NCBI GenBank assembly: GCA_037138755.1
Contig: JBAXHT010000001.1
Span: 1,087,805-1,151,804 of the forward strand
Source of the DNA: Armatimonadota bacterium
GTDB taxonomy: Bacteria > Armatimonadota > Fimbriimonadia > Fimbriimonadales > Fimbriimonadaceae
Direction of reading: 5' to 3'
DNA length: 64,000 nt
The notes beneath the pieces are model-generated. The model made no database searches, was not told where the DNA came from, and was given only the letters and a program-made list of their open reading frames with translations. Every line of letters starts with the position of its first letter. Positions within the stretch are counted from its first letter, which is position 1. A program made the translations under genes and the position numbers. This document shows, one piece after another, positions 1 to 64,000 of the stretch.

Positions 1-283
1 TCAGTAATGCACAGAACCACTTGGCTCGAGATGTGGTACGTTCAAGTTTTCCAGGGTCAACCGTGGCTCCCACAATCAGGCTTAGGATGGCGACCCAGGG
101 TCCTATGAACACAACAGCGAGTCCAAACGCGATTCCCGGGGCTAGTGCCGTGCAAACTAGCAGGAACAAGGATCCGAACCAGATCAGTGAGCAGCAAGCG
201 GTGAAGATTCTTGTTAAATAAGTTGACGCGACAGACTTAGAGCGCTCGGCGGTTGATGCGTTCAGGTCTTCCCCTCGAGTCAC
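1..283 (-). CDS. Small membrane protein, partial (C-terminus beyond window edge)
   Basis: Open frame read on the minus strand from a GTG at 283 and running off the left edge, 94 codons visible. An in-frame TGA lies just upstream, so GTG is the first possible start; a purine-rich GAG directly precedes it. The first 25 or so residues are polar, followed by two strongly hydrophobic stretches (about residues 28-48 and 50-70), suggesting two membrane helices, then a basic segment. No family recognised. It is supported only by hydrophobic organisation and an uninterrupted frame, so moderate confidence. Confidence 0.5.
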   Translation of the reverse strand, partial: MTRGEDLNASTAERSKSVASTYLTRIFTACCSLIWFGSLFLLVCTALAPGIAFGLAVVFIGPWVAILSLIVGATVDPGKLERTTSRAKWFCALL

Positions 284-325
284 CTCTTGATTGTATCAAA
301 AGTCTGAGTATGATGTCTCGGTGGA

Positions 326-856
326 CTATCGCGGGCCGTTCCCGATCGGAACCCCAACCATTGCCGATAGCAACTCCGCAACCCCCAACGCCTCGGAGTC
401 CAGGTTGTGTTGAACGATTTGTCCGGGAAGGAAATCGTCCCACATCATCCAGTCGGGCCAGAGGGAGTTGTTGACGAATTCGCCTTGACCGTAAAAGCGA
501 AAGAGGGTGAGTTCGCGGTCGTCGGTGAGCCAGAGGCCGACTTTGTAGAGGTCCTCGGAGTCGTGAGAGACCCAATCGTTGCCCATCATGTCGTTGTAGG
601 AGTAGATGATTTCGTGGATGCGGTCGAAGGCAATGACCTTGCGGGAAGTGAACGCCCAGAATCGGCGGTCTTGGATACGGATGATTCGGCTTTTGGGGTC
701 GATGGAGACTCGGCGTTTGCGTCCGCCGGCGGTAATCAGGGCGGTGCGCCATCCTGATTCGAGGATGAGAAGAGACCCTTCTCGGCGCACGAAGGGCCGC
801 GGGGCAAAGGCTTTGGTGATGAGCCGAGAGGCGACTGAGCTGAGGATGTCGCTCAT
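326..856 (-). CDS. Hypothetical protein, 176 aa
   Basis: A soluble-looking protein with no signal peptide or membrane segment. The sequence has a beta-rich central part (residues about 28-75, with the motif RIIRIQDRRFWAF) and a Trp/Asp-rich C-terminal part. I do not recognise the family. It lies 59 bp downstream of typA on the same strand, behind a hairpin. A TATCCT hexamer 8 nt before the ATG suggests its own leaderless promoter. The reading frame is preferred to a 171-aa frame on the same strand because the latter is His/Pro/Arg-rich, as shifted frames in GC-rich DNA are. Confidence 0.7.
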   Translation of the reverse strand: MSDILSSVASRLITKAFAPRPFVRREGSLLILESGWRTALITAGGRKRRVSIDPKSRIIRIQDRRFWAFTSRKVIAFDRIHEIIYSYNDMMGNDWVSHDSEDLYKVGLWLTDDRELTLFRFYGQGEFVNNSLWPDWMMWDDFLPGQIVQHNLDSEALGVAELLSAMVGVPIGNGPR

Positions 857-864
857 CTAGGTTA

Positions 865-870
865 AGGATA
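865..870 (-). promoter_or_regulatory. -10-like box TATCCT, 8 nt before a start codon
   Basis: TATCCT on the minus strand is separated by 8 nt from the ATG at 856. One of a set of TAnnnT boxes in this window at a spacing that would place transcription start on or next to the start codon. No clear -35 element. Confidence 0.4.
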
Positions 871-878
871 GCTGAATC

Positions 879-904
879 CCCTCTCCGTATTGAGATGGAG
901 AGGG
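879..904 (-). terminator. Hairpin downstream of typA
   Basis: Perfect 8-bp stem (CCCTCTCC / GGAGAGGG) with a 10-nt loop, just after the typA stop. There is no U-run on either strand, so it may be a weak or Rho-assisted terminator or simply a 3' stabilising hairpin. Confidence 0.4.
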
Positions 905-915
905 TTGGCTAGGCA

Positions 916-2748
916 TTAGACCAGGACTTCGGCACGCCGTTCGGAGACTCGGCGCTCGGAGTGGTCGAGGACCTTTTTTCGGAAACGAAGCTGCTTCGGC
1001 GTGACCTCAAGAAGCTCGTCGTCGCGGAGCCAGGCGAGAGCTTGCTCAAGCGAGAAGTCCTTGTGCGAGTCCAGAACCGAGGTGGCTTCCGAGTTAGCGG
1101 AGCGGATGTTGTTCGCGGCCTTTTCCCTCGTGCAGTTAACGATCATGTCTTCGTCGCGGCTACAGGCTCCGACGATCATTCCGGCGTAGACTTCGGTCTG
1201 GACTGGGTAGAACAGGGTTCCGCGCTCCTGGACGTCCTCGTAGGCGTATCGCGTGATCTTGCCCGGATCCTTGCTGATCAAGGAACCTTGGGTCCGGCTG
1301 GCAACTTCGCCCTTATATGGCTTGTAGCCGTCGAACAAGGAAGAGATTAAACCAAGGCCGCGCGAGAGGGTCAAGAAGGTGGATCGGAAGCCGATGAGAC
1401 CACGAGTTGGGACGGAGTATTCGAGCGATTGGGTGCCGTTGTCGTTGACGCGCAGGTCGAGCAGGTCGCCCTTTCGGCGGCTCATTTCTTCCATGACCGA
1501 ACCAACTGCGTCCTCGGGGACTTCGAGGGTCGCGATCTCGTAAGGCTCTTCGATCTTGCCGTTATCGTCCTTCTTGTAGATAACTTGTGGTCGCGAGATC
1601 TGCATCTCGTAGCCTTCTCGGCGCATCGTTTCGATGAGGATCGCGAGTTGGAGTTCGCCTCGGGCTTGGGTCTTGACGGTGTCGGTGGCGGCAGTGTTGT
1701 CAATCTTGACCGAAACCGAAACGGCTTCTTCTTTCTCGACTCGCTCGCGAATCTTGTGGATGGTGAGGAATTTACCGCCGTCCTTTCCGCTGAGCGGGGA
1801 GTTGTTGGCGTAAAAGTTCATCGACAGGGTGCTTGGCTCGACCTTAATGGCGGGGAGGGCTTCGCTGGTGTCGTTGTGAGCGATGGTATCGGAGATCAGG
1901 ACGTTGTCGAGACCAGCGAGCATTGCGATCTCGCCAGCGGCGACGGATTCGGTTTCCTTGAGCTGGATTCCCTCGTACGTCCAGAGCTTGGTGACGTTGA
2001 AACCGGCTTTCTTGGTCATGCCTTCGCGGAGCATTTCGACGCGGTCGCCGACTTTGACTTCGCCACGGAGAACCTTTCCGCCGAACATTCGACCGAGGTA
2101 CTCGCTGTAATCGAGGTTGTTCACCTGGAGTCGGAACGAGCCTTCTCGCTCAACGCGAGGCTCCGGAACGTTTTCGACGATCATGTCGAACAGGAGCTTC
2201 ATATCGGTCTCGGTTCCTTCCGGAGTTGCTCGGGCATAGCCGCCAGCACCTGAGCCGTAGAGGACCGGGAATTCGAGGTCAACGTCGTCGCCGCCGAGGT
2301 CGATGAAGAGGTCGAGAGTCTTGTCGTAGGCGTAATCAGGTCGAGCGTTTTCGCGGTCGATCTTGTTGATAAAAACGAGTGGCTTGAGGCCGTTCTGGAA
2401 GGCTTTCTTCAGAACGAAGCGGGTTTGGGGCATCGGGCCCTCGTTTGCGTCGACGACGAGAAGGACGCTATCAACCATGCTGAGAACTCGCTCGACTTCG
2501 CCGCCGAAGTCGGCGTGGCCGGGAGTGTCAACGATGTTGATCTTGGTTCCCAAATACTGAACTGAGGCGACCTTGGAAAGGATGGTAATGCCCTTTTCGC
2601 GCTCAAGGTCGTTGCTATCCATGACGCGATTCGCCATGTGCTGGTTCTCTCGGAAAAGTCCCGCCTGCTTGAAAATGGCGTCGACGAGCGTCGTCTTGCC
2701 GTGATCGACGTGCGCGATAATGCCAATGTTCCGAATTTTGGGGGACAT
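916..2748 (-). CDS. typA: Ribosome-associated translational GTPase TypA/BipA
   Basis: 610 aa, the usual length for TypA/BipA. The N-terminus carries the translational GTPase P-loop (AHVDHGKT, about residues 12-19), the switch [14 protein letters not shown] and the guanine-specificity motif NKID. It is followed by EF-Tu domain 2-like, EF-G III/V-like and the TypA-specific C-terminal region. The family binds the 70S ribosome and supports 50S assembly and stress or low-temperature growth. It is monocistronic by appearance, with divergence from neighbours in spacing. A TAAACT box stands exactly 7 nt before the ATG, and there is no Shine-Dalgarno sequence, implying leaderless expression. Nothing is truncated. 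Confidence 0.97.
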
Positions 2749-2755
2749 AGAAGCC

Positions 2756-2761
2756 AGTTTA
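2756..2761 (-). promoter_or_regulatory. -10-like TAAACT, 7 nt before typA
   Basis: On the minus strand the order is GG-TAAACT-N7-ATG. The same hexamer at the same distance precedes gap and rimO in this window. Expected transcription start lies on or beside the first base of the ATG. Confidence 0.55.
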
Positions 2762-2808
2762 CCTTTTTGAGGCTGGTTGGGGGTTTGGAGTGGGGCGCAG
2801 GGGGTTGC

Positions 2809-3624
2809 CTAGTAGCCGGAAGCGAATACTGAGCGCGCGGCTTTGAGCGAGCAATTCTGGTATTTCGAGTAGGCAAGGGCGGCTCGCTGAATGGCTTTGG
2901 CCGAGGATTCTTGACGCTCGAAACTTTGAATCGAGGCTTCAAGGACGTAAGCTTCCGGAGCCATCAGAGACTTTGTCCAGAGGATCGGTTTGGCTGCTGT
3001 AGGACGAATATGAGGTTCAAAGAACTTCTTGCTCTTGCAGCATAGGATCGCGACCGATTTCGGAGCACTCAGTTTGGAATGGGTTGTGACGGGGAGCCTA
3101 AAGTCCATAAGGCCGTCGTGACCCAGGAAGACCAGCATGTCGGCTCCACCCCCGAATGCTTGTCTCGAGTCGGGTAGCGCTTTGGGATCAAAGCCGTTGG
3201 TGAAGCTAAGGAAGTCCTCGATTGCGTTCTTGATGTTTCGACCTCGATACGCGTCTGCAACGAGAGTGGTCCCCGAAGAGTTTCGCAGGATGATCCGCTC
3301 CAGGATTCCCGGTTTGGGGTTTTTGGTCGAGCTGATTCTTTTCCAGCCGCGTCGCGGTGTGAAGTAGGCCTTGACTCCGTACATTGAGCCCCAGTACAGG
3401 TTGTCCTTCAGGTCGTCGCCGTTCCCAAGTCGAGGCGGGACGGGGACGATGCCTTGGTATTTGTTATCGCAGAGTGCGACTAGAACGTGGATGACAGGCT
3501 TCGAGTTCGAGTGAGAACTCGCTACCCGGTTTTTGGCGGTGACTTGCGTGGGCCGTGCTGGGGTTCCGGAGTTACACCCTAGAGCAGGTACTAAGGCAAG
3601 AAAGACCAAAGCAAATTTGCTCAT
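2809..3624 (-). CDS. Lipoprotein with caspase-like (clan CD) motifs, 271 aa
   Basis: Start chosen at 3624: it gives a signal peptide ending in a lipobox (ALGC, Cys17) and has GGAAG just upstream; a 40-aa longer frame is possible but lacks these. After a Ser/Thr-rich linker, the fold pattern resembles caspase-type peptidases: a first strand with DNKYQG and a following GDDLKDNL, then a hydrophobic strand ending in GHDG (His169), then a hydrophobic strand ending in CCKS (Cys195/196). In clan CD enzymes the catalytic His follows a strand as HG and the Cys ends the next core strand. This order and spacing fit, but the HG is HDG here. I infer a cell-envelope cysteine peptidase or relative; no family name is claimed. 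Confidence 0.7.
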   Translation of the reverse strand: MSKFALVFLALVPALGCNSGTPARPTQVTAKNRVASSHSNSKPVIHVLVALCDNKYQGIVPVPPRLGNGDDLKDNLYWGSMYGVKAYFTPRRGWKRISSTKNPKPGILERIILRNSSGTTLVADAYRGRNIKNAIEDFLSFTNGFDPKALPDSRQAFGGGADMLVFLGHDGLMDFRLPVTTHSKLSAPKSVAILCCKSKKFFEPHIRPTAAKPILWTKSLMAPEAYVLEASIQSFERQESSAKAIQRAALAYSKYQNCSLKAARSVFASGY

Positions 3625-3718
3625 CTTCCAATTCGCAACACTTTCAATTTGATGATAGTTCCTGAGCTGTCGGTCCAAGTTCGTGAGAGTGATATCTTGC
3701 GCTACATATGGCGTAGGA

Positions 3719-4033
3719 ATGAGTGTGGAAAAGCCGGAAATCACATTTGCCGTTCTTTACCGCTGGCGTCTGGTGCCAGGTTCAGAAGCAGTGTTCAAGG
3801 ACTCATGGGCGAAAGTCACAGAGCAGCTAAAGACTCGCGGTGGTAGAGGGTCAAGGCTACACAAAGCTGAAGATGGGACTTGGTATGCGTACGCCCAATG
3901 GCCTTCTGCGAAAGCGCGCGAGGAGGCAGTCGCAGAACCGTCCGATGCTGAATTGGGCAGAGGAATGTCCGAGTCAATTGCAGAGCGCTTTGATGAGATT
4001 CGATTGGAGATCGTAGCCGATTTTCTGGACTAG
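3719..4033 (+). CDS. Antibiotic biosynthesis monooxygenase-like (dimeric alpha-beta barrel) protein
   Basis: 104 aa using the ATG at 3719, which has TAGGA just upstream; a start 36 nt earlier is less likely. The sequence pattern (ITFAVLYRWRLVPGSEAVF near the N-terminus, a central WYAYAQWPS strand and a C-terminal RLEIVADF strand) matches the small ferredoxin-like ABM fold, whose members act as dimers in oxidation, haem handling or quinone chemistry. The actual substrate cannot be told. Its stop codon overlaps that of the convergent YqgF-like gene by 4 nt. Confidence 0.7.
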   Translation: MSVEKPEITFAVLYRWRLVPGSEAVFKDSWAKVTEQLKTRGGRGSRLHKAEDGTWYAYAQWPSAKAREEAVAEPSDAELGRGMSESIAERFDEIRLEIVADFLD

Positions 4034-4446
4034 CCCTCGCTCAAAACCCGCTCTGCCAGAACTAGGGCCGCGAAGTCATCGTACGGCTCGGGCGGTACCT
4101 GGAGCGAGGCGGGCAGTAGCTTCCGCCACCCGGTACGTGGGTTGGACTCCCAGTAACGTTCGCGAGCTTGAATCGTCGTCTCCTTCTCATCAATAACAAG
4201 GAGACCCATCGAAGGCAGGTGCCGACGAATCGCGGTTTTGACTTGCTTAGAGCCGGTCGAATCCCCAAGAATCACGAGATGGAACTCGTGGACGATGTAG
4301 GCTTCGTGGAGTTTGACGAGGACGCTGTCGATAGGAACAACGTCGTGCCAGAGCATGTTGATGGTGCCGTTGGACTCGCGTTGGACCAGGGCAAGACCGC
4401 ATTTGCTGGTGCCGGGATCAATACTCAGGACGGTTTTGGGAGTCAT
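4030..4446 (-). CDS. RNase H-fold nuclease of the RuvC/YqgF type
   Basis: 138 aa. The N-terminus VLSIDPGTSKCGLALV is the typical first strand of the RuvC/YqgF RNase H fold with its metal-binding Asp. A second strand (FHLVILGDST) and a C-terminal DFAALVLAER with acidic residues complete the pattern. YqgF proteins process pre-16S rRNA ends; RuvC-like ones resolve Holliday junctions, and sequence alone does not decide between these. It begins 1 nt after the DUF3084 gene ends and so is probably the last gene of the lpt operon. Confidence 0.8.
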   Translation of the reverse strand: MTPKTVLSIDPGTSKCGLALVQRESNGTINMLWHDVVPIDSVLVKLHEAYIVHEFHLVILGDSTGSKQVKTAIRRHLPSMGLLVIDEKETTIQARERYWESNPRTGWRKLLPASLQVPPEPYDDFAALVLAERVLSEG

Positions 4447-6027
4447 CTAGCGCACCACAAGGTCGAACTCCAGTTTATCTCCCGCCCGGATGTCTTTGCG
4501 GGCGACGGCTTGGAGCCTCAGGAGGCGGTTTGTGGAGCGCACAGTGCGGATTGTGCTGAGAAGCTGGCCTGGATCAAGTTCACCAAAGGTTTCGCCGTCT
4601 CGACTCTGGATCGGAACCATTTTCACCCGCTTGGCCTTCGCGTTGACGTAGACGCGAACGAAATCGCGGATTTCGGCGAAGACCTCGATATCCGAGTTGC
4701 GGCCATCAGCGCGGCCCTCGGCGATGACATCACCCTGTTGGAAGACGACCGGATTGGGATAGAAGGTGAGATCTAGCGTGACTGGTTCGCCGACAAAGCG
4801 GTTCCAAGTTGACCTGGCGACAAGAACTCGGGTTGCGTTGGACGGTGTGATCTGCTTGACCCAGAAATCCTCGACTTCACTCTGCGGGATTTCCAGACGA
4901 TTGACAATTCTCAGAAGGCCAGCCTCCCCAGGAAACGGATAGGCCGGATCAGGCTGGGCACCTTTTGATGCGGCTACAGTTTTAGCCGAACGGATGAGCG
5001 AGCGGAGCAAGTTTCGAGCCTCATCAGAGGTGAGGCTTGATGGGACGATGATCCGGGCCAGCTCTTCGCCTTTGCCGATTGCGACCGTCGACGTCCGTGA
5101 GAACGCTGCATAATTGCTGTTCTCTTTGCGAACTTGCTCGAGCACGTCCTGGCTATCTTTGATCTGCCGAACGAGATCGGATAGATCCTTGTTTGCGGAT
5201 TCCTTGTCGCCTTTGAGCGTCTCAATTTCGGCCATCAGGGTCGGTAGCTGTTGCCTCAGTTCAGTGAGGTTCTTGGTGAGAAGGTCGTTGTTCTTTTGGA
5301 TATCAAGATTACGAGCATTCAGGTTGTTGTAGTCGCTCAGGGCCTGCGTCTTTGCGGCGTCGGCAGCGTCGCGTTGTTTCGTTGTCGCTTCTAGGCTTTG
5401 ACGAATGACCCTGAGTCCGGCTTGCTCTTTGGAAAGCAAGGATTTCGTGGCATCTAGGGTAATCCTTGCGGCGGCGCTTTGCTTGCGGAAACTGACGCTT
5501 TCACTTTGGAACCGGCGAATCGAGGATTCTGCTCGGCTGACAGCAGAGCTCAGCCGACTAAGCTGACCTTGCTGGCTGTCAATCGTCTTCTTCAGGAGGT
5601 CTGCTCTGGCGATCTGCGCGGCGGCCTCCTTCTTCTTCTGTTCAAGCGACTTGTTGAGCTCCTCTTGCTTCTTTTTGCTATTGGTTAGGAGGTCCTGACT
5701 ACTTTTCAGAGACTGATTCGTCTCGCGGAGCAAGGTGTTTTTGGCTTGAACTTCGTCCTCTTTTTGTTTCAATTCCTGGACCGCTTTGCGCCCTCGGGTG
5801 ACCCAGGTTCGGAACTCTGCACTGGAGGCAGCAAGGAGCAACACGGTGATGAGCGGTATGAGCATTCCCGTGATCGTGACGCTTGCACGGGCGATGTATT
5901 TGGGGCGGATGTGCCAAAGCGAAAGGCGCTTTTTGCCGATTTTGTAGCCGAGAATGTCGGCGACAAAGGCGGATATTCCGCCAAGCGCGATCATCAGAAC
6001 TATGAATCCGGTTGCGACGCCGTCCAT
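4447..6027 (-). CDS. DUF3084-family membrane-anchored coiled-coil protein
   Basis: 526 aa. Two N-terminal membrane helices (about residues 4-27 and 48-72) are followed by a long Lys/Glu/Gln-rich coiled coil (about 80-300) and a globular C-terminal domain with several beta strands and a conserved GETFGELDPGQLL. This architecture and the opening GGISAFVADILGYKIGKKRLSLW match DUF3084 proteins. Function is not established. The place directly behind an LptF/G permease (3 bp gap) suggests an envelope role, for example a spacer or tether across the periplasm. That is inference. Confidence 0.8.
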   Translation of the reverse strand: MDGVATGFIVLMIALGGISAFVADILGYKIGKKRLSLWHIRPKYIARASVTITGMLIPLITVLLLAASSAEFRTWVTRGRKAVQELKQKEDEVQAKNTLLRETNQSLKSSQDLLTNSKKKQEELNKSLEQKKKEAAAQIARADLLKKTIDSQQGQLSRLSSAVSRAESSIRRFQSESVSFRKQSAAARITLDATKSLLSKEQAGLRVIRQSLEATTKQRDAADAAKTQALSDYNNLNARNLDIQKNNDLLTKNLTELRQQLPTLMAEIETLKGDKESANKDLSDLVRQIKDSQDVLEQVRKENSNYAAFSRTSTVAIGKGEELARIIVPSSLTSDEARNLLRSLIRSAKTVAASKGAQPDPAYPFPGEAGLLRIVNRLEIPQSEVEDFWVKQITPSNATRVLVARSTWNRFVGEPVTLDLTFYPNPVVFQQGDVIAEGRADGRNSDIEVFAEIRDFVRVYVNAKAKRVKMVPIQSRDGETFGELDPGQLLSTIRTVRSTNRLLRLQAVARKDIRAGDKLEFDLVVR

Positions 6028-6030
6028 TGC

Positions 6031-7143
6031 TTAAGCGTTGTTCCTCCGCCACATGATTAGACCAGCGATTCCCAGACCCAGCGCCAACGGGGTAAATGCT
6101 GCCGCCATCGGAGGAATCACGCCGCCCATTGCCCACTGGTTCATAAACCGAGCAATGGTTTGGTAGGTGAACATGATGATAATCGCGAGCGCGAAGCCGG
6201 CTCCGGTGCCCGCACGGTGACTTCTAATACCAAGAGTAGCACCAAGAACGCCAAAAACAAACGCGGCGAGGGGAATAGCGAGTTTGTTCCAGAGCCAATA
6301 TTCTCTATCTCGAACTTCGGCCGGGAGTAATGAGTTAGTGATCTTGGCCTTTGCTATTTGCTCGCGGAGCTCACCAGAGGTGAAGTAGTCGGGATTCTTG
6401 ATCTTCTGCGCGACGATTTCTTCGGGGGTAGCAGCGATCTGGGGTAGCTGTCCCGGCCAGATGCCTTCTTTGAAGTCAGTTCGGTCGCGCCCATCGGTGC
6501 TGATCAACTTGCTAGCGCCGATGATGCGCCAATCTTTGCGGTCGTTAAATCGAAGCTGGTCGGCGAACATCGTAAAGGTCGGCTTTCGCTCTTTGTCCCA
6601 TCCGATGATGGTCACATTGGTCAGGGTTCGATTCTCAAGCGAGAAGTCGAGGGCCTGGATGGTAAGCGTCACCTCTCCGTTTTCCTCTTGAACATTGAAT
6701 GTGGGTTGCTTGGACTGACTCGATGCGACTTTTGAGGCCTCTTGGATAAGGCTTTCAGCCTGCTTTGTAGCGTAGGGGACGAGTGTGTCGTTGAGGATGT
6801 AGGTGACGCAGGCGACGAACAGGGTGAAGATTCCCACCGGAACCATGATCCTGTACATGCTCGCGCCTCCCGCTCGAAGAGCAACGATTTCAGAGTCGTT
6901 TGAAAGGCGTCCGAAGGCCAGCAGAGAACCCAATAGGGTCGCCATCGCGAAGGTGTTGATGAGCGTGGGCGGGACAACGAGGAGGGTAATTTTGGCGACG
7001 AGAGCGGGGGAGGCTCCGCCGACTATCAGGTTTGTGATCTTGTCGAGCGAGGTAGCCGCAAGCAACAAGGTAGAAAACATCGCGACCCCCATGAGCCAGG
7101 GGCCGAAAAGTTCGGAGATGATGAGGCGATCAACCTTTTTCAT
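6031..7143 (-). CDS. LptF/LptG family LPS export permease
   Basis: 370 aa, the usual size of YjgP/YjgQ permeases. N-terminal hydrophobic helices with LIISELFGPWLMGVAMF, a helical pair, a central periplasmic beta-jellyroll (about residues 150-260) and two or three C-terminal helices. LptF and LptG form the inner-membrane channel that, driven by LptB, extracts LPS to the periplasmic bridge. Only one permease is present here, so the partner must be elsewhere, or the complex is a homodimer; I therefore do not choose between lptF and lptG. It overlaps lptB by 14 nt. Confidence 0.9.
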   Translation of the reverse strand: MKKVDRLIISELFGPWLMGVAMFSTLLLAATSLDKITNLIVGGASPALVAKITLLVVPPTLINTFAMATLLGSLLAFGRLSNDSEIVALRAGGASMYRIMVPVGIFTLFVACVTYILNDTLVPYATKQAESLIQEASKVASSQSKQPTFNVQEENGEVTLTIQALDFSLENRTLTNVTIIGWDKERKPTFTMFADQLRFNDRKDWRIIGASKLISTDGRDRTDFKEGIWPGQLPQIAATPEEIVAQKIKNPDYFTSGELREQIAKAKITNSLLPAEVRDREYWLWNKLAIPLAAFVFGVLGATLGIRSHRAGTGAGFALAIIIMFTYQTIARFMNQWAMGGVIPPMAAAFTPLALGLGIAGLIMWRRNNA

Positions 7144-7894
7144 CGGGTTTGTCGTCTTTGTAGTCTTCCGAAAGGTCGTCGCTGAGCTGGTTTCCGAGGT
7201 AGTGCTTGCGAACCATCGGGTCTTCGGCGACCTGTTTGCGGTCGCCCTCAGCGACGATCTGGCCGTCGATGAGAATGTAGTTTCGGTCGGTGATTCGCAG
7301 TGTAGCGGCGACGTTGTGGTCGGTGATCAGGATCCCGATGCCGCGCTCTTTGAGGCGGAACAGAATGTTCTGAATCTCTTCGATGGTGACTGGATCGATA
7401 CCGGTGAACGGCTCGTCAAGGAGGATGAATTTGGGCTCAGTCGCCATCGCTCTTGCGATTTCGACTCGGCGACGCTCTCCACCCGAGAGAACCCCGGCTT
7501 GCGCGTCGAGAATGTGGTTAATGTGAAGCTCGTCGGCGAGCTCCTTGACTTTGTCTTGCTGCTCTTTGCGACTCTTTCCAGCGAGCTCAAGAACGAGTAA
7601 CAAGTTGTCTCGAACCGAGAGTTTGCGGAAGACCGAGGTCTCCTGGGGCAAGTATCCGACGCCGGAACGGGCCCGCTTGTACATTGGCCATTTGGTGATG
7701 TCTTTATCGTCTAGCGAGACTTTGCCGCCGTTTGGCTTCACCAAGCCGACCGTCATGTAGAACGACGTTGTTTTACCGGCTCCGTTGGGACCTAGCAGGC
7801 CGACAATTTCGCCTGTGGAGACTGAGAAGGTGACGCCCCGCACAACTGTGCGGCCCTTGTATCGCTTCTGCAGGTTCTCGGCGGTGATCTTCAA
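7130..7894 (-). CDS. lptB: LPS export ABC transporter ATP-binding protein LptB
   Basis: 254 aa. Walker A GPNGAGKTT, Q-loop around YLPQE, ABC signature LSGGERRR, Walker B FILLDEPF and the H-loop DHN are all present. LptB dimerises to power LPS extraction by LptF/G. It carries a slightly extended acidic C-terminus (SEDYKDDKPDEKG). It sits between an LptA-like gene and the permease, with 4-nt and 14-nt overlaps, so translational coupling is likely. Confidence 0.95.
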   Translation of the reverse strand: MKITAENLQKRYKGRTVVRGVTFSVSTGEIVGLLGPNGAGKTTSFYMTVGLVKPNGGKVSLDDKDITKWPMYKRARSGVGYLPQETSVFRKLSVRDNLLLVLELAGKSRKEQQDKVKELADELHINHILDAQAGVLSGGERRRVEIARAMATEPKFILLDEPFTGIDPVTIEEIQNILFRLKERGIGILITDHNVAATLRITDRNYILIDGQIVAEGDRKQVAEDPMVRKHYLGNQLSDDLSEDYKDDKPDEKG

Positions 7895-8697
7895 ACTGGA
7901 GTGTTACCCTTCTTTTTGATCTTGGTGACAATCTTGTCCGGTTTCTCGCTGTTCATGCGGACGTTGGTGACTTCGCCTTTAGCGTTTAGAGTAAGTTTCA
8001 CGCTTTGGGCACCGGTGACCTCAGCAGAATCCTCATCCTCCGGACCCTTTTGGTCGAAGTAGATGTTTCCGCTGAGCAGCATTTCAGCTCCTTCTCCCTT
8101 CTTTTCGTAGGCCATTCGGTCGGCTTTGGCGGTGATATTGGCTTTGCCCTTTTCGGAGACGCTGACACCTTTGTAGACGAGGGGCCCGTCAACTTTGAGC
8201 ACCTGGAGCGCGGATTCATCTTTAGCGACTTTGCGTTTGAATGTCGCTTCGACCTTTGCCGCTGTTAGGTCAGCGTTTCCGGCTTTATCAGTAGTGGCAA
8301 GGAAGTCCAGTTTGACGTCTCCTCGGAGGACGGCTCTGGCTAAGGAGGAGTCAATAAGGTCGTAGTCCATCTCGTTGCCAGTGATCTTGAGGTTGCCGTT
8401 CTTCTCGACCTTCGAGATAGCGACGTCTCCTCGGACGCGGACATGGTTGGCGACGGTTCCCCTGTCCTCATTTTGTAGGTCGCCCAAAATCTGCTGGCCA
8501 GTCATGATGATTTGGTCGGTTTTAGAGTCGAGGCGAACGTTGCCGGTGACCTCAAACTTCTTGGCGAGTTCCACCCAGCCACTCTTGCCCGAGATCGATA
8601 GTTTTGGATCGACCTTTGGGCTACGGTAGGTGAAGCCGGTTTGGGACAGAATCAGTGCCGCCAGTCCACAGCCGATCACAAGTGCGAGTGCTTTCAT
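7891..8697 (-). CDS. LptA/OstA-like periplasmic LPS transport protein
   Basis: 268 aa with a signal peptide or anchor (about residues 1-20). The rest is made of alternating beta strands typical of the OstA/LptA jellyroll (for example VTGNVRLDS, GDVKLDFLA, LSGNIYFDQ). These domains stack to form the periplasmic bridge carrying LPS to LptD. It overlaps lptB and the upstream LptC-like gene by 4 nt each. It is longer than the usual 170-185 aa LptA, so it may hold two jellyroll units. Confidence 0.8.
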   Translation of the reverse strand: MKALALVIGCGLAALILSQTGFTYRSPKVDPKLSISGKSGWVELAKKFEVTGNVRLDSKTDQIIMTGQQILGDLQNEDRGTVANHVRVRGDVAISKVEKNGNLKITGNEMDYDLIDSSLARAVLRGDVKLDFLATTDKAGNADLTAAKVEATFKRKVAKDESALQVLKVDGPLVYKGVSVSEKGKANITAKADRMAYEKKGEGAEMLLSGNIYFDQKGPEDEDSAEVTGAQSVKLTLNAKGEVTNVRMNSEKPDKIVTKIKKKGNTPV

Positions 8698-9329
8698 TTC
8701 TTAAAAAACTTCTCCGATGTTCCGACCTTATCTAGTATCGCCTTTCCGGCTTTGTCGGTGTGAGATGAAGCGAATAGAACATCCATCGGGCCGACAACTG
8801 CGTCAATGCTCTCAAAGCTGGCCTTGCTCTCAAAAGTGACCTTACCCATCGCTTTGTAGAGGCTTTTCACGCCGTCAAACTCCACTCGGTCCGCAAGCAT
8901 CGTCCCGTTCGATGCAATGATCTTCACCTTCCCCTTGAGAATCAGACGGTTGACTTTGTTGTCGGCTTCGGCGGTGTCGGCTTCAAACTCACTAGCGATC
9001 TTCTCGTTCTCGTAGGTTTCGCCTTTGACCCCACTCATATTGCCCACCTTGGCCGCATCGGTCGCCACGACTTCGGCGGCTTTCCAGGTGATCCGCCACA
9101 TCTTTTCGTTCTTCTCACTCAAATGGGTGGACTCACCTGCGGCAGTCGCGACAGCAATCGGCTCGGCTGGCTTTGGCTTCTGCTTCTCCTCGGGCTTGTT
9201 CGCTTCTGGTTTCGGTGAGCCACAGGCGAGCAGTAACGCGCTTAAGGAGCAAGCGGCAGCGATTTTAATGGCTCCCCCTTGGCTCGGTTGGCGAATTTGC
9301 CTTTGTGTTGTCCGGCGAGTTGTCCGCAA
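8694..9329 (-). CDS. LptC-like lipoprotein
   Basis: Lipoprotein: a hydrophobic stretch ends in LLLACGS, giving lipidation at that Cys, followed by a Lys/Pro/Glu-rich linker and an LptC/OstA-type beta domain. The first ATG in frame, at 9329, lies 88 nt inside rlmN and gives a 22-residue basic extension. An ATT codon at 9269 preceded by AAGGGGGAG would give a neat, short lipoprotein signal (MKIAAAC...). I keep the ATG coordinates but regard the true start as open. It is the second gene of the rlmN-lpt operon. Confidence 0.8.
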   Translation of the reverse strand: MRTTRRTTQRQIRQPSQGGAIKIAAACSLSALLLACGSPKPEANKPEEKQKPKPAEPIAVATAAGESTHLSEKNEKMWRITWKAAEVVATDAAKVGNMSGVKGETYENEKIASEFEADTAEADNKVNRLILKGKVKIIASNGTMLADRVEFDGVKSLYKAMGKVTFESKASFESIDAVVGPMDVLFASSHTDKAGKAILDKVGTSEKFFKK

Positions 9330-10327
9330 GCCGCGGCGATATCGTGGCCGCGCTCGACGCGCTGCGTGACGTTCACTCCGGCATTTTGGAGGATGCCCCG
9401 AAATGTGCGAATTCTCTCATTCGAAGGTCGTGAGAAACCCTGACCGGTGTCGACCCAGTTGAACGGAATGAGGTTGACAACGTTTGGCATTCCCTTGAGA
9501 AGCGGGATGAGTGCGCGGGCCTGTTCCGGAGTGTCATTGACCTCGTTGATGAGCAGGTACTCAAACGTAACCTTGCGTCCGGTAGCAGCTTGATAATCGC
9601 GCATTGCGCCGACGACTTCGCGTACTGGCCACTTGTGATTGACAGGCATGAGCTTGTCGCGTACTTCGTCGAGGGGTGAGTGGAGACTGAGCGCTAGGTG
9701 GATTGGGAGCTTTTCTTTGGCTAGCTCACGGATCTGGGGAACGAGACCGACGGTCGACACGGTGATGTGGCGGTAGCTAAGACCCACTTCATCGTGAAGG
9801 ATTCGCATCGCCTTCAAGAGGTTTTTGAGGTTGAGTAAGGGTTCGCCCATGCCCATGAATACGACGTGTGAGATGCGCTCTTTAGTCAGCCGCTGGAGCA
9901 TCAGATACTGCCCAACAATCTCACCGGCGGTCAAGTTCCGGTCAAATCCCCCAAGGCCGGTCGCACAGAACGTGCAGCCCATTGGGCAGCCAACCTGGCT
10001 ACTGAGGCAACACGAGACACGGCCCTCGTACGGAAGCAGAACGCACTCATACACTTGGTGGTCCCCGTTGTGAACAAGGAGTTTGTCGACGCCGTCGGTT
10101 GAAGTTTTATGAGTTGCGACTTCGAGAGGTTGAACCTGAAAGTTCTCAGTGAGGTCAGCGCGCAGGTCGGTGGGAAGGTCCAGCATGGCTTCGAACGAGT
10201 CGACTGCACGTTTGTAAAGGTGACCCGCGATTTGTTTTGAGCGGAGTTTTGCGTTCGCTCGTTCCCCGAGGAGGTTTTGAATTTCACTGCAAGTGTTGCC
10301 AACCAGACAAGTGTTTTTCGCCTCCAT
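9242..10327 (-). CDS. rlmN: Dual-specificity RNA methyltransferase RlmN
   Basis: 361 aa. The radical SAM CX3CX2C motif is present as CPMGCTFC (Cys spacing 3 and 2), with the GGE-like MGMGEPLLN and the C-terminal region containing the second catalytic Cys (AACGQL). RlmN methylates C2 of A2503 in 23S rRNA and of A37 in some tRNAs. It leads the lpt operon. A TACACT box lies 9 nt before the ATG, suggesting a leaderless message. The C-terminal 88 nt overlap the LptC-like frame. Confidence 0.95.
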   Translation of the reverse strand: MEAKNTCLVGNTCSEIQNLLGERANAKLRSKQIAGHLYKRAVDSFEAMLDLPTDLRADLTENFQVQPLEVATHKTSTDGVDKLLVHNGDHQVYECVLLPYEGRVSCCLSSQVGCPMGCTFCATGLGGFDRNLTAGEIVGQYLMLQRLTKERISHVVFMGMGEPLLNLKNLLKAMRILHDEVGLSYRHITVSTVGLVPQIRELAKEKLPIHLALSLHSPLDEVRDKLMPVNHKWPVREVVGAMRDYQAATGRKVTFEYLLINEVNDTPEQARALIPLLKGMPNVVNLIPFNWVDTGQGFSRPSNERIRTFRGILQNAGVNVTQRVERGHDIAAACGQLAGQHKGKFANRAKGEPLKSLPLAP

Positions 10328-10336
10328 AGTTATAGA

Positions 10337-10342
10337 AGTGTA
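10337..10342 (-). promoter_or_regulatory. -10-like TACACT, 9 nt before rlmN
   Basis: TACACT on the minus strand followed by 9 nt and the rlmN ATG; no Shine-Dalgarno sequence. Likely promoter for the whole rlmN-lpt-DUF3084-yqgF run. Confidence 0.45.
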
Positions 10343-10408
10343 CTTGGTTCAACCTGGGTCTTTCGGGAACACGGGAACTCAGCACATTTTCTGACGTTTA
10401 TTACTGAT

Positions 10409-11581
10409 ATGAAACGAACAACGTTCATCGCAACTCTGGCGGCTTGTTTTGTAGGCGTTCTTGGCGCACTCCAAGTTGACCGAATGGTGACGGCTCGCAA
10501 TAAGCCGGACGACATCTTTGCTGAGTCGAAGCCGTTCTTTGGCTCGTTACGCCAAGTTAAGGCTGAGCCCTTAGCTCAGCCGGCATTTGACTTCCGAGAA
10601 GCGGCGAAGCGGGTGATGCCCAGCGTTGTTTCGGTGGATCGGTTCGACAAAGTTCGAGGCTTTTTTGAGCAGCAAGCTTCGGAGCGTGAGACGGGTCAGG
10701 GAAGTGGAGTGATTGTTAGCCAAGACGGCGTCATTGTCACCAATAATCACGTTGTTGAAGCCCAAGCAATGGGACGACGTGGACAAGCAGTTTCGCCAAG
10801 AGTCCAAGTTCGACTGTTTGACGGTCGAAAGGTAGAGGCGAAGATCCTTGGTACGGATCCCCGCAGTGACCTAGCGGTGCTCAAGATTGATGCGCAGAAT
10901 CTTCAACCAATTGATTTAGGCTCGAGTTCGAACCTTGAAGTTGGCGAGTGGGTGATGGCAGTCGGCAATCCGCTCGGATTTGACAACACGGTATCGGTCG
11001 GTGTCGTTAGCTCGAAAAAGAGAAACTTGCCAGTTGGTGAGAACGGGCTGGTCGAAGGAATCCAGACTGACGCAGCAATCAACCCAGGAAACTCCGGCGG
11101 AGCGCTATGCAATGCTCAGGGGCAACTGATCGGAATTAACTCCGCCATTGCTTCGGGAACGGGTCAATCGGTGGGAATCGGATTCGCCATCCCAATCGAT
11201 CGGGCTAAGAAGATTGTCAACGACATCGTGAAGTACGGTGCTCCACGCTACGCCGGGCTCGGAGTGAGCTACGTCGGAAACATTGCTGGTCAGTTGGATA
11301 ATCCTTGGGTACGACAAGAGGTTGCGGACTATCTCAAGCGCGAGGACTTTCCGAGCCATGGCCTCTTACTCAATCAGGTCGGTGGTCCAGCCGCTTCGGC
11401 CGGCATCAAGGCGAACGACTTCTTGCTTGAGATTGACGGACAAAAGGTCGAAACTACGTTCGACCTGAACAAGGTGATTCTCACCAAGAACATCGGTGAC
11501 AAGGTGAAGGTCAAGTTTTGGCAAGCAGGGCAAACAAAAGAAGTCACGATTGCCTTAACAGAAATTAAACCTACAATCTAA
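10409..11581 (+). CDS. HtrA/DegP-type serine protease with one PDZ domain
   Basis: 390 aa from the ATG at 10409, chosen because it gives a signal peptide or anchor (MKRTTFIATLAACFVGVLG); the longer frame overlaps rlmN without support. The S1C catalytic triad is visible: His in TNNHVV, Asp in SDLAVLKI, Ser in GNSGGAL. One PDZ domain occupies about residues 290-385. Such proteases degrade or refold damaged envelope proteins. It is divergent from rlmN. A second HtrA protein lies at 55658-57232 in a sigma-factor operon. Confidence 0.93.
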   Translation: MKRTTFIATLAACFVGVLGALQVDRMVTARNKPDDIFAESKPFFGSLRQVKAEPLAQPAFDFREAAKRVMPSVVSVDRFDKVRGFFEQQASERETGQGSGVIVSQDGVIVTNNHVVEAQAMGRRGQAVSPRVQVRLFDGRKVEAKILGTDPRSDLAVLKIDAQNLQPIDLGSSSNLEVGEWVMAVGNPLGFDNTVSVGVVSSKKRNLPVGENGLVEGIQTDAAINPGNSGGALCNAQGQLIGINSAIASGTGQSVGIGFAIPIDRAKKIVNDIVKYGAPRYAGLGVSYVGNIAGQLDNPWVRQEVADYLKREDFPSHGLLLNQVGGPAASAGIKANDFLLEIDGQKVETTFDLNKVILTKNIGDKVKVKFWQAGQTKEVTIALTEIKPTI

Positions 11582-11635
11582 AATCTCTTAACCGAGCGGT
11601 GCAAAAACACCGCAATACGCGTCTCGAAATTAACC

Positions 11636-11671
11636 AACGGCTCCTCAACCAATCTTGATTGAGGGGCCGTT
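11636..11671 (+). other. Stem-loop between the HtrA gene and the R3H ATPase
   Basis: Inverted repeat of 13 bp with one G-U pair (AACGGC... pairing ...GCCGTT) and a 10-nt loop. It lacks a following U-run. It may serve as the transcription end of the upstream protease gene; it lies just ahead of the promoter-like TACATT of the next gene. Confidence 0.5.
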
Positions 11672-11672
11672 G

Positions 11673-11678
11673 TACATT
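11673..11678 (+). promoter_or_regulatory. -10-like TACATT, 8 nt before the R3H ATPase
   Basis: TACATT followed by 8 nt and the ATG at 11687, without a Shine-Dalgarno sequence. Fits the leaderless pattern seen elsewhere in the window. Confidence 0.4.
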
Positions 11679-11686
11679 GAACTAAA

Positions 11687-13303
11687 ATGGCTAGACATTC
11701 GGAAGGAATTGTCGAATTTCTCAACGTTCTCCCCAGCATCGTGCGCCAGCGCATCGAAGACAATGGGATTCATGGTTTGATCGAAGTGGTGCTCGACTAC
11801 GGGCGTCCGGCAGAAGCGCGGTTTATCGACCGTGTTGAACGCTTCCCGGACATCATGGTCGGCGAGCACGACATGGAGTTCGTGGCTAAACAGCTCGGCG
11901 AGTTTGGCACCGATAACCGAGCGGGCATCGAACGCACACTTCACCGGATTTCGGCGATTCGAAATCGCCATCACAAGATAGTGGGACTCACGTGCCGTGT
12001 CGGGCGAGCGATGGAAGGGACCATTGACATTATTGACGACATCGTCCGCTCAGGGCAGTCAATTCTCATTCTCGGAAAGCCGGGAGTAGGAAAGACAACA
12101 AAGCTTCGCGAGGTCGCTCGAGTCCTTGCTGATGAAGTGATGAAGCGGGTTGTCATCGTTGATACATCTAACGAGATTGCCGGCGACGGCGACGTTCCGC
12201 ACCCTGGGATCGGCTTTGCGAGAAGGATGCAAGTTCGCATCGCCGAAGAGCAGTACAAGATCATGATCGAGGCAGTGGAGAACCATATGCCGGAGGTGAT
12301 CATCATCGACGAAATCGGGAATGAGGCCGAGGCTCATGCCGCTCGAACGATTGCCGAGCGCGGTGTGCAGTTGATTGGCACAGCCCATGGCCAGACGCTC
12401 GAGAATTTGATGCTCAATCCGTCATTGGCCGACTTGATCGGCGGAATTCAGGCCGTCACCTTGTCAGACGCCGAAGCCCAGCGCCGGGGAACTCAGAAGA
12501 CGGTTTTGGAGCGAAAAGCTCCGCCAACGTTTGATGTGATTGTCGAGCTTTTGGATTACGACCGGCTCGCGGTGCATCACAACGTTCAGAAGACGGTAGA
12601 CATGATTCTTCGCGGAGTTCCACCTCGCCCTGAAATTCGGGTACGGACGAGTCAAGGTGAAGTTGAAGTTGTGCAGGAGGAGCAGACTGCCGAGATTGCT
12701 GATCCCGCATTTAACCAGCGATTCCCGGCGTTAGCGAGAGCCTCGAGAGCTAAGGAGAACAATCCTAGCGGTCCGGCTGCACCAAAGGACGTAGAAATCG
12801 CTCGTCCTCCGGAATCGACGGTTGTCGTCAAGATTTTTCCCTACGGAATCGCCCGAACTCGGCTCGAAAGGGCAATCCGAGAGAAGCGAGCCCCGGCGAT
12901 CGTGACTTCGGATATCGAAGGAGCTGACGCAGTGATGGCGATCCGCTCGACTTATCAGAACAAGCCGCGCAAGATCAAAGAGATGGCGGGGAAGAATGTT
13001 CGGACAGTCGTTGTTCGGTCGAACACCTTCGCAAACATTGCGACCGCGCTTGAGGAGCTGATCAAGAACCCAGGTGAGGCTGGCTCGCCGCAACAGTTGA
13101 AGATGGACGAAAAGGCTCTGGCCGAGGTTCAGGCAGGGATCGATACCGTGCTTTCCAGCAACAAGCCATTCGAGCTGACGCCTCAATCAGCGACGGTTCG
13201 CAAGGCTCAGTTCCAGATTATTGAGTCGCGGCGGCTGGCTTCGGAGGCGGTAGGCGAGGATCCGAACCGAAGGGTCCGGATTTTGCCAGTGAAGATGGCG
13301 TAA
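11687..13303 (+). CDS. Ycf45/SpoIIIAA-like AAA ATPase with C-terminal R3H domain
   Basis: 538 aa. Walker A GKPGVGKTTKL (about residue 125), a conserved VDTSNEIAGDGDVPH segment, Walker B EVIIIDEIGNE and a sensor GTAHG give a SpoIIIAA-type AAA ATPase core (residues about 20-300). The C-terminus (about 495-538) has the R3H signature, RRLASEAVGEDPNRRVRI, a single-stranded nucleic-acid-binding module. This arrangement is that of the cyanobacterial/plastid Ycf45 family, whose role is unknown. It is convergent with khpB, another R3H protein. Confidence 0.88.
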   Translation: MARHSEGIVEFLNVLPSIVRQRIEDNGIHGLIEVVLDYGRPAEARFIDRVERFPDIMVGEHDMEFVAKQLGEFGTDNRAGIERTLHRISAIRNRHHKIVGLTCRVGRAMEGTIDIIDDIVRSGQSILILGKPGVGKTTKLREVARVLADEVMKRVVIVDTSNEIAGDGDVPHPGIGFARRMQVRIAEEQYKIMIEAVENHMPEVIIIDEIGNEAEAHAARTIAERGVQLIGTAHGQTLENLMLNPSLADLIGGIQAVTLSDAEAQRRGTQKTVLERKAPPTFDVIVELLDYDRLAVHHNVQKTVDMILRGVPPRPEIRVRTSQGEVEVVQEEQTAEIADPAFNQRFPALARASRAKENNPSGPAAPKDVEIARPPESTVVVKIFPYGIARTRLERAIREKRAPAIVTSDIEGADAVMAIRSTYQNKPRKIKEMAGKNVRTVVVRSNTFANIATALEELIKNPGEAGSPQQLKMDEKALAEVQAGIDTVLSSNKPFELTPQSATVRKAQFQIIESRRLASEAVGEDPNRRVRILPVKMA

Positions 13304-13305
13304 AC

Positions 13306-13336
13306 AAAAAGGGCGAGCAGTTGATTGCTCGCCCTA
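13306..13336 (-). terminator. Rho-independent terminator of the rpmH-khpB operon
   Basis: 10-bp perfect stem (AGGGCGAGCA / TGCTCGCCCT) with a 6-nt loop. On the minus strand it is followed by TTTTTG, giving a canonical terminator after khpB; on the plus strand it also closes the convergent ATPase gene. Confidence 0.8.
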
Positions 13337-13353
13337 TTCGATCGGTTGCTTGA

Positions 13354-14232
13354 TCAGTCGATCGGAGCGATGACGACTCGGCGATCTGGCTCTTCGCCTT
13401 CGCTGTAGGTAGTCACGCCTTCGATCTCTTGAAGAGCCTTGTGGATCACTCGTCGCTCGAATGCGGGGAGGGCTTCCAGGACGGCTTCTTCGCCGCGCTC
13501 TTTCACCTTGTCGGCGATTTTCTCGGCGAGTGCGGTGAGGGACTCAGCGCGCTTCTTGCGGTAGTCGTTGCCGTCGAGGGTAACGCGAACTCCGTTGCCG
13601 AGCTGTTGCTTGGCGATGAGGTTGATAAGGTACTGAAGCGAGTTCAGTACTTCGCCATTCTTGCCCACCAGGTAGCCAGCTTCCTTTCCATCGATGGAGA
13701 GGTTGATGTACTTGCCCTGGAGTTCGCCGACAACAATCTCGGCTTCCAGGCCAGATTGCTTCGCCAGCAGTTCAAGGATGTCGCCGAGTTTGGCGGCATC
13801 TTCAGGAGTAGCGGCAATTTCGGGGCCGTTGTCCTCTTCTTGCTCAGCGACTGGAGCTGCTTCTGCCGCTGGAGCCTCGGCGGCAACCGGAGCTGGAGCT
13901 TCGTCGGCCTTCTTCTTTGCGCCGAGCTTCTTCGGAGCAGCGGCTTTCTTCTCTTCGGCTGCTGGGGCGGCTGGAGCTTCTTCCGCAGGAGCGGCTTCGG
14001 CTTTCTTTGCCTTGGCCGGAGCCTTCTTCTTTTCTTCTGCCGGAGCGGCTGGAGCAGCGGCGGCAGGAGCGTCTGGGGCTTCAGCCTTTACTTTGTATGA
14101 GACTTTGCCAAAGAGTTTTTTGGACTCTTCGATAACGGTGATCTTTACTTGATCGGCGGAGACGCCTAGTTGTTCGGCAGCAGTAGTGGCGGCTTCGTCG
14201 AGGTTTTTAACGGTCAGTTCAATGGATGGCAT
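13354..14232 (-). CDS. khpB: RNA-binding protein KhpB (Jag/EloR)
   Basis: 292 aa. The Jag_N domain (residues 1-52) is followed by a low-complexity Ala/Pro/Glu/Lys linker (about 55-140), a KH-II domain with the loop GYLVGKNGEVLNSLQYL, and an R3H domain ending RRVVIAPID. KhpB pairs with KhpA to bind RNAs and, in Firmicutes, influences cell elongation. The long Ala/Pro/Glu linker is larger than usual. It is the last gene after yidC in the conserved rpmH-rnpA-yidD-yidC-jag order, 9 bp behind yidC. Confidence 0.93.
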   Translation of the reverse strand: MPSIELTVKNLDEAATTAAEQLGVSADQVKITVIEESKKLFGKVSYKVKAEAPDAPAAAAPAAPAEEKKKAPAKAKKAEAAPAEEAPAAPAAEEKKAAAPKKLGAKKKADEAPAPVAAEAPAAEAAPVAEQEEDNGPEIAATPEDAAKLGDILELLAKQSGLEAEIVVGELQGKYINLSIDGKEAGYLVGKNGEVLNSLQYLINLIAKQQLGNGVRVTLDGNDYRKKRAESLTALAEKIADKVKERGEEAVLEALPAFERRVIHKALQEIEGVTTYSEGEEPDRRVVIAPID

Positions 14233-14241
14233 TGTTGATCC

Positions 14242-15639
14242 TTACTTTTTTGGTTTGTGTTGTTGTGGCTTACCGGTCTTCGTTGACGTTTTGATGTCGG
14301 TTTTGCCACCGGGTTTGGTGTTTTTGGGGGTCGCTTCCGATGTGCTGCCCGGAGCAGGTGGCGTCATATTTTTGAGCCACTTGCCAAACGGCGTATCGTT
14401 AGGGACTGCTCCCCCATGAATCGTGTTCACCTTTTGCAAAGGAGGTAGCGGCAGGCGGTAGGCCCTGAGCGACTGGAAGGTCGCCAGGATGTTGGTAAAC
14501 GTCCAGTAAAGGACGAAGCCGCTGACCACCGGGAATGCGCCGGTGAACATGAAGACTGTGAACATCACGGAGATGCCAATTCCCATCAGCCGCATCTGTT
14601 TAACTTGGCTGGGGTCACTCACCGGGGTGAGAAATTGGGAAATGACCATCGTGATTCCGTAGATGATGATGAGGATGGCGTCTTGCGCTCCTAGATTTGG
14701 AGCGATGAAACCGTTGGTTGCTTTGCTCGTCGCTTCGTTGATCCAGAGGAAGTTGCCCTTCTGAAACTCGAATTGGTATAGCAGCATGCACTGATAAACG
14801 CTAAGGAATAAAGGCATCTGGACGAATGCGGGAACACAGCCGGCCATCGGGTTGAGGCCATATTCCTTATAGAGCTCCATTGTTTTGATCTGGAGTTGCT
14901 GAGCGTCGTTCCCGTATTTCTCCTTCAGATCCTTGGTGAGCGGTGCCAGTTGGCTCATCATGCGCGAGTGCATGATTGTCTTCTGGGTGAAAGGGAATAC
15001 GATGAGCCGGACGACGAGCGCGAGGAGGAACGCGCCGAACGCATAGCTGAACGAGGGAACTGCTCCAGTCATGTGCACCAGTCCGTCGATCATCTGATAG
15101 CCGAAGGGGATGAATCCCCAGATGAGCTCGTGCTTGTTGCGTTCGCTGATGGTGTCGCGAAGGGTGAAGAAGAGTTGTTGGCCGCTTGCAGTTTGCGGAA
15201 CGGCTGGGAATCTTGAATCAGGAGCCGAGGTGAATGTCTTTCCGCTCCACTCAGGAGTGTCCTTAAGTTTCTTTTCGAATGGCCAAAGCGTCTGGAACGC
15301 AGTCCTAAGTCGTTGAGTCTCGTTCCGCATGAGACCTGCACGGAATTCGGTATTTGCGACTAGGATCGCTGCTTCGTGCTTCTTATCATCGGCTTCGGCT
15401 TGGGTCAGCTTTTTCTCGTTGACCGCTTTGTCAAGCAGGCCCTCGTACTTGCCTTTCAGGCTGGCCGCTGTGACATCTTTGGTCTCAATGTTTGCTTTCT
15501 GAAGATCCTTGTAAACCTGCTCGAAAGTCGTTTTATCGACAGGTTGGTTCTTCTGCATCACGATGAGCAGAACTAACGAACCGAGCCAGAGAACCCAAAA
15601 TGTTGGGGGGAGTTTCTTTCCTGGTTGAGCTTTAGCCAT
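14242..15639 (-). CDS. yidC: Membrane protein insertase YidC
   Basis: 465 aa. An N-terminal membrane helix (about residues 11-25), a helical periplasmic region of about 150 aa rather than the large beta domain of proteobacteria, then the conserved 60KD insertase core (about 185-400) with five helices and the hydrophilic groove region (RLIVFPFTQK). The C-terminal tail is Lys/Pro/Thr-rich, as in species where it contacts ribosomes. It inserts proteins into the inner membrane alone or with Sec. It lies 20 bp behind yidD. Confidence 0.95.
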   Translation of the reverse strand: MAKAQPGKKLPPTFWVLWLGSLVLLIVMQKNQPVDKTTFEQVYKDLQKANIETKDVTAASLKGKYEGLLDKAVNEKKLTQAEADDKKHEAAILVANTEFRAGLMRNETQRLRTAFQTLWPFEKKLKDTPEWSGKTFTSAPDSRFPAVPQTASGQQLFFTLRDTISERNKHELIWGFIPFGYQMIDGLVHMTGAVPSFSYAFGAFLLALVVRLIVFPFTQKTIMHSRMMSQLAPLTKDLKEKYGNDAQQLQIKTMELYKEYGLNPMAGCVPAFVQMPLFLSVYQCMLLYQFEFQKGNFLWINEATSKATNGFIAPNLGAQDAILIIIYGITMVISQFLTPVSDPSQVKQMRLMGIGISVMFTVFMFTGAFPVVSGFVLYWTFTNILATFQSLRAYRLPLPPLQKVNTIHGGAVPNDTPFGKWLKNMTPPAPGSTSEATPKNTKPGGKTDIKTSTKTGKPQQHKPKK

Positions 15640-15659
15640 AAAAACTTTCTTTTGACCGT

Positions 15660-15869
15660 TTACGGAACGGGGTCATGTCCGCCGGGAGTCCAGGGTCCGC
15701 ACCTTGCGATCCGCTTTGCCCCCATCCAGCTTCCTTTCAGAAGCCCGTATTTTTCAATTGCTTGAAGGGTGTAGTTAGAGCAGCTGGGGGTGAATCTGCA
15801 GGTCGGTGGTTTCCAAGCGGTTCCGCGTTGGTAGCACCGGATCATGAAGATGCCGAAGCGTCGTCCCAT
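15660..15869 (-). CDS. yidD: Membrane protein insertion efficiency factor YidD
   Basis: 69 aa. The diagnostic cysteine pattern is present: [19 protein letters not shown] and the C-terminal [14 protein letters not shown]. YidD is a small amphipathic membrane-associated protein that assists YidC. Its 5' end overlaps the 3' end of rnpA by 28 nt in another frame. Confidence 0.95.
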
Positions 15870-16162
15870 ACTCTCTTCACTAAATTCGCCATATCCGCAC
15901 TGAGCGTTGCAAAGTCGGCATCTTTTGCTTTGATTCCAATCACAATCACCCAGTCTTGTTGCGGGTTGGTGGTTAGCGATTGAAGAGCGGCTTTGACTCT
16001 GCGTTTCTGGTAGTTGCGAGGTGGTTTCTCGCCCAGTTTGCGGCTTGTGGCAATCCCGACAAGTCCGGTTCCTTCGTGGGTAATTAACGTTAAAAAGTCG
16101 CCACGGTAGCGGCGACCTTCGTTAAAAACTTTGTCAAACCGGTTCTTGTTTGGACCTTTTAT
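15842..16162 (-). CDS. rnpA: Ribonuclease P protein component, apparent AUA start
   Basis: 106 aa read on the minus strand. The RnpA pattern is clear: [20 protein letters not shown] near the start, a central [12 protein letters not shown], the signature [12 protein letters not shown] and a C-terminal [12 protein letters not shown] strand. The frame is closed upstream by a TAA within rpmH, and contains no ATG, GTG or TTG before the last third. The best-placed start is the ATA at 16162, which overlaps the rpmH stop as ATAA, an analogue of the common ATGA coupling. An ATT further in would delete the conserved F-x-x-V-F segment. RnpA binds the RNase P RNA for tRNA 5' maturation. A sequencing error (ATG read as ATA) is the alternative. 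Confidence 0.88.
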
Positions 16163-16293
16163 GCGCTGAGTTTGTGGCGACCCTTAGCTCGGCGTCGCGC
16201 GAGGACGTTCTGACCATCGGTGGTCTTCATGCGGATGCGAAAACCGTGGGTTTTGCTCCGTTTGCGGTTATTTGGCTGAAAAGTTCGCTTCAT
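16159..16293 (-). CDS. rpmH: Large ribosomal subunit protein bL34
   Basis: 44 aa, the exact usual size. [20 protein letters not shown] followed by an Arg/Lys-rich tail ending KGRHKLSA is unmistakable L34. A GAAGG stands 7 nt before the ATG. It begins the conserved rpmH-rnpA-yidD-yidC-khpB operon. dnaA is not upstream: that place is taken by a secreted hypothetical protein. Confidence 0.97.
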
Positions 16294-16328
16294 TTTGCGG
16301 CCTTCATTCGTCTCGGAATGAACTTTGG

Positions 16329-16358
16329 ATTGTACCTGATGGAAAGTCGGGAAGTCAG
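16329..16358 (-). promoter_or_regulatory. Candidate rpmH promoter
   Basis: Minus strand: CTGACT, an 18-bp spacer and TACAAT, ending 35 nt before the rpmH ATG, so this operon would have a normal leader with a Shine-Dalgarno sequence. The -35 overlaps the end of the preceding gene. Confidence 0.45.
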
Positions 16359-16792
16359 GCTTTTGCCTTTACTCCAGCTTTGGCGAGCTTGGATTCCGTT
16401 TTTTGAAGTGTCTGCTGCATCTCAGTGAATTTCTTTGTATCGACTCCGGTGAGCTGCTTGAGAACCTGGGGATCGAGCAGGGACATCAGGTTGATCGCAG
16501 ATCTCATCCGCCAGAGCTCGGTGATGAGCTTCTTCTTTTCGTCCATCGTCTTGGCGATGTCGCCCTTCTCAACTCGCTTGGCAAAGTCCGTTAGGGATTT
16601 CTGAACACCCTTGTAGTAGTTTGGAGCCTGCTTGATGGTCTTTTCGGCAAACGGTCTTCCTTCCTTCTCAGCGCGCTTCCACATCCCAACCGCCCAATCG
16701 ATCCCCTTATCGACAATGTTTCCCTCGTCTTTCTTCTGTGCAAAGGCAAGGATCGGGAGAAGGCATATGAGAATGCAAATTCCTTTTCGCAT
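16355..16792 (-). CDS. Secreted hypothetical protein, 145 aa
   Basis: A signal peptide ([19 protein letters not shown], cleavage after AFA) precedes a Lys/Glu-rich, mostly helical mature part with the segments [18 protein letters not shown] and [18 protein letters not shown]. No family recognised. A periplasmic helical protein is the safest reading. It lies between the TfoX-like gene and rpmH on the same strand. Confidence 0.75.
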
Positions 16793-16823
16793 GGCTACAA
16801 TATCTTGGACGTGACCCGGACGT

Positions 16824-26183: not shown

Positions 26184-26624
26184 ATGATCGAAATTAACGA
26201 ACTGCTGTCCGTTTTGCCCCACCGATATCCAATGCTCTTGGTCGATCGGATTCTGGAGATCAATGAAGAAGGGACGTATTGCAAGGGGCTGAAGAACGTC
26301 ACGATGAACGAGCCGTTCTTCCAGGGTCACTATCCCGGAAATCCGATCATGCCGGGAGTTCTCATCATCGAGTCGATGGCCCAAGTTGGCGCGGCTTGTC
26401 TGATGAAAAATCCAGGATTGGCAGGGCGAATTCCGTTAATCGGCAGTATTGAGGAAGTTAAATTCCGAAGAATGGTAAAGCCGGGCGACCAGCTCATTCA
26501 TGAGATCAAGATTTTGTGGGTCAAAGGCGGCGTCGGAAAGATGGATGCTGAGGCCACGGTAGATGGAGAACTCGCGGCTAAGATGACGATGCTCTTTAAG
26601 CTAAGCCTCCCAAACAAGGAATAG
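26184..26624 (+). CDS. fabZ: 3-hydroxyacyl-[acyl-carrier-protein] dehydratase FabZ
   Basis: 146 aa from the ATG at 26184, which has TGAGG at a good distance; a longer frame from 26142 adds 14 unrelated residues. HRYPMLLVDRI and the catalytic His/Glu segment GHYPGNPIMPGVLIIESMAQ are diagnostic. It dehydrates beta-hydroxyacyl-ACP in fatty acid synthesis. Its place ahead of lpxA and lpxB is the usual grouping, because lipid A synthesis draws on 3-hydroxyacyl-ACP. Here it is not fused with lpxC. Confidence 0.96.
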   Translation: MIEINELLSVLPHRYPMLLVDRILEINEEGTYCKGLKNVTMNEPFFQGHYPGNPIMPGVLIIESMAQVGAACLMKNPGLAGRIPLIGSIEEVKFRRMVKPGDQLIHEIKILWVKGGVGKMDAEATVDGELAAKMTMLFKLSLPNKE

Positions 26625-26626
26625 AT

Positions 26627-27415
26627 TTGCCCACCATTCACCCCCTCGCATACGTTGACCCCAAGGCCGAAGTCGCTGCTGATGTTTACGTCGGTCCCTT
26701 TTGTAATGTGGAGGCTGGGGCCTCTTTGGGCGCGGGTTGTGTATTAGAGAGTCATGTCACTGTTCACAAGTGGACTTCGATCGGGCGGAACAACCGCTTT
26801 GGGCCTGGCACGGTAATTGGTGGCGACCCCCAAGATCGTAAGTACCACGGCGAACCGACATTCTTGCAGATCGGGGATAACAACATCTTCCGGGAGTACG
26901 TGACCATCCACCGGGCGGCCGGAGAAGGACGGTTCACGACGATTGGCAACGACGTTTTTGTGATGGCATACACCCACATCGGCCACAACTGCCACATCCA
27001 CGACCAGGTCACCATCACCAACTCGGCCGGGATAGCTGGCCACGTGACCATCGAGGAGAAGGCGAATATTGGCGGGATGGTTGGGATTCACCAGTTCTGC
27101 CGAGTCGGGAAGTCCTCCATGATTGGAGGATTTACCAAAGTGACCCGCGATGTTCCTCCCTTTTGCTTGGTTGAAGGCGCCGACGAAGCCGTTCGAGACA
27201 TTAACGCGGTTGGCTTACGCCGGCTTGGAGTGACTCAGGATGCTCGATTGGCTCTGCACAAGGCGGTGAAGCTCCTGTTTAAGAACAAGATTGGTTTGAC
27301 AAACGCGCTAGAACTCGTCCGAAACGAAGTTCCTCTGACCGAAGAAGTGAAGTACCTGATCGCCTTTGAGGAGCGCCGATTCCACGGTCGCAACGGCCGC
27401 GGCGACCAGCACTGA
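26627..27415 (+). CDS. lpxA: Acyl-[acyl-carrier-protein]--UDP-N-acetylglucosamine O-acyltransferase
   Basis: 262 aa. Hexapeptide repeats of a left-handed beta helix start at HPLAYVDPKAEVAADVYVG; the family pattern GDPQDRKYHGEPT, HIGHNCHIHD (catalytic His) and the C-terminal helical part are present. LpxA makes the first acyl transfer of lipid A. Start is TTG at 26627, supported by AAGGA with a 6-nt spacing and located 2 nt after the fabZ stop. Confidence 0.96.
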   Translation: MPTIHPLAYVDPKAEVAADVYVGPFCNVEAGASLGAGCVLESHVTVHKWTSIGRNNRFGPGTVIGGDPQDRKYHGEPTFLQIGDNNIFREYVTIHRAAGEGRFTTIGNDVFVMAYTHIGHNCHIHDQVTITNSAGIAGHVTIEEKANIGGMVGIHQFCRVGKSSMIGGFTKVTRDVPPFCLVEGADEAVRDINAVGLRRLGVTQDARLALHKAVKLLFKNKIGLTNALELVRNEVPLTEEVKYLIAFEERRFHGRNGRGDQH

Positions 27416-28491
27416 TGCGAATTTTTATCTCGGCTGGCGAAGCTTCCGGGGATCTGTATGGAGCGGCCTTGGCCGCCCGTTTGCTTCCTTTGGGATTTGA
27501 CGTTACCGGGCTAGGAGGATCCAGGATGGCGGCTTTGGGTCTGGCTCTCATTGGGGACTCTTCGCGCTGGGGATCCATCTCTGTTGTCCAGTCTGTGCGT
27601 GAAGGACTCCGAGGGATCGGTACGTATCGTCGACTAAAAGCATCCCTACAGGCTGGACCGCCGGGTGTGTTTGTCCCGATTGATTTTGGTTACATGAACC
27701 TTAGACTCTGCTGGTGGGCACGTGAAGCGGGTTGGAAGGTGCTCTATTTCATTCCGCCGGGGTCGTGGAGGCGGGATCGCCAGGGTGCCGATATTCCTCG
27801 GCTCGCGCATGAAGTGGTCACGAACTTCCCTTGGTCGGCGGAGTTGCTGTCAAAAATGGGAGCATCGTCCCATTTTTATGGACATCCTCTGTTAGAAATT
27901 CACTCAGAAGTGTTGAGATCTGATTTGCCACGCGCTGGGCTGGCGGTGTTACCCGGATCGCGAAGGTCGGAGTTAGAGCAACTTCTGCCGATTCTGTCCG
28001 TCGCGCTGTCGGACTATCCTGGCACGATTACACTTCCCGTTCCGCCTCGGCACATGGAGCTGGTTCGACGACTCTGGGCCCGCGGGTCGGATCAGATTAT
28101 TGATGGCTCGAAAGATGGAGCTGTCATGGGAACCCTCAAAAGTGCCGAGCGAGCGGTTGTCTGCTCAGGTACCGCCACGCTGGAAGCTGCCCTTGCCAAA
28201 ACGCCGATGGTGGTCGTTTATCGAGTTTCTAAAACCGTGGAGATCGAGACGAAACTGATTGGGTTCAAACGGCCAAAGTTCGTTAGCCAGCCGAACATCC
28301 TTTTGGAAAGGGAAGTAGTTCCGGAATTGATTCAAGAGGGGCTCACGATAGCCACCTTGCGTAACACCCTCGGAAATCTCGATGTAGGACGCCAACTCCA
28401 AGGCTTTGATGAAATCGAATCCCTCCTGTCGCCATCGACCTGCCTCACCCAAACCGTCGAGCTTATTCAAAAGCTCGCAGCTCAGGTGTGA
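27415..28491 (+). CDS. lpxB: Lipid-A-disaccharide synthase
   Basis: 358 aa. The start FISAGEASGDLYGAALAARL and LPGSRRSELEQLLPIL, then CSGTATLEAAL, match the GT19 family LpxB, which joins UDP-diacyl-glucosamine to lipid X. It is slightly shorter than the E. coli enzyme (382 aa). The FYGHPL segment is present. Its ATG overlaps the lpxA stop (ATGATG/TGATG). The 3' end overlaps argJ by 10 nt tail to tail. Confidence 0.93.
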   Translation: MRIFISAGEASGDLYGAALAARLLPLGFDVTGLGGSRMAALGLALIGDSSRWGSISVVQSVREGLRGIGTYRRLKASLQAGPPGVFVPIDFGYMNLRLCWWAREAGWKVLYFIPPGSWRRDRQGADIPRLAHEVVTNFPWSAELLSKMGASSHFYGHPLLEIHSEVLRSDLPRAGLAVLPGSRRSELEQLLPILSVALSDYPGTITLPVPPRHMELVRRLWARGSDQIIDGSKDGAVMGTLKSAERAVVCSGTATLEAALAKTPMVVVYRVSKTVEIETKLIGFKRPKFVSQPNILLEREVVPELIQEGLTIATLRNTLGNLDVGRQLQGFDEIESLLSPSTCLTQTVELIQKLAAQV

Positions 28492-29672
28492 TACTCGGCG
28501 TTGATTCGAACGTATCCGTACCCAAAATCGCAGGTGTAAATGGTCGCGGCTGCCCCTTCGCCCAGACGTAAATCGATGATGACATGATCGGCTTTCAGTG
28601 CGGTCGAAACCTTGGCTGGATCGAATTTCGTTGGTTCGCCTTTCTCGAACAACAAGTGGCGTTCGTCTCCGATTTCAAAGTGCAAGACTGCTTTGCTGAC
28701 GTCAAGAGGAACTCCACTCTTTCCGGTCGCCATAATCACGCGACCCCAGTTGGGATCGCATCCAAACATCGCAGTTTTGACAAGCGGCGAATCGGCAATA
28801 GATCGAGCAACTTGGGTGGGATTCTCAGTTCCCGTGACCCGAACTTCGATCAGCTTTGTTGCTCCTTCACCATCTTTTGCGACTTGCTTGGCGAGCTCGG
28901 TACAAACACGAGAGATGATTTCAACTGCTTCCGTTTCGCTGGGTTGGATGCCCGAGAGACCACTGGCGATGAGGATCACCATGTCGTTGGTGGAGGTATC
29001 CGAATCGACCGTCATGCAGTTGAAACTGACTCTATTCGCCTGAATGAGGATCGACTTGATATCGAGGTGGGATAGATCGAGGTCAGTGACCAGATAGCCG
29101 AGCATCGTCGCCATGTTCGGCGAGATCATTCCGCTACCTTTGCAAACCCCGTAGACAGATGCGTCTCCGTTAAGTTCCACTGGATTCTTTGGAGTTGAAA
29201 GAACGTTGGACCCCCAAGCGGCAGCGGCCCACTTTTCGACGAGGTCAGTCGTAAGAATGGCTTCGATGAAAGGCTTTGGGTCCCTGGAAAGCTTTTGGGC
29301 AGCATCGTGGATCCCCTTCTCGACCTTTTTCATGTCGAGCTGGTGACCAATGACCCCGGTGGATGCGACCGCAATTGCTCCATCGATGCCAACGGATTCT
29401 GCGACAAGCTGAGCCATGCGAGCGGTGTCCTTCGCGCCTTGCTCGCCCGTGGCGCAGTTTGCGTTTCCGCTGTTGACAACCAAGCCGCGCAGCGCTCCTT
29501 CGGCGAGAGCCGTCCTTGAGAAATCGACGCACGATGCCCGAAACTGGTTCGTCGTGAATACTCCGGCAGCCGGATAGTCCGCATCGCAAATGATGAGGCC
29601 CATGTCGTTCCGGCGGTTCTTGAGTCCGCATCGAACGCCGGCAAAACGGAAACCCTTTGGGATCAAGGCCAA
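28482..29672 (-). CDS. argJ: Bifunctional glutamate N-acetyltransferase/ornithine acetyltransferase
   Basis: 396 aa. The self-cleavage motif KGSGMISPNMATMLGYLVTD carries the nucleophile Thr; VVNSGNANCATG and the C-terminal DFGYGYVRINAEYHT are typical. ArgJ recycles the acetyl group from N-acetylornithine to glutamate in the cyclic arginine pathway. Start is TTG at 29672. It overlaps argC by 10 nt, so the order is argC-argJ. The 3' end overlaps the convergent lpxB by 10 nt. Confidence 0.95.
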   Translation of the reverse strand: MALIPKGFRFAGVRCGLKNRRNDMGLIICDADYPAAGVFTTNQFRASCVDFSRTALAEGALRGLVVNSGNANCATGEQGAKDTARMAQLVAESVGIDGAIAVASTGVIGHQLDMKKVEKGIHDAAQKLSRDPKPFIEAILTTDLVEKWAAAAWGSNVLSTPKNPVELNGDASVYGVCKGSGMISPNMATMLGYLVTDLDLSHLDIKSILIQANRVSFNCMTVDSDTSTNDMVILIASGLSGIQPSETEAVEIISRVCTELAKQVAKDGEGATKLIEVRVTGTENPTQVARSIADSPLVKTAMFGCDPNWGRVIMATGKSGVPLDVSKAVLHFEIGDERHLLFEKGEPTKFDPAKVSTALKADHVIIDLRLGEGAAATIYTCDFGYGYVRINAEYHT

Positions 29673-30661
29673 ACTCCGTGGATGGGGAGTCCGGCGGTTT
29701 CGTCGAAACCAAACATGATGTTCATATTTTGAATCGCCTGGCCAGCGGCGCCTTTGACCAGGTTATCGATGACCGAAGTGGTCACAAGGTAGTTCGTGTG
29801 TTCGTCGATCGTTGCGAAGATATCGCACCGGTTGGACCCAATGACCTGCTTGGTTTCGGGCAGGGCACCAACAACTCGGACGAAGGGAGAGCCTGCATAC
29901 GTGTCCCGAAGCACCTGCATCGGATCGCAGGTTGCGGCGAGTGGGATGTGGCATGTCACTTCCATGCCGCGTGGTGTGGGAATCAGGTGCGGCGTAAATC
30001 GAACTGGAACGCCAAGGGTCTGCTCGATCTCTGGCACATGACGATGTCCGGTCACTGCGTAAGGGGCAAAAGAGCCCTCACGTTCGCTAAACAAGTAAGC
30101 CGTCTCCGCCTTGCTCCGCCCGGCTCCCGAGACGCCTGATTTGGCGTCGACAACCGGAGTCCCTGCGATCAATCCGGCGCGATAGAACGGGGCAAGGGCA
30201 AGGCAGGTCGCCGTTGGGTAGCACCCCGGATTCGCCACCAAAGCCGCACTCGTTAGGCTCACACGCTCCGCGAGTTCGGACAACCCGTAAGTGACTGAAA
30301 AGTCGAAAGGCGCCCGAGGCATCTTGTAGTGCTTCTCGTAAGCGGCTTGATCCAGAAGGCGATAGTCGGCGGAAAGGTCAACCACTCTCAGCTCGCGCTG
30401 CACCAGTGTCGGGGCAACCTTTGCCGCGAAGCCGCTCTCTTGAGCGAGAAAAACAACGTCCGCCTTAACGGTTTCCGCATCAAACGAAGAGAGCACTAAG
30501 TCAGTACAAAGCCACGGGCAATGCTTGTCAAGTCGATCCCCACCGGCTCGACCGGAGGTTGCGGCGACGATTTCGACCGCAGGATGCGAGGACAGCAGGC
30601 GCACAAGCTCGGCTCCGGTGTAACCCGTAGCTCCGACAATAGCGACCCGTAACTGACTCAT
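29663..30661 (-). CDS. argC: N-acetyl-gamma-glutamyl-phosphate reductase
   Basis: 332 aa. The NADP-binding start VAIVGATGYTGAELVRLL and the active-site Cys in VANPGCYPTATCL identify ArgC, third step of arginine synthesis. It lies 24 bp behind the LptA-like gene and may be the tail of the long minus-strand envelope array, or have its own promoter (TACGAT 12 nt upstream of the ATG). Confidence 0.96.
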   Translation of the reverse strand: MSQLRVAIVGATGYTGAELVRLLSSHPAVEIVAATSGRAGGDRLDKHCPWLCTDLVLSSFDAETVKADVVFLAQESGFAAKVAPTLVQRELRVVDLSADYRLLDQAAYEKHYKMPRAPFDFSVTYGLSELAERVSLTSAALVANPGCYPTATCLALAPFYRAGLIAGTPVVDAKSGVSGAGRSKAETAYLFSEREGSFAPYAVTGHRHVPEIEQTLGVPVRFTPHLIPTPRGMEVTCHIPLAATCDPMQVLRDTYAGSPFVRVVGALPETKQVIGSNRCDIFATIDEHTNYLVTTSVIDNLVKGAAGQAIQNMNIMFGFDETAGLPIHGVWP

Positions 30662-30685
30662 AAGGGAACGGGAATCGTACCCGTT

Positions 30686-32131
30686 TTAGGTTCCCCGATT
30701 CCCAATCGGCCCCGCTAGGCCACCACCACCGCCACCGCCGCCAGATTTGGCCGGGGGAATGTCGTCATCATCGGTCGTCGTGAGTTTGCCGTTACCCGTC
30801 TTGAACTCGAATTCGTCAACTCCCTCTTTGGTCACGATCGTCCCGGAGACACCGTACATCTCGTCGTCGAGAGAGTTCTTCATGATGACGTCCCTCTTGC
30901 CCGGCGCGCTGTCTAGCTTGAGGATTTCCTTCTCGTCGTCGTAGAAAGCTGAGTGCGCCCAGACGTAGCGCCACTCGCCTCCCGGAAGTTCCTGGCGAGC
31001 CTGGGGATTTCCGTTGATCTTCGCTCGACGTTCGCCCTTTTTGTACCAATACTCGATCTTTTCGGCAGTGATCGTAAGCGGATAGTCGCGAAGGTTTGAG
31101 CCGCTCCGGATCGTGTCTTCGCGCTTTTTCTGCGCCTCCGTATCCTTAGGCGCTGGTGGGCGATTCTTCGAGATCGAATCAGGGATTGCAGGCAACATTG
31201 GAGGAAGTGTGCCTTCGACGAGCTTATCGTTTTCCTGGGATTTTGGCTTCACTAGCATCGTGACACGTCCGGTGACCATCGCACGTTTTTCCTTGCGATA
31301 GACCACCACTTTGTCGGCGATCATGTTTGCCTTCTTGCCAAAGTATTTGACTTCGCCAGTGGCGGTCAGGATGTCCGTTTTGACTTCTCGTTTGATGTTT
31401 TTGGCGATGATGATGACCTCGCCGTCGGTTGCGCGAGCGTCGGTGAATACGTCAAATCCATCCTTTCGCCCGTAGGATTCATACTTGAACTCCCAGGATT
31501 TCTTGGTGTCTCCTGCCGGGAGTTCTGCTTGAGGAAGGTTGGCTAGGACGCCCTTCCATTCTCCTGCCCCGGTGCTGTACTCCTCCTTGTCCATGTTGTA
31601 CAGGAAGTTTGCGACCTTGAGGTCGCCGCCATACAGCTTTCCAGAAACCGGACGGGGAACTCTGAGAGTCTTGTTCGCCTCGTCGTAATTCAGCTCCTGT
31701 GAGGCGAGGTCGAACTTGGCTCCTTTGAGCTGAACTTTGCCGTCCAACACGAGTTGCTTGGCGTAGCCGTTCCAGTTTCCGCGCTCCGCGCTGAATTCGT
31801 AGAGAGCTTTCTTCCAGGTGAGCTGTCCCTTCGAAACTCCAACAAAGTCGTACATCTGCCGATTCTGGGCAATGCTCATCTCTTTGACGAAACACTTTGC
31901 GGCAGGCTGATTGGGCTCGACGCGGGTGAAGTCGGTCTCCTTCATAAAGACGGCCACGTTGGAAGGAAGTTCGTTCTTGATCGGTGTCTTATACGGAGCA
32001 AGTGCGTCGACGTTGAGGATTTGACGGGTGCCATTGTATACGCCAAACCCTGCTCCTCCCAGCAAAGCGAGGAAAAGCAGACTTCGGAGGGCTTTCCGGT
32101 TAGTTGAGGGTTGCGTCGGCACGGATGACAT
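30686..32131 (-). CDS. Large LptA/OstA-like envelope protein with Gly-rich tail
   Basis: 481 aa from the ATG at 32131, chosen because it places a basic N-terminus before a single membrane helix (LRSLLFLALLGGAGFGVY); a longer frame lies within the upstream gene. The periplasmic part has OstA-like strand repeats (LDGKVQLKGAKFDLAS, ILTATGEVKYFGKKANMIADKV, MVTGRVTML). The end is acidic followed by a run of nine Gly. Architecture of one anchor plus several jellyroll units fits an LptC-LptA-like bridge component. It is separate from the lpt operon at 7-9 kb and sits in the envelope array. The start overlaps the upstream gene by 32 nt. Confidence 0.75.
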   Translation of the reverse strand: MSSVPTQPSTNRKALRSLLFLALLGGAGFGVYNGTRQILNVDALAPYKTPIKNELPSNVAVFMKETDFTRVEPNQPAAKCFVKEMSIAQNRQMYDFVGVSKGQLTWKKALYEFSAERGNWNGYAKQLVLDGKVQLKGAKFDLASQELNYDEANKTLRVPRPVSGKLYGGDLKVANFLYNMDKEEYSTGAGEWKGVLANLPQAELPAGDTKKSWEFKYESYGRKDGFDVFTDARATDGEVIIIAKNIKREVKTDILTATGEVKYFGKKANMIADKVVVYRKEKRAMVTGRVTMLVKPKSQENDKLVEGTLPPMLPAIPDSISKNRPPAPKDTEAQKKREDTIRSGSNLRDYPLTITAEKIEYWYKKGERRAKINGNPQARQELPGGEWRYVWAHSAFYDDEKEILKLDSAPGKRDVIMKNSLDDEMYGVSGTIVTKEGVDEFEFKTGNGKLTTTDDDDIPPAKSGGGGGGGGLAGPIGNRGT

Positions 32132-32972
32132 CAGAGCTACTACTAAGTGTGACGTTCTGAGCAGGCGCGGTGAGCGCACCATTTTGAAATTCAATGCGAT
32201 AAGTGGCCGCATCAACCCAGAATTGGTAACGAGCATCTGTCCCAACCGTGAAACGCCGCACAACGGTTCCTCCCGAGTTCTTCAGGGTGACGATCGTTCC
32301 GTTCGCAGACCCGCTCGGGGTGATGATGCCCCAGATATTGAACGGCAATCCCGGAGGGGTGTCGCTGTCCAGCGGTGTCATCAGGATTTCGCCGACGTCA
32401 ACGACCCCTGAAATCGCAAGATTCCCATTCGGAGTGAACTCGTTGCTGAAGAAGTTGTTCGCCGCAACTTGACCGACGAGCCCGAGGAAACTCGCCGTGT
32501 TTGTATTCGAGTAAGCGACGTTCGGGATGCTAAACGTTCCGTTGCTTGCCGACGTACCGGATTGGCCCGCAAAGGCGATCTTTGCTCCGGCAATCACTCC
32601 GCTTGTGGCAGCGTTTCGGATCGTGCCGCGAAGCGTCACCTTCTGCGGCCCAACCCAGAGGTCGCCGACGTCGCTAACCTTCTGAGTTTGAGCAGGGAAC
32701 ACGAAGTCAAATATGGGGTAGCCGAGCGACGATGGCGCAAGGACAGTCACTCCGGTGGCTCCACTCGGAGCGGCTACCGTAAATGAGCCGTCAGCTACAG
32801 CGGTATTGGCGTTTGCCGCAGATGTCTGTACGGATGCCGGGCTGCTAAACGGTGCTCCTGTGTCGACATTGAGAACGCGTCCAGTTAAGGTGATGTTTGA
32901 AGCTGGGGGCCCTCCTCCACCGCACGCTATGAGCGTCAAGAGGAGTAAAAGAGCGAAGAAGCGACCGATCAT
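32100..32972 (-). CDS. Lipoprotein with carboxypeptidase regulatory-like domains
   Basis: 290 aa. Lipoprotein signal with Cys in LLTLIACGGGG. Then two to three beta-sandwich repeats starting TLTGRVLNVDTGAPF, TLRGTIRNAATSGVI and an IWGIITPSGSANGTIV segment, the pattern of CarboxypepD_reg-like domains common in surface and secreted proteins. Overlaps the 913-aa gene by 4 nt. Likely part of the outer-membrane/surface array. Confidence 0.8.
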   Translation of the reverse strand: MIGRFFALLLLLTLIACGGGGPPASNITLTGRVLNVDTGAPFSSPASVQTSAANANTAVADGSFTVAAPSGATGVTVLAPSSLGYPIFDFVFPAQTQKVSDVGDLWVGPQKVTLRGTIRNAATSGVIAGAKIAFAGQSGTSASNGTFSIPNVAYSNTNTASFLGLVGQVAANNFFSNEFTPNGNLAISGVVDVGEILMTPLDSDTPPGLPFNIWGIITPSGSANGTIVTLKNSGGTVVRRFTVGTDARYQFWVDAATYRIEFQNGALTAPAQNVTLSSSSDVIRADATLN

Positions 32973-35710
32973 CGCACACCTCGCACTGTGACATCAAAGC
33001 TTGCGGTGGTTCCCGTGGCCACAAACGCCATAGTGAGCCGGGTCGCCCCAGTAGTCGCGGATGCTCCCGACGAGACGTTCCGGGCGGTGACCTGAGTCCA
33101 ACGACCCTGAACTTGGTCAATCACGAAGGTGTACGTTTTGCCTTTTACGAGCCCGTCCATGCTCATGCGGTAGGTAGCAGAAGCCGAGTAAGGGAGGTAT
33201 TCGAGATATCGTTTATCATTTGCGGGCGAGAGGGCGGAAATCTGCATCCCTCCAATTGCGGGCGGAAGGTTGCTGTCCCACCGCGCATCGAATCCTGTTG
33301 TGGCCGCAGCCGACATTCCGAAGAAAACCGCACTTTGCTCTGCTTTACCGAACAACGACGCTCGGAAGGTGCTGGATTGCACAGCCGCTCGGGGAGCTCT
33401 AGAGCCACGAGACCCGCTGGCTTGTGATCCGAAGAGCATCACCGCACCTTCCGGAGCCAGGCACCGAACAAAGTAGCCGATGCCTGGAGCAAACTGAGTC
33501 GCGGCGGCGAACGATCCCCCTTCGGGCAAGCCAGTGACTCCGTCGGACGCTCCGGGAACAAATTGGAATGCGATCTTGCCCAATATTGGAGCCGAGGAAT
33601 CCTCAGGATCATTTCCGCTTGCGGCGATGTACGAGAGTGGGAATCCAGTTGTACGAACGACCTGGACACTACTGAAAGCGCAGGCTGAACCGAGCGGGTT
33701 TGCGATCAGGTTCCATCCTGGTCTCAACGCCACCCCGAGGGAGTCACCAACTTCGACCCGAGCGGCTATGTTCGGATTTTGAAGTGTGCCCGTTCGGACG
33801 AAGTATCCCTGTCCTCCAGCAACCAGGCCGGTGACCGGGTACAGATCGTACTTTGCTTTCGATGGATTGTAACGCGCTCCGAGAAACGCCGTCGAGCCTA
33901 GGGAGTCGGCAAGATCTGACATCAAAGGATCGCCGGAGAGCCCGACCATCACGAGGCCACCAGGGAGTCCGTTCGGGAATCCGATTGCGGAAACGGGAGC
34001 CGCACCGAGGGTCACTCCGAGAGCTCCGATCGACTTGTTCACTTTTCTGGTGAGAATCGTCGTTGGAGTTCCACCGGCATCTTTTCGAACGACGGTGATC
34101 GTCACTTGACGGGCAGCTCGAAAGTTTGCCGTCCCGATCTGGCGCCCAAACGCAAACCTGCTGACCGGAATGTCGTTCACGGATTCAGAACCGTAAGAAA
34201 TGTTGACGAACAGGTTCGTTCCAACCGGTTGACCGACGCCTACGATAGTGCCGTAGAAATCGGAAACTGAAGTCGTCGGCGTGGCAATGGCACCAGCCGG
34301 TACATAGAGCCGGGTCAGCTTGTCCTGTACTGGAATGTCGATTGCGACCCGGTACGCATTGCCTGCATTCTCGTTGGCAAAGTTGGGAGCAACGCTTCCG
34401 TAAGAACCAGCGATGTCAAGCCGCTCGCTCTGAGCGCTGGCTAGAATGCGGTTGTAATCTTTGTCCCAAAACAGCGGATAGCTCGTTCCGGAGAGCAGGG
34501 TTTCGTTGCCGTTGGCCGCGGTCTCGAACCACGCAGTCTCGATTCCGAAGACTCCGAAGTCGGTTCCGGCAAGCCCGTCGGTGATCGCAAAAATAGTCGT
34601 GTGGAGCTTGGTGCCTTGTGTCAGCTTGGTTTGCAACACGCCTTGCTCTCGCATCCAAGATGCAAAAGGAGTCCCCTCGATGGTTCCTCCTGGTGAGATT
34701 GATTCCAGGGTGCTGACGGCAAGATTCTGAAGGTTCACCGCATTTGTCGCGGCCGAAGGATTTGCCTTGATCGCGAAGTTCAGGTCTTTTGCAAAGGTCG
34801 GGTACTCAAGAAGCACCTTCGCCCAAGTCGAACCCGCCATACGGTACCGGGTTAAAAATAGCCCACCAAGATTTCCGCCTGTTATGGGTGCCGAAAGGAG
34901 GTTGTTGGCGATGAACTGAGGTCCACCCAACGACTTCTGGTTGAGCCAATCATAATCCGCTCCAACATCGTAGCTGTTGGCAAGCACGTCGACAACCGTT
35001 GCCTGATCCAAGGTTGGAACTGCGGCTGGAAGACGGCAGATTCGCATCGTCGTCGCTCGGACAAGTCCTTCGAGATAGGCATCAAAACCGTATGCTGGAT
35101 CCGGAAGATACGCTAGCAAGAGGCAGTGGATTAGGGCGACCGCCGCCACATCTCGGCTGGTGTTGAGCGGTAGCCGAATCTCGCGTCCTCCGGAGCCGTT
35201 GTTGGGCAGGTAGTAACCTCCAACGATCGCTTGACGGTCCCCGATTGTCGCGTCGAAGTTGACGACGTTAACGGTGCCGCTGATCGCAGCGGTTCCGAAC
35301 ATGGAATCCATCGTTGCCTTAGCGTTGTTGTAGACCGTCTGCATAAAGGCTGTGCGCCCGGAATCGATCGAGTTGAAGGTCGGATCAATGATAAGGGTGA
35401 GTCCATCAAGGACTCCTCGAGATTGCCCGCCCGTCGGCAACGGACGGCCATTCTGCATGATTCGCAGCACCGCCGGAACGATGTAGGGCTGCTTGTTTGA
35501 CTTGAATGCTTTCGCCCTTGCCGCTCGGTTTTGTGCCGTTAGCTCTGCATATTTCTGAACGTACTTGCCAAACATCGCGTCAGCCTGAGTGATCAGGGGT
35601 TCACGAGTAGTTGAGGCAAGATCGAGCTTCAGAAGGCTGGATTGCGAAAAAGCACTCGCCGCCCCAAGAAGGGCGGCGAGTACGGCAACGATCGGGCGCA
35701 CTGCTTTCAT
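32969..35710 (-). CDS. Large exported protein with degenerate zincin-like region
   Basis: 913 aa with a signal peptide (MKAVRPIVAVLAALLGAASAFS). Residues about 60-260 contain AVALIHCLLLAYLPDPAYGF (His195) and LEGLVRA (Glu214), which looks like a HExxH...E zincin with the Glu and second His replaced. The C-terminal part (about 560-780) has repeated strand patterns with GWNLIANP and two GYFVR segments (GQGYFVRTG, GIGYFVRCLAP). I do not recognise a named family. It lies between two lipoproteins in the envelope array. Probably cell-surface or periplasmic. Confidence 0.75.
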   Translation of the reverse strand: MKAVRPIVAVLAALLGAASAFSQSSLLKLDLASTTREPLITQADAMFGKYVQKYAELTAQNRAARAKAFKSNKQPYIVPAVLRIMQNGRPLPTGGQSRGVLDGLTLIIDPTFNSIDSGRTAFMQTVYNNAKATMDSMFGTAAISGTVNVVNFDATIGDRQAIVGGYYLPNNGSGGREIRLPLNTSRDVAAVALIHCLLLAYLPDPAYGFDAYLEGLVRATTMRICRLPAAVPTLDQATVVDVLANSYDVGADYDWLNQKSLGGPQFIANNLLSAPITGGNLGGLFLTRYRMAGSTWAKVLLEYPTFAKDLNFAIKANPSAATNAVNLQNLAVSTLESISPGGTIEGTPFASWMREQGVLQTKLTQGTKLHTTIFAITDGLAGTDFGVFGIETAWFETAANGNETLLSGTSYPLFWDKDYNRILASAQSERLDIAGSYGSVAPNFANENAGNAYRVAIDIPVQDKLTRLYVPAGAIATPTTSVSDFYGTIVGVGQPVGTNLFVNISYGSESVNDIPVSRFAFGRQIGTANFRAARQVTITVVRKDAGGTPTTILTRKVNKSIGALGVTLGAAPVSAIGFPNGLPGGLVMVGLSGDPLMSDLADSLGSTAFLGARYNPSKAKYDLYPVTGLVAGGQGYFVRTGTLQNPNIAARVEVGDSLGVALRPGWNLIANPLGSACAFSSVQVVRTTGFPLSYIAASGNDPEDSSAPILGKIAFQFVPGASDGVTGLPEGGSFAAATQFAPGIGYFVRCLAPEGAVMLFGSQASGSRGSRAPRAAVQSSTFRASLFGKAEQSAVFFGMSAAATTGFDARWDSNLPPAIGGMQISALSPANDKRYLEYLPYSASATYRMSMDGLVKGKTYTFVIDQVQGRWTQVTARNVSSGASATTGATRLTMAFVATGTTASFDVTVRGVR

Positions 35711-35723
35711 GAGATTTGCTAGG

Positions 35724-37040
35724 TTACGGAGCTACAAACGATCCGACCGCGCTGAGAGTTCGGGCAGAATCGTTCGAGTTGGCTCCCATGACGATGTAGT
35801 AGTAGCGCTGTCCGGAAGACAGCGGAGTAAGGTTGTAGGTCCAAGACGTTCCGGTCGCGGGAGTGTTGAAGTTATTGGCGTACGACGTCACCCGGACTCC
35901 TGGGTATTCCGAGAAGACGTAGACCGTGTAGTTTGACGCACCGTTGACGGCTTGCCAGTTGAAGTTCACCTGTCCGCCACCGGTGCTCACGTTGTTCACG
36001 TACATGTCTGCCAGGGGAGTGACCGAAACCGTAGCGCTAAAATCGCCTTTCGAGTTATCGGTGTTTGGGTAGTTCGAGTTTCCACCCGCCACGGCATAGG
36101 TGTAGGCAAGGTTTTCTCGAAGCTCGGAGTCGCTGTCGAGATAGCTCTCCGACAGCGGATCCCGAAGGAAGTCAATTCCCGACCAGTCTCCGCTACCCCG
36201 TTTTCGCCAAACTTCGTAGCCAAGGATGTTAAGCGAGTCGAACTTATCCCAGAACAGTTGGACTTCGACGGCATTGCCGTTAGCAGTTACTCGGGTTGGT
36301 GAAGGTTTGTAGCGAGCATCGATGAACTTTTTGATGTTGGCTTGAGCCGCCGCCGCAACTCGGTCGCGTGAGACTTCACTCGGAGACGTCCACGCAACGG
36401 CCGAGAGGTTGGTTGGAGCGGGTATGACGCCATCGCTGGAGTTCTGTAACGTGAAGTTCTGAACCAGTGCAACCCCGGCGGTGGGAACCCGAGCGACATC
36501 CGTTGACCGGAAGCCCGAGAAGCTCGCCATGACCTGGTAGCTCACCCCGCTTTGAAGGCCGTTGAGATAGTAGTTGCCGTTGGAGTCGGTGATCGTCTGG
36601 ACTGTCGCGAATTGAGATCCGCTGGTTGGCTTAGCGGTGATCCTAGCACCTTGGACGCGCACGCCGCGAGTTGACTCCGAAACTCCGCCTTGGATGGCGG
36701 CGACTTGGCTGATCGGCATGACAACGACGTTCATGCTTTGCGAATTCTCGTTGGCGTACACCTGCGCAAAGTTTTCGCCATAAAAGGTCGTTGAATTCTT
36801 GACGATTGTTGCCCTGACGTTGACGTTGTCAGCAACGACTCCGGTCAGCGAGAACGACCCCGAAGAGTTGGAAACCGTCTCTCGAATCGGCGAGTTATCG
36901 ACATAGACCCGGGCACCTCGGACGGGGTTACCATCTGTATCGAGGACGAGGCCGGATATGCTGCCGGTTTGGGTTGTTCCGCCGCCGCACGCAATCAGCG
37001 TGAGGGCAAGAATTCCAAATGCAATCTGCGAAGATTTCAT
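35724..37040 (-). CDS. Lipoprotein with CarboxypepD_reg-like and fibronectin III-like domains
   Basis: 438 aa from the ATG at 37040, which gives a lipoprotein signal (MKSSQIAFGILALTLIACGGG). Two regulatory-type sandwiches follow (GSISGLVLDTDGNPVRGARV and IQGGVSESTRGVRVQGARI), then FN3-like strands (PAPTNLSAVAW..., VQLFWDKFDSLNILGYEVW, VNFNWQAVNGASNYTVYVF). It probably sits at the outer membrane or surface. It is 31 bp behind the large barrel gene, suggesting the two act together. Confidence 0.8.
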   Translation of the reverse strand: MKSSQIAFGILALTLIACGGGTTQTGSISGLVLDTDGNPVRGARVYVDNSPIRETVSNSSGSFSLTGVVADNVNVRATIVKNSTTFYGENFAQVYANENSQSMNVVVMPISQVAAIQGGVSESTRGVRVQGARITAKPTSGSQFATVQTITDSNGNYYLNGLQSGVSYQVMASFSGFRSTDVARVPTAGVALVQNFTLQNSSDGVIPAPTNLSAVAWTSPSEVSRDRVAAAAQANIKKFIDARYKPSPTRVTANGNAVEVQLFWDKFDSLNILGYEVWRKRGSGDWSGIDFLRDPLSESYLDSDSELRENLAYTYAVAGGNSNYPNTDNSKGDFSATVSVTPLADMYVNNVSTGGGQVNFNWQAVNGASNYTVYVFSEYPGVRVTSYANNFNTPATGTSWTYNLTPLSSGQRYYYIVMGANSNDSARTLSAVGSFVAP

Positions 37041-37071
37041 GTTGTTGATACGTTTGACGACAAGAATCACT

Positions 37072-39630
37072 TCATCGCCGAGATGAAAAATCAAATGTGA
37101 GTTCCAAGCTCAGTCCGTTTGACCTAAATGCTCCCGCCGTGTCGTTCGGATCAAGGTTCACAAGGTCTCTAAAAGTATAGCGACCAGTCAAGGCAATTCC
37201 ACTGATTAGCTGATAAGAATATCCGGCGTTGAGGCTGATATCGTCTTGGGGAAAGAACCCTCGAGTGTTGCTCAGTATCGCGTTGAGAAACAATCGTTGA
37301 CGATCGTTGATCCGGTATCCCGCGCCAAAGGAGCCATTGAGGCTGCTCTGGGCAAAACTTCCTCCGCTCGAATCAGTGAGGTTGTAACCAAGATTGAACG
37401 ACCAAAATCGACCGGGCGATGTATTGTAGTTGAAATCAATCGAGCTTGAACTTGACGTCGGCGTGCTTCCGCTGAGGAAGCTCGTGTTCGACCTGGACCA
37501 ATCTAAGTTAAAATTTGAGACGTCATTGGGTCGCCACGACATCCCCAAAACCAGGGTCTTCAAATCCGCGTTGCTGGTGCTCAATCCTTCACTGTTCTGT
37601 TGGATGAGGCCAAAGTTGAGCAGCATGTTTTCTTTCACTTGGTGCGACCCCGTTAAAGAGAACCGGCGACTGCGCAGTTGCCCCGTGCTTACCGTGTCAG
37701 TGCCGGTCGAGAAGCCATTGTTTCCGAATCCGAACCCGTTGCCGTTGGTTAGGCCCAGCGAGGCGAGAGTGCCGGAATCGCTCAGAGCGTATACCAGGGA
37801 GCCGCTCCATGGTCCAGTGTCTAAGAGATTCGCCCCGAACGAGTAGTCGTATCCCAACGAACTCTCATCTTCAGTCTTTATTGCACTTTGGCTCGCGCTT
37901 GCGGTGAGCCTCAGTTTAGAGCTGGCATCGTATCCGACAGTTGTGCGAAACGTGTTGACCCCGAAATCTTGGAGCTTGTTGCTGATTCGGCTGCGTCCGT
38001 CCTGCTTTTCGACTTCGGCAGTGACGTTGAGCTTTTTGTAGCGGTACTCATCGCCGAAGCCTAGAGTGCGGAGAATGTTGCTCTCTGTGGCTTCGCTGCT
38101 AGTTCGTGCATAGCGGAGTGACTGTCGGTGATTTACGTTTCGCTTTCGGTTGTTCGGGTCGCTGTACTCAAGTTCGATGCGATCGTCGACAACCCGAGTC
38201 GAGCCTCTTGGTGCGCCAGTCGAGTTGTCAAAGGTTGTGACCGAAGTGTTGTATGTTCCAACCCTGCTCGTGAGTCCCTTCGTGAAATAGTCAAGTCCAT
38301 ACTGAACGCGATCCTCGTTGCGATTAAAGCCCGTTTGTTCGATGGACGAGAAACCTGGTTCAATTTTTTTGACCTGAGCGGTGAAGGCACCCTTGCCTTC
38401 GTCGATTTTGAGGTCGTAGCCGGTTGCGATTCCGCTGTTGGGATTGAGTCCTCTCACCAGACCAGACGCCTGGGAAAACTTGATGTAGGTTGTCTTCGAT
38501 CCAGGTGCAAAGACCGTGTAGTCGAGGCCGGTTACCTGCCTATCGCCGCTAGCAGTCTGAATCACTTTCGGACGGTAGGAGAAAATGATTTCTTGGGTCG
38601 TCGGAATCGCAATCCTCGAGATGATCAGGATTGGAAGTCGGGGATCCAAGTAGAAGTCAGAGATGCCGTCATCAAGAACCGAGAAGGTTCTCGGTATTCC
38701 GTTGACGGTGATTCTGATCGTCGCCTTCTCAGGCTCGAACTGCAGGTAATACTGGTCGCCAGGCCGGCCGAAGCCAAATGACTTTTCCTCGCGAATTGAG
38801 TTCGAGTTCGAGTCGCCCGTGAGCTGCTCGACGCTAGTGAATCCCAAACGCCCTGCCCAACCCAGGTCATAGGTAAACCCCGTACCTCGAATCGAACCTC
38901 TCTGTCCGCCAAAGTCAAAACTCTCGTAGCTCGCGTTGATCGTGCTGGTGGGAGCAATAACTTTGTTTAAGAAGGTGATCGTGCCAAGCTGGTTATCCGC
39001 AACATAGTCTTGGCCGACCACTTGGGGCTTGCCATCAACCTGGACTTGCAGGGAATCACTAATGATTCTTCCGGTTTGTAGATAGAACGGTCCGCTGGTG
39101 TTGTTTCCTTCGACGGTGATGGTCCGGGCCGCTCCTCGGGCGTCGGAACTGATGAAGCGTCCGTCAAATCGGCCTTTCTTGAATCCACCGGAGAACCCAT
39201 CGAGCGAACGGTTAAAGCTAACAAACTGGTTGCCTCCCGTCAAGCTAGCCCTAATGGTTCCGTAGTTTAGGTCCAGCCCACCTCGCTTATAGTTTAGAAG
39301 CGTTCGTTGCTGTTCAGGGTCGCTGAAGCGGTTGTCGGTGAATTGCGCATCAAAGCTGACGAAGTCGAACAGTTTGTCGGCACGAACGGTGATGTTCCCC
39401 GTGTCCGAAAAGGTCTGTAATCCCGTGCCAAAGTTTGTGAGAGCATTAAAGCTCTCGGCGTCACCTTCAAACCGAAACTGGTGAAATCCTAGAGTTCGTT
39501 GTCCGGACCATTGAAGTCGGTTCAGCACGTTCTTTTGGAACCAGCTTTGCTGGCCCAGACTCATTTCCTGCTGCTGGGCAGAAGCAAGCGCGCAGGTTGT
39601 CCCGAGCGCCATAACGGCGAATCGCTTCAT
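37072..39630 (-). CDS. Large outer-membrane beta-barrel protein
   Basis: 852 aa with signal peptide (cleavage about ALASAQ). About residues 60-190 are barrel-like strands; about 195-245 hold VGQDYVADNQLGTITFLNKV and INASYES, a motif of the type repeated in SprA-like translocons and related large barrels; residues 250-852 are alternating amphipathic strands (LRLTASASQSA, SLNGSFGAGYRINDRQRLFL) ending in a Phe-containing strand (LSLELTFDFSSRR). No TonB box or plug recognised. Function unknown; a secretion or surface-assembly porin is plausible. It lies 6 bp behind csaB. Confidence 0.8.
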   Translation of the reverse strand: MKRFAVMALGTTCALASAQQQEMSLGQQSWFQKNVLNRLQWSGQRTLGFHQFRFEGDAESFNALTNFGTGLQTFSDTGNITVRADKLFDFVSFDAQFTDNRFSDPEQQRTLLNYKRGGLDLNYGTIRASLTGGNQFVSFNRSLDGFSGGFKKGRFDGRFISSDARGAARTITVEGNNTSGPFYLQTGRIISDSLQVQVDGKPQVVGQDYVADNQLGTITFLNKVIAPTSTINASYESFDFGGQRGSIRGTGFTYDLGWAGRLGFTSVEQLTGDSNSNSIREEKSFGFGRPGDQYYLQFEPEKATIRITVNGIPRTFSVLDDGISDFYLDPRLPILIISRIAIPTTQEIIFSYRPKVIQTASGDRQVTGLDYTVFAPGSKTTYIKFSQASGLVRGLNPNSGIATGYDLKIDEGKGAFTAQVKKIEPGFSSIEQTGFNRNEDRVQYGLDYFTKGLTSRVGTYNTSVTTFDNSTGAPRGSTRVVDDRIELEYSDPNNRKRNVNHRQSLRYARTSSEATESNILRTLGFGDEYRYKKLNVTAEVEKQDGRSRISNKLQDFGVNTFRTTVGYDASSKLRLTASASQSAIKTEDESSLGYDYSFGANLLDTGPWSGSLVYALSDSGTLASLGLTNGNGFGFGNNGFSTGTDTVSTGQLRSRRFSLTGSHQVKENMLLNFGLIQQNSEGLSTSNADLKTLVLGMSWRPNDVSNFNLDWSRSNTSFLSGSTPTSSSSSIDFNYNTSPGRFWSFNLGYNLTDSSGGSFAQSSLNGSFGAGYRINDRQRLFLNAILSNTRGFFPQDDISLNAGYSYQLISGIALTGRYTFRDLVNLDPNDTAGAFRSNGLSLELTFDFSSRR

Positions 39631-39636
39631 GAGGGT

Positions 39637-40698
39637 TTATCGCAGAATTTCGTTGGCGAGTTCGACACTTTTCATCGCTTCCGCCAGAAGCACTTTGCGC
39701 TGCTTTTCGACGATGGGCCGCATCTTGTCCATGTTCTTATGATGCGTTCTAAATGAGTCAAACAAGCGTTGGGGAGTCAAACTTTCCAGCGGAAGTGCGG
39801 CCCCGATGTCCAGTTGCCGTGCAAATGCCGTCACTTTCGGGTCGTAGCTTATCATGATGGGTGGTACGCCAACCGTCGCCGCCAGAATTCCCGCATGAAG
39901 ACGCATCGCAATGACTGCTTCCATTCTTGCGAACCTCAGTTGACTCATTCGAGGCGTTCCAAGACGTTTGATCTCGGGAATTCGTCCACCCTGCTGTTTG
40001 GAGATTGCCGATATGAGGGGGCCGTCCTCGTGGGAATCCATCTCGATCAGGTTAGGGGCATACCCGGCTTGGTACAGCAACCGGCAAGTCTCGCCGAATA
40101 GTGTCACAACATCCACTCCTTTGCGTACTGCTGGTCGAGGAGCAATCGCGACGGAGGGCATCCCGCCGACTTGGTATTTTCCTTCGTCGCCATCTCGGAT
40201 GGGTTCCGTCATGAGGAACGCACTATCCGCAGCTAAATGAACTTTCTTCTGAATCCCGATTTCTCTGAGGACGGTCAACGAACCAGGATCTCGGACAGTG
40301 ATGAGATCGGCTGCCGAAAACGCGGCAAAAGCCTGTTTCCTGGCGATCCAAGATTTGAGGGGCCCCACACCTTGCCCGAGAAAGATCACCTTCTTGCCGT
40401 GCTTCTTCGCGATCTTGACGATGCCGTTGTAATAAATCGTGCTTTTGGCGCTGGTCACGTCCTGGAAAATTGAGCCGCCAGGGAAGATCACCGCGTCGGA
40501 CTCTTTGATGACGCTATCCGTCAATCGAGCATCGCGACGGTCGATTGCCCGGATCCCAAAGTTCTGATTCGACTCTGAGGGACTGCCGCTCATGATTGTG
40601 TAATCATGGTCACCAAGGCGGTCCATGACACCAAGCATGACCGCATCGTCGCCAAGGTTGCCGCACCCCAGATAGCCCGCCATCACGATCTTAGCCAT
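39637..40698 (-). CDS. csaB: Polysaccharide pyruvyl transferase CsaB
   Basis: 353 aa. The opening VMAGYLGCGNLGDDAVMLGVM and AMRLHAGILAATVGVPPIMISYDPKV match CsaB. In Gram-positive and Thermus-type envelopes CsaB adds ketal pyruvate to the secondary cell-wall polymer, the ligand of SLH domains in S-layer and outer-envelope proteins. Its presence predicts pyruvylated glycan and SLH proteins in this species. It overlaps DUF5693 by 8 nt; this csaB-DUF5693 pairing is seen in other genomes. Confidence 0.9.
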   Translation of the reverse strand: MAKIVMAGYLGCGNLGDDAVMLGVMDRLGDHDYTIMSGSPSESNQNFGIRAIDRRDARLTDSVIKESDAVIFPGGSIFQDVTSAKSTIYYNGIVKIAKKHGKKVIFLGQGVGPLKSWIARKQAFAAFSAADLITVRDPGSLTVLREIGIQKKVHLAADSAFLMTEPIRDGDEGKYQVGGMPSVAIAPRPAVRKGVDVVTLFGETCRLLYQAGYAPNLIEMDSHEDGPLISAISKQQGGRIPEIKRLGTPRMSQLRFARMEAVIAMRLHAGILAATVGVPPIMISYDPKVTAFARQLDIGAALPLESLTPQRLFDSFRTHHKNMDKMRPIVEKQRKVLLAEAMKSVELANEILR

Positions 40699-42562
40699 TC
40701 AAAATCTCCATCTGCTTCACCAAGAACTTTTGCACCACTAGCCAAACGATCTGTCCAACGATTCCGCCCAGTATGATTCCTTCAATGTTTCGGATCACTG
40801 AAGTCATCACCGGGGTGTGGAGGTGGCACATCGTGTTGACGACATCGGTGAGACCAACCACTCCGAGCATCAGTAACAATGAAACCCACCCTCGCATCTT
40901 GCCGAGCTGAGCCGAATCGTAGTGCGCCTTGTGAAGCATCGCAAGCCCCACGAAGAGCGCAGGGAACGCGAGAAGGAACTCCTTTGAGCGGGGCCGGACG
41001 GGAAGGAGCTGTTCTAGCAATCCTCGGAAGGCGAGTTCACCGCCACTGACCGTGTTAGGGTTGTCGTTTCCAGTCCGCAGGATCATCAAGCCGATGATCG
41101 CCATGATGACCAGCCCGGTGACCGCCGCTCCCCAAGTGATTGGGTCTTTCAGAGCATCTTTGAGGCTGTTCAGCTTTGCGAATCCGATAACGCCAAGGAT
41201 CAGCACCGGCAGGAAAACGGAAATCTTGACTCCGGGAAACGTCTCGGCTCGAATGTAGTATTCAACTCCATTGAGTAGCCCGGCAACGCACATCCCTGAA
41301 ACCATTGCGAGCAGCGCACTAGTGATCAGACCGATCCAGGGCGCTAGCTTTGATTCAAGCATGAAGAAAAATGCGCCACAAGGGAAAACGAGCGATGCCA
41401 TCAGAGCGGCGAGTTGTAGAGCGGTTCCCTCGCGAGTCGAACCAAGGAAGATCGCGAGTCCGCCGAGCCCTCCGACGATGAGGCCCCGATTATCGCCAAG
41501 AAGTCTCACCCCGACCCAAACGGCTCCAATTCCCGAGAGAAGGCCGATCAACATCTTGACTGTCTTGGGTACGCCGGGTTCTTGATACGGCTGAGGTTGC
41601 CCCTCTTTGAGGCCCTCGGCTTGAAGTTGATAGCTGATGGTCTGAATGAATTCGCCAAACGTCGTTATCGGGGCATCGGAAGCGTTGCTAATTCCCCTCA
41701 AGAGAAGAATCCGCATGTTTCGCTCTCGGGCAGCCTTTCGGAACCTTTCGATGGCGCTATCCAAGCTTAGTTTGTCAAGCTCAGCGGCTTGGGCTGAGTG
41801 CAAACGAACAGTTTGGTCGCCGACTTTCCCGAGCATTTCAACGTCGCCTCCGAGCTTTGCGAATTCGGGCGATGCATAAAGGAGTCCTGTCGACTGGAGA
41901 GTCGACACCGTGGCGTCCATCGCGTTGCGCCGACCAAGCACCTGCTCTCCTTGAGCAAGGAAGATTGTTGCCCCCATCTCTTTTGCCCACTCGAGGGTCG
42001 CGATGACTGCTTTGGAAGTCACACCTGGAGGGTTGGCGCATCGGGCAATGATTCCAAGGCCGTTTTCCTTAGCGAGCCGGGTGACCAAAGGATCTAGCCC
42101 AATCGCCGTTGATCGGAGGGACCCAGTGTCCACCGGAGGTAGCGCAAGCCGGCGGTCCCGGGGCACGACGGTCTTTACGAGTTCGCCAAACCGAATTCCC
42201 ATGCCACGCGTGACCCGCTTAACCGTCTCTTCGTCTGCAAACAGAAGCGACCGAACTTGATCTTTGGAGGCGACAGTCACCCCAGTCAGTTCTGCCCGAC
42301 CATCCGAAATGAGTTCACCGATGGTCTCTTCGGGAACGACAAGACCGTTCAGTCCCTTCGTCTTCAGTTCCTTGATTCCCTGTTCCAAAGTCATGCCTTG
42401 GGCGGCAGAGTAAGACTGGATGGTGTCGACCTCCGCAGCAAACATCACGTACTGGTTGGCATTTTCAACCTGGATTCTCTTGCTGATCGAAAAAGCGCAA
42501 ACTAGCGCGGTGAGGATCGCGATAGCGACGAAGGAAATCTGCGAATCGGTGAACTTCTTCAT
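40691..42562 (-). CDS. DUF5693-family polytopic membrane protein
   Basis: 623 aa. One N-terminal helix (about residues 9-28), a periplasmic domain of about 300 aa with alpha/beta pattern (AQGMTLEQGIKELKTKGLNGL; GLGIIARCANPPG; GATIFLAQGEQVLG), and at least eight helices from about 335 on. The whole matches DUF5693, unknown function, often next to csaB. Likely it works in export or modification of the pyruvylated surface polymer, which is inference. Overlaps both neighbours (8 and 4 nt). Confidence 0.82.
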   Translation of the reverse strand: MKKFTDSQISFVAIAILTALVCAFSISKRIQVENANQYVMFAAEVDTIQSYSAAQGMTLEQGIKELKTKGLNGLVVPEETIGELISDGRAELTGVTVASKDQVRSLLFADEETVKRVTRGMGIRFGELVKTVVPRDRRLALPPVDTGSLRSTAIGLDPLVTRLAKENGLGIIARCANPPGVTSKAVIATLEWAKEMGATIFLAQGEQVLGRRNAMDATVSTLQSTGLLYASPEFAKLGGDVEMLGKVGDQTVRLHSAQAAELDKLSLDSAIERFRKAARERNMRILLLRGISNASDAPITTFGEFIQTISYQLQAEGLKEGQPQPYQEPGVPKTVKMLIGLLSGIGAVWVGVRLLGDNRGLIVGGLGGLAIFLGSTREGTALQLAALMASLVFPCGAFFFMLESKLAPWIGLITSALLAMVSGMCVAGLLNGVEYYIRAETFPGVKISVFLPVLILGVIGFAKLNSLKDALKDPITWGAAVTGLVIMAIIGLMILRTGNDNPNTVSGGELAFRGLLEQLLPVRPRSKEFLLAFPALFVGLAMLHKAHYDSAQLGKMRGWVSLLLMLGVVGLTDVVNTMCHLHTPVMTSVIRNIEGIILGGIVGQIVWLVVQKFLVKQMEILNG

Positions 42563-43242
42563 GACGCGTCGTCGTCAAGCTCAATCAGTTCGGGGTGCTC
42601 GCGTAGAATCGCCGTCCTACCCCCGATGACAAGCACAGTTAACATACCAGCTAAGAACCCGCCCGCGTGCGCCCAAGTAGCCACGCCTTCCTGCGGAACA
42701 AAGATCTGATACAGGAACCACGCCCCGAGAAGAAGCCAAGCTCGCAGTTCCCACTCAAGCCAGCCGAGGAGCGAAATAATGATTCGATTCGAAGGAAAGA
42801 GCAAAAAGAAGCAACCCAAAACACCACCAATCGCCCCGCTTGCCCCAAGAGTCGGGACGTTTCGATAAGGAGCGGCATAGATGTGACAAGCTGAAGCAAA
42901 GATTCCCCATGCCAAGTAGTAAAGGGGGAACCGCCAGGCACCGACTGCTTGCTCAACTGGGGGTCCAAACACGCCAAGGAACATCACGTTTGTGGCGAGA
43001 TGCATCAGGCCTCCGTGCAGGAACATTGAGGTGAAGAGAGTGACAATCGGGAACCTGTCCGATCCGCCCTGGAGAGCTGAAATGACCTCGGGAGCCCGGA
43101 GCGAAAGGTCGCCGTACACAATGCTGGGCCCAAAGAGTCCGCCCCTCCGGTCTGCGATGTAGATCACGATATTCAACAAAATGAGCATCCAGGTAATCAC
43201 CGGGACTTGCTCTTTCTGCTGTTCGGCGTCGCGCGGGGCCAC
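42559..43242 (-). CDS. Rhomboid-family intramembrane serine protease
   Basis: 227 aa with six hydrophobic helices. Key residues are visible: FLHGGLMHLATNVMF (oxyanion helix), the catalytic Ser in TLGASGAIGGVLG and the catalytic His in WAHAGGFLAG. Rhomboids cleave substrates within the membrane. The substrate is unknown; surface proteins of this array are candidates. It overlaps DUF5693 by 4 nt and is 15 bp behind the sugar permease. Confidence 0.93.
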   Translation of the reverse strand: MAPRDAEQQKEQVPVITWMLILLNIVIYIADRRGGLFGPSIVYGDLSLRAPEVISALQGGSDRFPIVTLFTSMFLHGGLMHLATNVMFLGVFGPPVEQAVGAWRFPLYYLAWGIFASACHIYAAPYRNVPTLGASGAIGGVLGCFFLLFPSNRIIISLLGWLEWELRAWLLLGAWFLYQIFVPQEGVATWAHAGGFLAGMLTVLVIGGRTAILREHPELIELDDDAS

Positions 43243-43257
43243 CCGAAGATTGTACTG

Positions 43258-44769
43258 CTACCGGTCGCCAGGGATGACGATTCCCTTCATGATGACCCGT
43301 TGGGCAAACAGGAACACGAGGAGTGTTGGCAGTGCTGCAAGCGCAAGGGCTGCCATGACGACAGCCTTGGGTGCCGTCGTCTGAAGCTGATAAACCCAAA
43401 CCATCAGCGTCCACATCCTCTGATCTTGGGCGACCAGGAACGCGAACATGAATGTGCTGTAGCTCGCCATGAACGCCATGAGCGCGAGGTAGCCGAGAAC
43501 GGGCTTTGTCAGCGGGATTGCGATTCGAGCCAAAAGCGTCGTCTCAGGGGCCCCGTCAAGCTGCCCTGCCTCAAACAGTTCGGTAGGCAGTGAGTCGAAG
43601 AAGCCCTTCAGGAGGAAGATCATGTATCCGCTCGCCATTCCAGGCAGGACTAACGCTGCGAAGGTATTCAGTAGGTGCAAGTCCTTGAGCAACAAGAACG
43701 ACGGGATCATCGCGACTTCAGCGGGGAATGCCATTGTCGCAAGCAGGAAGAGAAGAATCTTCCCCGACGCTTTGATCGGGTACCGCGATAGCGCGTAGGC
43801 GGCAAGAGGATTCACAACGAGTTGAGTCAGTATCGCGAGTCCGCAAAAGATGATCGTGTTGAGAACTGCCCGACCGTTGATAAGGATGTAGTCCAGAACG
43901 TAGCGGAAGTTTCGCCCGGCGAACTCTTGTTTGATCTTGCTGGCGTTTGACGAAACGAAATCCTTCTCTGCCGCCGCGATCGGCATCGGCCCCGTATGCG
44001 AAGCCGTCCAAAGCTCTTCGGCGGTGCCGTTCTGGTACCGCTCGGGAAGCTGCTTCATGTAGAGCGGATCGGATGGCTTAGTGATGATTGTCTCAAACGA
44101 TTTCGCTGCACCCTTCAGATCTGCGGGAACATCGTCAATCCGGTTTTTGTATGTCGTTCGTAGATACTCTTGCCACAAACGAGTGGTGCGAACGGGAATC
44201 CGATATTCGGCAGGCAATGTCTTCTTGAACTCGAGCCAATCGCTGTATCTCTGAGCGGCGAGCGGCTCCCAGGTAGCCCGTTCTAACTGCTCGGTGGGCG
44301 GTTGAACGGTTTGAAAGGCGACGTTCTCCTCGATGTAAGCCTTGTTAAGTTCTTCGATGGAAGCAAACTTCGTGCGGAGCCATGTTTGATAACGCTGAGT
44401 CACCCGGCTCGTGACCTGGTTCGGGGCGAGGCGAAATCCAGCCGTCCACATATCGTTCGGCAGGGCCATCAGGAAACGATCATATTCGGCGACGTCTCCT
44501 TCATCGCCGATCCGGGTCGAGCCAATCATCTCCAAATTCCCCGCGTACTTATCGTCCACGTACTTGCTCAGCAGCTCGTTAGAGTCAGAGACATAAACGG
44601 GAACAACGGAGGTATCGTTTTGGTCGGTAGGACCCTTGAGTCCGGTGCTGACCATCAGCAGGAACGGATAAACCGTGGTGAGCGCACCAAGCGTGAGAAG
44701 GAGATAGAGGAACCCCATTGCGAACCTGGCGCGTGGACGCTTGCGACCGACTTGGCTCACGAGGCTCAT
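43258..44769 (-). CDS. MalG-type carbohydrate ABC transporter permease with large periplasmic insertion
   Basis: 503 aa, against about 280 for the family. TM1 (about residues 17-40) is followed by about 240 extra residues before the remaining five helices. The EAA-type loop is present in the second half (ELFEAGQLDGAPETTLLARIAIPLTKPVL). The insertion is hydrophilic and holds YQTWLRTKFASIEELNKAY, similar in look to a segment of some glycoside hydrolases. No MalF partner, binding protein or ATPase is adjacent; upstream is the divergent flagellin gene. Confidence 0.88.
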   Translation of the reverse strand: MSLVSQVGRKRPRARFAMGFLYLLLTLGALTTVYPFLLMVSTGLKGPTDQNDTSVVPVYVSDSNELLSKYVDDKYAGNLEMIGSTRIGDEGDVAEYDRFLMALPNDMWTAGFRLAPNQVTSRVTQRYQTWLRTKFASIEELNKAYIEENVAFQTVQPPTEQLERATWEPLAAQRYSDWLEFKKTLPAEYRIPVRTTRLWQEYLRTTYKNRIDDVPADLKGAAKSFETIITKPSDPLYMKQLPERYQNGTAEELWTASHTGPMPIAAAEKDFVSSNASKIKQEFAGRNFRYVLDYILINGRAVLNTIIFCGLAILTQLVVNPLAAYALSRYPIKASGKILLFLLATMAFPAEVAMIPSFLLLKDLHLLNTFAALVLPGMASGYMIFLLKGFFDSLPTELFEAGQLDGAPETTLLARIAIPLTKPVLGYLALMAFMASYSTFMFAFLVAQDQRMWTLMVWVYQLQTTAPKAVVMAALALAALPTLLVFLFAQRVIMKGIVIPGDR

Positions 44770-44821
44770 ACCAATATCTTACCGACTACTCTAAGTTTTT
44801 GCGGAAAACCTCACAAGCTGG

Positions 44822-44848
44822 TAAAGATACGTGGGTTTGCGCCGATGA
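44822..44848 (+). promoter_or_regulatory. Sigma-28 (FliA/SigD) flagellin promoter
   Basis: TAAAGATA, an 11-nt spacer and GCCGATGA, against the sigma-28 consensus TAAAGTTT-N11-GCCGATAA. The spacer is exact and 13 of 16 positions match. The -10 ends 9 nt before the flagellin ATG, so transcription should start a few bases from it and leave no room for a ribosome binding site. Confidence 0.85.
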
Positions 44849-44857
44849 CAACGATAG

Positions 44858-46303
44858 ATGTCATTCCGAATCAACACCAATATGCCGGGCATGATCGCCC
44901 ATCGAAACGCCTCGATGAGCGGTTCGAGCCTGCAAGACTCGATTACAAGGTTGAGCTCGGGTATGCGGATCAATACCGCTGGGGACGATCCCGCAGGGTT
45001 AATTGCCTCCGAAGGACTGAGGGCACAAATCGCCTCGATCGAATCGGCAAGTCGAAACAACCAAGACGCGATCAACTTTTCAAAGACCGCCGAAGCCGCC
45101 CTTGCTGAAGTCAACAAACTCCTTTCAGATGCACGGGCACTGGCAATCACCGCTGGAAACTCTGCGACGCTCTCGGCATCTCAGATTCAAGCTAACCAGG
45201 ATCAGCTTTCTTCCATCGCGTCGTCGGTCACCAGGATTGCACTCAATACTCAGTTCGGCACGCGCAGACTGTTGGACGGCTCTTCTGGAGTTCAAGCGCA
45301 AATCAGCGATGCTTCTCGAATCCAGGGAATGTCCTTCGCGGGAACATTCGCGGGGACGCCAATCACCTCGAACGGTTTAGTCAGTGTCAGCGTCAGCACC
45401 CAGGCGACTCGAGCTACGTTCGCTTCCGCGACGCTCGCCGGTGGAGTCGTCCTCAATGCAGGTTCCGTTAACATCAACGGAACGAGTTTTAGTTTCCCAT
45501 CCGGAACAACAGGAGCTGCGGTTGTTGCTTCGCTCAACTCTTCATCCGGCCAGACCGGAGTCACTGCAAACTTCAACTCGACAACAAACGTGATTACACT
45601 GTCGAGTTCAAAGTACGGTGCTTCACAGGCGATCAACTTTACGGATCCTAGTGGAGTGATCTCTGCTTCGGGAACCAACGTCGCACCCACCGGAACCAAT
45701 GCAGTTGCAACTGCTTCGATCAGTGTCAACGGCTCCACGAGGACGGCGATTTTCACGGGCGGCAAAAACGCGATGGACGGTTTGGCACTCAGCGATGCCG
45801 ACGGAAACGTTGTTCGGATCACAGAGTTCGGGAATACGAACCTCGGCGCAATCACTACCATCGGTCAAGTCGCCGCGGGTGTTGCAAGCTTCCAGATTGG
45901 GGCGAACGTTAACCAAACCGCCCAACTTTCGCTTCCCAACCTCACCGCGTCGAACCTAGGAAACGACATCCTGGGGAACGTAAACCTTTCTAACATCGAT
46001 CTTTCGACTGCCACCGGGGCCTCTCAGGCGATCCAGGTCATTGACCGAGCGATCGAACAAGTCTCCGCGTCACGAGGCCGAATCGGTCAGTTCACTAAGT
46101 ACATCCTCGAATCGAACAACCGCTCGTTGGCGGCCGCCAAGGAGAACATGGCGGCGACTGAGAGCGCGATTCGCGACGTCGATATGGCTTCGGAAATGAC
46201 TCAGTTCACCAAATATCAGGTCATGCAGCAAGCCGGAACGGCGATCCTAGCCCAGGCCAACAACCTTCCCCAAAACGTTCTCAGCCTCATCCGAGGCAAC
46301 TAA
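44858..46303 (+). CDS. fliC: Flagellin
   Basis: 481 aa. The N-terminal D0/D1 region starts SFRINTNMPGMIAHRNASMS and includes LSSGMRINTAGDDPAGL; the C-terminal D1/D0 ends AGTAILAQANNLPQNVLSLI. The centre (about residues 150-375) is Ser/Thr/Ala/Gly-rich and forms the variable outer domains. It polymerises into the flagellar filament. It is the only flagellar gene in the window, with its own sigma-28 promoter and its own terminator. The N-terminal start is fixed by the family alignment. Confidence 0.96.
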   Translation: MSFRINTNMPGMIAHRNASMSGSSLQDSITRLSSGMRINTAGDDPAGLIASEGLRAQIASIESASRNNQDAINFSKTAEAALAEVNKLLSDARALAITAGNSATLSASQIQANQDQLSSIASSVTRIALNTQFGTRRLLDGSSGVQAQISDASRIQGMSFAGTFAGTPITSNGLVSVSVSTQATRATFASATLAGGVVLNAGSVNINGTSFSFPSGTTGAAVVASLNSSSGQTGVTANFNSTTNVITLSSSKYGASQAINFTDPSGVISASGTNVAPTGTNAVATASISVNGSTRTAIFTGGKNAMDGLALSDADGNVVRITEFGNTNLGAITTIGQVAAGVASFQIGANVNQTAQLSLPNLTASNLGNDILGNVNLSNIDLSTATGASQAIQVIDRAIEQVSASRGRIGQFTKYILESNNRSLAAAKENMAATESAIRDVDMASEMTQFTKYQVMQQAGTAILAQANNLPQNVLSLIRGN

Positions 46304-46308
46304 GTTCC

Positions 46309-47697
46309 TTACTGAGGAGCTTTGGGTGGGGCCATGCGCAATGGCTCCATTTTTTTACGTGCCTTGATACTGCTTCCGGCTTGTTGGCCGAAGAGGTCAT
46401 ACGGTTCAGCCTCGGTGATCTCGACATCCACCATCTCGCCTGGCTTGGCGTCCCCCTTGAAAAACACAAGGCCGTCAATATCCGGAGCATCTCGATGAGA
46501 TCGGCCGATCAGCCAGCCATCACGTTGGTCTTCGACGAGGACCCTGAGCGACCGGCCAACCCAGCCGTCGTTGACTTCTTGCGAAATCTCTTGCTGAAGG
46601 CTCATCAATTTGTGATATCGATCCTCTTTCACCTTTTGGCTCACTTGCCCCGGCATGTCGTGGCTCGGAGTGCCGGGCTCTTGGCTAAACATGAACGCTC
46701 CAACTCTGTCGAGTTGAGCTGCCTCGGTGAAATCCAGAAGATATTGGAATTCCTTCCCGGTCTCTCCAGGGAAGCCGACGATGAACGTTGTTCGGATCGA
46801 GACGTCTGGCATTGCTGCTCTCACTTTGTCAAAGATCTTCAGGTACCGCTCTCCATCCCAAGGTCGTTTCATACGCCGTAGGGTGTCTGGGTGAGCGTGT
46901 TGGAGCGGGATGTCGATGTACTTCGCAACCTTGGGAAGTGTTGCCATCGCTTCGATGACTTCGTCAGTCAGGCGGTTGGGATAGAAGTAGAGTATGCGAA
47001 TCCAATCCAGTCCCTCGACATCATTGAGTTCGCGAAGAAGCTTTGGAAGAGTGAATTCCTTGTACAGATCATAGCCATACTGAGTCACGTCCTGAGCGAT
47101 CAAATTGATTTCGCGAGTACCTTGCTTGGCTAGGTGAGTTGCTTCGGCTAGAACTCGCTCGATGGGTTTACTTTCGTGCTTGCCGCGGAACGAAGGGATC
47201 GTACAGAAGGTGCATTTGTGGTCACACCCTTCGCTGACTTTAAGATAGGCGCTCCAAGGTTGGCCCGATCTGGCTCTTGTTGGGATATCTGCCCAGCGGT
47301 GGTGGGGTGGGGCAACATCAATTGTAGGTTCTGAGCGTTGAAGGGTGTCGCGGACGATCTCGTCGAATCGACCCATTTGCCCCACACCGACGTAAGCATC
47401 AGCTCCGGGAGCGAGTCGTATGAGCTCGGGTCCTAGTCTTTGGGCGAGACAGCCCGCGACGATGACTTTTGAAGCTCGGCCCGCGTTCTTCTCGGCAACG
47501 GCGTCGATGATGGCTTGGATCGACTCCTGCTTTGAGGCTTCCAGAAAGCCGCAAGTATTGATGACAATGGCATCCGTCGTTTCAGAAACTCCATCGACTC
47601 GATAGCCCGAGGACTGGAGGACGCCAGCAATTTCCTCACTGTCAACGTCATTTTTTGCGCACCCGAGGGTGACGATTCTTACTTTTGCTTCGGGCAC
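46309..47697 (-). CDS. rimO: Ribosomal protein uS12 methylthiotransferase RimO
   Basis: 462 aa. N-terminal UPF0004 domain (VTLGCAKNDVDSEEI with iron-sulfur Cys, also NTCGFLEASK), radical SAM motif EGCDHKCTFCTIPSFRG and a C-terminal TRAM domain. RimO methylthiolates an Asp of S12. Start is GTG at 47697, preceded by TAAACT at 7 nt. The last 16 codons carry, in antisense, the flagellin terminator. The gene is convergent with flagellin, 5 bp between stops. Confidence 0.96.
   Translation of the reverse strand: MPEAKVRIVTLGCAKNDVDSEEIAGVLQSSGYRVDGVSETTDAIVINTCGFLEASKQESIQAIIDAVAEKNAGRASKVIVAGCLAQRLGPELIRLAPGADAYVGVGQMGRFDEIVRDTLQRSEPTIDVAPPHHRWADIPTRARSGQPWSAYLKVSEGCDHKCTFCTIPSFRGKHESKPIERVLAEATHLAKQGTREINLIAQDVTQYGYDLYKEFTLPKLLRELNDVEGLDWIRILYFYPNRLTDEVIEAMATLPKVAKYIDIPLQHAHPDTLRRMKRPWDGERYLKIFDKVRAAMPDVSIRTTFIVGFPGETGKEFQYLLDFTEAAQLDRVGAFMFSQEPGTPSHDMPGQVSQKVKEDRYHKLMSLQQEISQEVNDGWVGRSLRVLVEDQRDGWLIGRSHRDAPDIDGLVFFKGDAKPGEMVDVEITEAEPYDLFGQQAGSSIKARKKMEPLRMAPPKAPQ
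46328..46356 (+). terminator. Flagellin terminator embedded in rimO
   Basis: Stem GGGGCCAT / ATGGCTCC (one G-U pair), 5-nt loop, followed by ATTTTTTT. It lies 25 nt after the flagellin stop and inside the 3' end of rimO on the opposite strand, where it encodes the Lys-Lys-Met-Glu-Pro part of the tail. Confidence 0.8.
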
Positions 47698-47704
47698 GCC
47701 AATC

Positions 47705-47710
47705 AGTTTA
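47705..47710 (-). promoter_or_regulatory. -10-like TAAACT, 7 nt before rimO
   Basis: Minus strand AAG-TAAACT-N7-GTG. It overlaps the stop codon of the upstream PEP-CTERM gene. Confidence 0.55.
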
Positions 47711-48376
47711 CTTGCGCCGTCGCTTGAGAGCCGCGATGCCTAGCCCAAGAACTGCAATCGAAGCTGGTTCTGGGACAGCCTGAACGGTTGTCAGCGAGAA
47801 GTCTCCGCCGGCGGAGGGATCGAAATCAAACACGATTGCATCCACATCGGTCAATAATCCTGCAACGCTCGTGAAATCGAAGACGAGCGATTGAGGGCTG
47901 CTCGGAACGATACCGCCCGGCGCATTGAGCGTCAGAGTGTGGGTGTTCGCTCCACCATTTGTATAGATCGTGGCGGTGACTGGTTGAGCAACGTCGTTGC
48001 TATCAAAAACTAGATCTAGCTTTGGATTTAGCGAGAGGTCTGTATTGAGCGGATTTGAAGCAGGCGTAAGGGATGAGTTGGCAAATCCGTAGCCAAGGCG
48101 CGATACGATGTCAACTTGCGACTCCGTACCAACGGAGTAGATTCCTGCTACTGTCACAACGCGAGCGCGAGCGTCGCCACCCAGTGGGTTTGCGGTGATA
48201 GTGGATGATAGAAAGCGATTTCCACCTTGAGCACCAGAAGCATTGACCCAGGCATTAACGGAGCCGGAGCTGAAGTAGCCGCTATTGAAGCTCCCCGTCG
48301 AAAAGTCGTCGAGAACGAACGCCTGCGAAGCCGCAGCCATTAGCGAAACTACAATAAGAGCAGGAATTCGAGCCAT
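47708..48376 (-). CDS. PEP-CTERM sorting-domain protein
   Basis: 222 aa. Signal peptide (IPALIVVSLMAAASQAF), a Ser/Gly/Asn-rich beta-type exported part, and a C-terminal VPEPASIAVLGLGIAALKRRRK: the Pro-Glu-Pro motif, hydrophobic helix and basic end of exosortase substrates. It would be cut after export and anchored or released to the surface or matrix. No exosortase gene in the window. Implies exopolysaccharide-linked surface proteins in this species. Confidence 0.9.
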   Translation of the reverse strand: MARIPALIVVSLMAAASQAFVLDDFSTGSFNSGYFSSGSVNAWVNASGAQGGNRFLSSTITANPLGGDARARVVTVAGIYSVGTESQVDIVSRLGYGFANSSLTPASNPLNTDLSLNPKLDLVFDSNDVAQPVTATIYTNGGANTHTLTLNAPGGIVPSSPQSLVFDFTSVAGLLTDVDAIVFDFDPSAGGDFSLTTVQAVPEPASIAVLGLGIAALKRRRK

Positions 48377-48475
48377 AAATCACCAACAACCCGGCAACGT
48401 TGCAAGGTTAATACCGTTCAGTATAACAGAGGTTAGGCTGAAATACTGGCTGGACAGTCCCAATCTTCCGAAATC

Positions 48476-49552
48476 TTAACGAATTACTCGAGGGGTGAAG
48501 TCGGTATCCGGCTTGACTGAGCGGCAATATGCAGCCATGAGCTTTGCGCAGTTCTCTACGTCAGTGAGGCTCAGTACCTCTACCGGCGTGTGCATGTAGC
48601 GCAGGGCGACTCCAAGAATTCCGACCGCCATACCAGCTCGATTGAGCTGCATCGCGTTCCCATCCGTTCCGGTTCCCCCGCCGGTGACGTCAACCTGATA
48701 CGGGATATCGCTAGAGTCGCCAGCTTCTCGGATCATTTTGAAAACGATCGGATTCGCGTTTGCTCCGCGCATGACTGATGGGCCTTTACCCACATCAAGC
48801 TGGCCGTGCTTGGTCTTGGAAACCGAAGGGTAGTCGATGGCGTGGTTCACGTCGACGGCAAGGCCAGACTGAGCGTTGATCCAGTACGCACTGGTTCTCG
48901 CGCCTCGCAGGCCAATCTCTTCTTGCACGGTTGCAACCGCGTAAACACCAACGCCTGCATCCAAACCACCCTCTTCTTTCAGCAAGCGCAGGGCCTCGGC
49001 AACTATGAATGAGCCCATTTTGTTATCGAACCCGCGGGCGGTAGCTCGGTCTCCAAGGAGGTGCTGGAACTCGTATTGAAAGGTCACGCAGTCGCCAAGC
49101 TGGACGTACTTTTCGGCTTCTTCGCGAGAAGAGGCTCCGATATCGATCCACATGTCTTCGATCTCCGGCTTCTTCTTCCGCTCTTCATCTTTTAGCAGGT
49201 GAATCGCCTTTCGGCCAATGACTCCAGCAATCCGTTCTGTCCCATGAACCCACACGGCCTGACCAACGGGGATCGCGGAGTCGTGCCCGCCAATCGTGCT
49301 GAAATACAGAAGCCCATCGTCACCGATGTAGTGAATGAGGAAGCCGATTTCGTCCATGTGCCCTGCGAGCATGATCTTCATCTCGGCACCGGGGTTGAGG
49401 ATCGCGGCGACGTTACCGTGAACGTCGGTCACGATTTTGTCAGCAAAGCTCCCGGTGTATGAGCGGTAAACCTCTGCCGCTCGCTCTTCAAATCCCGAAG
49501 GGGAAGGGGTGTTGACGATTTCTTTGAAGAACGCAAGCGACTCTGGGCGCAT
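48476..49552 (-). CDS. M42-family metallopeptidase (tetrahedral aminopeptidase type)
   Basis: 358 aa. Metal and catalytic positions are recognisable: GHMDEIGFL, ATARGFDNKMGSF, TVQEEIGLRGARTS, and a GTGTDGNAM near the end. Cytoplasmic members are large aminopeptidases that finish peptide breakdown; some are mis-named endoglucanases. It lies 12 bp behind pstA, where pstB is usual. A TAACCT box 9 nt before the ATG overlaps the pstA stop and could give it its own transcript. Confidence 0.93.
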   Translation of the reverse strand: MRPESLAFFKEIVNTPSPSGFEERAAEVYRSYTGSFADKIVTDVHGNVAAILNPGAEMKIMLAGHMDEIGFLIHYIGDDGLLYFSTIGGHDSAIPVGQAVWVHGTERIAGVIGRKAIHLLKDEERKKKPEIEDMWIDIGASSREEAEKYVQLGDCVTFQYEFQHLLGDRATARGFDNKMGSFIVAEALRLLKEEGGLDAGVGVYAVATVQEEIGLRGARTSAYWINAQSGLAVDVNHAIDYPSVSKTKHGQLDVGKGPSVMRGANANPIVFKMIREAGDSSDIPYQVDVTGGGTGTDGNAMQLNRAGMAVGILGVALRYMHTPVEVLSLTDVENCAKLMAAYCRSVKPDTDFTPRVIR

Positions 49553-49561
49553 ATGCCAACT

Positions 49562-49567
49562 AGGTTA
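49562..49567 (-). promoter_or_regulatory. -10-like TAACCT, 9 nt before the M42 peptidase
   Basis: Minus strand TAACCT-N9-ATG, overlapping the pstA stop codon. Suggests, weakly, a transcript independent of pst. Confidence 0.3.
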
Positions 49568-50446
49568 CCGCTTCGCTTTCGCTTGATTTCGTGCCCGAAG
49601 AATGATCGCCACTGAGTTCATCGCCAGAAGGCAAACCATGAGCACCAGAATGGCACTTGCGGCCACCTTGTGAAACTCCTCTTGGCTCTCGTTTGCCCAA
49701 TCAAAAATCTTGATCGGCAAAACTGTGTAGTTATCGCGGAGACTGTGAGGGAGGCTGCTCACGTAGCTGGCGGCTCCGACGACGATGAGGGGTGCCGTTT
49801 CACCGATGGCTCGGCTGATCGAAAGAATGATTCCCGTGAGAATTCCTGGAGCGGCATTGGGAAGCACCTGGCGGCGGATTGCTTGCCACTGTGAACTTCC
49901 GAGCGCGAGCGACCCTTCTCGGTAGCTGTTCGGTACTGCGCGGAGAGCTTCCTGGGTGACGATGATCACCGTGGGAAGAATGAGTAGGGTCATCGTTAAG
50001 GCACCGGCGATGATGCTCTGGCCAAGCCCCATCACAACAATAAACATCACCCGGCCAAGCAGGCCGTAAACAATTGAAGGCACGCCGCTCAGGTTGGCGA
50101 TGTTTAGTTGGATCAAGTTCGTCAGACCAGTTTTCTTCTTGTTGAACTCTTCGAGATAGATAGCCGCTCCAACTCCGATTGGAACCGAAATGGCGGTCGT
50201 CAGCAACATGACGTAAGCCGAGCCAACGATTGCTGGCCATAGCCCGGTCCGGCGAGCTCGGTTCGAGAGATCATCGGTAATGAACTTCCAGCTCAGCTTG
50301 CCGATACCGTCCATGAAAATCTTGCTCAGAAAGATTGCGAGCAGGATCACACCGGCAAGGGCCGCGAGCTGACAGACCAACTGGAAGAGTTTGTCCTTCC
50401 GCTTCCGAGCGGCGAGATTGGCGGCAAGGTTTGCGTCGATGATCAT
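49565..50446 (-). CDS. pstA: Phosphate ABC transporter permease PstA
   Basis: 293 aa, six membrane helices and the permease loop with EALRAVPNSYREGSLALGSSQWQAI. The helices include GIGKLSWKFITDDLSNR and GETAPLIVVGAA, typical of PstA. With PstC it forms the membrane channel for phosphate. Overlaps pstC by 4 nt. The expected next gene, pstB, is absent. Confidence 0.95.
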   Translation of the reverse strand: MIIDANLAANLAARKRKDKLFQLVCQLAALAGVILLAIFLSKIFMDGIGKLSWKFITDDLSNRARRTGLWPAIVGSAYVMLLTTAISVPIGVGAAIYLEEFNKKKTGLTNLIQLNIANLSGVPSIVYGLLGRVMFIVVMGLGQSIIAGALTMTLLILPTVIIVTQEALRAVPNSYREGSLALGSSQWQAIRRQVLPNAAPGILTGIILSISRAIGETAPLIVVGAASYVSSLPHSLRDNYTVLPIKIFDWANESQEEFHKVAASAILVLMVCLLAMNSVAIILRARNQAKAKR

Positions 50447-51408
50447 TGGTAATTCAGCTTAAACTTGGATACCAGCCGGCGAGCGATGATGTTCATGATC
50501 ATCGTAAAGGCGAAGAGAAGTAAGCCCACTGCGAAGATGGAGTAGTGCTTCATGGAGCCGTAAACGAGATCACCCTTTGAAGTCGAAACCATGTAAGCAG
50601 TCATCGTCTGGATTCCCTTGGTAGGGTCCAGCGAGATCACGGGATTCGAGCCAGCGGCGAGGGTGACGGCCATCGTCTCGCCAAGCGCACGGCTCAGCGC
50701 GAGGATGAACGAAGCGACAACTCCTGAAAAGGCTGCCGGGACGACGATCTTTGAAATCGTCTCCGCCTTTGTCGCCCCGAGTCCTTGGGCACCTTCACGA
50801 AGCGACTTCGGAACCGATGAGATTGCGTCTTCGCACAGCGAAGAAACGAGCGGAAGAATCATGACGCCAACCACAATCGCACCGGCAAGCGCGTTAGAAG
50901 ACTGGATAGCGGGGAAGATGTTTTTCAACGCCGGAGTGACGACAAACAGGCCAAAATAGCCGTAAACAACCGTCGGAATTCCCGCCAGAAGCTCGAGCGC
51001 GGGTTTAAGAATTGCCCTGACCTTTGGCCGGGCATACTCAGCCAGGTAGACGGCGCTGAGCAGGCCGAGCGGGAGCGCAAACAACCCCGCTCCAAAGGTG
51101 ATCATCAAAGTTCCCGTGACCAGCGGAAGAACCCCGTATGTGCCAGGCTCAGGAGTCGGCTTCCAGGTGCGGCCGGTGAAGAACTCTGCTATATTGACTT
51201 GACCGAAGAAGGGAAGTGCTTGGCTCAAAAGAACGTAAACAATTCCGACGGTAGTCACCACCGATAGGAGCGCGCAGATCAAGCAAAACCACTTTGCAAA
51301 CCCTTCAGGCAAAGACCGCGAAAGTCTCCGTTCGCGGTTGAACGGAGACTCTGGGAGCGTCGGCTGTCCGGGCTGGACGACCGCCTTGTCGATTTCGCTA
51401 GAGATCAC
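50443..51408 (-). CDS. pstC: Phosphate ABC transporter permease PstC
   Basis: 321 aa. Six helices, the segment EFFTGRTWKPTPEPGTYGVL after helix 1, LPLVSSLCEDAISSVPKSLR and RALGETMAVTLAAG are typical of PstC. Overlaps pstS and pstA by 4 nt each, consistent with a coupled operon. Confidence 0.96.
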   Translation of the reverse strand: MISSEIDKAVVQPGQPTLPESPFNRERRLSRSLPEGFAKWFCLICALLSVVTTVGIVYVLLSQALPFFGQVNIAEFFTGRTWKPTPEPGTYGVLPLVTGTLMITFGAGLFALPLGLLSAVYLAEYARPKVRAILKPALELLAGIPTVVYGYFGLFVVTPALKNIFPAIQSSNALAGAIVVGVMILPLVSSLCEDAISSVPKSLREGAQGLGATKAETISKIVVPAAFSGVVASFILALSRALGETMAVTLAAGSNPVISLDPTKGIQTMTAYMVSTSKGDLVYGSMKHYSIFAVGLLLFAFTMIMNIIARRLVSKFKLNYQ

Positions 51409-52448
51409 TTCTTGCCGTAGACGTCAGTTAGCTTTTGGCCAGGCTTGAAGTCTTTCATCTTCGTACCCGATTCGGCGGCCTCAAAGTGTGCTTTGACGGC
51501 AGCTCGAACGTCGGCTGGAAGTTGAACGTAGGATGCATCCTTGACGGCCGTGTTTCCGGCGTCGCCAAGTGCGAACTCGACGAACTTCTTGACCTCAGGT
51601 CGATCAAGTGACTTCTTGTTTACGTAGATGAACAGCGGTCGGCTGAGCGGGGTGTAGGTGCCATCGGCGATGGTGGTTTCGGTCGGGGCGACTCCGCCAA
51701 CGGTCAACGCAGTCACATCAGCCTTATTCTCGATGTAGTAGTTGTAGCCAACAAACGCCATCGCGTTCTTGTCGCCCTTAACAGCGGTGACGATTGCGGT
51801 GTACTCCTGGTTTGGTTGGTACTCGCGAATTTCGTTCTTCTTGCCGTTGATGGCTTCGGTGAAGTACTCAAACGTTCCGTGGTTGTCGGTTGGTCCGAGG
51901 AAGGTGATTGGGTCTTTCGGGAAACTTGGGTTGATTTGATCCCAGGTCTTGACCGTGCTGCCCTTCATCCAAGCCTTCTTAAGCTCTTCGACGGTGACGT
52001 TCTTTGCCCAGGTGTTGCCAGAGTTAACGATGACGCTTAGACCGTCGTAGGCAACCGGGATCTCGATGAACTCGATCTTCTTCTCTTCGAGAGATTTGAT
52101 TTCTTCGTCCTTGATCGGCCGCGAAGCGGTTGCGATGTCCAGGTTGCCTTCCATGAACTTCTTGAATCCAGAACCAGTGCCGGCCTTGTTCACGACGAGG
52201 TCTACTCCGGAGTTCTCCTTCTTGAAGTCCTCCGCAAGGATCGAAACGATTGGGTAGACGGTGGTGCTTCCGTCAATGGAAATCGTTGAACTAGCTGCGG
52301 GCTTAGCCTCGCCTCCAGTCGTTGCAGTTGGGGTGGAACCGGAACCTTCTGGGGTCGTGCCCTTGTCGCCGCAGCCAAAGAGGCTGTATCCCACGATGAC
52401 CGTGGCTGCGAGAAGACCAGAAAACATCCATGTGCGCGTGTTGCTCAT
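51405..52448 (-). CDS. pstS: Phosphate ABC transporter substrate-binding lipoprotein PstS
   Basis: 347 aa from the ATG at 52448; a 9-aa longer frame would run into the direct repeats described below. Lipoprotein signal with Cys in SLFGCGDKG, then a Gly/Thr/Glu linker and the phosphate-binding domain (SIDGSTTVYPIVSILAEDF, ATASRPIKDEEI, FLGPTDNHGTFEYF). It captures phosphate outside the inner membrane and hands it to PstCA. First gene of the operon. Confidence 0.95.
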   Translation of the reverse strand: MSNTRTWMFSGLLAATVIVGYSLFGCGDKGTTPEGSGSTPTATTGGEAKPAASSTISIDGSTTVYPIVSILAEDFKKENSGVDLVVNKAGTGSGFKKFMEGNLDIATASRPIKDEEIKSLEEKKIEFIEIPVAYDGLSVIVNSGNTWAKNVTVEELKKAWMKGSTVKTWDQINPSFPKDPITFLGPTDNHGTFEYFTEAINGKKNEIREYQPNQEYTAIVTAVKGDKNAMAFVGYNYYIENKADVTALTVGGVAPTETTIADGTYTPLSRPLFIYVNKKSLDRPEVKKFVEFALGDAGNTAVKDASYVQLPADVRAAVKAHFEAAESGTKMKDFKPGQKLTDVYGKK

Positions 52449-52457
52449 GTCATTGCT

Positions 52458-52500
52458 AAGGTACCGACCATTCATTAACAGATTGTTAAGAATGTTAAGA
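52458..52500 (-). promoter_or_regulatory. Pho-box-like repeats and -10 of pstS
   Basis: Three TTAAC-type repeats on the minus strand (TTAACA, TTAACA, TTAATG; start-to-start 9 and 11 bp), followed after about 9 bp by TACCTT, then 9 nt and the pstS ATG. PhoB/PhoP-type regulators bind direct repeats with about 11-bp period that replace the -35. The 9-bp step is irregular. Confidence 0.6.
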
Positions 52501-52543
52501 ACTCGGCTCTCGGACGTTTTGGGTATCCTTATGAGCCTAACTC

Positions 52544-52620
52544 GGCGGGTGTAGCTCAGGGGTTAGAGCGTCTGACTGTGACTCAGAAGGCCGTGGGTTC
52601 AAGACCCATCATCCGCCCCA
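52544..52620 (+). tRNA. tRNA-His (GUG)
   Basis: Cloverleaf with 7-bp acceptor stem GCGGGTG/CATCCGC (one G-U), anticodon GTG at 52578-52580 in a 7-nt loop, T-arm GTGGGTTCAAGACCCAT and encoded CCA. G at 52544 faces C as the discriminator, the G-1:C73 pair specific to tRNA-His. A TATCCT at 52524 is the likely -10. Confidence 0.97.
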
Positions 52621-52656
52621 TTTTCTATTTCCCTACCAGCACGAAGGATAAAGCGG

Positions 52657-53553
52657 ATGATCGGGCTTCATAAAGCGAAACGCATCCTCTCAAAACTAGA
52701 ATCCTCGGCGTCGGGGGTTCATGCCGTTCTACTCTACGGTCCTGAAGGCAGCGGCAAGGGTCTCATGGCGACCTCGCTAATTGAGCACTGGCTGGGAAAT
52801 CAACGGGCGATCGATGCTTTCCGACGCGGGGCAAACCCTGACGTTCACGTCATTGAACCGATGGGTGCGAGTCGAATCATTAGGCGCCATCAGATCACTC
52901 CGCCGACGCCGCCCAATGAACCACCCGTTGCCCACTTGGTCGACTTCCTCCGAACTGCACCGCTTTACTCAAACAACAAGGTCGCCAAGATCGTGGATGC
53001 CGAGCGCATGAACGACACGGCGACAAACGCGCTCTTGAAACCGCTTGAAGAGCCCGCCTCCTACGCTAAGCTCATCCTGACCACCACTAGCATCAGCCAG
53101 ATTCGCCAGACGATTCTCTCCCGCTGCCTTGTCGTTGCCTGCGAGCTCCCATCAGATGAAGAGCTAAAGAAGGCCTTCCCTGAAGCAACCCCCGAGTTCA
53201 TCACGATGGCCGGGGCTTCACCGGGTCAGCTGAGTCGAATCGCCGGGAACCCGGAGTTCTACCAAAAGGTCTCCCAGTTCGCGCGTCAGCTTGTCAATGC
53301 CGATGCGAGTCAACTCCTCAAGCTCTCCGACGGATTCAAATCCCTCGCCGAGGAACTTGACTCCTCTACCAAGATCGGCGCTCGAGCGGCTAACACGAAA
53401 GTCGTTGAACTAGTCGCTACCATGATCGCTCAGCAGTCTCCAGAGCGAGCCGATATCATCCAAGCTCTTAGTGATGCGCATCGTAGAATCATCGGAAACG
53501 CCGCCTCAAACCTCGTATTTGATGCGGTTTTGGCACGTTTTCTAATAAAATGA
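52657..53553 (+). CDS. holB: DNA polymerase III delta-prime subunit
   Basis: 298 aa. AAA+ clamp-loader subunit with P-loop GPEGSGKG, a sensor-type LILTTTSISQIRQTILSRC containing the SRC motif, and a helical C-terminal collar domain. No zinc-binding Cys cluster is present. KPLEEP follows the Walker B-like strand. It helps load the sliding clamp. The ATG follows AGGATAAAGCGG 36 bp behind tRNA-His. The ECF sigma gene starts 51 bp later. Confidence 0.88.
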   Translation: MIGLHKAKRILSKLESSASGVHAVLLYGPEGSGKGLMATSLIEHWLGNQRAIDAFRRGANPDVHVIEPMGASRIIRRHQITPPTPPNEPPVAHLVDFLRTAPLYSNNKVAKIVDAERMNDTATNALLKPLEEPASYAKLILTTTSISQIRQTILSRCLVVACELPSDEELKKAFPEATPEFITMAGASPGQLSRIAGNPEFYQKVSQFARQLVNADASQLLKLSDGFKSLAEELDSSTKIGARAANTKVVELVATMIAQQSPERADIIQALSDAHRRIIGNAASNLVFDAVLARFLIK

Positions 53554-53557
53554 TCGT

Positions 53558-53588
53558 TCTGGAACTGTTCCAGATATTCTTTGCGTAA
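53558..53588 (+). promoter_or_regulatory. ECF-type promoter with 17-bp palindrome
   Basis: GGAACT at 53561 is the -35 sequence favoured by RpoE-type ECF sigma factors; a CGTAAG-like -10 follows after 17 bp. The -35 lies within a perfect palindrome TCTGGAAC-T-GTTCCAGA (53558-53574). Position 31-47 bp before the sigma gene fits autoregulation plus an operator. Confidence 0.5.
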
Positions 53589-53604
53589 GGCTTCTTCAAA
53601 TACC

Positions 53605-54186
53605 ATGCTCTCGCTGCTCAAATCCAAATCCGAAGCGATCTCCGCAAGTGCGGAGTTCGAGCAGTTAATGCGCGGAGCCTATCGACAAGCCTACTCCGTC
53701 GCTTATCGACTCACTGGCGACTCCGTGGATGCCGAAGACCTGCTCCAAGAAGCCTTCGTCCGCGCTTATCGATTTTTCCACCGTTACGACCGCTCGCTCC
53801 CATTCCTGAGCTGGATGTACCGCATCATCAGCAACGCACATATCGATATGGTGCGACGCAGGAACAAGCTCAAGCCATCCTCGCTTGATCACGGCGGAAG
53901 AGACGGCGACCAGGCTCTCGAGATCGCCGACATGAGCTTCTGCCCAGGCGTCGAACTCATCAACTCTTCCTACTCAGACAGTGTTCAAAAAGCCCTCAAC
54001 GCAATGAACCCTGAGTTCCGAATGGCAGTCGTACTCTCAGATGTCGAAGGAATGTCTTACGAGGAGATCGCCGTGATCATGGAGACATCTATCGGAACCG
54101 TTCGATCTCGAATCCATCGAGGCCGAACCCAGCTCCGAGGTTTCCTCGTCAAGCTTCAGCCAGAAACCTATGGGAGGATGCTATGA
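53605..54186 (+). CDS. ECF-subfamily RNA polymerase sigma factor
   Basis: 193 aa from the ATG at 53605. Region 2 includes DLLQEAFVRAYRFFHRYDRS and the promoter-melting WMYRIISNAHIDMVRRR; region 4 is the helix-turn-helix YEEIAVIMETSIGTVRSRIH. It heads a four-gene set, anti-sigma, RseB-like and HtrA, arranged as in the rpoE-rseA-rseB-(degS/mucD) group. Therefore an envelope-stress role is inferred. Its last codons overlap the anti-sigma start by 4 nt. Confidence 0.94.
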   Translation: MLSLLKSKSEAISASAEFEQLMRGAYRQAYSVAYRLTGDSVDAEDLLQEAFVRAYRFFHRYDRSLPFLSWMYRIISNAHIDMVRRRNKLKPSSLDHGGRDGDQALEIADMSFCPGVELINSSYSDSVQKALNAMNPEFRMAVVLSDVEGMSYEEIAVIMETSIGTVRSRIHRGRTQLRGFLVKLQPETYGRML

Positions 54187-54620
54187 AGAACTGCGACCAG
54201 TTTGCTCCCCTGCTCTCGGCTTACTCAGATCGTGAGCTATCAACTACGCAGTCTCTGCTCGTCCGCCAACACCTGTTCGAGTGTGAGGCATGCGCTGCCG
54301 AAGTCAAGACTCTTGAAGGAATTCGTGGACTCATGCTGGAGATGCCAGCCGCCCCAGAGCCTCGCTTGAGCTTCGATCAGCTCGTGGCCGCAACTCGGCC
54401 CCGCCCGGTCCGCCGAACCCCGTTGATAATCAGCATCGCGTGTGTTGCGCTTATCGCCTCACTTTTTGCCCCAGCCATGATGCGGGCAGACAAAATTGCC
54501 CCACCGAAATCAATGAATCAAGAACTCGAGCGAGAGATCGCTCGTGACCAAATGATTGACGCTGAGGCCGACCCGACTTCAGGAGCGCCACTTGTCCACC
54601 TCACTGGCTACTCGCGTTAA
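54183..54620 (+). CDS. Zinc-finger (zf-HC2) transmembrane anti-sigma factor
   Basis: 145 aa. N-terminal zinc-binding domain with H-x3-C-x2-C (RQHLFECEACAAEV) binds and holds the sigma factor. One membrane helix (about residues 79-98, LIISIACVALIASLFAPAM) and a short outer part of about 45 aa follow, which would be the site of regulated cleavage. Overlaps the sigma gene (4 nt) and the RseB-like gene (29 nt). Confidence 0.9.
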   Translation: MKNCDQFAPLLSAYSDRELSTTQSLLVRQHLFECEACAAEVKTLEGIRGLMLEMPAAPEPRLSFDQLVAATRPRPVRRTPLIISIACVALIASLFAPAMMRADKIAPPKSMNQELEREIARDQMIDAEADPTSGAPLVHLTGYSR

Positions 54621-55611
54621 GCAGTTTGCGATGCTGGTTGCGGCTTGCCCCGTGATGGTCTGCGCTCAGCAGTTCTCAGATTCTAGTCGGGATCTACTGT
54701 ATCGCAGCATTCGGGGCGATAACCGGGCCAATTTGGTAGCAATCCTCACGCAACATAACAGCGAGAATGAAGAGGACTCTGTCAAGTTTAAGCTCACGCG
54801 AACCGCCGACGGAAAGACCAGGCAGTCCGTCATTGCTCCGCTGCGTCTACAGGGAAAGGAGAGTGTGGACGATGGCGTGAAGAGCTACACATTTTTGCCG
54901 GACGAAAAGATGATGATTGTCCAGCCGTCGGCGAGTGTCAAAGAAGATGCAGATTTTAGGATCCCTCTAATCGCTAAGAACTACATCCTCAACGCAAAGC
55001 CAGGTGGTAAGGTTGCGAATCGATCAGTGACTCAAATTACTGCCATGGCTAGGGAAGCCCGAGTTGGCGGAATTCGGTTTTGGCTTGACAACGAAACCGC
55101 GCACGTCATGAAGAAAGAGGTTTATAACTACGAGGAAGAAGAATGGGTGCTGGACTACGAAGTTCTTCGTGTCGACTTCCCTGCAAAAATCGACGCGAGC
55201 ATCTTCAAAATCAGCCCTATTGGCGGTTATGAAACCCTTGAATACGGGGCTCGAAACCGTATGACATCGCTCAAGGAAGCGGAACGCGCTCTAGGATTCC
55301 TCCCAACTGCCCCCAAGGACTTGCCCTTCGGTTTTCAGATCCAGTCGATGCAAACCAACGCGAAATCGAATTGGAAATCGCTGTCTATGCGACTGACCGA
55401 TGGGCTTCAAAAGTTGACGGTTTATCAGTGGAAACCGAGCAAGAACGAGACGATTACATCCGGGTCAAGCAGCACTGTCGAGACGGTGAACGGGATCAAA
55501 TACATGGTCGTCACCGACTTGGATCCGTACGTCCGGAAATCCGTGCTCAAAGCGTTTGTGCGAACCGCTCGGAACTTTGCATATGTCGCCTCGACATACG
55601 ACACGCTTTAA
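54592..55611 (+). CDS. RseB/MucB-like periplasmic sigma-regulatory protein
   Basis: 339 aa. Start set at the TTG at 54592: AGGAG lies 6 nt upstream and this gives a proper signal peptide (SLATRVKQFAMLVAACPVMVCAQQ). The upstream ATG frame would add 12 residues lying inside the anti-sigma gene. The mature part has an LolA/LppX-like N-terminal beta domain (RIPLIAKNY..., ADFRIPLI) and a smaller C-terminal domain (GFLPTAPKDLPFGFQIQSM), as in MucB/RseB, which sense mislocalised lipids/OMPs and shield the anti-sigma factor. Confidence 0.82.
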   Translation: MSTSLATRVKQFAMLVAACPVMVCAQQFSDSSRDLLYRSIRGDNRANLVAILTQHNSENEEDSVKFKLTRTADGKTRQSVIAPLRLQGKESVDDGVKSYTFLPDEKMMIVQPSASVKEDADFRIPLIAKNYILNAKPGGKVANRSVTQITAMAREARVGGIRFWLDNETAHVMKKEVYNYEEEEWVLDYEVLRVDFPAKIDASIFKISPIGGYETLEYGARNRMTSLKEAERALGFLPTAPKDLPFGFQIQSMQTNAKSNWKSLSMRLTDGLQKLTVYQWKPSKNETITSGSSSTVETVNGIKYMVVTDLDPYVRKSVLKAFVRTARNFAYVASTYDTL

Positions 55612-55657
55612 TCGGAAACCTTCTGGTTCCGTCTGGCGTTTCTTAACTCAACCAATC

Positions 55658-57232
55658 ATGAATACATTCAAACCTTGGACCGCCTACGCCGTTCTCGCTG
55701 GAGGCGCGCTTTTGGGCTTTGCAACTGTCATCGGCATCAACGGAGGCATTCGCCCACCTGCAGCCCTAGCTCAGACTCGCCCGGCGTTGCAAAGCGTCGG
55801 AGTGACGAACGGGGACAATCCAGTCTCATTGAGAGGACTCAACGACATGGGCGTTAACTTGGCGGAGTACGTGAAGCCCGCCGTCGTCCACGTCAAGACG
55901 GTGACCCAGCGTAGTCAGGACAGTGAAGGCAAGCGGATCCCGATCTCCGGCAGTGAGGGTTCAGGCTTCGTCTATCGTGCGGACGGCTACATTATCACGA
56001 ATGACCATGTGGTTTCTGGCGCAAAGGAAGTGACAATCATCCTCAACGATGGCCGTGAACTCACCGGAAAAGTCACCTCTGCTCCAGAATGGGACGTCGC
56101 GGTGGTAAAGGTGGATGCGAAAGGCCTTGAAACTATTGGAATGGCGGACAGCAAGCAGGTCAAAGTTGGTCAGATGACCATGGCCATTGGCTCACCGTTC
56201 GGATTGGAGAACTCGGTCACGTTCGGCCACGTCTCTGCACTTGGTCGCGAAAACATGATTCCCGACTATCTGAAGGGCGGAGACCCAAGGTTTTATCCAG
56301 ATCTGATTCAGACCGACGCGGCAATTAACCAAGGCAACTCTGGTGGACCTTTGGTGGATATCGACGGCCGGGTGATCGGAATGATCAGCTCCATCGCTTC
56401 GCGAACCGGAGGCTCGAACGGAATCGGTTTTGCAATCCCGAGTAACCAAGTTCGCTTCTTAGCGGATCAACTCATCTCCAAAGGCAAGATCACTCGCTCG
56501 ATGATCGGCGTGGTTCCGCGTAATTTGAAGCCAATCGAGATGAAAGACCTCGGAGTGAAGAATGGGGCCTTTGCCGAAGACGTGTCACCGGGCTCGCCCG
56601 CCGAGAAGGCTGGCATTAAGAAAGGCGACGTGATCGTCGGCGTGGCTGGCGAAACGATCGAGAGCCAGATGGATCTGCGCAACTCGATGCTGAAAAATGC
56701 TCCAGGTACGACGGTGAAGGTTGAATACATCCGCGGTGGCAAGCGAAGCACAGTCTCGGCCAAGCTGGAAGAGTTTAAGCGAGTTGCTCCTGCTACCACA
56801 CCGAAAGGTCAAGTGGAGGATCTCGGAGACATCTTTGGCGGCGACGGTAAGATGCCAAACATTGACGAACTGCGAAAGCGGTTCAACCTGAAACCGGAAG
56901 CCGAAAAGGATGTTGAGCCACTTCGCGAAGGAAAAGCTCGTCTCGGAGTCGGAATCGAAACGATCACCGAAGAAGCCAAGAAGCGGTACAAGATTCCGGC
57001 AAACATCAGCGGAGTGTTGATCAACTCGGTGGAACCCGGTTCCACTGCTGCGAAGTTGGGACTGCAAGCCGGGGACATTCTGACTGGAATTGGGGACAGC
57101 AAAGTAACTACGCTCAGCGACGTCACACAGGCTATGGAAGGTGTGAAAGTCGGTGATCAGAAGCAGATCAGAGTAGAACGTTATTCCCAAAATGGCCACG
57201 TTTCGATCGACCAAACCGTCACTTTCCGGTGA
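55658..57232 (+). CDS. HtrA/DegP-type serine protease with two PDZ domains
   Basis: 524 aa from the ATG at 55658, giving a membrane anchor or signal (YAVLAGGALLGFATVIGI). Catalytic His in TNDHVV, Asp in EWDVAVVKV, Ser in GNSGGPLVD. PDZ1 about 300-390, PDZ2 about 430-520. Last gene of the sigma module, 46 bp behind the RseB-like gene, matching MucD placement in alg operons. It likely removes misfolded envelope proteins and damps the response. Confidence 0.94.
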   Translation: MNTFKPWTAYAVLAGGALLGFATVIGINGGIRPPAALAQTRPALQSVGVTNGDNPVSLRGLNDMGVNLAEYVKPAVVHVKTVTQRSQDSEGKRIPISGSEGSGFVYRADGYIITNDHVVSGAKEVTIILNDGRELTGKVTSAPEWDVAVVKVDAKGLETIGMADSKQVKVGQMTMAIGSPFGLENSVTFGHVSALGRENMIPDYLKGGDPRFYPDLIQTDAAINQGNSGGPLVDIDGRVIGMISSIASRTGGSNGIGFAIPSNQVRFLADQLISKGKITRSMIGVVPRNLKPIEMKDLGVKNGAFAEDVSPGSPAEKAGIKKGDVIVGVAGETIESQMDLRNSMLKNAPGTTVKVEYIRGGKRSTVSAKLEEFKRVAPATTPKGQVEDLGDIFGGDGKMPNIDELRKRFNLKPEAEKDVEPLREGKARLGVGIETITEEAKKRYKIPANISGVLINSVEPGSTAAKLGLQAGDILTGIGDSKVTTLSDVTQAMEGVKVGDQKQIRVERYSQNGHVSIDQTVTFR

Positions 57233-57241
57233 AAAACCGCC

Positions 57242-57277
57242 GATTCTGCCCAAGAAACATATCACTTGGGCAGAATC
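57242..57277 (+). terminator. Hairpin after the sigma-HtrA operon
   Basis: Perfect 13-bp inverted repeat GATTCTGCCCAAG / CTTGGGCAGAATC with a 10-nt loop, 9 nt after the HtrA stop. No U-run follows, but the stem strength and place support a role as transcript end. Confidence 0.55.
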
Positions 57278-57292
57278 ACGCGAAAAAGTGAC

Positions 57293-57320
57293 TTGACATT
57301 TACGGAGTTTGTGATATTCT
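57293..57320 (+). promoter_or_regulatory. Strong sigma-70-type promoter
   Basis: TTGACA, a 16-bp spacer and TATTCT, the best housekeeping promoter match in the window. It leaves a leader of about 70 nt before the 64-aa gene. Confidence 0.8.
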
Positions 57321-57396
57321 CTGTCTGGCAACAAATTGAACCTAAAACAAGTTGGAGCTTTCTCTTGGAGGAGTGCTCTGGCAAACGGGGAAAACA

Positions 57397-57591
57397 ATGC
57401 AGTTCTACAATCTTAAGACTCGTTCACACGTCGACGTTCCGGATGCAGATGTCCGCAAGATCAAGATGGTTCGCAAGACCAAGACCGGAGAGCAGACGCG
57501 CTATGCGTTCACCGCGAACCACGGCGGCACCAAGCTGTTCAAGTTCGTGAACGAAGCCACCTACAAGGCTTCCACTGCACAAGAAGCCTAA
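57397..57591 (+). CDS. Small basic protein, 64 aa, highly promoted
   Basis: MQFYNLKTRSHVDVPDADVR, then a Lys/Arg/Thr-rich middle (KMVRKTKTGEQTRYAF) and a C-terminal FKFVNEATYKAS. Start at 57397 has GGGGA upstream; the longer frame adds 15 residues from the leader. It is framed by the strongest promoter and the strongest terminator of the window, so it is a well-expressed monocistronic gene. No family recognised; the pattern of short beta strands with basic residues could suit a nucleic-acid-linked small protein, but that is a guess. Confidence 0.75.
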   Translation: MQFYNLKTRSHVDVPDADVRKIKMVRKTKTGEQTRYAFTANHGGTKLFKFVNEATYKASTAQEA

Positions 57592-57615
57592 GTTCAATCG
57601 AGCTAACGCGTTAAG

Positions 57616-57648
57616 AAGTGAGACAACAACAGTTGTCTCACTTTTTTT
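57616..57648 (+). terminator. Rho-independent terminator after the 64-aa gene
   Basis: 12-bp stem AAGTGAGACAAC / GTTGTCTCACTT with a 4-nt loop followed by a T-run. 24 nt after the stop. Confidence 0.9.
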
Positions 57649-57688
57649 GTGAACGACAAGCGGCGAGCAACGTCTGTATCTGTAACCT

Positions 57689-59098
57689 ATGGCACTAACT
57701 GATCGAGAGAGAGTCGCTCATTTGCTTCGCCGATTTGGCTTCGGCGCAAGTGAGGCAGAGATTGATTACTACGTGAAGGACGGCTGGAAGAGTGCCGTCG
57801 AAAAGCTTTTGAATCCTGAGGGCGTCGACGAGCAATTGGAGTTTCCCGTTGAGTCAATGGAGAACGACAAGGGAAACATTCAGGTCCAGCAAGTTGCTGG
57901 TTGGTGGGTCGGATGGATGCTCATGACCCGACGACCACTTGTTCATAAAATGGCGAGTTTCTGGCACAACCACTTTGCAACTAGCGGCGACAAAGTGACC
58001 CAGGCGTATCTGATGGCTGCCCAGAACGAGATTTTTGTGACCAAGGGCCTCGGCAAGTTTGAAGACCTCCTCATGGAGACTTCGAAAGACCCGGCAATGC
58101 TGATCTGGCTCGACGGCCAACTCAATATCAAGGGCCGAGCAAACGAGAATTTTGCCCGCGAGATCATGGAGCTTTTCACTCTTGGCGTCGGGAACTACTC
58201 CGAAAAGGATATCCAAGAAGCATCGCGAGCGTTCACCGGATGGAGCTTTACTCGAAACAATAAAGGCAAGAAGGGCCGTGCAGAATATGTATTCAAAGCT
58301 CCTTTGCACGATACGGGTGTGAAGACGGTTCTGGGTAAAACCGGAAACCTAACAGGGGAAGAGGTGATCAGCCACATCTGCGAGCTACCCCGCACCGCTG
58401 AGTTCCTGACTGAAAAAATCTGGAAGTGGTTCGTTTCTGACAACCCAACTTCCGCAACGATCAAGCCGTTTGCCAAGACCTTCCACGACTCTGGATTGGA
58501 CATCAAGGTTTTGCTGCGAAGTATCATGCTGAGCGAAGAGTTTTATTCCCCCAAGGTCGTTCGGCGCCTCATCAAGAACCCGATTGACTTCACCGTCTCC
58601 ACCCTCCGTGCGATGGGAATCGGCGAAAACATCCGGACTCGGATTGCCGCCGAGACTGATGGTGACAAAAAGCGCGGCGTCCTAGGTCCAGCGCAGGGGG
58701 CTTACGTCACATCCAAAGCGATGGGAATGTGGATTCTCTTCCCGCCAGACGTCTCGGGCTGGAAACCCGGAGAAAGCTGGATCACCTCCGCCACCATGGT
58801 TGAACGCATCCAATGGGCGAATAAGCTGATGGGACTTGGCAATGCTCGCGGAGCCGCAGGCGGAAACCTGAAGTATCCGATCTACCAACTCCTCGCGGCA
58901 GACCCGACAACATTCGGGATTGCCAAGAAGCTGTGTAGCGTCTACGATGCCCCTTTGGAGGGTGCCAAGCTAGCGAAGCTAGCTGAAGCGGCAGAGAAGG
59001 AGATGGGCGGCCAAGGGCTCACCCCACAGAACGCCAACAAAGTCGCGGCAGGAGTGATGAAACTGATCTTCGGCTCCCCGGACTTTCAGTTCTGTTAG
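57689..59098 (+). CDS. DUF1800 domain protein
   Basis: 469 aa. The start DRERVAHLLRRFGFGASEAEI and the motifs MASFWHNHFATSGDKV, ARELMELFTLG-type (AREIMELFTLGVG) and PPDVSGWKPGESW are diagnostic of DUF1800. The function is unknown; members are usually exported and paired with a DUF1501 gene. Here no twin-arginine or Sec signal is seen, and DUF1501 is not adjacent. Monocistronic by appearance. Confidence 0.93.
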   Translation: MALTDRERVAHLLRRFGFGASEAEIDYYVKDGWKSAVEKLLNPEGVDEQLEFPVESMENDKGNIQVQQVAGWWVGWMLMTRRPLVHKMASFWHNHFATSGDKVTQAYLMAAQNEIFVTKGLGKFEDLLMETSKDPAMLIWLDGQLNIKGRANENFAREIMELFTLGVGNYSEKDIQEASRAFTGWSFTRNNKGKKGRAEYVFKAPLHDTGVKTVLGKTGNLTGEEVISHICELPRTAEFLTEKIWKWFVSDNPTSATIKPFAKTFHDSGLDIKVLLRSIMLSEEFYSPKVVRRLIKNPIDFTVSTLRAMGIGENIRTRIAAETDGDKKRGVLGPAQGAYVTSKAMGMWILFPPDVSGWKPGESWITSATMVERIQWANKLMGLGNARGAAGGNLKYPIYQLLAADPTTFGIAKKLCSVYDAPLEGAKLAKLAEAAEKEMGGQGLTPQNANKVAAGVMKLIFGSPDFQFC

Positions 59099-59104
59099 GG
59101 TATC

Positions 59105-59155
59105 TCCTGCCTTCCGGGCGGTCACCAGAGACCGACCGTAAGGCGGGGATGCTGC
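59105..59155 (+). other. Imperfect inverted repeat after DUF1800
   Basis: A GC-rich imperfect stem (CCTGCCTTCCGGGCGGTC against GACCGACCGTAAGGCGGGG) with a short loop. It may end the DUF1800 transcript; no U-run. Confidence 0.4.
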
Positions 59156-59161
59156 TATGGG

Positions 59162-59167
59162 TAACCT
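59162..59167 (+). promoter_or_regulatory. -10-like TAACCT, 6 nt before the alpha/beta hydrolase
   Basis: GGG-TAACCT-N6-ATG at 59174, another leaderless-type spacing. Confidence 0.35.
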
Positions 59168-59173
59168 TCGCGA

Positions 59174-60022
59174 ATGCAACTCCTCGCCGCTTTAGCTTTC
59201 ACACTCCAAGACTCCGCAATCAAGGAGCGCATCGTTGATCACATCTATCATAAACAAGGCGGAGCGGCGTTTTCCTACGACGTATTCAAACCCAACAAGC
59301 CAAACGGAGTCGCCGTGATTTGGATGGTCAGCGGCGGATGGGTCAGCGACCACAACAACATCAGTGTTCCAATGGCCGAACTCGCCTGCGCCAAGGGCGT
59401 CACCTTGTTCCAAGTGGTTCATGGAGCCCAGCCGAGATACAAGATGGGCGAGATCCTCGATCAAGTCCATCGGGCGGTCAAGGACATTCGAGCAAATGCA
59501 AAGCAATGGGGAGTAAATCCGAACAAGTTCGGTGTCTCAGGCGCTAGTGCGGGCGGTCACCTTTCACTCATGATTGGCACCCAGGGTTGCGTCCCCGTCG
59601 GCTCGGATGTTCTTCTGAAGACATCAAGCGAAGTTCAGTCAATCGCTGTTCTGTTTCCTCCAACCGACTTCCTGAACTACGGCAAAGAAGGCGGTGCGGC
59701 GTTCAAGAATCCGCTGCTTGTCGGAGCATACGGCGCTACTTTTGGAGTCGATACTAAGTCGCCTGAAGACAAACTTTCCGCGATCGGCAAGCTGTACTCT
59801 CCCGCAACCTACGTCTCGGAAAAGACCCCGCCGACTCTTTTGATCCATGGCGATAAGGATTTGCTAGTCCCGATCCAGCAGAGTGAGTGGTTCAAGTCTA
59901 AGCTGGACGGGCTGAAAATCAAGAACAACCTCATCGTCGTCCCCGGTGAAGGGCATGGATTTAAAGATATGGTGACGCCGTTCAATCAAATTTTGGATTG
60001 GCACTTGCAGACGCTCAAATAA
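59174..60022 (+). CDS. Exported alpha/beta hydrolase (esterase type)
   Basis: 282 aa, with a short N-terminal signal (MQLLAALAFTLQDS). Nucleophile elbow GASAGGHLSLM (Ser), the oxyanion region with VSGGWVSDH, Asp in LIHGDKDLLVPI and catalytic His in EGHGFKDM. This fits the BD-FAE/esterase-lipase-like group. Substrate unknown. Stands alone, 25 bp ahead of tRNA-Gly. Confidence 0.9.
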   Translation: MQLLAALAFTLQDSAIKERIVDHIYHKQGGAAFSYDVFKPNKPNGVAVIWMVSGGWVSDHNNISVPMAELACAKGVTLFQVVHGAQPRYKMGEILDQVHRAVKDIRANAKQWGVNPNKFGVSGASAGGHLSLMIGTQGCVPVGSDVLLKTSSEVQSIAVLFPPTDFLNYGKEGGAAFKNPLLVGAYGATFGVDTKSPEDKLSAIGKLYSPATYVSEKTPPTLLIHGDKDLLVPIQQSEWFKSKLDGLKIKNNLIVVPGEGHGFKDMVTPFNQILDWHLQTLK

Positions 60023-60030
60023 CCCTGCGG

Positions 60031-60036
60031 TATACT
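60031..60036 (+). promoter_or_regulatory. -10 box TATACT of tRNA-Gly
   Basis: TATACT ends 11 nt before the first base of tRNA-Gly. TTGCAG lies 20 bp upstream, a poor -35 spacing. Confidence 0.6.
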
Positions 60037-60047
60037 AGACACTCTAA

Positions 60048-60121
60048 GCGGGTGTAGCTTAGTGGTAAAGCTCCAGCCTTCCAAGCTGATCATGCGGGTT
60101 CGATTCCCGCCACCCGCTCCA
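60048..60121 (+). tRNA. tRNA-Gly (UCC)
   Basis: Acceptor stem GCGGGTG/CACCCGC, D-arm with AGTGGTAA, anticodon TCC at 60080-60082, T-arm GCGGGTTCGATTCCCGC, discriminator T and encoded CCA. The anticodon and T arms resemble the glyT type strongly. Confidence 0.97.
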
Positions 60122-60195
60122 AACTCCTTTTTGACTGCGCGCGCCTCAGCGCCGCTCTTACAGTGTTTGCTTTGCGACCCGAGTCATTCAACGGC

Positions 60196-61026
60196 TTACT
60201 CGGTCAGCAACAGCAGATCGCGATCCGACGGATCAAACATCTCGATTCTCAGTTCGCCGCCAACATCAACCCAGTCGCCGCACTGTCCTCCGCCAACCGA
60301 GGTCTCCAGCTCGACAATCGTCTGATCCATGCGATACACCGGCTTGTACCATTGGCCAACTGTGGTGCAGTCGCCGATAACGTAATGAGCAATAAGGCTC
60401 CGCCGGAAGCGCGAGCCGGACGTGTTCGGATTCGAGCCGTGAATCACTTGACCGTTGAAAAAGAGGACGTCTCCCGCCTTCATGACGACCGGTACCGCCG
60501 CCATTCCATCGGGAAGGGTCACTTCAACGCTCGTGAACGACTTCGTGGTATCCGACTTAGACAAGCACATCGTCGGCAACGTGTGCGTCCCCGGCACCAC
60601 CATCAAACACCCGTTTTCCTCGTCGCAGTCGTCCACAGCAAGCCATGCCGCAATGCAGGTCGAAGGAGCTGCCTTTAGATAAAAATTATCCTGGTGAAGC
60701 GCTTGGCCGCGCGCAGTCGGAGGTTTGAAGTAGAACATCGTCTGCACCGCTAGCGGAGAAAGCCCGGTCAACTCCGTAATCGCGGCATCAATCCTCGCAT
60801 CGCACAAAAAGTCCAAAGAAAGCTGATCATCACGATGCATCTGCATCTGTCGGGGATACCGTTGCAGAGGATCATCAGACGTCGGATCGGCGATGTTCGC
60901 ATCCAAGAAACGACCTTGCTGCCGGATGCTCTCGTAATGCGATCGAAACTGCTCTATTTCATCAGCAGAGAACATCGAACGAGAAACAAAGAACCCGTCT
61001 GCTTCAAAGGTTTCACGAGGATTCAT
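60196..61026 (-). CDS. Phytanoyl-CoA dioxygenase (PhyH) family Fe(II)/2-oxoglutarate oxygenase
   Basis: 276 aa. The iron triad appears as H-x-D in ALHQDNFYLK and the distal His in VIHGSNPNTSG, with the 2-oxoglutarate-binding Arg in SRFRRSLIAHY. Substrate unknown. Divergent from an AraC regulator with 72 bp between, which implies control by it and a small-molecule catabolic role. Confidence 0.92.
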   Translation of the reverse strand: MNPRETFEADGFFVSRSMFSADEIEQFRSHYESIRQQGRFLDANIADPTSDDPLQRYPRQMQMHRDDQLSLDFLCDARIDAAITELTGLSPLAVQTMFYFKPPTARGQALHQDNFYLKAAPSTCIAAWLAVDDCDEENGCLMVVPGTHTLPTMCLSKSDTTKSFTSVEVTLPDGMAAVPVVMKAGDVLFFNGQVIHGSNPNTSGSRFRRSLIAHYVIGDCTTVGQWYKPVYRMDQTIVELETSVGGGQCGDWVDVGGELRIEMFDPSDRDLLLLTE

Positions 61027-61082
61027 GCGTCCATTTTCCGTCAGTTTGCACGCTGGAATAAGTGTTAGAACAATTCAAGGCA

Positions 61083-61088
61083 TATAAT
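61083..61088 (+). promoter_or_regulatory. -10 box TATAAT before the AraC gene
   Basis: Consensus TATAAT with 10 nt to the ATG at 61099. No -35 is evident, as expected for an activator-dependent or leaderless promoter. Confidence 0.6.
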
Positions 61089-61098
61089 ATTCAACTGT

Positions 61099-61869
61099 AT
61101 GCCGTACGACGATCCGGCTCTTCGACGAGAGACTGTTGTGATTGCTGGCTACGCCAGCGAGGACCTAAGCTACCGAATCCGCCGAGACCAGGGAACCCCA
61201 AATTGGCTTGTTCTTTACACGATGGACGGAGCGGGCCGCTTCGACCAAACCCAGTGCCCCAAAGGGAGCTTCCTGTTCGTTCGTCCCGGTGTGCCCCAGG
61301 ACTACAGCGTCGGAAAAGGTGCTTCTCACTGGGAGCAACTTTGGGTCCACGTCGCCTTTGCAGGAGCCTTTGAAGGCTATGCCGACACGTTAGTAGGCAA
61401 CGCCCCTTACCGACTAATCCTCGACGCTCCGAAGGAGTGCGAGCGGTGGCTCCACCGGTGTGTCAATGCAGCGACCAAACTCCATGCGCTTCACGCGATC
61501 CAAGGCGCACTCCTGGAACTTGAGATCCCTCGAACCGACGCTGCCGGAATCCATGCCGCCTCGCTCGAATTCATCCGGCTCCATCTCAGCGAAGACATCG
61601 GCGTAGCCGAATTGGCAAAAGGGGTCGGACTCTCTCCCTCGCGCTTGACTGCTGTGCTTAGGTCCCAAAGCTCTCTTTCTCCTCGCGAGCTCATTGAGAC
61701 CGAAAGAATGAAGGTCGCCTCAGAACTCCTCACGATGACAAATCTGCCGATTCAAAACATCGCCTCGCGGGTTGGCTTGCACTCGCCCTTCTACTTTTCA
61801 TTAAGGTTCAAAAAAGCATTCGGCTCGGCCCCGTCGGATTACCGCAAACTCGCGTCTGGACAGGCGTAA
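61099..61869 (+). CDS. AraC-family transcriptional regulator
   Basis: 256 aa. N-terminal cupin-like sensor domain (residues about 10-130, with SFLFVRPGVPQDYSV) and two C-terminal helix-turn-helix units (IGVAELAKGVGLSPSRLTAV; IQNIASRVGLHSPFYFSLRF). Typical sugar- or metabolite-responsive activator. Probably controls the divergent PhyH gene and perhaps the gene that follows after 9 bp. Confidence 0.94.
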   Translation: MPYDDPALRRETVVIAGYASEDLSYRIRRDQGTPNWLVLYTMDGAGRFDQTQCPKGSFLFVRPGVPQDYSVGKGASHWEQLWVHVAFAGAFEGYADTLVGNAPYRLILDAPKECERWLHRCVNAATKLHALHAIQGALLELEIPRTDAAGIHAASLEFIRLHLSEDIGVAELAKGVGLSPSRLTAVLRSQSSLSPRELIETERMKVASELLTMTNLPIQNIASRVGLHSPFYFSLRFKKAFGSAPSDYRKLASGQA

Positions 61870-61872
61870 AAT
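61867..61872 (+). promoter_or_regulatory. -10-like TAAAAT, 6 nt before the beta-propeller gene
   Basis: TAAAAT overlaps the AraC stop codon and is 6 nt before the ATG at 61879. There is no Shine-Dalgarno sequence. Confidence 0.4.
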
Positions 61873-61878
61873 AGCGGC

Positions 61879-64000
61879 ATGAAGGGATTGGTGGTCGGTG
61901 CCTTAGGCGTCGCTGTGTTTGGACTTGGTTTTGGTTTGTCCCAATCGGCCAAGGTTGTAAAGGTCGGAATTCAGCCTGAGGGTGGGTACGTCGTATCAAC
62001 TGGGCAGCGCCTCTTGCCTGGTGCAGTGAAGTTTGATCAGCGCCTTAGCGACCTCGCTCCAAATCCCAAACATGATGTCATCGCGGTGATGCAAAAAAGT
62101 CGCGTGTCGCTAATGACGGCTGCAGGACAAATCGCCGGAAGCGAAGTCGCTCTTGGCTCAGATGCAGGATTTCACGGAATGGCCTGGACCCCCGATGGAT
62201 CCAGGCTCTATGTTTCTACAGAAGCTGGGCATATCCAGGAGTTTCGCTTTGACGGCTCGAAGCTCGATCTCGGGGAAAAGATTTCACTCGTCGGTGAGTC
62301 CCAGAAGGGTAATCCAGTTCCCGGCGGGATGTGCATTAACCGGGCCGGAAACCGACTCTTCGTCGCCTGCGCCGACTTCGGCGGTGTCACTGAAGTAGAC
62401 CTGAAAACAAACAAGCGAATCGCGTTTCACGGTGCTCAAATGGTCCCCTTCGGATGCAAGCTCTCGCTTGACGAAAAGCAGCTCCTCGTTTCTAACTGGG
62501 GCGGCGAGCCACCGAAGCAGGGTGATGACACCATGGCGAGCGGTTCAAAGCGACTCAAGATCACAAAACAAGGTTCGACGGCAACCGGAACAGTTTCGTT
62601 GATTAACTTCCGAACCGGGGTCACGACCCACATCCAAACAGGATTTCACCCAACTGAGATCGAAGTCGATGGAAACCGGGCCTACGTTGCCTGCGCAATG
62701 AGCGATTCAATCGATGTGATTGATCTAGACAAAGCGCAGAAGGTTGCAAGCTGGCGCATCCAGACCGGCAACTACAAACTCATCGGCTCCATGCCAAATG
62801 CTCTGCATCTGGAAGGAAAGACCCTGTACGTAGCGGACGGAGGTGACAACGCTATCTGTCAAATAGATGTAAACAGTGGCAAAGTACAGGGTTTCCGACC
62901 TGCCGGCTTTTACCCGACCTCGGTTCGAATGCATCGAGGAAAGCTCGTTGCTCTTAACACCAAAGGCAATGGTTCGGTGCGGAACTCGGACAAGGGATCT
63001 AAACTCCGAAACACTCACGACTTCCAAGGAACTGTCTCCGTCATCGACCCAGCCGCGAATCTTAAGGACGAAACAACCCGAGTCGCCAGCCTCAACTCTT
63101 GGAACGACCCGCTAAGCACCCAAAGGCCGAACCTGAAGGTCTACCAAGGCGCGATCAAGCATGTGATCTACGTTATCAAGGAGAACCAAACGTACGACAT
63201 GCTCTTCGGCGATATGAAGCAAGCAAACGGTGACCCATCGTTGTGCATTTTGGGTGAAAAAGTCGTTCCGAACCAGCGAAAACTCGCCCGAGAATTCACG
63301 CTTCTTGATAACTCCTACACCAGTGGGACGAATTCCGCCGATGGCCACCAGTGGTGTACCCAAGCCATGGCGAACGAGTACCTGGAGCACTTCTATGTCG
63401 GGTATTCCCGAACCTACCCCGACGACGGAACGGATGCACTAGCCCTCAACTCGGGAGATCGAATCTGGGATGCAGCTCTCAAGAAGGGTCTCTCGGTTCG
63501 TGTGTATGGAGAATGGGCCGACGACGAGAACCCGATCTATAAGCCGCGCAAACCGAAAGACTGGTTCGAGGCGTGGGAGGACCGCCAGAGTGGTCGAAAC
63601 ATGTTCGAGTTCATACCGACCACCGAAATTCCTTCCCTCAAGCCGCTACTTGCTCCTGGTTATCACTATTGGCCGCTTGAGCAAAGTGACCAGAGCCGGG
63701 TCGACACCTTCGAGAAGGAGTTCCGCAAGTTCGAACAGAACGACTCGCTCCCCAACCTCATGGTGATGACGCTTCCATGCGATCACGGCGAAGGCACTAA
63801 CCCGGCCTACCCAACCCCACGAGCGATGCAAGCTGACAACGACTTAGCCCTCGGCCGCCTGGTCGAGATGGTGAGTAAGAGCAAGTACTGGAAGGATACG
63901 GCAATTATCGTGACCGAGGACGACTCGCAGTCGGGGCCGGATCACGTCGATGGACACCGGGTTCCAACTCAAATCATCTCTGCGTATACGAAGCGAGGAT
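61879..64000 (+). CDS. Beta-propeller/phosphoesterase fusion protein (3' end beyond window)
   Basis: Open frame from the ATG at 61879 to the window edge (707 codons). A signal peptide (GLVVGALGVAVFGLGFGLS) is followed by a YncE-like seven-bladed propeller (about residues 35-400, e.g. HGMAWTPDGSRLYVST, TLYVADGGDNAICQID) and a phosphoesterase/alkaline-phosphatase-like domain from about 430 (HVIYVIKENQTYDMLFGD, DNSYTSGTNSADGHQW with nucleophile-region, VMTLPCDHGEGTN, AIIVTEDDSQSGPDHVDGH). This is the known bifunctional YncE/phosphoesterase architecture; exported. Substrate unknown. Confidence 0.92.
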   Translation, partial: MKGLVVGALGVAVFGLGFGLSQSAKVVKVGIQPEGGYVVSTGQRLLPGAVKFDQRLSDLAPNPKHDVIAVMQKSRVSLMTAAGQIAGSEVALGSDAGFHGMAWTPDGSRLYVSTEAGHIQEFRFDGSKLDLGEKISLVGESQKGNPVPGGMCINRAGNRLFVACADFGGVTEVDLKTNKRIAFHGAQMVPFGCKLSLDEKQLLVSNWGGEPPKQGDDTMASGSKRLKITKQGSTATGTVSLINFRTGVTTHIQTGFHPTEIEVDGNRAYVACAMSDSIDVIDLDKAQKVASWRIQTGNYKLIGSMPNALHLEGKTLYVADGGDNAICQIDVNSGKVQGFRPAGFYPTSVRMHRGKLVALNTKGNGSVRNSDKGSKLRNTHDFQGTVSVIDPAANLKDETTRVASLNSWNDPLSTQRPNLKVYQGAIKHVIYVIKENQTYDMLFGDMKQANGDPSLCILGEKVVPNQRKLAREFTLLDNSYTSGTNSADGHQWCTQAMANEYLEHFYVGYSRTYPDDGTDALALNSGDRIWDAALKKGLSVRVYGEWADDENPIYKPRKPKDWFEAWEDRQSGRNMFEFIPTTEIPSLKPLLAPGYHYWPLEQSDQSRVDTFEKEFRKFEQNDSLPNLMVMTLPCDHGEGTNPAYPTPRAMQADNDLALGRLVEMVSKSKYWKDTAIIVTEDDSQSGPDHVDGHRVPTQIISAYTKRG

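Follow-up and report, generated by a model that had tools for sequence, protein, structure and literature searches.

What does a long single-strand run of envelope genes in an Armatimonadota bacterium (Fimbriimonadales, Fimbriimonadaceae) build, and do all of its genes belong to one system? We analysed a 64,000-nucleotide stretch of this genome (the window, whose positions are used as gene coordinates; GCA_037138755.1, contig JBAXHT010000001.1, positions 1,087,805-1,151,804 of the forward strand) and compared it with 121 Armatimonadota genomes. Eleven open reading frames, all on the minus strand, occupy 28482-44769 with intergenic gaps of 15, -4, -8, 6, 31, 13, -4, -32, 24 and -10 bp, taking 37040 and 32131 as the likeliest starts of a 438-aa lipoprotein and a 481-aa LptCA protein, respectively. 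These recomputed gaps agree with the -32 to +31 bp given by a first-pass annotation, whose reading of the run as one machine exporting and anchoring a surface layer is partly supported by our results. Its domain calls hold for the permease (BPD_transp_1 in Pfam), the rhomboid, DUF5693, CsaB, the large barrel, the CarboxypepD_reg lipoproteins, LptC plus LptD_N/LptA and argC; argJ is identified from sequence only.

An eight-gene locus conserved across Armatimonadota

The order rhomboid-DUF5693-csaB-barrel-lipoprotein-913-lipoprotein-Lpt is repeated in other Armatimonadota families at about 25-35% identity, a recurrence far above chance. The conserved unit shared with these distant families comprises eight genes from rhomboid to LptCA, at about 30686-43242, and includes the following features:

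42559..43242, minus strand: rhomboid intramembrane protease, 227 aa (PF01694, 5.2e-29)
40691..42562, minus strand: DUF5693 membrane protein, 623 aa (PF18949, 6.2e-108)
39637..40698, minus strand: CsaB polysaccharide pyruvyl transferase, 353 aa (TIGR03609, 224.3 bits, above the curated cut-off of 213.1)
37072..39630, minus strand: giant outer-membrane beta-barrel, 852 aa (no Pfam match; TIGR04189 module match, 3.1e-5)
35724..37040, minus strand: lipoprotein, 438 aa, with two CarboxypepD_reg and FN3-like domains (PF13620, 3.3e-18; lipobox LTLIAC)
35652..35683, minus strand: terminator-like hairpin with a T-run, within the signal-peptide codons at the start of the 913-aa protein gene
32969..35710, minus strand: 913-aa exported protein (no Pfam match; inactive M1-type peptidase fold at about residues 42-360, plus Ig-like domains)
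32100..32972, minus strand: lipoprotein, 290 aa, with a CarboxypepD_reg-like domain (lipobox LTLIAC; weak PF13715)
30686..32131, minus strand: LptC-LptA fusion, 481 aa (PF06835, 24.3 bits, cut-off 21; PF03968, 23.8 bits, cut-off 20.4)

The first-pass annotation had also counted the sugar permease, argC and argJ as parts. Only the nearest species have all three next to the locus (L032, L127 and L128, with the permease also in L033), and we therefore rejected them as components and regard them as neighbours. The two lipoproteins and the Lpt bridge, by contrast, were rightly included: the 438-aa lipoprotein retains its position in relatives, as does the 290-aa lipoprotein between 913 and Lpt. A PHROGs search returned no match.

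Barrel and 913 were expected to co-occur, and they do so: 79 genomes carry both, 35 carry neither, and only 7 are discordant (3 with the barrel only, 4 with 913 only; Fisher 2e-22, not corrected for relatedness). By our own tally, 23 families have both proteins, 11 have neither and 1 has 913 only. The pair is retained together even where the genes are unlinked, and both are missing from the congener G114, whose relatives retain both.

The idea of one inseparable machine does not survive this comparison. The DUF5693-csaB pair is near-universal, and 35 of the genomes with it have neither barrel nor 913; in families f6 and f17 the locus reads rhomboid-DUF5693-csaB-lipoprotein-LptC-LptA and lacks both; and in some other families the barrel lies beside csaB while 913 lies beside Lpt elsewhere. 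Linkage is broken up in many families. Counting in favour of a conserved locus, csaB and barrel lie within 2.5 kb in 45 of 79 genomes, barrel and 913 within 4 kb in 34 of 79, 913 and LptA within 6 kb in 24 of the 29 genomes where the weak LptA profile matches, and csaB and LptA within 4 kb in 10 genomes without barrel and 913. The locus joins three modules: rhomboid-DUF5693-CsaB (module 1), LptC/LptA (module 2), and barrel, 913 and CarboxypepD lipoproteins (module 3). That modules come apart in several families would also be expected if the genes were neighbours without functional connection whose order was simply inherited. However, the arrangement persists at about 25% identity across deeply diverged families, and barrel and 913 are co-retained even without linkage and have both been lost from G114, making mere inheritance of order very improbable. 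We are confident that these three modules form one conserved envelope locus.

Probable outer-membrane tethering and a predicted LPS bridge

Module 1 is near-universal in the phylum. CsaB is present in 119 of 121 genomes and DUF5693 in 118, and the two lie no more than 1 kb apart in 97 of the 114 genomes carrying both, giving DUF5693, which is named in no paper of the literature searched, a firm partner. The rhomboid retains both its catalytic Ser (GASG) and His, and its gene directly precedes DUF5693 in Fimbriimonadales and in several further families; the protein's score against the rhombosortase model TIGR03902 (23 bits) falls below the cut-off of 84. SLH-domain proteins, which the first-pass annotation had suggested seeking elsewhere, are encoded by 116 of the 121 genomes, among them the host, where a 640-aa SLH porin (SLH 3.2e-13) carries a TR[YE] motif and, to judge from its sequence, a coiled coil and C-terminal strands. 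Thermus csaB mutants lose outer-membrane attachment (PMC6282519), and the OmpM SLH domain binds a pyruvylated polymer in Deinococcus-Thermus and Cyanobacteria (PMC10628300). By analogy, module 1 would make or modify a pyruvylated wall polymer, and SLH domains of OmpM-type porins would bind this polymer and thereby tether the outer membrane. The csaB part is most simply read as serving such SLH-porin tethering.

Module 2 encodes an N-terminal membrane anchor followed by an LptC-like and an LptA-like domain, both exceeding their Pfam cut-offs by small margins; in other families LptC and LptA are separate genes in the same place. A fabZ-lpxA-lpxB group adjoins the locus at 26142-28491. The fusion is predicted to form a bridge anchored in the inner membrane, with LPS as its probable cargo. 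LpxB is present in 118 of 121 genomes and therefore offers no contrast for co-occurrence of the barrel with LPS. The 35 genomes without barrel and 913 nonetheless retain CsaB, and nearly all retain LpxB, indicating that neither tether nor LPS requires module 3.

Proximity to LptC/LptA and to the fabZ-lpxA-lpxB group raises the alternative that the barrel is itself the LPS translocon, the locus being an Lpt pathway in which barrel and lipoprotein replace LptDE, and the LptD C-terminal family PF04453 indeed matches only 1 of 121 genomes, weakly. However, the relative L184 encodes a separate LptD-like protein of ~780 aa with an LptA-like N-terminal domain (PF03968 21.7 bits, cut-off 20.4), and its orthologue is present in the host genome (G000:C1:1932355-1934583, E 1.4e-159). 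Neither the barrel nor any of 24 homologues matches LptD_N or PF04453, and the persistence of LpxB in genomes without barrel and 913 also argues against this substitution. With a separate LptD-like gene in the genome, we rejected the barrel as LptD and consider such a pathway highly unlikely. The export and anchoring of a surface layer originally proposed for the whole run is a putative role: only the barrel/913 part looks like an export machine, through its structural likeness to SprA, whereas the csaB and Lpt parts are most simply explained by outer-membrane tethering and LPS transport.

A giant barrel and an inactive peptidase fold

The barrel is found in 82 of 121 genomes (scanned with a profile from a closer alignment, the broad alignment being too divergent) and a full-length or nearly full-length 913 profile match in 83, so that these families, undescribed in the literature and libraries searched, occur in two thirds of the phylum. 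An AF2 model of the barrel (pLDDT 81.5) contains 36 strands of at least 8 residues by our own count from DSSP, a figure for strands rather than for a closed wall. Among structures compared with the model, SprA (6h3i) ranks first both by Z (18.4) and by aligned length (630 residues); porins align at Z about 15-17 over about 290 residues. The SprA alignment has a high rmsd (9.4), and large barrels look alike. At the sequence level, likeness to SprA is confined to ~85-residue modules, located at about 182-268 and, by eye, 294-355 in the window barrel and detected in 21 of 25 homologues (best 2e-21). Scores against TIGR04189 (21 bits for the window barrel, at most 75 among seven homologues) lie far below the equivalog cut-off of 200 bits, and searches of PDB sequences with barrel profiles returned no SprA or other relevant chain.

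Residues about 42-360 of 913 align with M1 aminopeptidases (Z 11-12.8, about 220 residues, rmsd 3.6-3.9), and the HExxH motif is lost, with no Glu at its second position in any homologue that has the domain; 913 is therefore an M1-peptidase fold without its catalytic motif. Foldseek ranks for the whole protein are dominated by unspecific Ig chains. The C-terminal ~420 aa are common to several giant exported proteins of other families, which end in an Ig domain resembling FlgD and the T9SS CTD and weakly similar to TIGR04183/PorU; this terminal domain is absent from 913 in the window and its clade (profile ending at 904 of 989). Translations of the exported proteins show signal peptides and lipoboxes. 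The stem of the hairpin at the 913 gene start is retained in L127 and L128 through compensatory changes, and a role as an attenuator is possible.

Porin alignments, adjoining lipoproteins with carbohydrate-associated Ig folds and alignment of the 913 Ig region with starch-binding-type domains would suit a substrate-specific uptake porin with 913 and the lipoproteins as SusCD-like surface-exposed binders. We consider this unlikely: the 36 long strands far exceed the 16-22 of uptake barrels, Pfam searches found neither a TonB plug domain nor a SusD family, and linked genes in most families are Lpt/CsaB rather than sugar enzymes. Slightly less probable still is a surface structure (S-layer, sheath or fibre) built by module 3 from 913 subunits, which the barrel would export or anchor. 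The size, export and Ig-rich composition of 913 fit a subunit, as do giant paralogues sharing its C-terminal region, one of them with S-layer-like similarity, but each genome has only one full-length 913, and its pseudo-peptidase domain is conserved, which points to a machine part rather than a lattice subunit.

Module 3 is instead most likely an outer-membrane export or assembly apparatus, in which the barrel would provide a wide conduit and 913 with the lipoproteins would act as adaptor at its mouth, or 913 would be cargo. That this conduit is a SprA-like export channel is a tentative assignment. We give about even chances to the full account, an eight-gene envelope-biogenesis locus with tether, LPS bridge and export/assembly modules. 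More speculative is a second SprA-type translocon lineage in Armatimonadota, a compact 36-strand conduit that would work with lipoproteins and a catalytically dead M1-peptidase protein and might export the giant proteins sharing the 913 C-terminal region, from a locus also making the tether and LPS bridge.

Relation to known envelope systems

For Armatimonadota, a deep-branching diderm phylum, these results define an envelope locus that genetically couples genes for tethering the outer membrane to genes for LPS transport, a coupling that bears on the origin and loss of the outer membrane in Terrabacteria. Should the barrel prove to be a SprA-type translocon, this channel type would not be limited to Bacteroidota. 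Like T9SS SprA/Sov, the window barrel is predicted to be a large single-chain outer-membrane barrel, its model having about 36 strands by DSSP; the two share the VDG...DY...G.I.F modules, and 913 relatives carry a C-terminal FlgD/CTD-like Ig domain. By contrast, SprA has about 2400 aa, belongs to another phylum and has other gene neighbours; a GldM/PorM motor profile matched none of the 121 genomes, but no control genome either. M1 aminopeptidases and inactive relatives such as TAF2 share the fold of 913, which differs in its attached Ig-like domains and export.

The OmpM/SlpA-type CsaB/SLH tether of Thermus-Deinococcus and Cyanobacteria has csaB, an SLH-porin with TR[YE] and a diderm Terrabacteria setting in common with this locus, where csaB, with a predicted role in pyruvylation, has DUF5693, rhomboid, Lpt genes and the barrel/913 pair as its neighbours. 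The Lpt pathway (LptC, LptA, LptD) shares the two domains and inner-membrane anchor, but here LptC and LptA are fused and set among csaB and barrel/913, with the LptD-like gene elsewhere; no paper in the literature searched describes csaB with lptA in Armatimonadota. Also comparable is the outer-membrane gene cluster of Negativicutes and Halanaerobiales (Antunes 2016), which also places anchoring and Lpt/LPS genes in one region, but there with OmpM, BamA and lpx and here with csaB-DUF5693, barrel and 913.

A conserved envelope gene order

Eleven genes, all on the minus strand and separated by gaps of −32 to +31 bp, occupy 28482-44769, and ORFs across the interval bear out this run as described in the first-pass annotation.

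26142-28491: fabZ, lpxA and lpxB, convergent with argJ
32969-35710, minus strand: 913-aa exported protein
35652-35683, minus strand: terminator-like hairpin and T-run, within the signal-peptide coding start of the 913-aa gene
37072-39630, minus strand: 852-aa giant outer-membrane beta-barrel
43258-44769, minus strand: UgpE-like permease with a long insertion (about residues 50-290) ahead of its Pfam-matched transmembrane domain
44858-46303, plus strand: flagellin gene, divergent from the array and adjoining a MiaB-like radical SAM gene

Domain searches confirmed a binding-protein-dependent permease, rhomboid, DUF5693, CarboxypepD_reg lipoproteins, an LptC–LptA fusion and argC, and placed CsaB above its curated cut-off; no Pfam family matched the barrel or the 913-aa protein. 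The adjacent fabZ, lpxA and lpxB place the region in an LPS-making genome.

We searched for the barrel across 121 genomes of the phylum and retrieved 20-kb neighbourhoods. By tblastn and iterated profiles, the order rhomboid–DUF5693–csaB–barrel–lipoprotein–913–lipoprotein–LptC/A is kept within the window's family and, wholly or largely, at about 25% identity in loci of other families (L062, L063, L065, L069 and L080); a separate genome scan recovered it in Fimbriimonadales and other Armatimonadota. The sugar permease, argC and argJ, originally counted as parts of the system, accompany the conserved genes only in the nearest species. Some distant-family loci (L063) carry an M48-TPR protein in the rhomboid position, and in distant families LptC and LptA are two separate genes. 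One relative encodes a PEP-CTERM protein between permease and rhomboid (L033:3718-4590).

Co-retention of the barrel and the 913-aa protein

The barrel and the 913-aa protein are co-retained across the phylum, as the first-pass annotation had predicted: 79 of 121 genomes have both, 35 neither, and 7 are discordant (3 barrel only, in fragmented or less complete assemblies; 4 with only 913; Fisher's test 2e-22, computed on related genomes). By family, 23 have both, 11 neither and 1 only 913. The pair is co-retained even where its genes lie far apart (families f4, f8 and f24), and G114, from the window's own genus, lacks both yet keeps rhomboid–DUF5693–csaB.

In the 913-aa protein, Ig-like domains follow an inactivated peptidase fold. 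This N-terminal domain is folded like an M1 aminopeptidase (Z reaching 12.8, rmsd 3.6-3.9), and throughout the protein's homologues the catalytic Glu of HExxH is missing (HLMLH, HCLLLA, MLVLNA and similar). In other families the C-terminal ~420 aa of the 913 protein also end several giant exported proteins whose last domain, absent from the window's protein, is FlgD_ig-type and weakly like T9SS sorting domains. At loci L196, L197, L198, L199 and L200, giant exported proteins of ~900-1800 aa with this C terminus, several per genome, lie in clusters near polA-like and coaE-like genes. The stem of the hairpin is retained via compensatory changes in two relatives (L127 and L128); similar elements occur at 7/29 starts of 913 genes versus 3/130 gene starts for barrel, csaB and DUF5693.

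Putative tether and Lpt modules

DUF5693 and csaB are present in 118 and 119 of the 121 genomes, at most 1 kb apart in 97 of the 114 having both. Pyruvylated wall polymer is bound by SLH domains of OmpM/SlpA-type porins in several Terrabacteria (PMC10628300), mutation of csaB in Thermus abolishes attachment of the outer membrane (PMC6282519) and SlpA/OmpM-like proteins are reported in Armatimonadetes (PMC9388160). A look for SLH-domain proteins, suggested at first pass, found a 640-aa SLH protein in the window's genome with the OmpM/SlpA plan (coiled-coil region, strand-rich C terminus). A tether role for CsaB/SLH here would be established knowledge carried over by homology; DUF5693 was named in no paper found by literature search. 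Family f19 (G023, G036, G047, G071, G078 and G091), without barrel and 913, has 28-53 SLH matches per genome versus 1-6 in most genomes.

Distances of at most 2.5 kb separate csaB from the barrel in 45/79 genomes, 4 kb the barrel from 913 in 34/79, and 6 kb 913 from LptA in 24/29 where the weak LptA profile gives a match, a count including the window's own locus, entered by hand. Because families f6 and f17 (L187 and L188) lack barrel and 913 and keep rhomboid–DUF5693–csaB–CarboxypepD lipoprotein–LptC–LptA, the tie between csaB and Lpt does not depend on the barrel; L189 is similar, but no lipoprotein was called there.

The array's LptC and LptA domains pass Pfam cut-offs narrowly. LptD (PF04453) is matched in only 1 of 121 genomes, and the barrel was therefore first suspected as its replacement; diderm Firmicutes likewise reportedly lack a recognisable LptD (PMC5007114). 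A relative encodes a 781-aa LptD-like protein whose N-terminal domain is LptA-like. The orthologue of this protein in the window's genome (G000:C1:1932355-1934583, E 1.4e-159) rules out the barrel as LptD.

Barrel build and comparison with SprA

The AlphaFold2 model of the barrel (36 homologues, mean pLDDT 81.5) has 36 strands of at least 8 residues, counted from the DSSP list, and is interrupted between strands 8 and 12 by two small inserted modules. Foldseek ranked Mtr, SlpA and SprA highest, and VIA-align placed SprA (6h3i), the T9SS translocon described as a 36-strand barrel (PMC10994853), top by Z (18.4, rmsd 9.4, 630 residues). Porins score Z 16-17 over ~290 residues, and an uptake porin is a serious rival reading of the barrel.

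Most likely the locus serves outer-membrane construction, covering both attachment and contents. CsaB and DUF5693 would prepare the wall polymer and LptCA would carry LPS. From fold, co-retention and gene company, we tentatively propose that barrel, 913 and lipoproteins act together as an export or assembly apparatus whose conduit is the barrel, a reading we hold at clearly under even confidence; that these same genes form a surface-structure system is a serious rival.

The modelled barrel appears SprA-like in build, short of being established as SprA itself: sequence likeness is confined to an ~85-residue module, matched by TIGR04189 in 21/25 homologues (1-3 copies) far under cut-off, and barrel profiles run against PDB sequences found no SprA. 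A second protein with a SprA-like module, ~1175 aa and distinct from the barrel, occurs in family f4 (for example G003:C60:74689 and G075:C3:264858). The first-pass annotation knew no named system with this gene set, and our search found none; the components belong to known kinds, and the barrel/913 pair is new.
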